Assembly: GCA_937883885.1 (NCBI GenBank)
Contig: CAKZXL010000746.1
Span: forward strand, 1-34,075
DNA from: an uncultured Aquincola sp.
GTDB lineage: Bacteria > Pseudomonadota > Gammaproteobacteria > Burkholderiales > Burkholderiaceae
Direction of reading: 5' to 3'
Length of the DNA stretch: 34,075 nt
Positions within the stretch are counted from its first letter, which is position 1; every line of letters begins with the position of its first letter. The notes below the pieces were generated by a model, which was not told where the DNA came from, made no database searches, and saw only the letters and a program-made list of their open reading frames with translations. Made by a program: the position numbers and the translations under genes. Below, piece after piece: positions 1-34,075 of the stretch.

Positions 1-538
1 AGATGGCATTGGCGGTGACGCCGGTGGTGGCGGTTTCCAGCGCCAGCGCCTTGGTGAAGCCCAGGATGCCGTGCTTGCTGGCCACATAGGCCGACTTCTG
101 CGCCGAGGCCACCAGCCCGTGGGTGCTGGCCACGTTGATGATGCGGCCCCAGTTGCGTTGCTTCATGCCCGGCAGCGCATGCCGCGTGGTGTGGAAGGCC
201 GAGCTCAGGTTGATCGCGATGATCGCGTCCCACTTTTCGGGCGGAAAGTCTTCCACCAGCGCCACGTGCTGGATGCCGGCGTTGTTGACCAGGATGTCCA
301 CCGCGCCGAACTCGGCCTCGGCCGCGCGCACCATGGCCTCGATCTCGGCCGGCTTGCTCATGTCGGCGCCGTGGTAGCCCACCTTCACGCCCAGCGCTTC
401 CACCTGCGCCTTGGGGCCCGCATGGTCGCCGAAGCCGTTGAGCATGATGTTGGCGCCCTGCGCCGCCAGGCGCAGCGCGATGCCCAGGCCGATGCCGCTG
501 GTCGAGCCCGTGACGAGGGCGGTCTTTCCTTTGAGCAT
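1..538 (-). CDS. bdhA: 3-hydroxybutyrate dehydrogenase (SDR), 5' part only
   Basis: Short-chain dehydrogenase that interconverts 3-hydroxybutyrate and acetoacetate with NAD(H), a step of polyhydroxybutyrate and ketone-body use in the cytoplasm. Read from the ATG whose complement is at 536-538, about 179 residues are visible before the window edge; the family is about 260 residues long, so the C-terminal third is missing. Seen: the cofactor glycine motif TGSTSGIG at residues 10-17, the NNAG motif near residue 90, and the catalytic pattern of a Ser in the strand VAST followed by YVASK. The stretch GIQHVALVEDFPPEKWD is typical of bacterial D-3-hydroxybutyrate dehydrogenases. A GGAG element lies about eight bases before the start. 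It is divergent from the hydrolase/relA pair, with 59 bp between the start codons. The family is secure; the exact substrate is inferred from sequence resemblance. Confidence 0.85.
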   Translation of the reverse strand, partial: MLKGKTALVTGSTSGIGLGIALRLAAQGANIMLNGFGDHAGPKAQVEALGVKVGYHGADMSKPAEIEAMVRAAEAEFGAVDILVNNAGIQHVALVEDFPPEKWDAIIAINLSSAFHTTRHALPGMKQRNWGRIINVASTHGLVASAQKSAYVASKHGILGFTKALALETATTGVTANAI

Positions 539-597
539 TCAAGATCTCCGTGAGGGGGTTGCTACGATGCATTATCAAACGCAGGAGGGACGCCTTC

Positions 598-1467
598 ATG
601 ACCACCGAACCCGTTCTCAAACACGTGCAATGCCTGGGCAGCCGCGGCCTGCATCGCATGGCGTATTGGGAGTGGGGCGACGCCCGCAATCCGCGGGTGC
701 TGGTGTGTGTGCACGGCCTGACGCGCCAGGGCCGCGACTTCGACGTGTTGGCCCGGGCGATGGCCGATGAATACCGCGTGGTGTGCCCCGACGTGCCCGG
801 CCGTGGCCACTCCGACTGGCTGGCCGACCCCACCGGCTATGCGGTGCCTGCGTACGTGGCCAACATGGTCACGCTGCTGGCCCGGCTGGACGCCCAGCAG
901 GTCGATTGGGTGGGCACCTCGATGGGCGGGCTGATCGGCATGGGCCTTTGCTCGTTGCCTGGTGCGCCTGTGCGGCGGCTGGTGCTCAACGACATCGGCC
1001 CGGCCATCGACTACGAAGGCCTGGCCCGCATCGGCACCTACGTGGGCAAGCCGGCGCATTGGCGCACCGAGCAGGAAGCGGCCGACGCCTTGTGGGCCAT
1101 CTCGCAAGGCTTCGGCCCGCATTCGCCCGAGCAGTGGCTGACGCTGACGCGGCCACAGCTGCGCCCCGATGGCGAGGGCTTCAAGCCGCATTACGACCCG
1201 GCCATCGGCCTGGCCTTCCAGCACATCACGCGCGAGAACGCCGCCGCCGGTGAGGCCATGCTGTGGGCCGCGTACGACGCCATCGCCTGCCCCACGCTGC
1301 TGCTGCGCGGCATGCAAAGCGACCTCTTGAGTGCCGCCACCGCCCAGGCCATGAGCGGCCGCGGCCCGCGTGCGCGGCTGGTTGAATTTGAAGGCGTGGG
1401 TCATGCGCCCACGCTGGTGCAGCCCGAACAAGTGAAGGCCGTGCGCGATTTCCTGTTGTCCCCGTGA
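598..1467 (+). CDS. alpha/beta hydrolase
   Basis: Protein of 289 residues with an alpha/beta-hydrolase fold, probably a cytoplasmic esterase or C-C/C-O hydrolase of unknown substrate. The triad is visible: nucleophile Ser108 in GTSMGG, acid Asp242 in RGMQSDLL and base His269 in GVGHAP; an HG oxyanion motif is at residues 39-40. The ATG at 598 is chosen over an in-frame upstream candidate at 550 because a good AGGAGG ribosome site lies at 583-588, nine bases before it, and the extra N-terminal residues would be an unusual arginine-rich stretch. The stop codon overlaps the GTG start of relA (GTGA), so the two genes are probably translated together. The pairing with relA says nothing clear about substrate. 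Confidence 0.85.
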   Translation: MTTEPVLKHVQCLGSRGLHRMAYWEWGDARNPRVLVCVHGLTRQGRDFDVLARAMADEYRVVCPDVPGRGHSDWLADPTGYAVPAYVANMVTLLARLDAQQVDWVGTSMGGLIGMGLCSLPGAPVRRLVLNDIGPAIDYEGLARIGTYVGKPAHWRTEQEAADALWAISQGFGPHSPEQWLTLTRPQLRPDGEGFKPHYDPAIGLAFQHITRENAAAGEAMLWAAYDAIACPTLLLRGMQSDLLSAATAQAMSGRGPRARLVEFEGVGHAPTLVQPEQVKAVRDFLLSP

Positions 1468-3695
1468 AGAGCCACGCCCCCGAGATCACCACCGACGACG
1501 CGGCCACCATCGTTCGCCTGGCCGACGTTTCCGACGAACTGGATGCCAAGCACCGCGCGCGCGCCTTCGCGCAGCCGCTGCTGCAAGGCGAGTTGCTGGA
1601 CACCGGCGAAGACGCGCTCGGCCATGCCGATGGCGTGGCCGCGATCCTGCACGACATCGGCGCCTCGCCGGCGATGCAGGCCGCGGCCTACCTGGTGTAT
1701 TCGGCCGACTTCCTGCAGCGGCCCGAAGAGGTCATCGCCAAGGCCTTCGGCGCTTCTTATGCCGGGCTGGTGGTGCACACCAACAAGCTGGTGCAGATCC
1801 AGCGCGCCGCCCGCGAGGCGCGGCTGGCCGTGGCCGACCGTGCGGTGCAGACCGAGCGCGTGCGCAAGATGCTGCTGGCCTTCTCGCGCGATCTGCGGGT
1901 GGTGTTGCTGCGCCTGGCCTCACGGCTGCAGACGCTGCGCTGGTATGCCGCCTCGCGTACGCCGTGCCCCGAGGCCCTGGCACAGGAAACCCAGCAGGTG
2001 TTTGCGCCGCTGGCCAACCGCCTGGGCATCTGGCAGATCAAGTGGGAGCTGGAAGACCTCTCCTTCCGCTTCCTGCGGCCGGATGAATACAAGCGCATGG
2101 CGAGGCTGCTCGATGAAAAGCGCATCGAGCGCGAAGCCGGCGTCGAGGCCTTCCGCCAGCAGCTGGCCGACCAGTTGCACGCCGCCGGCCTGAAGGCCGA
2201 GGTGCAGGGCCGGCCCAAGCACCTCTACAGCATCTGGAAGAAGATGCAGGGCAAGGGCCTGGACTTTGCGCGTGTGTTCGATGTGCGGGCCATGCGCGTG
2301 ATCGTGGCCGACATCCCGGCCTGTTATGCCGCGCTGGCCCATGTGCAGCAGCGCTACCGCGTGGTGCAGGGCGAGTACGACGACTACATCGCCAAGCCCA
2401 AGCCCAACGGCTACCAGTCGCTGCACACCGTGGTGCTGGACGACGACGGCCGCACGGTGGAAGTGCAGATCCGCACCCGCGCCATGCATGAGTACGCCGA
2501 GTTCGGCGTGGCCGCCCACTGGGCCTACAAGGAAGCCGGCACCAAGGGCTATGCCGGCGTGTCGGCCGCCGGGGCCGACGACGAGCGGGTGGCCGAGGCC
2601 CGGCGTTCGGTGCTGCGCCAGCTGCTGGCCTGGGAACGCGACTTCGCGGGCCAGGTGGCGGCCGATGCGGCCGGGCAGGGCGACGAACGCATCTACGTGT
2701 TCACGCCGCAGGCCGCGGTGATCGAGCTGCCGGCCGGCGCCACGCCGGTGGACTTTGCCTACACGCTGCACACCGACCTGGGCCACCGCTGCCGCGGCGC
2801 CAAGGTCGATGGCGTGATGGTGCCGCTGAACACGCCGCTGGCCAACGGCCAGACGGTGGAGATCAATGCCATCAAGGAAGGCGGGCCTTCGCTCGACTGG
2901 CTGAACCCCGAGCTGGGCTACCTCGCCAGCTCGCGCGCCAAGACCAAGGTGCGCGCCTGGTTCAACGCGCTGGCGCAGTCGCAGACCATCGCCAAGGGCC
3001 GCGAACTGGTGGAAAAGCTGCTGCAGCGTGAAGGCCGCACCGCCATCAAGCTGGAAGAGCTGGCCTCGCGGCTGGGCTTTCGCAGCGCCGATGCGCTGTT
3101 CGAGGTGGTGGGCAAGGACGAGTATTCGCTGCGCAACATCGAGCAGCTGCTGCGCCCGGCGGCCGACCCGCCCACGCCCGACGAGATCGTGGCGCTGCGC
3201 CGCTCCAAGGGCGACGGCAGCACGCCGCGCGGGGGCGTGCTGGTGGTGGGCGTGGATTCACTGCTCACCAACCTGGCGCGCTGCTGCCGGCCGGCACCGC
3301 CCGATGCCATCGGCGGCTTCGTCACCCGCGGCAAGGGTGTGGCGGTGCACCGGGTGGACTGCACCAATTTCCGCAACATGCGCGCCCAGCAGCCCGAGCG
3401 GGTGATTCCCGTCACCTGGGGCGTGGGCGAGGGCGCCCGCGGCGAAGCGGCCGTCTACCCGGTGGACGTGGTGGTGGAAGCCGCCGACCGGCCGGCGCTG
3501 CTGCGCGACATCTCCGAAGTGTTCGCCAAGGAAAAGATGAACGTGACCGGCGTGCACACGCAGTCGGTCAAGCATGTGCGTGGCGGCACCGCGTGGATGA
3601 CCTTCACCGTGGAGGTGAGCGACGCCGCCCGCCTGGCCGCGGTGCTGGGGCAGGTGGCGCGGGTGTCGGGCGTGCGGCACGCGCGGCGCAAATAA
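1464..3695 (+). CDS. relA: GTP pyrophosphokinase RelA (ppGpp synthetase, hydrolase-dead HD domain)
   Basis: Long RelA/SpoT homologue of 743 residues, the usual length for RelA. It makes (p)ppGpp from ATP and GTP/GDP at stalled ribosomes in the stringent response. Order of domains: degenerate HD domain at roughly 50-200, synthetase domain at about 230-370 with EYDDYIAKPKPNGYQSLHT from residue 304, TGS domain at about 408-470 beginning ERIYVFTPQ, a helical and zinc-finger-like region with a CCRPAPPD segment, and a C-terminal ACT domain at about 670-743. The HDxxED metal-binding motif of active hydrolases is absent (the corresponding region reads HADGVAAILHDIG and AYLVYSAD), which fits a synthetase-only RelA rather than SpoT. 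The GTG start overlaps the preceding hydrolase stop codon. Confidence 0.93.
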   Translation: MKSHAPEITTDDAATIVRLADVSDELDAKHRARAFAQPLLQGELLDTGEDALGHADGVAAILHDIGASPAMQAAAYLVYSADFLQRPEEVIAKAFGASYAGLVVHTNKLVQIQRAAREARLAVADRAVQTERVRKMLLAFSRDLRVVLLRLASRLQTLRWYAASRTPCPEALAQETQQVFAPLANRLGIWQIKWELEDLSFRFLRPDEYKRMARLLDEKRIEREAGVEAFRQQLADQLHAAGLKAEVQGRPKHLYSIWKKMQGKGLDFARVFDVRAMRVIVADIPACYAALAHVQQRYRVVQGEYDDYIAKPKPNGYQSLHTVVLDDDGRTVEVQIRTRAMHEYAEFGVAAHWAYKEAGTKGYAGVSAAGADDERVAEARRSVLRQLLAWERDFAGQVAADAAGQGDERIYVFTPQAAVIELPAGATPVDFAYTLHTDLGHRCRGAKVDGVMVPLNTPLANGQTVEINAIKEGGPSLDWLNPELGYLASSRAKTKVRAWFNALAQSQTIAKGRELVEKLLQREGRTAIKLEELASRLGFRSADALFEVVGKDEYSLRNIEQLLRPAADPPTPDEIVALRRSKGDGSTPRGGVLVVGVDSLLTNLARCCRPAPPDAIGGFVTRGKGVAVHRVDCTNFRNMRAQQPERVIPVTWGVGEGARGEAAVYPVDVVVEAADRPALLRDISEVFAKEKMNVTGVHTQSVKHVRGGTAWMTFTVEVSDAARLAAVLGQVARVSGVRHARRK

Positions 3696-3705
3696 GGTGA
3701 AGGCT

Positions 3706-3753
3706 GCGGCCGGTCCACAGGGTTTACCGGGAGGGAACCAGCGCACCGGCCGC
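3706..3753. repeat. 9-bp inverted repeat flanking a 30-nt loop downstream of relA
   Basis: GCGGCCGGT at 3706-3714 is the exact reverse complement of ACCGGCCGC at 3745-3753. There is no T tract after the right arm, so it is not a classical intrinsic terminator. It could fold in the relA 3' transcript just before the TerB-like gene (start 3798), or it could be a chance palindrome in GC-rich DNA. Confidence 0.4.
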
Positions 3754-3797
3754 CACTCCATGCCAGGGTCCTGTTGCCACCCTGCCTGGAGACGACG

Positions 3798-4223
3798 ATG
3801 CCGAATGTCCTGCCCGCCCCCAAGGAAGCCCTGGCCCGTTCATTGGCGATGATGGTCGCCGCCAATGGCCGCATCGATGCGAAGGAACTGGACGTGCTGG
3901 ACACGCTCGGGGCTTTCGGCCGGGTGGGCGTCAGCCGCCAACGCTTCATCGACATCGCCTGCGACTGCGTGGCCGAGGTGGGGGCCTACCTGTGCGACCG
4001 CTCGTGGCTGTCGGTCGACCATGTGCGCTACCTCAACACGCTGCTGGACGCCGTCACCGACACGCAGGACCGGCTGCTGCTGTGCCGGCTGGCAGTGGCG
4101 GTGATCACCGCCGACGGCCAGGTGAGCCAGGACGAGCGGCTGGTCTACGACCATGCGCTGGCGCGCTGGCGCATCAGGCAGTCCGACGTGTCGCGCGCGA
4201 TCCTGGCAGACCCGGTGAACTGA
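3798..4223 (+). CDS. TerB-like tellurite-resistance family protein
   Basis: Small 141-residue cytoplasmic protein resembling the TerB/DjlA-N domain family (PF05099). Two acidic helix-pair repeats are visible: MMVAANGRIDAKELDVLDTL near residues 18-37 and LAVAVITADGQVSQDERLVY near residues 102-121. Each has the xADGxxxxxE pattern that in TerB proteins places acidic residues for metal binding. The ATG at 3798 is preferred over an in-frame candidate at 3774 because GGAG lies at 3788-3791. No other ter genes are nearby, so tellurite resistance itself is not implied. The last 50 bases of the gene overlap the 3' end of the convergent gntR gene. Biochemical role unknown. Confidence 0.7.
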   Translation: MPNVLPAPKEALARSLAMMVAANGRIDAKELDVLDTLGAFGRVGVSRQRFIDIACDCVAEVGAYLCDRSWLSVDHVRYLNTLLDAVTDTQDRLLLCRLAVAVITADGQVSQDERLVYDHALARWRIRQSDVSRAILADPVN

Positions 4224-4887
4224 CCGTTTCGTTCTTGAGCATCTGCCGCACGAACTGCCCGGCCACGAAGATGTCCTGCTCGACCGCGCGGCGCACGGCT
4301 GCGCTGTCGCCGGCCTGCAGGGCCTTCATCAGCGCCTCGTGCGCGTCGTTGAGCACCCCCGCCGCGGCCGGGGTGTCGAAGAGGCGATTGCTCACCGGCC
4401 CGGCCTTCAGCCACAAGGTGTCGATCAGCCCGAACAGCAGCGGCGAGCCGGCGGCGCGGTACAGGATGACGTGGAAGTCTTCGTTGGCGGCCAGGTAGTC
4501 GTCGGCGTCCTGGCGGGCCAGGGCCTGGTCCATGCGCTCGCACAAGGTCTGCAGCTCGGCGCGCTGGGCCGCTGAGAGGCGCAGGCTGCCGCGCTCGGCC
4601 GCTTCGCCTTCCAGCAGCATGCGCATCTGCAGCAAGTCGTCGAACTCGGGCACCGACAGGCGCGGCACGGCCACGCCGGCGTTGGGCACGTTCACCAGCG
4701 CACCCTCGGCCGCCAGCCGCTGCAGCGCGGCGCGCACCGGCATCTGGCCCACGCCCATGGCCGCGGCCACGTTGCGGATCTTCAGCCGCTCGCCGGGCAG
4801 GAAGCGACCCACCGTGACCCACTGCCGCAGCGTGCGGTAGATGCTGTCCTGCTGGGTGGTGCTGGCTTCGGTGTTGTCGTCGCTCAA
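4174..4887 (-). CDS. GntR-family (FadR subfamily) transcriptional regulator
   Basis: Regulator of 237 residues with an N-terminal winged helix-turn-helix (about 12-75, containing QMPVRAALQRLAAEGALV) and a C-terminal FCD all-helical ligand domain with the sequence NEDFHVILYRAAGSPLL and a later histidine in DAHEALMKAL. No ATG is available near the natural N terminus. A TTG at 4887-4885 overlaps the TGA of the upstream aminotransferase (TTGA) and has GGAG seven bases upstream, so translational coupling to the aminotransferase is likely. It is the last gene of the glutamine synthetase unit and probably represses it through the GTGATCAC palindrome found upstream of that unit. Its 3' end overlaps the convergent TerB-like gene by 50 bp. 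Confidence 0.85.
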   Translation of the reverse strand: MSDDNTEASTTQQDSIYRTLRQWVTVGRFLPGERLKIRNVAAAMGVGQMPVRAALQRLAAEGALVNVPNAGVAVPRLSVPEFDDLLQMRMLLEGEAAERGSLRLSAAQRAELQTLCERMDQALARQDADDYLAANEDFHVILYRAAGSPLLFGLIDTLWLKAGPVSNRLFDTPAAAGVLNDAHEALMKALQAGDSAAVRRAVEQDIFVAGQFVRQMLKNETVSSPGLPGSRATRRTA

Positions 4888-6266
4888 GCCGCTTCTCCGC
4901 CGCACACCGCCGCCAGCACCTCGCTGAATGCATCGAGCAGCCGCTGCACCTGGGCCGGCGTGGTGTCGGGGCACACCAGCATCATGTTGTGGAAGGGTGT
5001 GATCAGCACGCCGCGGTTGAGCAGGGCCAGGTGCAGCGCATGCTCCAGCGCGGCGTCCATCGCCGCTTCGGCCTGGCTGCCGTTGCGCGGCGGCTGCGGG
5101 CAGAACTGGAACTCGACCCGCGCGCCCACCTGGGTGACGCACCAGGGCAGGTCGTGATGGGCGATGGCGGCGCGCAGGCCGTCGGCCACCTGGCCAGCCA
5201 GCGCATGCATGCCGGCGAAGGTGGCCGGCGTCATCAGCTGCGTGAGCGTGGCGCGCATCGCGGCCATGGCCAGCAGGTTGGCCGTGAGCGTGGTGCCGAT
5301 GCCCGAATGGCCGGGCGGTGCGGCGCGCTTGGCCGCTTCGGCCCGCGCGGCCAGCTCGGCAGTGAAGCCGTAGGCCGCGCAAGGCATGCCGCCGCCCAGC
5401 GCCTTGCCCACCACCACCGCATCGGGCTGCAGGCCGTGGGCGCGGCCGTAGCCGCCGGGGCCGCTGCTCAAGGTGTGGGTTTCGTCCAGCACCAGCAGGC
5501 TGCCGTGGCGGCGGACGATGCGCTGCGCCTCGGCCCAGAAACCGGGCTCGGGCAGCACCATGCCGATGTTGGTCATCACCGGCTCGGCCAGCACGCAGGC
5601 CACGTCGCCGGGGGCCAGCGCGGCTTCCAGCGCGGCCAGGTCGTTGAACTCCACCACCCGGGTGGTGGTGGTCAGGTCGTGCACCTGGCCCAGCAGGCTG
5701 GCGCGCTGCACCGGCTGGCCGTGCACCAGGTCGACGAACACGTCGTCCACGGTGCCGTGGTAGCAGCCGTTGAACACCAACAGCACCTGGCGGCCGGTGG
5801 CCGCGCGCAGCCAGCGCAGCACGAAGCGGTTGGCATCGGTGGCGGTCATCGCGAACTGCCAGCGCGGCAGGCCGAAGCGCTCGGCCAGCAGCTCGCCCAC
5901 CACGGCCGCGTCTTCATTGGGCAGCATGGTGGTCAGGCCACGGCGGGCCTGCGTGGCCAGAGCCTCGGCCACCGGGGCGGGCGAGTGGCCGAACATGGCG
6001 CCGGTGTCGCCCAGGCAGAAGTCGGCCAGGGTGTGGCCGTCGGCATCGGTCAGCGTGGCGCCGCGGGCTTCGGCCACCTGCAGCGCGAACGGGGTCGACC
6101 AGTCGTTCATCCAGTGCAGCGGCACGCCGAACATCAGCTGCGGCGCGGCGCGGTCCGACAGCGCGCGGCAGCGCGGATGGCGCTGCACATAAGCCTCGCG
6201 TTCACGCGCCAGCAGGGCCTGCACGCGGGCGGGTGGCACGCCGGTGGGGTGGGTGGGGTGCGTCAT
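4884..6266 (-). CDS. class III PLP-dependent aminotransferase
   Basis: Aminotransferase of 460 residues from the fold-type I, class III group (relatives of glutamate-1-semialdehyde aminomutase, ornithine and omega-amino acid aminotransferases). Seen: a GDTGAMFGHSP segment near 86-96, NGCYHG at 166-171, the PLP-pyridine aspartate Asp261 in LLVLDETHT, and the Schiff-base lysine Lys288 in VVVGKALGGG. The ATG at 6266 is chosen because AAGGA, overlapping the TAA stop of the preceding glutamine synthetase gene, lies nine bases upstream; an in-frame start further upstream would add a cysteine-rich tail. The gene sits between glutamine synthetase and gntR in one tight unit, which suggests transamination of an amine or omega-amino acid in the same pathway. 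Substrate not determined. Confidence 0.87.
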   Translation of the reverse strand: MTHPTHPTGVPPARVQALLAREREAYVQRHPRCRALSDRAAPQLMFGVPLHWMNDWSTPFALQVAEARGATLTDADGHTLADFCLGDTGAMFGHSPAPVAEALATQARRGLTTMLPNEDAAVVGELLAERFGLPRWQFAMTATDANRFVLRWLRAATGRQVLLVFNGCYHGTVDDVFVDLVHGQPVQRASLLGQVHDLTTTTRVVEFNDLAALEAALAPGDVACVLAEPVMTNIGMVLPEPGFWAEAQRIVRRHGSLLVLDETHTLSSGPGGYGRAHGLQPDAVVVGKALGGGMPCAAYGFTAELAARAEAAKRAAPPGHSGIGTTLTANLLAMAAMRATLTQLMTPATFAGMHALAGQVADGLRAAIAHHDLPWCVTQVGARVEFQFCPQPPRNGSQAEAAMDAALEHALHLALLNRGVLITPFHNMMLVCPDTTPAQVQRLLDAFSEVLAAVCGGEAA

Positions 6267-6276
6267 CGCGGGGTCC

Positions 6277-7611
6277 TTACACGAGCAGCAGCAGGTGTTC
6301 ACGCTCCCAGGAGCTGATCACCCGGTTGTAGGTGGCGTATTCCAGTTCCTTGACCGCACAGAAGGCATCGACGAAGGTCTCGCCGAGCATCTCTTTGATC
6401 GGCTCGCTGGCCCGCATCGCGCGGATGGCGTCTTCCAGGTGGCGCGGCAGTTCATGGTCCACGGCCCAGGCGCTGCCGACGGTGGGTTCGCTGGGTAGCA
6501 GCCGGTCGCGCATGCCCAGGTAGCCGCAGGCCAGCGTGGCGGCCATGGCGAGGTAAGGGTTGGCGTCGACGCCGGGCACGCGGTTCTCCACCCGGCGGGC
6601 GGCGGGCCCGGACTTGGGCACGCGGATGCCGCAGGTGCGGTTGTCGTGACCCCAGCGCACATTGATGGGCGCCGACATGTAGGGCGCCAGCCGGCGGTAC
6701 GAGTTGACGTAGGGCGCCAGCATCGGCATCACCTGCGGGATGTAGGTCTGCAGCCCGCCGATGAAGTGCTGGAACAGGTCGCTGGCGCTGCCATCGCGGT
6801 TGCTGAAGATGTTGCGGCCTTCGCCGTCGTTCAGGCTCTGGTGGATGTGCATCGCGCTGCCGGGCTCGCCCTCCATCGGCTTGGCCATGAAGGTGGCGAA
6901 CACGCCGTGGCGCAGCGCCGTCTCGCGCACCGTGCGCTTGAACAGGAACACCCGGTCGGCCAGGTCCAGCGGGTCGCCGTGGCTGAAGTTGATCTCCATC
7001 TGGCCCGGGCCGGCTTCGTGGATCAGCGTTTCCACGCCCAGCTGGTGCTGGTCGCAGAAGGACGACAGCTCCATGAAGAAGGGATCGAAATCGTTGACGG
7101 CATCAATCGAATAGCTCTGGCGGCCCACCTCCGGCTTGCCGGTGCGGCCCAGCGGCGGCTGCAGCGGCTCATGCGGGTTCTGGTTGCGGGCCACCAGGTA
7201 GAACTCCATCTCGGGCGCCACGATGGGCTGCCAGCCGCGTTCGGCATACAGCGCCAGCACCCGGCGCAGCACCGCACGCGGCGAGATCTGCACCGGCTGC
7301 CCGCCCCATTCTTCGCAGTCGTGGATCACCACGGCCACTGGCTCGGCCGCCCACGGCACGATGCGCACCGTGGCCGCATCGGGCTTGCACACCATGTCGG
7401 GGTCGGTGTCGCCCACGTAAGGCCCGTTGTCGGGCTGCTGGCCATTGACGGTGTTGAGCAGCACGCTCTTGGGAATGCGCATCTCGCCCGAGGCCATGAA
7501 CAGGTCGCGCGGGAGGATCTTGCCGCGCGCGATGCCGGTCATGTCGGGTATGACGCACTCCACCTCGTGGATGCGGTGCTGGGTGAGGAAGGTGTGGAGA
7601 GGGTCGGACAT
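6277..7611 (-). CDS. glutamine synthetase family protein (gamma-glutamylpolyamine synthetase type)
   Basis: ATP-dependent amide ligase of 444 residues. Length and sequence fit the glutamine synthetase-like group that includes gamma-glutamylputrescine synthetase PuuA, rather than the nitrogen-assimilatory GlnA (about 470 residues with an adenylylated tyrosine region). Seen: the catalytic glutamates in APEMEFYLV at 132-140, GPGQMEINF at 201-209, the nucleotide site SAMHIHQSL at 252-260, the Arg-containing NVRWGHDNRT near 317-326, and ENRVPGVDANPYLAMAA at 342-358. The ATG at 7611 fits the conserved N terminus; an in-frame upstream extension would run through the operator. First gene of a unit with an aminotransferase and GntR regulator, so it probably glutamylates an amine before further catabolism. 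The precise amine is inferred, not shown. Confidence 0.85.
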   Translation of the reverse strand: MSDPLHTFLTQHRIHEVECVIPDMTGIARGKILPRDLFMASGEMRIPKSVLLNTVNGQQPDNGPYVGDTDPDMVCKPDAATVRIVPWAAEPVAVVIHDCEEWGGQPVQISPRAVLRRVLALYAERGWQPIVAPEMEFYLVARNQNPHEPLQPPLGRTGKPEVGRQSYSIDAVNDFDPFFMELSSFCDQHQLGVETLIHEAGPGQMEINFSHGDPLDLADRVFLFKRTVRETALRHGVFATFMAKPMEGEPGSAMHIHQSLNDGEGRNIFSNRDGSASDLFQHFIGGLQTYIPQVMPMLAPYVNSYRRLAPYMSAPINVRWGHDNRTCGIRVPKSGPAARRVENRVPGVDANPYLAMAATLACGYLGMRDRLLPSEPTVGSAWAVDHELPRHLEDAIRAMRASEPIKEMLGETFVDAFCAVKELEYATYNRVISSWEREHLLLLV

Positions 7612-7627
7612 GGGCGCTGCCGTATGT

Positions 7628-7641
7628 TTTGTGATCACAAA
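7628..7641. promoter_or_regulatory. 14-bp palindromic operator upstream of glutamine synthetase
   Basis: TTTGTGATCACAAA is a perfect palindrome 17 bp before the glutamine synthetase start codon. FadR-type GntR repressors bind short palindromes with GT and AC in the half sites, so the GntR encoded at the end of this unit is the natural candidate. On the minus strand a possible -10 (TATATT) lies immediately upstream of it, which would put the operator over the transcription start. Confidence 0.7.
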
Positions 7642-7681
7642 TATACATGCCAGCGCCACGGAGGCGGATGAAACAGCATGA

Positions 7682-7694
7682 TGTGATCTCAAAT
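7682..7694. promoter_or_regulatory. second, imperfect copy of the GntR-type operator
   Basis: TGTGATCTCAAAT matches TGTGATCACAAAT (7630-7642) at 12 of 13 positions. The two centres are 52 bp apart, about five helical turns, which would allow two repressor dimers on the same DNA face to interact. The 7693-7793 stretch upstream shows only a GCCGGC inverted repeat at 7716-7732 and no gene. Confidence 0.55.
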
Positions 7695-7793
7695 TCAGCG
7701 GTCTTCCGAACGAACGCCGGCATGCCGCCGGCGACGTGCCAGCGCTTGATCCTGCGGCCGGCCCCGGCGTCAGCGCATAAAAGTCGAAAAAGC

Positions 7794-7823
7794 TTGCGCA
7801 CCTGAAAAACCGTCTGCTATAGT
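7794..7823 (+). promoter_or_regulatory. sigma-70 type promoter of tRNA-Val
   Basis: TTGCGC at 7794-7799 and TATAGT at 7818-7823 are separated by 18 bp, and a TGC precedes the -10 as in extended -10 promoters. Transcription would begin near 7830, a few bases before the mature tRNA 5' end at 7836. Confidence 0.7.
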
Positions 7824-7835
7824 CGTGGGCTGAAC

Positions 7836-7912
7836 AGGCGCGTAGCTCAGCTGGTTAGAGCACCACCTTGACATGGTGGGGGTCGTTGGTTCGAGTCCAA
7901 TCGCGCCTACCA
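7836..7912 (+). tRNA. tRNA-Val (anticodon GAC)
   Basis: A 77-base cloverleaf. The acceptor stem pairs AGGCGCG (7836-7842) with CGCGCCT (7902-7908), followed by discriminator A and an encoded CCA (7910-7912). The D arm contains GTAGCTCAGCTGGTTAGAGC, the anticodon stem pairs CCACC with GGTGG around the loop TTGACAT, and GAC at 7870-7872 is the anticodon. The T arm carries GGTTCGAGTCC. GAC reads the valine codons GUC and GUU. It is a single-gene transcription unit with its own promoter and terminator. Confidence 0.96.
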
Positions 7913-7928
7913 AATTTGGTAGGGAAAC

Positions 7929-7960
7929 AAGCACTTAGCGGAGACGCTAGGTGCTTTTTT
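7929..7960 (+). terminator. intrinsic terminator of tRNA-Val
   Basis: AAGCACTTAGCG (7929-7940) and CGCTAGGTGCTT (7945-7956) form a 12-bp stem with one G-U pair and a GAGA tetraloop. The stem runs into a six-T tract at 7955-7960. This is a strong rho-independent terminator 16 bases after the tRNA. Confidence 0.9.
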
Positions 7961-8038
7961 CTTTGCGGTACGAAAGAGCGGTTGTGCGGCACCAACGGCG
8001 CCCGCCGCGGGGGTGGCCACCGCTCGGAGATCTGCCGG

Positions 8039-8067
8039 TTCGTGGCCGCCGTGGCCCTGTGTAGACT
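8039..8067 (+). promoter_or_regulatory. possible promoter of the iclR-type gene
   Basis: TTCGTG at 8039-8044 and TAGACT at 8062-8067 are 17 bp apart, about 35-60 bp before the candidate GTG start codons. The match to the sigma-70 consensus is only moderate. The rest of the 7961-8124 interval shows no gene. Confidence 0.35.
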
Positions 8068-8124
8068 GGGGCCAGTTCCACATTCTGAGATTGCCGGCAC
8101 GTGTGTCGGCAACCCGCACCGCTC

Positions 8125-8877
8125 GTGTCCAGCCTGACCCGCATGCTCTCCGTCCTCGACCTGTTCTCGCGGGACCACACCACGATGACGGCCGAACAGA
8201 TCGCCGAGGCCCTGTCGCTGACGCGGACCACCTGCTACCGCTACACCCGCGAATTGAGCCTGGCCGGCCTGCTGGTCAGCCATGACGGGCATTTCATGCT
8301 GGGGCCGCGCATCATCGAGCTGGACCACCGCATGGTGCAGGCCGATCCGCTGATCAACGTCGGCGGGCCGGTGGTCAATGCGTTGGCCGTGGCGGTGGGG
8401 GCCACGGGCCTGCTGACCACCACCTACAACGACAAGGTGGTCAACGTGTACTCCTACAGCGGCTCGTCGCAGCCGTTGCCGATGTCCTTCGGGCGTGGCA
8501 CCACCATGCCCACCTTCCGCTCGTCCACCTCCAAGATGCTGCTGGCGATGATGAGCCGCGGCCGGCTGCAGCGCCTCTTCAACAAGCATGCACAGGATCC
8601 CGACTGCCAGGCCATCGGCAGCACCTGGCTCGACTTCTGGCGGGCGCTGCAGGAGATCCGCCAGCAAGGCTACGCCGTGTCGCTGGGTGAGTTGAACCGG
8701 GGGCTGGCCGGCCTGTCGGTGCCGGTGAGCTACGGCAGCGGCGAGCTGGCCGGCTGCATGTCCCTGATCTTTGCGCGCGCCCAGTTCAACCGCTTCGACG
8801 TGGCCGTGCTGGCGCCGCGGCTGGTGGCCGCGGCCGACCAGATCGCGCGCTCACTGTCCTCCGTGGCCGGGCGCTGA
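8125..8877 (+). CDS. IclR-family transcriptional regulator
   Basis: Regulator of about 250 residues. The N-terminal winged helix (about residues 1-65) has the IclR hallmark of TAEQIAEALSLTRTTCYRYT, followed by the wing LLVSHDGHFMLGPRIIEL; the C-terminal effector domain carries the GYAVSLGELNRGLAGLSVPV segment typical of IclR ligand pockets. The start is uncertain: GTG at 8125 gives a normal compact N terminus, while GTG at 8101 in the same frame adds eight residues; neither has a convincing ribosome site. It lies beside the convergent araC gene. It is a candidate to bind the TCCC-N7-GGGA inverted repeats found at 9879, 28747 and 28772, because IclR proteins recognise short palindromes of about that size. 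That link is an inference. Confidence 0.85.
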   Translation: MSSLTRMLSVLDLFSRDHTTMTAEQIAEALSLTRTTCYRYTRELSLAGLLVSHDGHFMLGPRIIELDHRMVQADPLINVGGPVVNALAVAVGATGLLTTTYNDKVVNVYSYSGSSQPLPMSFGRGTTMPTFRSSTSKMLLAMMSRGRLQRLFNKHAQDPDCQAIGSTWLDFWRALQEIRQQGYAVSLGELNRGLAGLSVPVSYGSGELAGCMSLIFARAQFNRFDVAVLAPRLVAAADQIARSLSSVAGR

Positions 8878-8890
8878 GCACTTCGTTCAT

Positions 8891-9859
8891 TCAGGAAGAC
8901 AGGGCATGCTGCCGCCGGCCGGCCCGTGCCGTGCGTGAAGGCAGCTCGCCGAACAGCGCCTGGTAGTCGGCCGCGAAGTGGCTCAGGTGGTAGAAGCCCC
9001 AGCGGCCGGCGGCGTCGCCCACCGTCAACTCGTCGGCCCGGCTGCCCAGCAGCTCGCGCCGCACGCCGTTGAGCCGGATGCTGCGGATGTAGTTCACCGG
9101 CGTGGTGCCCGTCACCGCACGAAAGCTGCTTTGCACCGTGCGGCGGCTGATGCGCAAGCGCTGGCACAGGTCGAGCACCGAGGGAGGTGTCCTGGGTTCC
9201 GCCACCGCCATCTGGTGGCACTTCTCGACGATGAAGCTGCCCGGTGACGAGGGCAGCTTCTGCCGCCGGTCCACCGCCGGATCGGCCAGCAGGCAGGTCA
9301 GCTCTTCGAACAGGTGCTGCTCCATCTCGCATTCCAGCGGCGCTTCATCGTCGCCATCCGCCATGGGCAGGAAGCGGCCCAGCAGCGCCAGCAGGCGCTC
9401 GCGGCTGCGCATCAGCCGCTCGCGCGGCACGCGGATCACCGGCTGGCGCAGCCACGCCTGCAACTCGCGGCCCCAGGGCGATGCATCCAGGCTGCGGGCA
9501 AAGCTCTCGCGGTCGAGGGTGATGGACAGCAGGTCCATGCCCGGGGGCATGTGGAACATGAAGTCTTCGCCGCCCTTGAGCACGAACACGCAGTGCTCGT
9601 CGGCCTCGCGGCCCTGCATGCGGGTGGGGCCGGGCACCGCCAGCGGCAGCGCAAAGCACACCCGGTCGCGCGGTGCCTGGCCCTGCTGCACCAGTCGCTG
9701 GTTGATGTGCTCGCGGAAGAACTGGAAGCGCCGCCCTTCGATCCGTTGCAGCGAGCTGCGCACCAAACCAGGCGTGATCTGGTGGTAGGTCTGGTCCCAG
9801 GCGGGAACGGATGCCGCATGGAGGTGCACGTCTTCGAACTGCTCGGTGGTTTGCTTCAT
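8891..9859 (-). CDS. AraC-family transcriptional regulator
   Basis: Regulator of 322 residues. The N-terminal sensing region contains FVLKGGEDFMFHMPPGMDLL (about 92-111), a pattern also seen in EutR/AndR-like AraC proteins, and the C-terminal DNA-binding domain has two helix-turn-helix elements: LDLCQRLRISRRTVQSSF at 229-246 and VGDAAGRWGFYHLSHFAADY at 280-299. The ATG at 9859 is used because the upstream in-frame extension reads through the intergenic region and its operator. It is divergent from the aldehyde dehydrogenase gene. It is the best local candidate activator for the TGCCGATNTGGGCTAACGC motif found upstream of four transcription units in this window. Effector unknown. Confidence 0.88.
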   Translation of the reverse strand: MKQTTEQFEDVHLHAASVPAWDQTYHQITPGLVRSSLQRIEGRRFQFFREHINQRLVQQGQAPRDRVCFALPLAVPGPTRMQGREADEHCVFVLKGGEDFMFHMPPGMDLLSITLDRESFARSLDASPWGRELQAWLRQPVIRVPRERLMRSRERLLALLGRFLPMADGDDEAPLECEMEQHLFEELTCLLADPAVDRRQKLPSSPGSFIVEKCHQMAVAEPRTPPSVLDLCQRLRISRRTVQSSFRAVTGTTPVNYIRSIRLNGVRRELLGSRADELTVGDAAGRWGFYHLSHFAADYQALFGELPSRTARAGRRQHALSS

Positions 9860-9878
9860 GGCGTGTGACTTCAGTGAA

Positions 9879-9893
9879 TCCCGTTTTGCGGGA
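9879..9893. promoter_or_regulatory. 15-bp inverted repeat upstream of araC (TCCC-N7-GGGA class)
   Basis: TCCCGTTTTGCGGGA is an inverted repeat, extendable to ATCCCG/CGGGAT arms around TTTTG (9878-9894). It lies about 20 bp before the araC start codon. Two related copies sit in the eight-gene operon promoter at 28747-28761 and 28772-28786. The position suits a repressor of araC. Confidence 0.6.
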
Positions 9894-9964
9894 TCGCAAG
9901 AAGTGTGCGCGCTGTCCCTGGCCCTGAGAACCAAGGAAACCCGCGACCGGCGCGCGGGGCCACC

Positions 9965-9987
9965 TGCTGATTTGGGCTAACGCGCGC
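9965..9987 (+). promoter_or_regulatory. shared promoter motif, copy A (upstream of aldehyde dehydrogenase)
   Basis: TGCTGATTTGGGCTAACGC begins 82 bp before the ATG at 10047. It matches copies at 18653, 28816 (minus) and 29911. If CTAACG at 9977-9982 is the -35, CTGAAA at 10001-10006 would be a poor -10 at 18 bp spacing, as expected for an activator-dependent promoter. Confidence 0.6.
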
Positions 9988-10046
9988 TGCGGTGCCGCCA
10001 CTGAAATGCAGGCCGTGGCCGATGGCCCCCCAACCTGCGAAGCACC

Positions 10047-11474
10047 ATGCCCGACTCCTTCCAGCATTTCATCGACGGCCAGGCCGCCGAGGCCAGCGAC
10101 GGCGGCCGCCTGCCGTTGATCGACCCCGTGACCGAAGCCGAGTACGGCAGTGCCGCGCGTGGCACTGCCAGCGACGTGGACCGCGCCGTGCAGGCTGCGC
10201 ACCGGGCCCTGAAGCACGGCCCCTGGCGCCAGCTGTCGGCGCCGGCGCGTGCCCGCCTGCTGCTGCGGCTGGCCGACCTGGTCGAGCGCGACGGCGACCT
10301 GCTGGCCGACATGGACGCCCGGGCCATCGGCCGCTCACCGATGGAGCCCCGCATGATGGACGTGCCGAACGCGGTGGCCAACCTGCGCGCCGCCGCGGGC
10401 TGGGCGAATGCGCTGGAAGGCCGCACCGTGCCCACAGGCGGCTACATGGGCACCCGCACCTTCGCCTACACGGTGCGCGAACCGGTGGGCGTGGTGGGCG
10501 CCATCGTGCCCTGGAATTCGCCGCTGATGATCCTGACCTGGAAGCTGGCGGCGCTGCTGGCGGCGGGCTGCACGGTGGTGGTCAAGCCCTCGGAAGAAAC
10601 ACCGCAATCGGCGCTGCATGTGGCGCGCCTGTGCCAGGAAGCGGGCCTGCCCGACGGCGTGGTGAACGTGGTCACCGGCGTGGGCGAGGTGGTGGGCCGG
10701 GCGCTGTGTGAACACCCGCTGGTGGCCAAGATCAGCTTCACCGGCAGCCCCGAAGCCGGGCGTGAGGTGCAGCGCAGCGCCGCACCGCTGTTCAAGCACG
10801 TGGCGTTGGAACTGGGCGGCAAGAGCCCGCAGATCGTGTTCGACGACGCGCCGTTCGAAGACGCGGTGCGCGGCTGTGCGATGGGGCTCTTCGTCAACCA
10901 GGGCCAGGTGTGTGCGGCCGGCTCGCGCATCCTGGTGCAGCGCGGCGTGGCCGAGCGCTTCGTGCAGGCGCTGGCGCAGGCGGCCACGGCCGTGACGCCG
11001 GGGCCCGTGGCCAAGCGCGCGCAGATGGAGCGGGTCAACCGCTTCATCCAGTCGGGCATCGACGAAGGGGCGCGGCTGGCGGCCGGCGGCGTGTCGCAGC
11101 CGGAGCGCGGCTGGTTCGTGCGGCCCACGGTGTTTGCCGAGGCGCGCAACGACATGACCATCGCCCGCGAAGAGATCTTCGGCCCGGTGGGCACGGTGAT
11201 CCCGTTCGACACCGAGGCCGAGGCCACGGCGCTGGCCAACGACTCGCGCTACGGGCTGGCGGCCACGGTGTGGACCTCGGACCTCACCCGTGCCCATCGG
11301 CTGGCCCATGCGCTGGAAGTGGGGGCGGTGGGCATCAACTGCTGGAGCCCGCTGGACGCCAACCTGCCCTGGGGCGGCGTCAAGACCAGCGGCCTGGGCC
11401 GCGAAGGCGGCTTCGGCGGTGCGCTGGCCTACACCGAAGAGAAGGTCGTCACCCTGCTGATGCCCGACGCCTAG
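10047..11474 (+). CDS. NAD(P)-dependent aldehyde dehydrogenase
   Basis: Aldehyde dehydrogenase of 475 residues that oxidises an aldehyde to its acid with NAD(P)+. Seen: the cofactor-binding PWNSPLMI at 155-162, KPSEETP at 180-186, FTGS at 231-234, the general base Glu255 in LELGGKSPQ, the catalytic nucleophile Cys289 in GQVCAAGSR, and EEIFGPV near 372-378. It follows the divergently encoded AraC regulator and precedes the DUF1329/DUF1302/MMPL/YCF48 genes by only 61 bp, so co-transcription is likely. The usual DNGKP-type segment is replaced by ARAIGRSPMEPRM at 91-103, showing a divergent subgroup. Substrate unknown; the neighbours suggest an aldehyde derived from a hydrophobic or amine compound. 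Confidence 0.9.
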   Translation: MPDSFQHFIDGQAAEASDGGRLPLIDPVTEAEYGSAARGTASDVDRAVQAAHRALKHGPWRQLSAPARARLLLRLADLVERDGDLLADMDARAIGRSPMEPRMMDVPNAVANLRAAAGWANALEGRTVPTGGYMGTRTFAYTVREPVGVVGAIVPWNSPLMILTWKLAALLAAGCTVVVKPSEETPQSALHVARLCQEAGLPDGVVNVVTGVGEVVGRALCEHPLVAKISFTGSPEAGREVQRSAAPLFKHVALELGGKSPQIVFDDAPFEDAVRGCAMGLFVNQGQVCAAGSRILVQRGVAERFVQALAQAATAVTPGPVAKRAQMERVNRFIQSGIDEGARLAAGGVSQPERGWFVRPTVFAEARNDMTIAREEIFGPVGTVIPFDTEAEATALANDSRYGLAATVWTSDLTRAHRLAHALEVGAVGINCWSPLDANLPWGGVKTSGLGREGGFGGALAYTEEKVVTLLMPDA

Positions 11475-11535
11475 GCCCCGCCCACCACACGTTCTGCGCC
11501 TGCCTTTCATCACCCCCACTGCGGGAGCCACTGCC

Positions 11536-12924
11536 ATGAACATCTCCGTCCGCCGGGCCAGCCCCTGGCTGGCTGCATTCACCCTGGCCTGCCTGGGCGT
11601 GTGCCCGCCGGCCCAGGCCACCGACGCCAGCGCGCTGGACAAGCTCACGCCTTCGGGTGCCACGCGTGAGGCCAGCAAGGACGGCAGCATCCCCGCCTGG
11701 GAGGGCGCGGTGCCGCCCCTGCCCGGTTACGAGTGGGGCAAGCTGCGCCGCGACCACTGGAAGTACAAGGACGACAAGCCGCTGTTCACCATCGACGCCT
11801 CCAACGTCGACCAGTACGCCGACCGCCTGTCGGCCGGTCAGGTGGCCATGCTCAAGCAGCGCAAGGACTACCGCATGGACGTGTACCCGACGCGCCGCAC
11901 CTGCGGCGTGCCGGACTTCGTGGCGGCCAACACGCGCAAGAACGTGGGCACTGCGCGGCTGAGCGAAGACGGCTGGAGCCTGAAGGAAGCCACCGTGCCG
12001 GGCTACCCGTTCCCGCTGCCGGACAACGGCCTGCAAGCCATGTGGAACGCCAAGATGCGCTACCGCGGCGTGGGCATCGACTACAAGGCCACCATCACCG
12101 CCGTCTCGCCGCGCCGCGGCAGCACCGAATGGATCCGCGCCGACTCCGAGCAGACCTTGTTCATCCCCAGCGGGGCCAAGGGCAGCACCGCGCTGTCGTC
12201 GCTGCCGCCGGTGGAGTTCTTCGTGTACTTCGCGTACACGGCGCCGGCTGCGCTGGCGGGGCAGGCGCTGGCCGTCTCGCAGTTCATCAACCAGGCCGAG
12301 AACGAGACCTTCTACTACTTCCCCGGCCAGCGGCGGGTGCGGCGCATGCCCACGTATTCGCACGACTCGCCGCAGATCGGCATGGAGAACCAGTACACGC
12401 TGGACGAGCCCAACGTGTTCAACGGTGCGCTCGACCGCTTCGACTGGAAGCTGGTGGGCAAGCGCGAGATGCTGGTGCCCTACAACGCCTTTGGCGCCTA
12501 CGACTTCAAGGCGAAGTTCGAGGACGTGGCGCGGCCCGACTTCATCGCGCCCAGCCACCGCCGCTATGAGCTGCACCGGGTGTGGGTGGTGGAAGCCACC
12601 GTCAAGGCCGGCATGCGCCACTCCGCGCCCAAGCGCACCGTCTACCTGGACGAGGACAGCTGGGCGCCGGTGATGATGGACGACTTCGACGGCCAGGGAA
12701 AACTGGCCAAGCTGCGCGAAGGCTTTCCGGTGCCGGTGTTCGAGACCGGCTCCTGCGACGTGATGGCGATGGTCCAGTACAACGTGCAGGAGGGCCGCTA
12801 CGTGTTCGACACGCATGCGGTGGGCGTGGGCAAGGACGCACGCTGGGTGACCGAGCCCAATGGCCCGCGCTTCAAGCCGGGCTTCTACACCGCCGACAAC
12901 CTGCGCGCCATCAGCGAACGCTGA
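11536..12924 (+). CDS. DUF1329 family exported protein
   Basis: Protein of 462 residues with a Sec signal peptide (positive MNISVRR, hydrophobic core, probable AQA cleavage after residue 28). The mature sequence begins with the family signature LDKLTPSGATREASKDGSIPAW and has the later conserved FNGALDRFDWKLVGKREMLVPYNA type of segment, so assignment to DUF1329 (PF07044) is firm. Family members are periplasmic with a LolB-like lipid-binding fold and nearly always sit next to DUF1302 proteins. The start is supported by GGGAG about ten bases upstream. Likely role: a periplasmic carrier or partner of the DUF1302 outer-membrane protein for a hydrophobic compound. The role is inferred from family context and not proven. 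Confidence 0.88.
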   Translation: MNISVRRASPWLAAFTLACLGVCPPAQATDASALDKLTPSGATREASKDGSIPAWEGAVPPLPGYEWGKLRRDHWKYKDDKPLFTIDASNVDQYADRLSAGQVAMLKQRKDYRMDVYPTRRTCGVPDFVAANTRKNVGTARLSEDGWSLKEATVPGYPFPLPDNGLQAMWNAKMRYRGVGIDYKATITAVSPRRGSTEWIRADSEQTLFIPSGAKGSTALSSLPPVEFFVYFAYTAPAALAGQALAVSQFINQAENETFYYFPGQRRVRRMPTYSHDSPQIGMENQYTLDEPNVFNGALDRFDWKLVGKREMLVPYNAFGAYDFKAKFEDVARPDFIAPSHRRYELHRVWVVEATVKAGMRHSAPKRTVYLDEDSWAPVMMDDFDGQGKLAKLREGFPVPVFETGSCDVMAMVQYNVQEGRYVFDTHAVGVGKDARWVTEPNGPRFKPGFYTADNLRAISER

Positions 12925-12951
12925 TCGCCGCCCGCCCGCAAGGAACGCCCC

Positions 12952-14598
12952 ATGCGCGACATCTCCACCCCTGTGCGCTGCAGCGTGGCTGCAGCCGCCG
13001 TGCTCGCCTGCACGCCCGCTGCCCAGGCCTTCCGCTTCGAGGCGGGGGGCATCCAGGGCAACTTCGATTCCACGCTGACCGTGGGCACCGGCATCCGCGT
13101 GAAGGACCGCGACTGCACCCTCATCGTGCAGGGCGCCAGCGGCAGCGGCGCGCCGGCCGGCTGCCTGGCGGCCACCTCCGCGCTGGGCGACCAGGGCGAC
13201 CTGAACTACGCCCGCGGCGATGCCTTCACCACCTACCTCAAGGGCAACCACGAGCTGCTGCTCAAGCTGCCCGGCGAGGTCACGGCCCTGGGCCGCGTGA
13301 ATTGGGTGCGCGACTTCACCGCCACCGACACCACCGGCCAGCTCAGCGCCACCAGCCCGCCGCTCAGCGACGGCCTGGCCGGCGATGCGCGGCGCGACCT
13401 GCGCTTCAAGGCCCGGGTGCTCGACCTGTGGGTGAGCAAGACCTTCAGCGTGGGCGAGCAGCAGCTGCGCGTGCGCGCCGGCAACCAGGTCATCAGCTGG
13501 GGCGAAAGCCTGTTCCTGCCAGGCGGCATCAACGCCACCAATGCGGTGGACGTGATGCGTCTGTCGCAGCCCGGCACCCAGCTGAAGGAGGCGGTGCTGC
13601 CGGCGCCCATCGTCAGCGTGGCCTCGGGCCTGGGCGAGGGCTTGAACATGGAGGCGTATGTGCAGGCGCACTGGAATGCCAACTACCTGCCGCCCACCGG
13701 CAGCTACTGGTCCACCGCCAACGGCATGGGCAAGGGCCATGCGGCCTACGGCCTGGTGGACGGCAAGGCCTCCAACGGCGGGCAATGGGGCCTGGCGCTG
13801 AAGTACCAGCCCAAGGGCACGCAGCTCAACCTGGGTGCCTATGCGCTCAACTACCACGACAAGGCGCCCAACTTCAGCGTGAACGCGGGCGGCGCCGGCG
13901 TGCCCGGCTGGGCCTATGCGGAAAACCGGCGTCTCTACGGGCTGAGCGCCAACCTGCCCGTGGGCGACTGGGCGCTGGGCACCGAGCTGTCCTACCGGCC
14001 GCGCGACGCGGTCTCGCTCAACTCGGCCACCACGGGCTGTGCCTCGCAAGGCGGCAACTGCTGGGTCGACGAGAAGAAGCTGCAGTGGCACCTCACCGGC
14101 CTGCTGAGCCTGTCGCCCAGCACCGGCGGTGGCCTGCTGCGGCTGCTGGGCGCCGACACCGCCACCTTCATGGCCGAAGCGGTGGTGGTGCGCTACCCGA
14201 AGCTCAAGCGCTTTTATGGCGACGACCCGATCTCGGCCGGGGCCTGGGGCTGGGGCAAGGAATTCGACCCCGCTGCGCCAGCACAGCCGGTGGGCAGCAA
14301 GACCACCTGGGCCTACAACTTCGACTTCAGCTGGGTGTACGACGGCACGCTGATCGAAGGCTGGCAGGTGGTGCCCGAGGTGTACTACTTCCAGGTGGTC
14401 AAGGGCCGCACGCCCAACGGGGCGGGGCAGTTGATGGAGGGTGCCAAGTCGGTCAACCTGACGGTGAGCTTCATCCAGAACCCGGCGAACTGGCAGGCCG
14501 CGATCAACTACGCCGCCTTCTTCGGCGGCAGGACGGTGTTCGACCAGCCGCTGCGCGACCGCAACTTCGTCGGCCTCACGCTGTCGCGCAACTTCTGA
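12952..14598 (+). CDS. DUF1302 family outer-membrane beta-barrel protein
   Basis: Protein of 548 residues with a signal peptide (probable AQA cleavage after residue 26) and the DUF1302 (PF06980) opening FRFEAGGIQGNFDSTLTVG. Alternating hydrophobic strands and a terminal phenylalanine in LSRNF fit an outer-membrane beta-barrel recognised by the Bam machinery. The conserved NQVISWGESLFLPGGIN segment is present. The start follows an AAGGA ribosome site and the gene lies 27 bp after the DUF1329 gene. In this family the protein is thought to be a porin-like component for hydrophobic compounds; with DUF1329, the MMPL protein and the YCF48 propeller it would span the envelope. Direction of transport cannot be told from sequence. 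Confidence 0.87.
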   Translation: MRDISTPVRCSVAAAAVLACTPAAQAFRFEAGGIQGNFDSTLTVGTGIRVKDRDCTLIVQGASGSGAPAGCLAATSALGDQGDLNYARGDAFTTYLKGNHELLLKLPGEVTALGRVNWVRDFTATDTTGQLSATSPPLSDGLAGDARRDLRFKARVLDLWVSKTFSVGEQQLRVRAGNQVISWGESLFLPGGINATNAVDVMRLSQPGTQLKEAVLPAPIVSVASGLGEGLNMEAYVQAHWNANYLPPTGSYWSTANGMGKGHAAYGLVDGKASNGGQWGLALKYQPKGTQLNLGAYALNYHDKAPNFSVNAGGAGVPGWAYAENRRLYGLSANLPVGDWALGTELSYRPRDAVSLNSATTGCASQGGNCWVDEKKLQWHLTGLLSLSPSTGGGLLRLLGADTATFMAEAVVVRYPKLKRFYGDDPISAGAWGWGKEFDPAAPAQPVGSKTTWAYNFDFSWVYDGTLIEGWQVVPEVYYFQVVKGRTPNGAGQLMEGAKSVNLTVSFIQNPANWQAAINYAAFFGGRTVFDQPLRDRNFVGLTLSRNF

Positions 14599-14605
14599 GG
14601 CCGCC

Positions 14606-16952
14606 ATGTTGCGCATCGAGCACTTCGTGTTCCGCCACCGCGGCCCGCTGCTGGCGGTGCTGCTGGCCTTCACGGCCGTGATGGGCTGGTTCGCCCTGCA
14701 ACTGCGCATGGACGCCGGCTTCGACAAGCAGATGCCGGTGGGGCACGAGTACATCGACACCTTCCGCACCTACCGCGACGACGTGCTGGGTGCCAACCGG
14801 CTGACGGTGGTGGTGCGTGCGCGCAGCGGCTCGATCTGGACCCCCGCCGCGCTCAAGCGCCTGTATGAGGTGACGCAGGCGGTGAGCTACCTGCCCAATG
14901 TCGAGCGCCTGGGCGTTCAGTCGCTGTGGACGCCCAACAGCTTCGTCAACGAGATCACCGAAGAAGGCTTTCGCGCCGATCCGCTGATCGACGGCACCAC
15001 CACACCCGAGGCCCTGCAGTCCGACACCCATCGCCGCCATCCGCAGCGCCACGCGGCAAGGCGGCTACGTGGGCACGCTGGTGTCGCGCGACGAAACCAG
15101 TGCCATGGTCACGGCCGAGCTGATCGAGGTGGGCGCCGATGGCGCGAAGCTGGATTACGTGGCCTTCAACCACCTGCTGGAGCAGCAGATCCGCAGCCGC
15201 TTCGAGGACGCCGACTTCGAGATCCAGATCATCGGCTTTGCCAAGCAGATCGGCGACATTGCCGACGGCGCGCAGTCGGTGCTGCGCTTTTGCGCGGTGG
15301 CTCTGGTGCTCACCGCGCTGGCGGTGTACTGGTACTGCCACTCGCTGCGTTTCACGCTGCTGCCCATCGTGTGCTCGCTCACCTCGCTGGTGTGGCAGTT
15401 CGGCACACTCAGGCTGCTGGGCTTCGGGCTCGACCCGCTGGGCGTGCTGGTGCCGTTCCTGGTGTTTGCCATCGGCGTGAGCCACGGGCTGCAGCAGATC
15501 AACTACATCGTGCGACAGATCGCAGCCGGGCACGACAACTTCACGGCCTGCCGGCAGAGTTTCTCGGGGCTGCTGATTCCCGGCACGCTGGCGCTGGTCA
15601 CCGCGCTGGTGTCCTTCATCACCTTGCTGCTGGTGCCCATTCCGATGGTGCGCGAGCTGGCCATCGCCGCATCTCTGGGCGTGGCCTACAAGATCGTCAC
15701 CAACCTGGTGATGCTGCCGGTGGTGGCCTCGTACTTCCGGGTGGACAAGGCCTTTGCCGAACGGGCCGTGCTCAAGCGCGAGCAGCGCTCGGGCTGGCTG
15801 CGGCAGCTGGCACGGGTGGCGCAGGGCCGTCATGCGGTGGTGGTGGTGCTGCTGTCGGCCGGCGTTTTCGGCCTCGCGGTCTGGCAGAGCCGCGACCGCG
15901 TGGTGGGCACGCTGCAGCCCGGCGCGCCCGAGCTGCGGGAGGACGCGCGCTTCAACCGCGACGCGGTGGCCATTGCCGGCAGCTACGACACCGGCCTGGA
16001 CTGGCTCACCGTGGTGTTCGAAGCGCCGCCCGACAGCTGCGACAAGGTGAACCTGGCGCTGGCGCAGGACCGCTTCGTGTGGGCAATGGAGCCGGTCGAG
16101 GGCGTGCTGTCGGTGTCTTCGTATGCCGGCCAGCTGCGGCTCTACAACGAGGGCTACAACGAAGGCCAGCCCAAGATGAACGTGGTGCCGCTGGATGCCG
16201 GCAACGTGGCGGCGCTGTCCACCGAGATCGCGCGCATCCGCGGGATGATGCGCAAGGACTGCAGCATGACGGCGGTGCACCTCTTCCTCACCGACCACCA
16301 GGCCACCACCATCCGGCGGGTGGTGGATGCCGTCAAGCAATTCAGGCAGCAGCAGGCGCTGCCCGGTGTGAACATCCGGCTGGCTTCGGGCAATGCCGGC
16401 GTGCTGGCCGCCATCGACGAAGAAGTGGAGCGCAGCGAACTGCCGATGATGCTGTACGTGTACGCCTGCATCGTGCTGCTGGTGCTGCTGGTCTACCGCG
16501 ACCTGCGGGCGGTGGTGGCCTGCTGCCTGCCGCTGACCATCGCCACCTTCATCGGCTACTGGTTCATGAAGGAGCTGCAGATCGGCCTGACCGTGGCCAC
16601 GCTGCCGGTGATGGTGCTGGCGGTGGGCATCGGCGTCGACTACGCCTTCTACATCTACAACCGGCTGCTGATGCACATGGCCGAGGGCCAGCCGATCGAG
16701 CAGGCCATCGAGCAATCGCTGCTGGAGGTGGGCATGGCCACCATCTTCACCGCCATCACGCTGGCGGTGGGCGTGGCCACCTGGTCGTTCTCCGACCTCA
16801 AGTTCCAGGCCGACATGGGCAAGCTGCTGGCCTTCATGTTCATGGTGAACATGGTGATGGCGATGACCACGTTGCCGGCCGTGGCCGTGGTGCTGGAACG
16901 CCTGTTTCCGCGCCGCCAGCCCGTGCGTGCCACCCGCCTGCAACACCACTGA
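14606..16952 (+). pseudogene. MMPL/RND-family transporter, split by a one-base frameshift
   Basis: The gene starts at ATG 14606 and encodes an RND/MMPL transporter: one N-terminal membrane helix (about 12-31), a periplasmic domain, and then two blocks of membrane helices separated by a second periplasmic domain. After about 140 codons the similarity jumps to the next frame. The C run at 15027-15029 has one base too many: with two Cs the reading continues as SDTIAAIRSATRQGGYVGTL and stays open to the TGA at 16950-16952. Corrected length would be 781 residues, normal for this family. As written the gene is disrupted, either by a real mutation or by a sequencing error in a short C run. No slippery heptamer was seen. 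It lies between the DUF1302 and YCF48 genes. Confidence 0.8.
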
Positions 16953-16957
16953 ACATC

Positions 16958-17965
16958 ATGCGTCGACTGCTCCAGTTCCTGCTGACGGGCTGCATGGCCG
17001 CGGCCGCCTGCCACGCCCCTGCGCAGCCGCCATTGCCGGCCGAGCCGCTGCTACGGCCCGCGGTGCTCAGCCCCCATGCGCTGCAAGGCGCGGTGCTGGC
17101 CAGCGCCCGTGCGGGCAACCGCCTGGTGGCCGTGGGCGACCGCGGCATCGTGCTGCTGTCCGACGACCAGGGCCGCAGCTTCCGGCAGGCGGCGGCGGTG
17201 CCGGTGGACCTGATGCTCACTTCGGTGAGCTTTGCCGACGATCGGCACGGCTGGGCCGTGGGCCACGGCGGCCTGGTGCTGGCCACGCAGGACGGTGGCG
17301 AACACTGGACGGTGCAGCGCCAGGACCTGCAGGCCGATCGGCCACTGTTCGCGGTGCACTTCTTCGACGCGCAACACGGCGTGGCCGTGGGCCTGTGGTC
17401 GCTGATGCTGGTCACCGATGATGGCGGCGCGCATTGGCGCAGCGTGAGCCTGCCCGCGCCACCGGGCGCCACCAAGGCCGACCTCAACCTGTTCAGCCTG
17501 TTCGCCGACGCGCAGGGTCGTGTGTTCGCGGCCGGCGAGCGGGGCATGGTGCTCACGTCCACCGACCGGGGTACCACCTGGGCCTATGCCGCCACCGGCT
17601 ACAAGGGCTCGCTGTGGACCGGGGCGGCGCTGCCCGGCGGCGTGCTGCTGGTCGGCGGCCTGCGTGGCTCGCTCTACCGCAGCGCCGACGGTGGCCGCAG
17701 CTGGGCGCGGGTGCCGGTGGACGCCCGGTCGTCCATCACCCAGATCGTGGCCGAGGGTGACCGCGTGCTGGCGGTGGGCCTGGACGGGCTGATGCTGCGC
17801 AGCGACGACGCCGGCCGCAGCTTTGCCATTGAGTGGCTGCCGGGCCGCGCCGCGCTCACCAGCCTGAGCCTGGTAGTGGGCCGCCGTCCGGTGCTGTTCT
17901 CCCGGCAGGGTCCCGTGGCGACCACATCGGTCACGGCGGCCACGGAGGCAGCGCAGGTGCGTTGA
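16958..17965 (+). CDS. YCF48/Asp-box beta-propeller, exported
   Basis: Protein of 335 residues with an N-terminal export signal. Either a signal peptidase I site after APAQ or a lipobox (AAAC, Cys18) is possible. Six Asp-box type repeats are visible, such as SDDQGRSF, TQDGGEHW, TDDGGAHW, STDRGTTW, SADGGRSW and SDDAGRSF, spaced as in a seven-bladed propeller of the YCF48/HCF136 family (PF14870). The ATG at 16958 follows the MMPL stop by five bases. In DUF1302/DUF1329 clusters this propeller is a regular partner of the MMPL transporter and probably an assembly or adaptor protein in the periplasm. Because of the frameshift upstream, a false 1,119-codon reading frame (14606-17965) fuses the transporter start to this protein; the signal peptide shows that it is a separate gene. 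Confidence 0.85.
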   Translation: MRRLLQFLLTGCMAAAACHAPAQPPLPAEPLLRPAVLSPHALQGAVLASARAGNRLVAVGDRGIVLLSDDQGRSFRQAAAVPVDLMLTSVSFADDRHGWAVGHGGLVLATQDGGEHWTVQRQDLQADRPLFAVHFFDAQHGVAVGLWSLMLVTDDGGAHWRSVSLPAPPGATKADLNLFSLFADAQGRVFAAGERGMVLTSTDRGTTWAYAATGYKGSLWTGAALPGGVLLVGGLRGSLYRSADGGRSWARVPVDARSSITQIVAEGDRVLAVGLDGLMLRSDDAGRSFAIEWLPGRAALTSLSLVVGRRPVLFSRQGPVATTSVTAATEAAQVR

Positions 17966-17999
17966 GCCTGCGGCGGCGGCCTCATGCGTCTACCATCGC

Positions 18000-18020
18000 G
18001 CCCCGTTTCGACGGGGCTTT
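18000..18020 (+). terminator. likely terminator after the envelope cluster
   Basis: GCCCCGT (18000-18006) and ACGGGGC (18011-18017) pair around a TTCG tetraloop, followed by TTT and then CCC. The U tract is short, so termination may be partial. It lies 34 bp after the YCF48 stop codon and before the cytochrome b561 start. Confidence 0.5.
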
Positions 18021-18045
18021 CCCGTTCTCCAGCTTCTTGATCGCC

Positions 18046-18624
18046 GTGAAAAATCCTGGCTCCGTCCTTCCTTCCTCCACCGCTGGCCAGCGCTACGCCG
18101 GCAGCTTGCGCGCCGTTCACTGGCTGCGTGCGCTGGTGGTGCTCGGCACCCTGTCCGCGGGCCTGTTGATGGTGAATCTGCCCGACGACATGGCCGTCAA
18201 GTTCGAGCAGCTCTATCCCAACCACAAGCAGTTCGGCGTGCTGGCGCTGCTGCTGGTGCTGCTGCAGCTGGTGCTGCGCTGGCGCCGCGGCGTGCCGGCG
18301 CTGCCGCACAGCCTGCAACCTTGGGAACGCCGGCTGTCGCACCTCACCCATGGCCTGATGTACCTGCTGCTGGTGCTGGTGCCCTTGATGGGCTACGCCA
18401 TGTCCAGCAGCTTCACGCAAAGCGACGGCGTGCCGTTCTTCTTCTTCGGCCACCTGCCCGAGCTGCTGCCCAAAAACGACGCGCGCTTCGAGGTGTTCCA
18501 GCTGCTGCACCGCTACCTGGCGTGGACGCTGCTGGCGCTGGTGGTCATGCACGTGGCCGGCGCGCTCAAGCACCGCTTCTTCGACGCCGACCCCGACAGC
18601 GACGTGCTGCGCCGCATGCTTTGA
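18046..18624 (+). CDS. cytochrome b561 (CybB-type, di-haem membrane protein)
   Basis: Membrane protein of 192 residues with four predicted helices and the histidines expected to bind two b-type haems: His25 in LRAVHW, a histidine in YPNHKQFG, those in LSHLTHGLMY, and the C-terminal pair in LLHRYL and VVMHVAGALKH. Bacterial CybB proteins move electrons from the quinone pool, and the E. coli protein has been linked to superoxide oxidation. The start is taken as the GTG at 18046; no ATG suits the family N terminus and longer readings run through the hairpin at 18000-18017. It could be a passenger gene or supply electrons to neighbouring redox enzymes; the latter is speculation. Confidence 0.85.
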   Translation: MKNPGSVLPSSTAGQRYAGSLRAVHWLRALVVLGTLSAGLLMVNLPDDMAVKFEQLYPNHKQFGVLALLLVLLQLVLRWRRGVPALPHSLQPWERRLSHLTHGLMYLLLVLVPLMGYAMSSSFTQSDGVPFFFFGHLPELLPKNDARFEVFQLLHRYLAWTLLALVVMHVAGALKHRFFDADPDSDVLRRML

Positions 18625-18652
18625 AAGGTCAGCGGCGTGCCGGCTGCCAGGG

Positions 18653-18675
18653 TGCCGATTCAGGCTACCGCTGGC
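18653..18675 (+). promoter_or_regulatory. shared promoter motif, copy C (upstream of aminotransferase)
   Basis: TGCCGATTCAGGCTACCGC starts 92 bp before the ATG at 18745. It agrees with copy B (29911) at 18 of 24 aligned positions. A CACCAT at 18689-18694 lies 18 bp after CTACCG, the same spacing as in copies A and B. Confidence 0.5.
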
Positions 18676-18744
18676 CGGCGGCGCCCGACACCATGTCGAC
18701 ACCCGGCGGCCGTTGCCGCCGTTTCCTTGATGAAGAGGTGAGAC

Positions 18745-20115
18745 ATGGTTGAAGCGCAACTGGAAGCCCTGAACTTCCCCGATGCCCCCCACATGGTGAC
18801 CGCGGCCTTTCCCGGCCCGCGTGCACAAGAAGCACTGGCCCTGTCGGCCCGCACCGAATCGATGGCGCGCGGCGGTGGCCGCATGCCGGTGGTGATGGAC
18901 CGCGCCTTCGGCGTGACTTTCAAGGACCCCGACGGCAACACCTTCATCGACCTGTCGGCCGGCGTGGGCGTGAGCAGCGTCGGCCGGTGCCACCCCAAGG
19001 TGGTGGCGGCGATGCGCCAGCAGTCGGAGTCGCTGATGCACTCGATGGAGGTCAACAGCACCCGCCGCACCGAACTGGCCGCCAAGATCTCCGAGATCAT
19101 GCCCGAGGGGCTGCGCGGCAACTGCATCACCTACTTCGCGCAAAGCGGGAGCGACGCACTGGAAGCCGCCGTCAAGTTCGCCAAGCGCGTGACGGGCCGC
19201 CACCAGATCATCGCGTTCCATGGCGCCTACCACGGCGTGTGGCATGCCTCCGGCTCGCTGACCACAGGCACCGCCTATCGCAAGGGTTTCGGGCCTTTCA
19301 TGGCCGGCGTGATCCATGCGCCTTACCCCTATGCCTACCGCTTTCCGTTCGACACCACGCACAAGAGCGCGGAGCAAGTGGCCGGCGAGTACGTGGACTA
19401 CCTGCTGAACACGCCGTACACCGGCGCCGACGACGTGGCCGCGGTGATCGTGGAGCCGGTGCAGGGCGAAGGCGGCTACGTGCCGCCGGCGCCCGAATTC
19501 CTGCAGCTGCTGCACAAGGCCTGCGACAAGAGCGGTGCGCTGCTGATCGTCGACGAGGTGCAGGCCGGTGCCGGCCGCACCGGCAAGATGTGGGCGGTGG
19601 AACATTCGGGCGTGAAGCCCGACATGCTGACCTTTGGCAAGGGCATGGGCGGCGACGTGCCGATGGCCGGCCTGGTGATGCGCGCCGACCTGGCCGAGAA
19701 GATTCCCGACGGCTCGGCGCCCAACACCTTCGCCGCCAACTCGGTGTCGGCCGCCGTGTCGCTGGCCAACATCGCGCTGCTGCAGGACCCCGAGCTGAAC
19801 CTGGTCGAACGGGCCCACCACCTGGGGCTGGAAGCGCAGGAACGCATCCGCGGCTTCAACAGCCCCTTCGTGGGCGAAGTGCGCGGCCGCGGGCTGATGA
19901 TCGGCATCGAGCTGGTGGAAGACCGCGCCACCAAGGAGCCCCTGAGCCGCGAGCACCTGGGTCAGCTGATGGCGTACCTCACCAGCCACGGCGTGCTGAT
20001 GATCCCCTGCGGCCGCTACACCAATGTGATGCGGGTGATGCCCTCGCTGACCATTCCGCGGCAGCTGCTGCACAAGGCGCTGGATATCTTCGGCGACGCG
20101 CTGCGGACGCTGTGA
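18745..20115 (+). CDS. class III aminotransferase (4-aminobutyrate / omega-amino acid type)
   Basis: PLP-dependent aminotransferase of 456 residues resembling the GabT/diamine transaminase branch. Seen: QSGSDALEAAVKFAKR at 133-148, HGAYHG at 159-164, EPVQGEGGY near 237-245, PLP-ring aspartate Asp270 in LLIVDEVQAGAGRTG, and Schiff-base lysine Lys299 in TFGKGMGGD. Conserved GEVRGRGLMIGIEL follows in the C-terminal part. The start is preceded by GAGGTGAG. It is a single-gene unit ending at a shared hairpin and is convergent with the eight-gene operon, whose last gene is a semialdehyde-type dehydrogenase: a transaminase and a semialdehyde dehydrogenase would complete an omega-amino acid route. 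The exact amino donor is unknown. Confidence 0.88.
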   Translation: MVEAQLEALNFPDAPHMVTAAFPGPRAQEALALSARTESMARGGGRMPVVMDRAFGVTFKDPDGNTFIDLSAGVGVSSVGRCHPKVVAAMRQQSESLMHSMEVNSTRRTELAAKISEIMPEGLRGNCITYFAQSGSDALEAAVKFAKRVTGRHQIIAFHGAYHGVWHASGSLTTGTAYRKGFGPFMAGVIHAPYPYAYRFPFDTTHKSAEQVAGEYVDYLLNTPYTGADDVAAVIVEPVQGEGGYVPPAPEFLQLLHKACDKSGALLIVDEVQAGAGRTGKMWAVEHSGVKPDMLTFGKGMGGDVPMAGLVMRADLAEKIPDGSAPNTFAANSVSAAVSLANIALLQDPELNLVERAHHLGLEAQERIRGFNSPFVGEVRGRGLMIGIELVEDRATKEPLSREHLGQLMAYLTSHGVLMIPCGRYTNVMRVMPSLTIPRQLLHKALDIFGDALRTL

Positions 20116-20121
20116 GCACAA

Positions 20122-20145
20122 GCCGGGGGCAGGGCCCCCGGCCTT
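20122..20145. terminator. bidirectional hairpin between convergent genes
   Basis: GCCGGGGGC (20122-20130) and GCCCCCGGC (20134-20142) form a perfect 9-bp stem with an AGG loop. It is followed by CTT on the plus strand. It sits between the stops of the aminotransferase (20115) and the minus-strand aldehyde dehydrogenase (20148). The stem is very stable but the T tract is short. Confidence 0.6.
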
Positions 20146-20147
20146 GA

Positions 20148-21602
20148 TCAGTTCATCTGGGTCACGAACTTGGTGACCAGGTAGGCATCGAAGGTTTCGG
20201 TGCCGCCTTCGCTGCCCATGCCGCTGTCCTTGATGCCGCCGAACGGGATCTCGGACGGGGCCATGCCGAAGTGGTTGATGTTGACCATGCCCGCTTCCAG
20301 CAGGCTGGCCAGGCGGTAGGCGTGGCGGGTGGCGCCGGTGAAGGCATAGGCGGCCAGGCCGAAGGGCAGGCTGTTGGCGATGCCGATGGCTTCGTCCAGT
20401 TCGTCGAATGGCAGCAGCGCGGCCATCGGGCCGAAGGGTTCATCGCGCATCAGGCGGCTGCCGGGCGCGGGGTTCAGCACCACCGTGGGGGCAAAGAAAT
20501 GGCCTTGGTCGCCGATGCGGCTGCCACCGGTGGCCAGCTCGCCGCCGGTGGCGCGGGCATCGTCGGCGAAGGCCTGCAACTCGGCCAGCCGGCGCTGGCT
20601 GGCCACCGGGCCCATCTGCGTGCCGGGGTCCAGGCCAGGCCCCACGCGCAGGGCCCGTGTGCGTTGCAGAAAGCGTTCGGCAAAGCGCTCGAACACCGGC
20701 CGCTGCACCAGAAAGCGGGTGGGCGACACGCACACCTGCCCGGCGTTGCGGAACTTGTAGGGCGCCAGCAGGTCGGCGGCGCGGTCCACGTCGGCATCGG
20801 CGCAGACGATCACCGGCGCATGGCCGCCCAGCTCCATCGTCGTGCGCTTCATGTGCTGGCCGGCCAGTGCTGCCAGCTGCTTGCCCACGGGCACCGAACC
20901 GGTGAAGGAGACCATGCGCACGATGGGCGACTCGATCAGGTGGCGCGACAGCGCATCGGCCGGCCCCCACACCACGTTCAGGCAGCCGGGCGGCAGGCCT
21001 GCATCGTGGAACAGGCGGGCCAGCGCCACGGTGGCGCTGGGCGCATCCGCCGGGCCCTTGAGCAGCAGCGTGCAGCCGCTGGCCAGCGCCGCCACCACCT
21101 TGCGCAAGGCCTGGTTGAACGGAAAGTTCCAGGGCGAAAAAGCGGCGCAGACGCCGATGGGTTCACGCAGCACCGTCTGCCGCACCTCGGGCAGGCGCGC
21201 CGGGATCACCCGGCCATAGATGCGGCGGCCTTCTTCGGCATGCCATTCGGCATGCTCGGCGCTGCCGGTCACCTCGGCCAGCGCTTCGGCCAGAGGCTTG
21301 CCCTGGTCGCGGGTGATGTCGCGGGCGATGTCGGGGGCCCGCTCGCGGGCCAGCGCTGCGGCGCGCCGCAGGATCTCGGAGCGTTTGAGCGGCGACTCGA
21401 ACCGCCAGCTGGCGAAGGCGCGCTGGGCCGCCGCCAGGGCGCGGTCGAGGTCGTCGGGCGTGCCCCGCGGCAGTCGGCCCAGCAGGCTGCCGTCGGCCGG
21501 GTTGAACACCGGTTGCGAGTCGCGGGGGCCGACCTCGACAAACTCGCCGTCGATGTACTGGCACAGGGTGGCGTAGGGCGCCGTGGCGTCAGGGGTGGGC
21601 AT
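20148..21602 (-). CDS. aldehyde dehydrogenase (succinate-semialdehyde dehydrogenase-like)
   Basis: NAD(P)-dependent aldehyde dehydrogenase of 484 residues and last gene of the eight-gene operon. Seen: SPWNFPFNQ at 156-164, [11 protein letters not shown] at 233-243, base Glu257 in MELGGHAPV, nucleophile Cys291 in [23 protein letters not shown], and the C-terminal [15 protein letters not shown]. These patterns are those of succinate- and glutarate-semialdehyde dehydrogenases, so an omega-carboxy aldehyde is the likely substrate. The ATG at 21602 lies five bases after the stop of the hydroxylase gene; the longer open frame reading into that gene is spurious. The convergent aminotransferase could supply the semialdehyde, an inference from neighbourhood. 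Confidence 0.9.
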
Positions 21603-21607
21603 GGGCT

Positions 21608-23248
21608 TCAGGCCGCGAGGCGTTGCTCGGGCGCTTGCAGGTCGGTGAAGGCCGCGAACTGCCGGGTCACCTCGGGCAGGTCGGCCGGGCTGCAGTGGGC
21701 GGCGATGTAGCGGTCGGGGCGCAGCACCAGCAGCCGGCCGCCAGGGTGCGCATCCATCCAGTCGGACAGCTGGTTGTCCACGTCCTCCACGCACACGGTG
21801 CCGTGGGCGGAAGCCATGCGGGCGCCTGGCTGGTCGCCGCAGCGGGCGCGGTCCACCCGCACGAAGCGGGCGCCCAGCTGCTGCCAAAAGGCCAGTTGGT
21901 CGGGGGGCAGCGCGTCTTGCGGGTCGGTCTGCCAGCCCACCAGCGCGAACCAGGGGCCCAGCGCTTCGTCCAGCTTCACCCGCTGGCCATCCGCGTCTTC
22001 CACGTCGGGCTGTATCAGCATGCGGCCCACCATGGGGGAGCCGGGGCTGCGCACCACCACGCCCTGCTCGTAACGCGGCATCGGCTTGAAGCGCATCTGC
22101 AGCACGTAGTGGCGCAGGCCGGGCAGCCAGCGCGCCGCACTGAAGAAGCGGTCGCGCAGCCAGGCCTTGAGGCGGTTGCGCGGCATCAGCATGGCGCCGA
22201 ACAGGTCGGCCAGGTCGATCATGGCCTGTGCATGGCGGTGCCGCTCGTCGTGGTAGCTGGCCAGCACCGAGGGCTTCAACCGGCCTTGCACGATGCCGGC
22301 CAGCTTCCATCCCAGGTTGCCCGCATCGCGCAGGCCGGCGTTCAGGCCCTGGCCGATCCACGGCGGCGACAGGTGGGCCGCATCGCCGATCAGCGCCACG
22401 CGGCCGACCACGAAGCGGTCGGCCACGCGTGAATGGTGGGTGTAGGTGCGGGCACGCACGATCTCCACCGCTGCCGGATCAAGGACATAGGGCGCCAGCA
22501 GCCGCCGCACCGAAGCGGGCTCGGCGATGGCCTGCTCGTCTTCATGCGGAAAGACCATGAACTCCCAGCGGCGGTAACCATAGGGCAGGTAGATGCAGAC
22601 GTTGGGCCGCCGCGGGTCGCAGTTGAGCGCGGTGTAGGGCGCATCCAGCGGGGCATTGCGCACGTCCACCACCAGCCATTTGATGGCATGGGTGCGGCCC
22701 AGCAGCTGGGCGCCCACCCAGTCGCGCATCGGGCTGCGGCCACCATCGGCGCCCACGCAGTAGTCGCAGGCCAGGGTGTAGGCTTGGCCCTGGGCATCGC
22801 GCACCTGCAGCCGCACGCCGTGGTCGTCCTGGGTCAGGCCCAGCACCTCTTCACCCAGGCGCAATTCCACCTGCGGGTAGCGCTGCAGGCCCCGGCGCAG
22901 CGTCTTCTCGGCGATCTGCTGCATGAAGATGTTGCGGCGCCACCAGCCGTATTCGCGGGTGGAAGCGCGGATGTCGGCAAAGCAACGGCCATCGGCGCGG
23001 AACATGCGCAGCGGCACATTGGGAATCATGTCGCGCAGCAGTGGCTCGGCCAGCTGAACGGACTGGAAGAGGCGCAGCGCTTCGTCGTCCATGCCGACCG
23101 CGCGCGGGTATTCCAGGATCTGGCGCTCACGCTCGATGACCACGGTGCGCACGCCCTGCGCACCCAGCAGGTTGGCCAGCGCGATGCCGTTGGGCCCGCC
23201 GCCGACGATGACGACCGGTACACGCTGAAGCGGTGGTTGGGCGCTCAT
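21608..23248 (-). CDS. FAD-dependent aromatic hydroxylase (MhpA-like)
   Basis: Class A flavoprotein monooxygenase of 546 residues, close in length to MhpA, which hydroxylates 3-(3-hydroxyphenyl)propionate with NADH and oxygen. Seen: the FAD-binding Rossmann motif VIVGGGPNG at 13-21, the DG motif in GADGGRSPM at 166-174, the second FAD contact [18 protein letters not shown] at 288-305, and a C-terminal thioredoxin-like domain ending in [13 protein letters not shown]. The start codon overlaps the stop of the upstream hydrolase gene (ATGA). No ring-cleavage dioxygenase of the MhpB type is in the operon, although a VOC-fold protein is encoded, so the pathway is not simple phenylpropionate breakdown. 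An aromatic or heteroaromatic substrate is likely. Confidence 0.87.
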
Positions 23249-24123
23249 GGCAGGCGCCGCGGCCGGGCGGCCACGTCCAGGTCGGCCAGGAAGGCGTGCA
23301 GCGGCGCCTCGAAGCCGGGCAGGTTGTCGTCGTGCACGTAGTGGCTGGCATCGGCCACCTCGGCGAGGCGGATGCAGGGGTTGCGCTGCGCCATGGCCTG
23401 TGCGGTGTCGCGTGCCAGGAAGTCGGAGCAGGCACCGCGCAACAGCAGCGTGGGCACGGTCAAGGCGTCCACATGCGGCCACAGGTCCACCAGCTGCTGC
23501 GGCGTGGCCGCCAACCGTGCGGCAGCGATGCCGGCGGCATCGTGGCGCCAGACCACGCTGCCGTCGGCATCGGCCTTCATCGAATGGCGCACGCGGGCCG
23601 ACAAGGCGGCCTCGGACACCCCGGGCCGTTGCGCACGCCAGAAGGCTTGCGCCTCGGCCCAGCCCGCAAAGCGGTCGGGCGTGGCCTGCAGCTCACGGCG
23701 GATGCGTTCGGCCCCGGCCGAGGAGGCCGAGGCGCCGGGGCCCATGTCCTCGATGACCAGGCCGTGCAGGCGCTGTGGGTTGGCTGCCGCATGGACGAAG
23801 GCGGTGGCACCGCCCATCGAGTGGCCCAGCAGGATGAAGCGGTCGAGCCGAAGCTCATCGACCAGGGCCTGCAGGTCGCGCAGGTAATGCTCGGTGAAGT
23901 AGCGGCGCTGCGGGTCCCAGTCGCTGTGGCCGCGACCGCGCTGGTCCAGCGCGATGAAGCGGTAGCGGTCGGCCAGCGGCAGCGCCACCGGCTCCCAGGT
24001 ATGGGCAAAGCTGCGCAGGCCGTGCAGCGCCACGATGGCGGGCGCGGCGATGTCGCCCCATTCCACGCAGCGCAGGTTCAGGCCTTCGCTGCGGATCCAG
24101 GTTTCACGCACGTGGGTGCTCAT
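23245..24123 (-). CDS. alpha/beta hydrolase
   Basis: Hydrolase of 292 residues with triad Ser102 in GHSMGG, Asp234 in RGACSDFL and His261 in ADASHYVHD; the oxyanion HG is at 34-35. In aromatic degradation operons such proteins cleave ring-opened C-C bonds (the MhpC type) or hydrolyse lactones and esters; the position directly before an MhpA-like hydroxylase, with coupled start and stop codons, supports a role in the same pathway. The ATG at 24123 starts the conserved region; a longer frame to 24189 runs into the preceding gene. It resembles the hydrolase at 598-1467 in general layout but shares little detailed sequence. Confidence 0.88.
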   Translation of the reverse strand: MSTHVRETWIRSEGLNLRCVEWGDIAAPAIVALHGLRSFAHTWEPVALPLADRYRFIALDQRGRGHSDWDPQRRYFTEHYLRDLQALVDELRLDRFILLGHSMGGATAFVHAAANPQRLHGLVIEDMGPGASASSAGAERIRRELQATPDRFAGWAEAQAFWRAQRPGVSEAALSARVRHSMKADADGSVVWRHDAAGIAAARLAATPQQLVDLWPHVDALTVPTLLLRGACSDFLARDTAQAMAQRNPCIRLAEVADASHYVHDDNLPGFEAPLHAFLADLDVAARPRRLP

Positions 24124-24142
24124 GGTCGGGCGGGCGCTGGCT

Positions 24143-24748
24143 TCACACCAGGCCGTCTTGGCCCTTGACGTCGCGCGCCTGCAGCCCACCCAGCCGGGCG
24201 TTCAGGCGGCCACGGGTGGCAAAGGCCCAGACGATCAGCAGCTCGTCGCGGTTGGGCGCGTCGTTGAACATCACGCTGATCGAGTCGTAGTGCGAGCGCA
24301 CGTACAGCGCGTCCTTGTGGGCCAGCGGCACGTCGAGCACGGTGCCGGGCCCGCCGCGCTTGCCGGTGGAAGGCACCCACGACTTGCCACCGCCCACGCC
24401 GTCGCGCACGGGGTTGGCGGCAGGGTTGGTGAGCAGGGCATTGCCGTGTTCGTACTCGCCGTCGATGCCCACCAGGCAGGCCTTGCCGTAGCTCTCTACG
24501 GCCTGGCCGGCGGCCGCTTCGCGGATGCGGCGGCCGAACTCGGCGCCCAGCAGCGGTGAAGGCGCGATGAAGGGCGAGAGATCGGCCTCATAGCGGCCGG
24601 CATAGGGGTTGTGGATCGCGGCGGCGATGACGATCTTGCGCAAGGGCGCGCCGTCGGCGGGCTGGCCGGTTTCGCCGGCCAGGGTGTCCTCGATCTGGAG
24701 GTACCACTTGCGGATGTGGTAGCCGTGGAAGTTGGGGGCCTGGTTCAT
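24143..24748 (-). CDS. amino acid synthesis family protein (PF06684)
   Basis: Protein of 201 residues of the PF06684 family (formerly DUF1185), recognised by RKIVIAAAIHNPYAGRYEAD and the following DLSPFIAPSPLLGAEFGRR, a GIDGEYEHGNALLTNPA segment and a DALYVRSHYDS segment. Structures from this family have a chorismate-mutase-like fold, and a role in amino acid metabolism has been suggested, but no reaction is established. It lies between the VOC gene (25 bp upstream) and the alpha/beta hydrolase (19 bp downstream). It may act on a ring-opened or amide-bearing intermediate; that is inference. Confidence 0.8.
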   Translation of the reverse strand: MNQAPNFHGYHIRKWYLQIEDTLAGETGQPADGAPLRKIVIAAAIHNPYAGRYEADLSPFIAPSPLLGAEFGRRIREAAAGQAVESYGKACLVGIDGEYEHGNALLTNPAANPVRDGVGGGKSWVPSTGKRGGPGTVLDVPLAHKDALYVRSHYDSISVMFNDAPNRDELLIVWAFATRGRLNARLGGLQARDVKGQDGLV

Positions 24749-24773
24749 GGCTTGCTCGCAGTGCGTCGGTCGG

Positions 24774-25277
24774 TCAGTCGAAAAGCGGCTGCAGCTCGAT
24801 GGGGTCGCTGGCCGCGTTGTATTGCGTCATCAGGCGCTTGCCTTCGGCGTCGTCGTGCTCGCGTTCGCAGAAGAACTCGAGCCGGTTGCCGTCGGGGTCG
24901 TTGAAGTACACGCCGATGCCGGCCTTGTGGTCGGTGATCTTCACGATGGGCACGCCGCGGCGCAGCAGCATCCCGTACAGGCGCCGCAGTTCGTCCAGGT
25001 CGCCGGCGATCTCCAGCCCGTAGTGCTGCAGGCCGATGGTGCCCAGCTCCGCCGGCGTCTGCGCCTTGATGAGGGCGATGTCATGGTGCTTCTGGCCGAA
25101 GGACATGAAGGTCCAGCGCGGCTCGCTGGCCACCTGCTCCATGCCCAGCACCTCGGCGTACCAGCGGCCGGAAGTCACCGGGTCGCGCACGTACAAGGCC
25201 ACATGGGTGCGTTGCACGCGCGGCACCGGCAGGCGCTGGCCGGGTTGCAGCGGCGGAATGTCGGGTCGTGTGGTCAT
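24774..25277 (-). CDS. VOC-family protein (glyoxalase / extradiol dioxygenase fold)
   Basis: Protein of 167 residues with the vicinal-oxygen-chelate fold. The strand RTHVALYVRDPVTSGRWYAEVLGM opens the domain with a metal-ligand histidine in THVAL, a second histidine is in LQHYGLEI, and a glutamate in NRLEFFCE could be the third ligand. Other features: YFNDPDGNRLEF near the end, typical of extradiol dioxygenase-like and glyoxalase proteins. One domain copy only, so it may be a dimer. It could be a ring-cleavage enzyme, isomerase or lyase; the presence of the full metal triad keeps a dioxygenase possible. Four bases separate it from the upstream propeller gene. Confidence 0.82.
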   Translation of the reverse strand: MTTRPDIPPLQPGQRLPVPRVQRTHVALYVRDPVTSGRWYAEVLGMEQVASEPRWTFMSFGQKHHDIALIKAQTPAELGTIGLQHYGLEIAGDLDELRRLYGMLLRRGVPIVKITDHKAGIGVYFNDPDGNRLEFFCEREHDDAEGKRLMTQYNAASDPIELQPLFD

Positions 25278-25281
25278 GGGC

Positions 25282-26319
25282 TCAGTCGGTGGATTGCGCC
25301 TGGGCCACCAGCGGCGCCTTCACCGGCGTCCAGGCCACCGCGGTGATCTCGGGGAACGACCGCCATTCCTTGTGCCAGCTGCGGCCGCCGTCGGTGGAGC
25401 GAAAGAGGTCGCCGTACTTGGTGCCGGCATACAGCCGCGTGGGGTCCGCGCCGTGGCCGCCCAGCGCCCAGAAGGTGGAGTTGGGCGGCGTCTCCAGCTG
25501 CATCTCGGTCCAGTGGAAGCCGCGGTCGCTGGAGCGGTAGAGCCTCGTCTTGAGCCCGGGCGTGCCGTCGCCGATGGCCATCAGCAGCTCGTCGTCGCTG
25601 CCCGGCAGCGGCATCACCGTGCGGGTGTAGTACAGGCCGTCGAAGCGCTGCTTCGACAGCTGCCCATCCCAGGTCTGGCCATCGTCCTGGCTCACGTACA
25701 CCGCATTGACCGTGAGCACGATGAAGGTGCGCGGCGCGCTGGCCGTGGCCGGCAGGATGGAGATGGCATGGATGTCGGAGCTGCGGATGGCCTTGCGCGG
25801 ATCGTCCAGCCGCTCGAAGTGCTGGCCGCCGTCGCGGCTGCGCCAGGCACCGCCTTCTTCCACGCCGAACCACACGTCCTGCCCGTCGTCGGGGTTCACG
25901 CAGATGGTGAGCATGCGCGGGCGGTTGACGCCCTGGCAGAACTCGTCCATCTCCGGCGGCAGGCGGTGCCAGGTCTCGCCGCGGTCGGTGGATTGGAAGA
26001 GGGCCGCGCGCGAGGGCGCGCCGGTGCCGGCATACATCACCTCCGGCTGGCTGGGATCGATGCCGATCGACCAGACCGTCATGCCGCGGATGGCGCCTTC
26101 GGCCAGGCGCCAGTGGGCACCGCCGTCGTCGCTGATGCACAGGCCTGCATCGGCACCGGCATACACGCGGTCCGGCCGCTCGGGGTCGACGGCCAGGGCG
26201 CGCACCACGCCGTCGAACTCGATGGCCTCCTTCAGGCCCAGCCGGTGCCAGGTGCGGCCGTCGTCGTTGCTGCGCAGGATGCCCTGGCCGGCAGTGGCCA
26301 CCATGATCGTGAAGTTCAT
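25282..26319 (-). CDS. cytoplasmic Asp-box (BNR-repeat) beta-propeller protein
   Basis: Protein of 345 residues with seven Asp-box repeats (SxDxGxxW) at about 17, 63, 110, 161, 210, 263 and 308, for example SNDDGRTW, STDRGETW, SQDDGQTW and STDGGRSW. The regular spacing of about 45-55 residues predicts a propeller of roughly seven blades. No signal peptide is visible: the N terminus MNFTIMVATAGQGILRS is already the first strand. Such proteins are often labelled exo-sialidase or glycosyl hydrolase, but the FRIP motif and catalytic residues of sialidases are not seen, so enzymatic activity is not supported. It probably serves as a scaffold or unrecognised enzyme in the operon. The ATG at 26319 is 14 bp after the SDR stop. 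Confidence 0.82.
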   Translation of the reverse strand: MNFTIMVATAGQGILRSNDDGRTWHRLGLKEAIEFDGVVRALAVDPERPDRVYAGADAGLCISDDGGAHWRLAEGAIRGMTVWSIGIDPSQPEVMYAGTGAPSRAALFQSTDRGETWHRLPPEMDEFCQGVNRPRMLTICVNPDDGQDVWFGVEEGGAWRSRDGGQHFERLDDPRKAIRSSDIHAISILPATASAPRTFIVLTVNAVYVSQDDGQTWDGQLSKQRFDGLYYTRTVMPLPGSDDELLMAIGDGTPGLKTRLYRSSDRGFHWTEMQLETPPNSTFWALGGHGADPTRLYAGTKYGDLFRSTDGGRSWHKEWRSFPEITAVAWTPVKAPLVAQAQSTD

Positions 26320-26333
26320 CGCTCGTGCCTCGC

Positions 26334-27143
26334 TCAGAGGAAGATGCCGCGCGTCAGGCCGCCGTCGCAGCCCAGCGATTCGCCGGTGATGGAGCCCGAG
26401 CGGGGCGAAGCCAGGAAGGCGATGATCCAGCCCATTTCCTCGGGCTGCAGCACGCGGCGGATGGGCGTGGCCTTGACGTAGTTGGACTCCACGGCCGCGG
26501 CGGTCAGGCCCTGCTTCTGCGCTTCCTTCTCGTACAGCTCGTGGATGTGGGGCGTTTCCACCACGCCGGGGTGGATGGTGTTGACGGTGATGCCGTCGGG
26601 GCCCAGCTGGTCCGACAGCGTCTTGGTCATGTGCACGATGGCCACGTTGCGCATGCCCGAGAGCTGCTTGCTGCCCCGACCGGTGAGCCCGCCGATGTTG
26701 ACGATGCGGCCATAGCCGCGGCGGCGCATGTAGGGCGCCACCGCCTTGGCACAGCGGAAGTAGCCCACCACCTTGATGTCGATGTCCTGCAGCAGGCCTT
26801 GCGGATCGGCCTCCGCCAGCTCGCTGCGCACCAGGCCGCCGGGGTGGGCCGCGCCGTTGACCAGGATGTCGATGCCGCCGAAGGCTTCGGCCGTGGCGGC
26901 CATCGCGGCTTCGATGGTCGTCATGTCGGTGGTGTCCACCACCACCGGCAGCACGCGGCCGGCACCGGGCTGCGTGGCCAGCATTTGGCGCAGCTCGGCG
27001 GCGGCTTCTTCGAGGTGGTGGAGGCGGCGCGCCGCGATGGCCACGTCCACGCCTTCGCGTGCCAGTTCCAGCGCCGCTGCCTTGCCGATGCCCATGCTGC
27101 CGCCGGTGATGAAGGCGACCTTGCCCTTGAGTTGAAGATCCAT
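26334..27143 (-). CDS. SDR-family protein with atypical active site
   Basis: Short-chain dehydrogenase/reductase of 269 residues with an intact cofactor motif TGGSMGIG at 13-20, an NGAA motif at 96-99 and a C-terminal GESLGCDGGLTRG. The catalytic part is unusual: where a Ser and a YxxxK motif are expected, the sequence is NIGGLTGRGSKQLSGMRNVA (149-168), without the Tyr or a Lys in the correct spacing. It therefore may bind NAD(P) without classic hydride transfer, or use other residues. Second gene of the operon, 24 bp after the ThDP enzyme. The family is certain, the reaction is not. Confidence 0.87.
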   Translation of the reverse strand: MDLQLKGKVAFITGGSMGIGKAAALELAREGVDVAIAARRLHHLEEAAAELRQMLATQPGAGRVLPVVVDTTDMTTIEAAMAATAEAFGGIDILVNGAAHPGGLVRSELAEADPQGLLQDIDIKVVGYFRCAKAVAPYMRRRGYGRIVNIGGLTGRGSKQLSGMRNVAIVHMTKTLSDQLGPDGITVNTIHPGVVETPHIHELYEKEAQKQGLTAAAVESNYVKATPIRRVLQPEEMGWIIAFLASPRSGSITGESLGCDGGLTRGIFL

Positions 27144-27167
27144 GGTGTTGTCCTGGTGAGTGAGGGG

Positions 27168-28739
27168 TCAGGCCAGCCGCATCTCGATCAGCACGGGGCC
27201 TTCGGTATGAGCCTGGGCGTGCGCCAGCGCCCGCTGCAGTTCTTCGGTGGTGGTGGCGGTGTGCGCCGGCACGCCATAGCCGCGCGCCAGTGCCAACCAG
27301 TCGAAGGGCGGGTCGTCCAGCAGCGTCAGCCGCTTCGATTGCTCGCCCGCTTCGATGCCGGAGCGGCCCAGTTCGGTCTGCAAGATGCCGTAGCGGCGGT
27401 TGGAGGTGATGAGCACCACCACGGGCAGCCGTTCGCGGGCCATGGTCCACAGCGACTGGATGGTGTATTGCGCGCTGCCGTCGGACTGCAGCGCATACAC
27501 GCGCCGGTCGGGGCAGGCCACCGCCGCCCCCAGCGCCACCGGCAGGCCCTGGCCGATGGCGCCGCCGGTGTTGGTGAGCACCGTGTGCCGCGCGGCCTGG
27601 GCCGAGGCGGTGACGAAGGGGTAGCCGCAGGTGCCGCCCTCCACCGAGACGATGGCCTGGTCGGGCAGGGCGTTGGACAGCAGCCGGCCCACCGCCACCG
27701 GCGTCAGCGGGCCGGCCTGCACCGGCCACTGCTGCGGCGCCACGCCGGGCACCACGCGCGGCGCCTGCAGCAGCTCGGCCAGCTGTTCCAGCGCCAGGTC
27801 GGCCGGCTCGCCGGGGGCGGCCAGCAGCTGCAGCCGGTCTTCAGGCGCCAGCCGGCTGGGCAGGCCCTCATAGCCGAAATACGCCACCGGTGCGATGGCG
27901 CCGGCCAGCACCACCTGGGCGCCGTCCAGCGCCTGGATCGCGGCCTCGGGGAAGTAGGGCAGGCGGTCGATGTCGGGCAGGGCGCCGCCGCGCTCGGTGC
28001 GCGCCGGGAAGGTCTCGGCGTACAGACGCGCGCCGGTGGCTGCGGCAATGCGGCCGGCGGCCACCTGCCCGCGCGCGCTCAACGCCCGGTCGCCCAGCAG
28101 CAGCACGGTGGGCGTGCCGGCGTGCAGCACGCGGGCCACCGCTTCCACACGCGCGGCATCCACCACCGGCGCGGCCGGGCGGGGCTGCGTGGGCGCCCGC
28201 TGCTCGGGTGCCGGCAGCTGCTGGAAGTCGACCGGCACCACCAGCGTGGCCACGCAGCCCGGGCTGGCCGCGGCGGCGCGCAGGCCATCGACCGCGTCGG
28301 CCTGCAGGGCCTGCGGCTGCGCGATGGCGCGGTACCAGCCCGACACCGGGCGCGCCAGCGATGCGATGTCCGAGGTCAACGGCGCGTCGTAGGCCAGGTG
28401 CCAGCTGGCATGGTCGCCCACCAGGTTGAGGATGGGTGAACGCGCCCGCCGCGCGTTGTGCAGGTTGGCCAGCCCATTGGCCAGGCCGGGGCCCAGGTGC
28501 AGCAGCGTGGTGGCCGGCCGGCCGCTCATGCGGGCGTAGCCATCGGCGGCGCCGGTGCACACGCCCTCGAACAGGCCCAGCACCGCACGCAACTGCGGCA
28601 GCAGGTCGAGGGCGCCCACCAGCGGCATTTCGGTGGTGCCCGGGTTGGCGAAGCACACCTCGGCACCTCCAGCCGCCAGCGCCTGCAGCAGGCGGAAGGC
28701 ACCGGAGCGCGGGGCGTCGGACAGGGTTGGTTCGTTCAT
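27168..28739 (-). CDS. ThDP-dependent enzyme (acetolactate synthase large subunit / benzoylformate decarboxylase-like)
   Basis: Thiamine-diphosphate enzyme of 523 residues with PYR, central and PP domains. Seen: catalytic Glu58 in LGLFEGVCTGAADGYARM, which activates the cofactor, and the diphosphate/metal motif at 419-447. In that motif the usual GDG is SDG (Ser419, Asp420, Gly421), followed after 25 residues by Asn447 in ITSNRRYGIL. The ThDP-binding Asp and Asn are therefore kept while the first Gly is changed. Length and layout suit 2-oxo acid decarboxylases and carboligases; a true acetolactate synthase role is unlikely because no small subunit follows. First gene of the eight-gene operon; the start overlaps a region with an inverted repeat that could block the ribosome site. 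Confidence 0.87.
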   Translation of the reverse strand: MNEPTLSDAPRSGAFRLLQALAAGGAEVCFANPGTTEMPLVGALDLLPQLRAVLGLFEGVCTGAADGYARMSGRPATTLLHLGPGLANGLANLHNARRARSPILNLVGDHASWHLAYDAPLTSDIASLARPVSGWYRAIAQPQALQADAVDGLRAAAASPGCVATLVVPVDFQQLPAPEQRAPTQPRPAAPVVDAARVEAVARVLHAGTPTVLLLGDRALSARGQVAAGRIAAATGARLYAETFPARTERGGALPDIDRLPYFPEAAIQALDGAQVVLAGAIAPVAYFGYEGLPSRLAPEDRLQLLAAPGEPADLALEQLAELLQAPRVVPGVAPQQWPVQAGPLTPVAVGRLLSNALPDQAIVSVEGGTCGYPFVTASAQAARHTVLTNTGGAIGQGLPVALGAAVACPDRRVYALQSDGSAQYTIQSLWTMARERLPVVVLITSNRRYGILQTELGRSGIEAGEQSKRLTLLDDPPFDWLALARGYGVPAHTATTTEELQRALAHAQAHTEGPVLIEMRLA

Positions 28740-28746
28740 TCATGCA

Positions 28747-28761
28747 TCCCAAAATACGGGA
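28747..28761. promoter_or_regulatory. 15-bp inverted repeat, copy 1 at the eight-gene operon start
   Basis: TCCCAAAATACGGGA has TCCC/GGGA arms around seven bases. It ends seven bases before the ThDP enzyme start codon and covers the only GGGA that could act as its ribosome site. Its reverse complement TCCCGTATTTTGGGA resembles the araC-upstream copy at 9879. Confidence 0.6.
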
Positions 28762-28771
28762 ATGATGGTAG

Positions 28772-28786
28772 TCTCAAAAAACGGGA
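28772..28786. promoter_or_regulatory. 15-bp inverted repeat, copy 2 in the eight-gene operon promoter
   Basis: TCTCAAAAAACGGGA, centred 25 bp from copy 1, with one arm mismatch. It lies seven bases from the shared motif copy D and over the region where the operon's core promoter should be. Confidence 0.55.
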
Positions 28787-28793
28787 TGAGCAA

Positions 28794-28816
28794 AGGGGTG
28801 CTAACCCATATCGGCA
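28794..28816 (-). promoter_or_regulatory. shared promoter motif, copy D (eight-gene operon)
   Basis: Read on the minus strand, TGCCGATATGGGTTAGCAC begins 77 bp before the ThDP enzyme start codon. It matches copy B (29911) at 14 of 19 positions, including the full TGCCGAT. Orientation and distance agree with the other three copies. Confidence 0.55.
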
Positions 28817-28836
28817 CCTTGTGGTCACCCGCGGTG

Positions 28837-28850
28837 CGTGTGTTCACACG
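28837..28850. promoter_or_regulatory. inverted repeat upstream of the Bug receptor gene
   Basis: CGTGTG and CACACG flank a TT spacer, 47 bp before the receptor start codon. It could be an operator for the plus-strand unit. It is short and may be chance. Confidence 0.4.
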
Positions 28851-28897
28851 TGCAGGCCGTTGTGTGAGAACGTCGTTGCAAGGAAGGGAGCCACTCG

Positions 28898-29890
28898 ATG
28901 CGCAAGCGCAAGACTCTTCGGGCCCTGGCGGGCCTGGCCGTGGGAGCCGCAGCCTGGCTGGGTGCCGGGCCGGCGGCCTGGGCACAGGGCGGTGAATGGC
29001 CGCAACGGCCGGTGCGGCTGGTGGTGCCGTACCCGCCGGGCACCGGGCCGGACATCATGGCCAGGCTGGTGTCCGAGAAGCTGGGCAAGGACCTGAAGGC
29101 CACCTTCGTCATCGACAACAAGCCCGGCGTCAACGGCAGCCTGGGCACCGAATCGGTGGTGCGGGCGCCGGCCGATGGCTACACCCTGCTGCTGGTGGAC
29201 CGGTTGACGCTGTCCACCAACCCGCTGCTCTACAGGCTGAGCTACGACCCGCGCAAGGACCTGGCTTCGGTGAGCAACATCGCCGACGTGAGCCTGTACC
29301 TGGTGGTCTCGGCCGCGCTGCCGGTCACCGACTTCCGCGGCTTCGTTGAGCACCTCAAGGCCAACCCCGGCAAGGTGACCTTCGGCAGCGGCGGCGTGGG
29401 CAGCATCTCCCACCTGAACATGGTGCTGCTGCAGGACGGCACCGGCACCCAGATGCTGCATGTGCCGTACAAGGCCTTCGCGGAGGTGATTCCGGCGATG
29501 CTGGCCGGCGACATCGCCGCCTCCTCGGGCGGGGTGGAAGCGCTGCAGCAGCATGTGGCCCAGGGCAAGCTGCGGTTGCTGGCGGTGGGCGCGCCCCAGC
29601 GCACGCCGGCCGCGCCGGCGGTGCCCACCATCCAGGAAGCGGCGGGCGCGGACTTGCTGATCTCGACCTCGTATTCGCTGCATGCGCGCTCCGGCACGCC
29701 GCCCGAGGTGCTGGCCCGGCTGCAGGCCGCGCTGCGGCGGGTGATGGCCGACCCGGAGGTGCAGGAGTCCGCGGCGCGCCGCGGACTGCGCGCCTACGCC
29801 ACCACGCCGCAGGAGCTGGACGCGGTGATCGCCGCCGATGCCGCCCGCGTGGGCCGGTTGATCCGCGAGCACCACATCAAGGTGGAGTAG
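28898..29890 (+). CDS. Bug/TctC-family periplasmic substrate-binding protein
   Basis: Periplasmic receptor of 330 residues with a signal peptide (MRKRK start, AWA cleavage after about residue 29) and the family hallmarks WPQRPVRLVVPYPPGTGPDIMAR, IDNKPGVNGSLGTE and VPYKAFAEVIPAMLAGDI. Bug proteins bind small carboxylates, aromatic acids or amides for tripartite tricarboxylate transporters; many, as here, are orphans with no TctA/TctB genes beside them. The ATG is preceded by AGGAAGGGAG. It is divergent from the eight-gene operon with 158 bp between start codons, so receptor and pathway are probably co-regulated. Confidence 0.92.
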   Translation: MRKRKTLRALAGLAVGAAAWLGAGPAAWAQGGEWPQRPVRLVVPYPPGTGPDIMARLVSEKLGKDLKATFVIDNKPGVNGSLGTESVVRAPADGYTLLLVDRLTLSTNPLLYRLSYDPRKDLASVSNIADVSLYLVVSAALPVTDFRGFVEHLKANPGKVTFGSGGVGSISHLNMVLLQDGTGTQMLHVPYKAFAEVIPAMLAGDIAASSGGVEALQQHVAQGKLRLLAVGAPQRTPAAPAVPTIQEAAGADLLISTSYSLHARSGTPPEVLARLQAALRRVMADPEVQESAARRGLRAYATTPQELDAVIAADAARVGRLIREHHIKVE

Positions 29891-29910
29891 GGCGGCCGGC
29901 CCGCGCAAGC

Positions 29911-29933
29911 TGCCGATCTGGGCTGACGCGGGC
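29911..29933 (+). promoter_or_regulatory. shared promoter motif, copy B (upstream of APC permease)
   Basis: TGCCGATCTGGGCTGACGC starts 75 bp before the ATG at 29986 and just after the receptor stop. CTGACG (29923-29928) and TAGAGT (29947-29952) could be -35 and -10 elements at 18 bp spacing, so the permease probably has its own promoter. Confidence 0.6.
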
Positions 29934-29985
29934 CACGGGCGGGCCGTAGAGTGCGGCGGCAGAGACCTTCTGCACAGGAACCTTC

Positions 29986-31422
29986 ATGTCCAGCGCGAAA
30001 CCGCCCACCTGCCACGAACTGCGACGCGACTCCCTGGGGGTGGGGGCCATCACCTTCATGGTCATCTCGGCGGCGGCGCCGCTCACCGGCGTGGCCGGCG
30101 CGGTGCCCATCGCGTTCCTGATGGGCAACGGTGCCGGCGTGCCGGCCACCTTCCTGCTGATGACGCTGGTGATGCTGGCTTTTTCGGTCGGCTACGTGGC
30201 CATGTCGCGCCACGTGCGCAATGCAGGCGCCTTCTATGCCTACGCCGCGCGCGGCCTGGGCGGCTGCTGGGGCGGCGCCGTCGCCTTCATGGCGCTGGTG
30301 TCGTACAACGCGCTGCAGTTCGGCCTGATCGGTCTGCTGGGTGGCATCGCGGCCGGGGTGTTCGGCGGCTTCGGGCTGCACCTGCCCTGGTGGGCCTGGA
30401 GCCTGATGGCGGTGCTGCTGGTGGGCGTGCTGGGCTACCGGCAGGTGGACCTGTCGGCCAAGGTGCTGGTGCTGCTGGTGGCGCTGGAGTACGCGGTGGT
30501 GCTGATCGTCGACTTCGCGATCCTGGGTCGCGGCGGCGCCCACGGCCTGGCCTTGAACCTGTTCGATCCGTCGGCGCTGCTGTCCGGCTCGCTCACCGCT
30601 TCGGTGCTGTTCTGCCTGGGCTCGTTCATGGGTTTCGAGGCCACCACCATCTATGCGGAAGAAGCGCGTGACCCCGATGTCACCATTCCCCGCGCCACCT
30701 ACCTGTCGGTGTTGCTGATCGGCGGCTTCTTCGTCTTCAGCACCTGGTTGATGATCGCCGGCGTGGGCGCCGACCAGCTGCTGCCCACGCTCAAGGCCCT
30801 GGCCGACCCCAGCAGCCTGTTCTTCGATCTGGCCGGCCGTTACGTGGGCGGTCCGATGCCGGCCATCGCCGGCCTGCTGCTGGTGTCCAGCCTGTTCGCG
30901 GCGCTGTCCGCCTTCCACAACTACATCGCCCGCTACAGCTACGTGGCCGGCCGCGAGGGCCTGTTGCCCGCGGTCGTGGGCACCACGCATGCCTGCCACC
31001 AAAGCCCGCACGTGGGCTCGGTGGCGCAAACGGCGGGTGCGCTGGTGGTGCTGGCGGTGTTCGCCGGGCTGGGCCTGGACCCGGTGCTCAACCTGTTCAC
31101 CTGGGTGTCGCAGGTGGGCGTGCTGGGGGTGCTGGGCATGATGGCGCTGACCTCCGCGTCGGTGGTGGCCTTCTTCCGCCGCCGCGGCGAAGGCGGCCTC
31201 GGCACGCGGGTGCTGCCGGCGGTGTCCGGCGCCGTGATGGCGGCGCTGTTCGTCTACGTCTTCCTGCACTTTGCCGACCTGACGGGCACTGAAGGCGGCG
31301 TGCTGGGCGCGGTGCTGCCGGCGCTCATTCCGCTGTCGGGCCTGCTGGGCTGGGGGGTGGCCCGGCGGCTGCGCGCCCGAGACCCGAGCGCCTACTCGCG
31401 CATGGGTGTCAGCCGGGTGTGA
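29986..31422 (+). CDS. APC-superfamily amino acid/polyamine permease
   Basis: Inner-membrane permease of 478 residues with about twelve helices. The first helix carries VISAAAPLTGVAGAVP, the substrate-binding broken-helix region typical of APC transporters, and FMGFEATTIYAEEARDPDVTIPRA in the middle is a family signature (a conserved Glu-rich loop after helix 6). The ATG at 29986 follows a GGAA-type ribosome site. Secondary symporters of this group bring in amino acids or amines. The shared motif upstream links it to the aminotransferase and dehydrogenase genes, so it may import their substrate. Specificity cannot be read from sequence. Confidence 0.9.
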   Translation: MSSAKPPTCHELRRDSLGVGAITFMVISAAAPLTGVAGAVPIAFLMGNGAGVPATFLLMTLVMLAFSVGYVAMSRHVRNAGAFYAYAARGLGGCWGGAVAFMALVSYNALQFGLIGLLGGIAAGVFGGFGLHLPWWAWSLMAVLLVGVLGYRQVDLSAKVLVLLVALEYAVVLIVDFAILGRGGAHGLALNLFDPSALLSGSLTASVLFCLGSFMGFEATTIYAEEARDPDVTIPRATYLSVLLIGGFFVFSTWLMIAGVGADQLLPTLKALADPSSLFFDLAGRYVGGPMPAIAGLLLVSSLFAALSAFHNYIARYSYVAGREGLLPAVVGTTHACHQSPHVGSVAQTAGALVVLAVFAGLGLDPVLNLFTWVSQVGVLGVLGMMALTSASVVAFFRRRGEGGLGTRVLPAVSGAVMAALFVYVFLHFADLTGTEGGVLGAVLPALIPLSGLLGWGVARRLRARDPSAYSRMGVSRV

Positions 31423-31531
31423 GACCCTGGCAGGGGGTCGCGATGGCCTGGCCCCAGACCTGCGCACGCATACCAGCTTTGCCCCCGGACGGCTTACATG
31501 CCCTGCTGACGTCCTCCTAAGCTCTGCCCGC

Positions 31532-31551
31532 ATTTCCTCGGTCGAGGAAAT
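31532..31551. promoter_or_regulatory. perfect inverted repeat upstream of the lipoprotein gene
   Basis: Arms ATTTCCTCG (31532-31540) and CGAGGAAAT (31543-31551) flank a GT spacer. The repeat lies 25 bp before the start codon at 31577, a classical position for a repressor dimer. No copy was seen elsewhere in the intergenic parts of the window. Without a T tract it is not a terminator for the permease gene. Confidence 0.6.
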
Positions 31552-31576
31552 CGAAGACTTAGAACGAGGAGACAAC

Positions 31577-33775
31577 ATGCCCTCTGTGGCTCGGGCGTGC
31601 GCGCCTGCCTGTTTTTCGCTGCTGGCCGTGGTGCTGGCATTGTCCGGTTGCGGCAGCGACGGTGACCCTGCGGCTTCGGTCGTGGGTGCGCTCTCGGTGG
31701 CCTCGGGTCGTGCCGACATGGTGAGCGGCGGCGACGCCCTCATGCGTGTGACGCCGGCGGCGCTGGTCGACCCGGCGCGCATCGCGATGGCCGTCAACCA
31801 GGTCGCCGTCAACGCCGTGTTCCGCAGCGATGGCTATCAAGGGCTGGTCGGCCTGGCGACCGGGCTGCGCGAGGGCGTCAACGACGTCGCCGTCTGGCAG
31901 ACCGATGCGGCAGGGGTGGAAGTGCCGGGCACCCGGTCCACGCTCAAGGTGACCAACCATCCGTCCACCGGTCCCATCTTCTCGGGTCCGCAGGAAGCGC
32001 CGTTCTTCTGCCAGACGCACCAGTTCCGCCTCTGGACCAACGGCCCGTTCTACACGGCTTCACCCGTCTCGGCGCCTTGCACCGTGCCCACGCGGGTGGA
32101 CTACCTCTACCGCAACGCCGCCGGCAACTTCGTGCCGTTCGATGCAGCGGCGGCGCGGCCCGCGGACCTGTCCAGCACTACCACGCTGGACGGGCGCACC
32201 GTGCCCTACATCGTGCGCCTGGAGACGGGCACGCTCAACCGGGCCGTCTACCAGATCGCCATCCTGCACGACCCCACCGGCGCCGGAGACGCAGCCTATG
32301 CGGGCTGGAACCGGCGCCTCGTCTACACCTTCGGCGGCGGCTGTTCGGGCGGGATGTACATCCAGGGGTCCACGCATGGCGGGGTGCTCGACCACGACAT
32401 CCTGTCGCGCGGCTTCGCGGCCGCATCGGCATCGCTCAACGTCTACCGCAACAACTGCAACGACGTGCTGTCGGCCGAGACAACGCTGATGGTGAAGGAG
32501 CACTTCATCGAGGCCTACGGACCGGTGAGGTACACGATCGGCTGGGGCGGCTCCGGCGGTGCCGTGCAGCAGATCACCATGGCCGACAACTACCCCGGCA
32601 TCCTCGACGGCATCGTGCCGCGGCAGAGCTTTCCCGACCTCGTGCAGACCGCCGTGGTCGATGCGCGCCTGATGTTGAACTTCTTCCGCACCACGGGGGG
32701 CTCGCTGCTCGACCAGGAAGCGTTGCGCCTGGCTTCCGGTTTCGGCACCTCTGGCCAGTTCGTGAACCTGGCCGAAGGCAACGGCGCACGCTTCGAGGCG
32801 CTGCCCACGCGCGCTGGCTGGCCCGATGCGGCGTGGAACGCGGTGGTGCCGGTGGGCGTGCGCTACGACCCCGTGACCAACCCGAAGGGCGCCCGACCGA
32901 CCTTCTACGACCACAACGTGAACACGTACGCCAAGAGCGAGAACGGATTCGCGCGCCGACCGCTGGACAACGTGGGCGTGCAGTACGGCCTGGCCGCGCT
33001 CCAGGCAGGGCGGATTTCGAAGACGCAGTTCCTCGACCTCAACGACAAGGTGGGCGGCGTCGACATCGACTTCAACTTCACCACCAACCGCACCAGCGCC
33101 GACCTCTTGGCCCTGAAGGCGGCCTATGAAACCGGCAGGGTGCTCAACGGCGGCGGCGGGCTGGCCGACACGCCCGTGCTGGACGTGGACGGCACCTACG
33201 GCGACTTCGCCGTCAATGGCGACGTGCACCAGAAGCACCAGCACTTCGCCGTGCGCGAACGCGTCAGGAAGGCCAACGGCAACGCCGACAACTACGTGAT
33301 GTGGAGCGGTGCGTTCGGCAGCTCGGCCGCAGCGGTTCCGCAGGCCCTGGTGGCGATGGACGCCTGGCTGGCCGCCATCCAGGCAGATGCCTCGGCGGCC
33401 TCGCGCCGCGACAAGGTGCTGCGCAACAAGCCCGCCGGCCTGACGGACGGCTGCTATTCGGCCGGCACCTTCATCGCCGAGCCGCAGTTCCATGGCGCTG
33501 CCGGTACCTCGCAGTGCAACAGCCTCTACCCCTCGGCCGGCTACCCGCTGGGCGTGGCCGGTGCGCCGCTCAGCAACGACATCCTGAAGTGCCAGCTGCG
33601 CCCCATCGATCTGGCGGAGTACGGCGTCAGCTTCACGCCGGCGGAGCAGGTACGGCTCAACGCCATCTTCCCGACAGGGGTGTGCGACTGGTCGCGGCCG
33701 GGGGTGGAGCAGCGGCCGCTCAAGGGCACCTGGCTGCGGTACACGGGCGTCGGCACCTATGAAGCCGCGAACTGA
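31577..33775 (+). CDS. large hydrolase-like lipoprotein, probably DUF6351 family
   Basis: Protein of 732 residues with a lipoprotein signal: hydrophobic SLLAVVLALSG followed by lipobox Cys25. The ATG at 31577 is supported by GAGGAG at 31566-31571; a longer frame to 31406 runs into the permease gene. A middle segment TFGGGCSGGMYIQGS and the nucleophile-elbow-like GWGGSGGAVQQ, with candidate Ser326, suggest an alpha/beta-hydrolase core, and many paired cysteines fit an exported protein. I place it in DUF6351 from overall look; tannase/feruloyl esterase or 3-hydroxybutyrate oligomer hydrolase are alternatives of similar size. It is probably a surface or periplasmic esterase. It has its own operator-like palindrome and seems an independent unit. 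Confidence 0.75.
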   Translation: MPSVARACAPACFSLLAVVLALSGCGSDGDPAASVVGALSVASGRADMVSGGDALMRVTPAALVDPARIAMAVNQVAVNAVFRSDGYQGLVGLATGLREGVNDVAVWQTDAAGVEVPGTRSTLKVTNHPSTGPIFSGPQEAPFFCQTHQFRLWTNGPFYTASPVSAPCTVPTRVDYLYRNAAGNFVPFDAAAARPADLSSTTTLDGRTVPYIVRLETGTLNRAVYQIAILHDPTGAGDAAYAGWNRRLVYTFGGGCSGGMYIQGSTHGGVLDHDILSRGFAAASASLNVYRNNCNDVLSAETTLMVKEHFIEAYGPVRYTIGWGGSGGAVQQITMADNYPGILDGIVPRQSFPDLVQTAVVDARLMLNFFRTTGGSLLDQEALRLASGFGTSGQFVNLAEGNGARFEALPTRAGWPDAAWNAVVPVGVRYDPVTNPKGARPTFYDHNVNTYAKSENGFARRPLDNVGVQYGLAALQAGRISKTQFLDLNDKVGGVDIDFNFTTNRTSADLLALKAAYETGRVLNGGGGLADTPVLDVDGTYGDFAVNGDVHQKHQHFAVRERVRKANGNADNYVMWSGAFGSSAAAVPQALVAMDAWLAAIQADASAASRRDKVLRNKPAGLTDGCYSAGTFIAEPQFHGAAGTSQCNSLYPSAGYPLGVAGAPLSNDILKCQLRPIDLAEYGVSFTPAEQVRLNAIFPTGVCDWSRPGVEQRPLKGTWLRYTGVGTYEAAN

Positions 33776-33797
33776 CGGCTGGGAGAAAGGAGTGACC

Positions 33798-33854
33798 ATG
33801 AACACCTGCAAGCTGCTGCGCTGTCGTTCCTCGACGCGGAGCAGGCTTGCCTAG
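33798..33854 (+). CDS. 18-codon ORF with a good ribosome site
   Basis: ATG AAC ACC at 33798 is preceded by AAGGAG at 33787-33792, and the frame closes at TAG 33852-33854 after 18 codons. The peptide is basic and cysteine-containing (MNTCKLLRCRSSTRSRLA). It lies 22 bp after the lipoprotein stop. It could be a small peptide, a leader, or the stump of a gene truncated downstream. No homologue is recognised. Confidence 0.3.
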   Translation: MNTCKLLRCRSSTRSRLA

Positions 33855-33863
33855 GTGCTTGCA

Positions 33864-34075
33864 CTAGCGCTGCGGCCGCCGCGGGCCAAACAACTCGGGG
33901 AAAGCCCTGACCGGCGGCCCGTCGATAGGGGCCTGATCGGGGTCACCGGCAGGCCGGAAACGGTTGCGCCGGGGCGCGTTACCGGGGCGGTATCGATCGC
34001 CGCTACTCCCGGTATTGGACGCAGCTGACGCCGCTCGCTTCAATGCGCTCGCGTCCGGCTCGTCGGAACGCCACA
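33864..34075 (-). CDS. 3' end of an unidentified minus-strand gene (partial)
   Basis: On the minus strand one frame is open from the window edge to a TAG at 33864-33866, giving about 69 residues. The peptide is rich in Pro, Arg and Gly and ends in PELFGPRRPQR. Third codon positions are mostly G or C, which fits coding sequence here, but a low-complexity tail carries no recognisable domain. It would be convergent with the lipoprotein gene. The only other content of 33776-34075 is the 18-codon ORF. Confidence 0.4.
   Translation of the reverse strand, partial: WRSDEPDASALKRAASAASNTGSSGDRYRPGNAPRRNRFRPAGDPDQAPIDGPPVRAFPELFGPRRPQR

Follow-up and report, generated by a model that had tools for sequence, protein, structure and literature searches.

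The window (the whole stretch of DNA analysed, 34,075 nt) encodes an AraC-family regulator on the reverse strand (8891..9859), adjoined by a gene for an IclR-family regulator on the forward strand (8143..8877). The forward-strand unit that follows begins with an aldehyde dehydrogenase, ALDH1 (10047..11474), for which the best NCBIfam model is StyD phenylacetaldehyde dehydrogenase, below the cut-off of that model. Next are genes for a DUF1329 protein (11536-12924) and a DUF1302 protein (12952-14598), both identified by domain search, an RND/MMPL-type transporter (14603..16949, with shifts of reading frame near 15006-15016), a BNR/Ycf48-like protein (17033-17917, extent by homology) and a cytochrome b561 (ORF 17833-18624, domain search). 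A class III aminotransferase, AT2 (18745..20115), assigned by profile and sequence comparison, is also on the forward strand. An eight-gene operon with intergenic gaps of -4 to 25 bp occupies the reverse strand (20148..28739). It encodes a benzoylformate decarboxylase/acetolactate synthase-like TPP enzyme (27168-28739), an SDR (26334-27143), a BNR protein (25282-26319), a glyoxalase-fold protein (24774-25277), a DUF1185/AA_synth protein (24143-24748), an alpha/beta hydrolase (23245-24123), an MhpA-like FAD hydroxylase (21608-23248) and an SSADH-like aldehyde dehydrogenase (20148-21602). An APC permease (29986..31422) is encoded on the forward strand, as is a DUF6351 ORF directly 3' of it (31406 or 31577-33775).

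Searching the window for TGCCGATNTGGGCTAACGC with up to three mismatches returns exactly four matches, against a mean of 0.06 in shuffled sequence, and none of 100 shuffles reaches four. Site 1 (9965..9983, forward strand) lies 5' of the ALDH1/DUF1329/DUF1302 unit, site 2 (18653..18671, forward) 5' of AT2, site 3 (28798..28816, reverse) 5' of the eight-gene TPP operon, and site 4 (29911..29929, forward) 5' of the APC permease. A weight matrix trained on araC-adjacent sites of relatives, with the window itself left out, also ranks these sites as the top four (30.9, 23.1, 15.4 and 19.1 for sites 1 to 4, site 3 being the lowest; the next best match scores 7.8). The first-pass annotation of this DNA had described four motif copies at these positions in front of genes of these types, with start codons 75-92 bp away and weak -10 sequences about 18 bp past the motif in three cases. 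We confirm the observation: the distances from motif start to start codon are 82, 92, 77 and 75 bp for sites 1 to 4, and weak -10-like hexamers lie past the 18-mer at sites 1 (TGAAAT, 19 nt), 2 (CACCAT, 18 nt) and 4 (TAGAGT, 18 nt). Site 3 has no clear -10 at the usual distance (TACCAT occurs at 28 nt). The -10 sequences at three of the sites are poor, so the four promoters probably need an activator. Scored separately for each of four target groups, the best -10-like hexamer in relatives is at offset 19 in 42 of 46 APC, 43 of 51 AT2, 14 of 21 ALDH1 (offset 18 in seven more) and 7 of 10 DUF1329 cases.

The core of the motif is a single asymmetric half-site of XylS/BenR type, TGCY-N6-GGMTA, at the -35 region; in sequence and position it agrees with the form described for AraC/XylS-family regulators (TGCA-N6-GGNTA near -35). 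Each site would consist of one such half-site with about three further bases, ending at the would-be -35 box. XylS/BenR, which are of AraC/XylS type and activate toluate and benzoate operons, and CphR likewise combine an AraC-type HTH domain with a TGCN-N6-GGNTA half-site whose end falls in the -35 region, and their spacing, TGC-N7-GGNTA, is that found here. The interval separating the -10 from the end of the half-site, about 22 nt, also agrees with that of the proximal CphR repeat (-49 to -35), on the assumption that the CphR -10 starts at -12. XylS, however, binds two tandem repeats 21 bp apart and CphR two that are 20 bp apart, and a second repeat was not found here. Across 137 sites, the position at -21 matches a mean of 2.09 of 7 core letters (1.82 when shuffled), and at least five core letters match in 2.9% (1.3% when shuffled), so that the sites do not show a XylS/BenR-type tandem pair 21 bp apart.

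The AraC protein carries a C-terminal AraC-type double HTH domain (HTH_18, 70.7 bits, E 1.3e-19; HTH_AraC, 37.8 bits), with both scores above the cut-offs. The NCBIfam model for EutR, the activator of the ethanolamine operon, aligns over residues 7-316 at 131.7 bits. Several homologues are named EutR in one source, but the score is far under the curated cut-off of 319, and a Pfam scan of window proteins, covering part of the ORFs, identified neither EutB/EutC-type nor other eut genes. The AndR (anthranilate) model matches the C-terminal part only (63.5 bits, below its cut-off of 350). The predicted targets also differ from those of XylS/BenR/CphR in that they look amine-catabolic, with no ring dioxygenase subunit among the window proteins scanned.

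The motif is conserved in relatives, where it was identified 5' of orthologues of all four targets. In a set of loci that includes many congeners, a site with at most four mismatches lies within 450 bp 5' of araC in 63 of 78, and a site scoring at least 15 precedes relatives of AT2, APC, ALDH1, DUF1329 or TPP genes in 67 of 79. Lacking a site of that score are twelve of the 79: ten Burkholderia loci (AraC 39-43%), one of Janthinobacterium (L062, 50%) and one of Pandoraea (L064, 54%). By target, sites were found 5' of AT2 orthologues (at least 80% identity) at 50 places, 5' of APC permeases also at 50 places (with two APC genes in some of the loci), 5' of ALDH1 orthologues in 22 loci and 5' of the TPP gene in Herbaspirillum (L059-L061). 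Roseateles G002 (Roseateles caseinilyticus) has a site in front of all four targets, with that of the TPP operon at the place equivalent to site 3 and that of the APC gene weak (11.5); the counterpart of site 3 in G001 scores only 10.1. No site of at least 15 precedes the TPP operons of Pseudomonas among the loci compared. Genes for flavin amine oxidases follow such a site in Variovorax L019 and Herbaspirillum L061; the gene so placed in certain relatives is that of another class III transaminase. The annotated plasmid record of Variovorax PDNC026 has no gene annotation in this region.

Rarity and co-occurrence with araC were measured in the genomes of relatives. The motif is rare rather than frequent irrespective of function: fifteen araC-positive genomes contain 45 matches at one mismatch or fewer, of which 33 lie no more than 25 kb from araC. 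It also tracks with the regulator gene. Among Pseudomonas genomes, a perfect site occurs in 14 of the 19 that have an araC homologue and in 2 of the 130 without (G255 and G305; Fisher p 8e-14), and in 7 of 10 araC-positive against 0 of 90 araC-negative genomes of the Variovorax group (p 7e-9), with the provisos that the genomes are not independent and that 3 of the 19 and 4 of the 10 positives are represented by AraC homologues of about 39-44% alone. Sixteen Pseudomonas genomes have an AraC orthologue of at least 52%, and in 12 of them the perfect site lies no more than 170 bp from araC. In the Roseateles family, perfect sites were identified in the araC-positive G002 and in G044, G048 and G050, which have no araC at E 1e-60. 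One-mismatch matches also occur in araC-negative genomes (41 of 119 in the Roseateles family, 48 of 90 in the Variovorax group). For the Roseateles family the one-mismatch pattern was too noisy to serve as a test of presence, with 42 of 120 genomes positive, just one of them araC-positive; the scan gave 57 matches, compared with 23 for the backwards control.

The motif is thus a real and conserved candidate switch site, which by sequence comparison accompanies a single AraC-type regulator gene across Burkholderiales and Pseudomonas. We consider it very likely that the EutR-like AraC/XylS-family protein at 8891-9859, or a close paralogue, activates the four promoters of an amine-catabolic regulon; it would bind the four sites and switch the promoters on when the substrate is sensed. 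The proposal of a single AraC regulon in the first-pass annotation is supported by rarity, conservation and co-occurrence in relatives, and is amended in three respects: the motif is one of an AraC subfamily, a perfect copy also occurs in three araC-negative genomes of the Roseateles family and in two of Pseudomonas, and the TPP operon is probably under a second regulator too.

The first amendment follows from AraC paralogues of about 39-44% identity that have the same kind of site; since these occur in Variovorax and Pseudomonas, more than one paralogue may read the motif. In four Variovorax-group genomes, genes for homologues of 42-44% lie no more than about 100 bp from a like site; for Pseudomonas G331 (40%) and loci L068 and L076 (39-40%) this distance is up to about 150 bp, and several Pseudomonas genomes encode two or three AraC homologues. 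It is nonetheless rather unlikely that the site is simply common to an EutR-like subfamily, the promoters being read by a paralogue encoded elsewhere or by several and the regulon not being exclusive to 8891-9859, as these targets and sites accompany the closer orthologue in several genera.

The last amendment concerns the IclR protein. Palindromes of the form ATCCC-N7-GGGAT, proposed IclR operators, occur just 5' of the araC start (ATCCCGTTTTGCGGGAT, 9878..9894) and between site 3 and the TPP start (ATCCCAAAATACGGGAA, 28746..28762). Counterparts of the former are present in G001, G002, L003 and G006 but not in L004 or L005, and palindromes also precede the TPP gene in G001 and G002. The IclR gene, adjoining araC here, lies beside the TPP operon in G001 and G002 (70-72% identical to that of the window) and in several Pseudomonas loci. 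The occurrence of this palindrome in front of both araC and the TPP operon points to a further level of control, probably by the neighbouring IclR protein, which may act on both. The position of the IclR gene could also be taken to mean that IclR, not AraC, binds the four-site motif. This we judge very improbable: many site-bearing loci have no IclR relative in the stretch examined (E 1e-15, half length), the motif lacks symmetry and has the spacing of AraC/XylS sites, and the separate palindrome is the better candidate operator. Chance likeness of GC-rich promoter stretches, despite the one-mismatch matches in araC-negative genomes, is scarcely credible, as it is already contradicted by the ranking with the relatives' matrix and the co-occurrence of perfect sites, and is opposed by the shuffle expectation and the fixed -10 distance.

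Under control by the AraC protein, the motif probably ties the uptake protein, transaminase, aldehyde dehydrogenases and hydroxylase operon into one amine-degrading programme. We predict uptake by the APC permease, deamination by AT2 and oxidation of the aldehyde by ALDH1, with the product passing to the TPP/hydroxylase operon; the substrate class is probably an aryl or aryl-alkyl amine. Comparisons with NCBIfam and PDB sequences assign AT2 (GABA-transaminase/racemase type), ALDH1, the FAD hydroxylase, the hydrolase (second-best match alpha-(N-acetylaminomethylene)succinic acid hydrolase), the amine oxidase and the TPP enzyme no more closely than to broad classes, and no substrate assignment follows. 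Routes via beta-hydroxyphenethylamine and via a pyridine ring were considered, without decisive support for either.

Parts of this gene content resemble known systems. AphS and AphR belong to regulator classes other than the AraC type. According to one study, DUF1302-PF07044-COG1033-COG4447 operons of Betaproteobacteria are under AphS/AphR/AphT and coupled to an aromatic pathway (PMC6449761). They comprise the same set as the window (DUF1302, DUF1329 (PF07044), RND exporter and BNR protein), but there AphT is LysR-type, whereas in the window an AraC-type site precedes the set, which is accompanied by ALDH1. In a description of the hcd (7-hydroxycoumarin) and tgn (trigonelline) pathways, a DUF1185/BCM-like protein (HcdD, TgnF) is encoded beside catabolic oxidoreductases, as in the window operon; the likeness is in genes alone, and the hcdE-type alcohol dehydrogenase, cupin and FMN reductase of that comparison were not seen in the eight-gene operon (PMC7913881). 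A literature search found no title or abstract opening on this regulon, which is weak evidence as most subscription journals lie outside its coverage.

Tentatively, and with somewhat less than even confidence, we propose a two-tier network for an undescribed aromatic amine. IclR would set araC and the TPP/hydroxylase operon via ATCCC-N7-GGGAT, and AraC, through an unpaired XylS-type half-site, would drive the permease, deaminase, aldehyde dehydrogenase, envelope exporter, joined in Pseudomonas by a chemoreceptor. Lineages would have swapped the deaminating enzyme or gained another while keeping the site.

The regulon is a candidate case of activation from a single half-site in the AraC/XylS family, which is usually described with paired sites. 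Representatives occur in Roseateles, Variovorax, Hydrogenophaga, Acidovorax-type bacteria, Herbaspirillum and Pseudomonas. A promoter reporter would allow amines to be screened for the inducer, which would in turn point to the substrate. The regulon would place DUF1329, DUF1302, DUF1185, BNR, RND and MhpA-like hydroxylase genes, whose roles are obscure, in a single pathway open to test, for which a regulator and a promoter sequence are proposed.

The motif TGCCGATNTGGGCTAACGC, with up to 3 mismatches allowed, has exactly 4 matches in the window (shuffle mean 0.06; 0/100 shuffles reach 4), at the places where the first-pass annotation had noticed a shared sequence upstream of separate transcription units, and nowhere else. 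Site 1 (9965, plus strand) lies 82 bp from the start codon of the aldehyde dehydrogenase ALDH1 (10047) and site 2 (18653, plus) 92 bp from that of the class III aminotransferase AT2 (18745). Site 3 (28816, minus) is 77 bp from the start of a TPP enzyme (28739), the first gene of a minus-strand operon, and site 4 (29911, plus) is 75 bp from that of an APC permease (29986), so the proposed spacing of 75-92 bp holds. The eight-gene layout of the operon is real (intergenic gaps of 24, 14, 4, 25, 19, -4 and 2 bp, the last assuming 21605 as the ALDH start, with 21602 the listed ATG candidate).

A search with the EutR-like AraC-family regulator of the window (araC, 8891-9859, minus strand) found 482 homologues, the best 120 of which were listed and 31 aligned. 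Genome contigs yielded at least 78 distinct araC loci from Burkholderiales and Pseudomonas; among those listed, 63/78 carry a site (4 mismatches or fewer) in the 450 bp upstream of araC. We trained a weight matrix on the 20 distinct sequences out of these 63 araC-side sites, excluding the window. It scores window sites 1, 2, 4 and 3 at 30.9, 23.1, 19.1 and 15.4, respectively. The training sites were chosen by the first-pass consensus, and thus the matrix does not depend on the window sequence but still depends on the motif hypothesis. The next-best window score is 7.8 (at 14442, within the DUF1302 gene), and simulated first-order sequence gives 0.1 matches scoring at least 14 per 34 kb.

That the motif tracks with araC in relatives was borne out for perfect sites. 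Among 149 Pseudomonas genomes drawn, perfect sites occur in 14/19 with araC (three at only 38-41% identity) versus 2/130 without (G255 and G305), and the backwards control has 1 match. The site is within 170 bp of araC in 12 of the 16 Pseudomonas genomes whose orthologue reaches at least 52%; G379 has its perfect site and AraC homologue on different contigs. Among 100 Variovorax genomes, with araC called at E <= 1e-60, the counts are 7/10 (four of the ten at 42-44% identity) versus 0/90, and the other 3 araC-positive genomes have a site with a single mismatch no more than 100 bp from araC. Fisher p values (8e-14 for Pseudomonas, 7e-9 for Variovorax) overstate independence because the genomes are related. 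In 15 araC-positive genomes picked from the 78 listed loci, a search for TGCYGATNYGGGMTAMCG allowing up to 1 mismatch gives 45 matches versus 4 for the backwards control, and 33/45 share a contig with araC at a distance of 25 kb or less (some araC positions were taken from locus contig ranges). No such match is near araC in the Herbaspirillum genomes G013 and G014. The Roseateles family speaks against strict co-occurrence: only 1 of 120 genomes is araC-positive (E <= 1e-60), one-mismatch matches occur in 42/120, and G002 has a perfect match, as do three araC-negative genomes (G044, G048, G050). Like G255 and G305, these three lack a close araC homologue.

We took the first suitable ORF downstream of 202 sites scoring at least 15 in 79 loci and the window. 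It is AT2-like in 56 cases (five of these calls are transaminases at 29-32% identity), APC in 51, ALDH1 in 23, DUF1329 in 12 and TPP in 4, counts that take in the window's own four sites; 42 sites precede another ORF and 14 none. A site precedes a relative of one of these five targets in 67/79 loci, and none scoring at least 15 precedes target genes in the remaining 12 (L062, L064 and ten Burkholderia loci). Five Burkholderia loci (L066, L067, L072, L075 and L078) have a homologous araC-APC-ALDH-transaminase cluster (AraC 39-43%) in which, near 10976-11005, the variant TGCCGATWRCGGACAACGC replaces the motif between araC and APC. Most Pseudomonas loci have one site followed by AT2, ALDH1 and cytochrome b561; Burkholderiales loci mostly have separate sites for ALDH1 and AT2. 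The near relative G002 (Roseateles) has sites at all four units (ALDH1 30.9, AT2 25.2, TPP 17.8 and a weak APC site, one base longer, at 11.5), and scores in G001 are 30.9, 26.7, 10.1 and 15.9, respectively.

Pfam scans covered seven ORFs downstream of sites. Six belong to the 42 cases with another ORF: L014 has a chemoreceptor, L019 and L061 each have a flavin amine oxidase, L015 gives a weak match to an alginate-export-type barrel, and the L016 and L034 ORFs match nothing. The seventh ORF (L006) encodes a different type of class III aminotransferase. The Variovorax L019 amine oxidase is additional, because AT2 is also present there; no AT2 was found in the examined stretch of Herbaspirillum L061. 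The L014 chemoreceptor gene (12848-14899; Pfam for L014 only, with like ORFs in other Pseudomonas loci) is divergent from a second APC permease gene, and the two genes have separate motifs, about 60-75 bp apart. The regulon may extend to chemotaxis.

The best -10-like hexamer, sought 10-29 nt past the 18-mer in deduplicated relatives of each target group, is most often at 19 nt (APC 42/46, AT2 43/51, ALDH1 14/21, DUF1329 7/10); the remaining 7 ALDH1 promoters have it at 18. The weak -10 elements noted at 18 bp in three window promoters stand for ALDH1, AT2 and APC (at 19, 18 and 18). The TPP promoter has no clear element at the usual distance (TACCAT is at 28), and three Herbaspirillum TPP promoters have TATATT at 18. 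The 15-mer core, TGCY-N6-GGMTA, is a half-site of the XylS/BenR/CphR type (TGCA-N6-GGNTA) described in PMC6449761, PMC6205950 and PMC4514859; for AntR, PMC1360089 reports that no such half-site was detected. A second half-site at -21 was not found: across 137 sites, an average of 2.09 out of 7 core letters match there, against 1.82 in shuffles. In the most likely mechanism, the EutR-like AraC protein would bind, together with its effector, a single half-site abutting the -35 region, and would recruit polymerase to promoters with poor -10 elements.

A second regulatory layer is suggested by the palindrome ATCCC-N7-GGGAT, with 3 window copies at up to 1 mismatch (shuffle mean 0.59; 1/100 shuffles reaches 3). 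Copies before araC (9878-9894, perfect) and before the TPP operon (28746-28762) are candidate IclR operators; the third is inside the ALDH2 gene (20233). The araC-side copy recurs in place, with differing centres, in G002 and L003 (perfect) and in G001 and G006 (one mismatch), and is absent at that position from L004 and L005. The TPP-side copy is perfect in G001 and reads GTCCC-N7-GGGAC in G002. Single copies mean little, since others lack such context (G001 has four within 46.5 kb, and G002, G006, L003 and L004 have one apiece). IclR (8143-8877), the only other DNA-binding regulator among scanned window proteins, has counterparts 70-72% identical that adjoin the TPP operon in G002 and G001, and we infer that it may read the palindrome.

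Other window genes include an RND transporter (14603-16949) that changes reading frame: the first frame runs to about 15016 and the second begins near 15006, with 75% and 80% identity to an L004 protein on the two sides. The frameshift may be natural or stem from a sequencing error. A DUF6351 tannase-like gene (31406-33775) directly 3' of the APC permease is perhaps in its operon; at E 1e-15 and half-length coverage it has no match in the 78 listed loci. On the minus strand at 4884-7611, a class III transaminase (PRK07046) and a glutamine-synthetase-like enzyme lie together and lack the motif.

Relatives' matrix, co-occurrence, targets and promoter geometry together support the reading of a dispersed, predicted AraC regulon, with the cautions that the motif is common to AraC paralogues, site 3 (28816) is weak and some perfect copies occur without araC. 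The APC permease, transaminases, flavin amine oxidase and aldehyde dehydrogenase behind one site type point to amine catabolism. An aromatic character is suggested by the MhpA-like hydroxylase, which exceeds the cut-off of NCBIfam NF004831, together with the coupling of DUF1302/DUF1329/RND/BNR operons to aromatic regulons described in PMC6449761.
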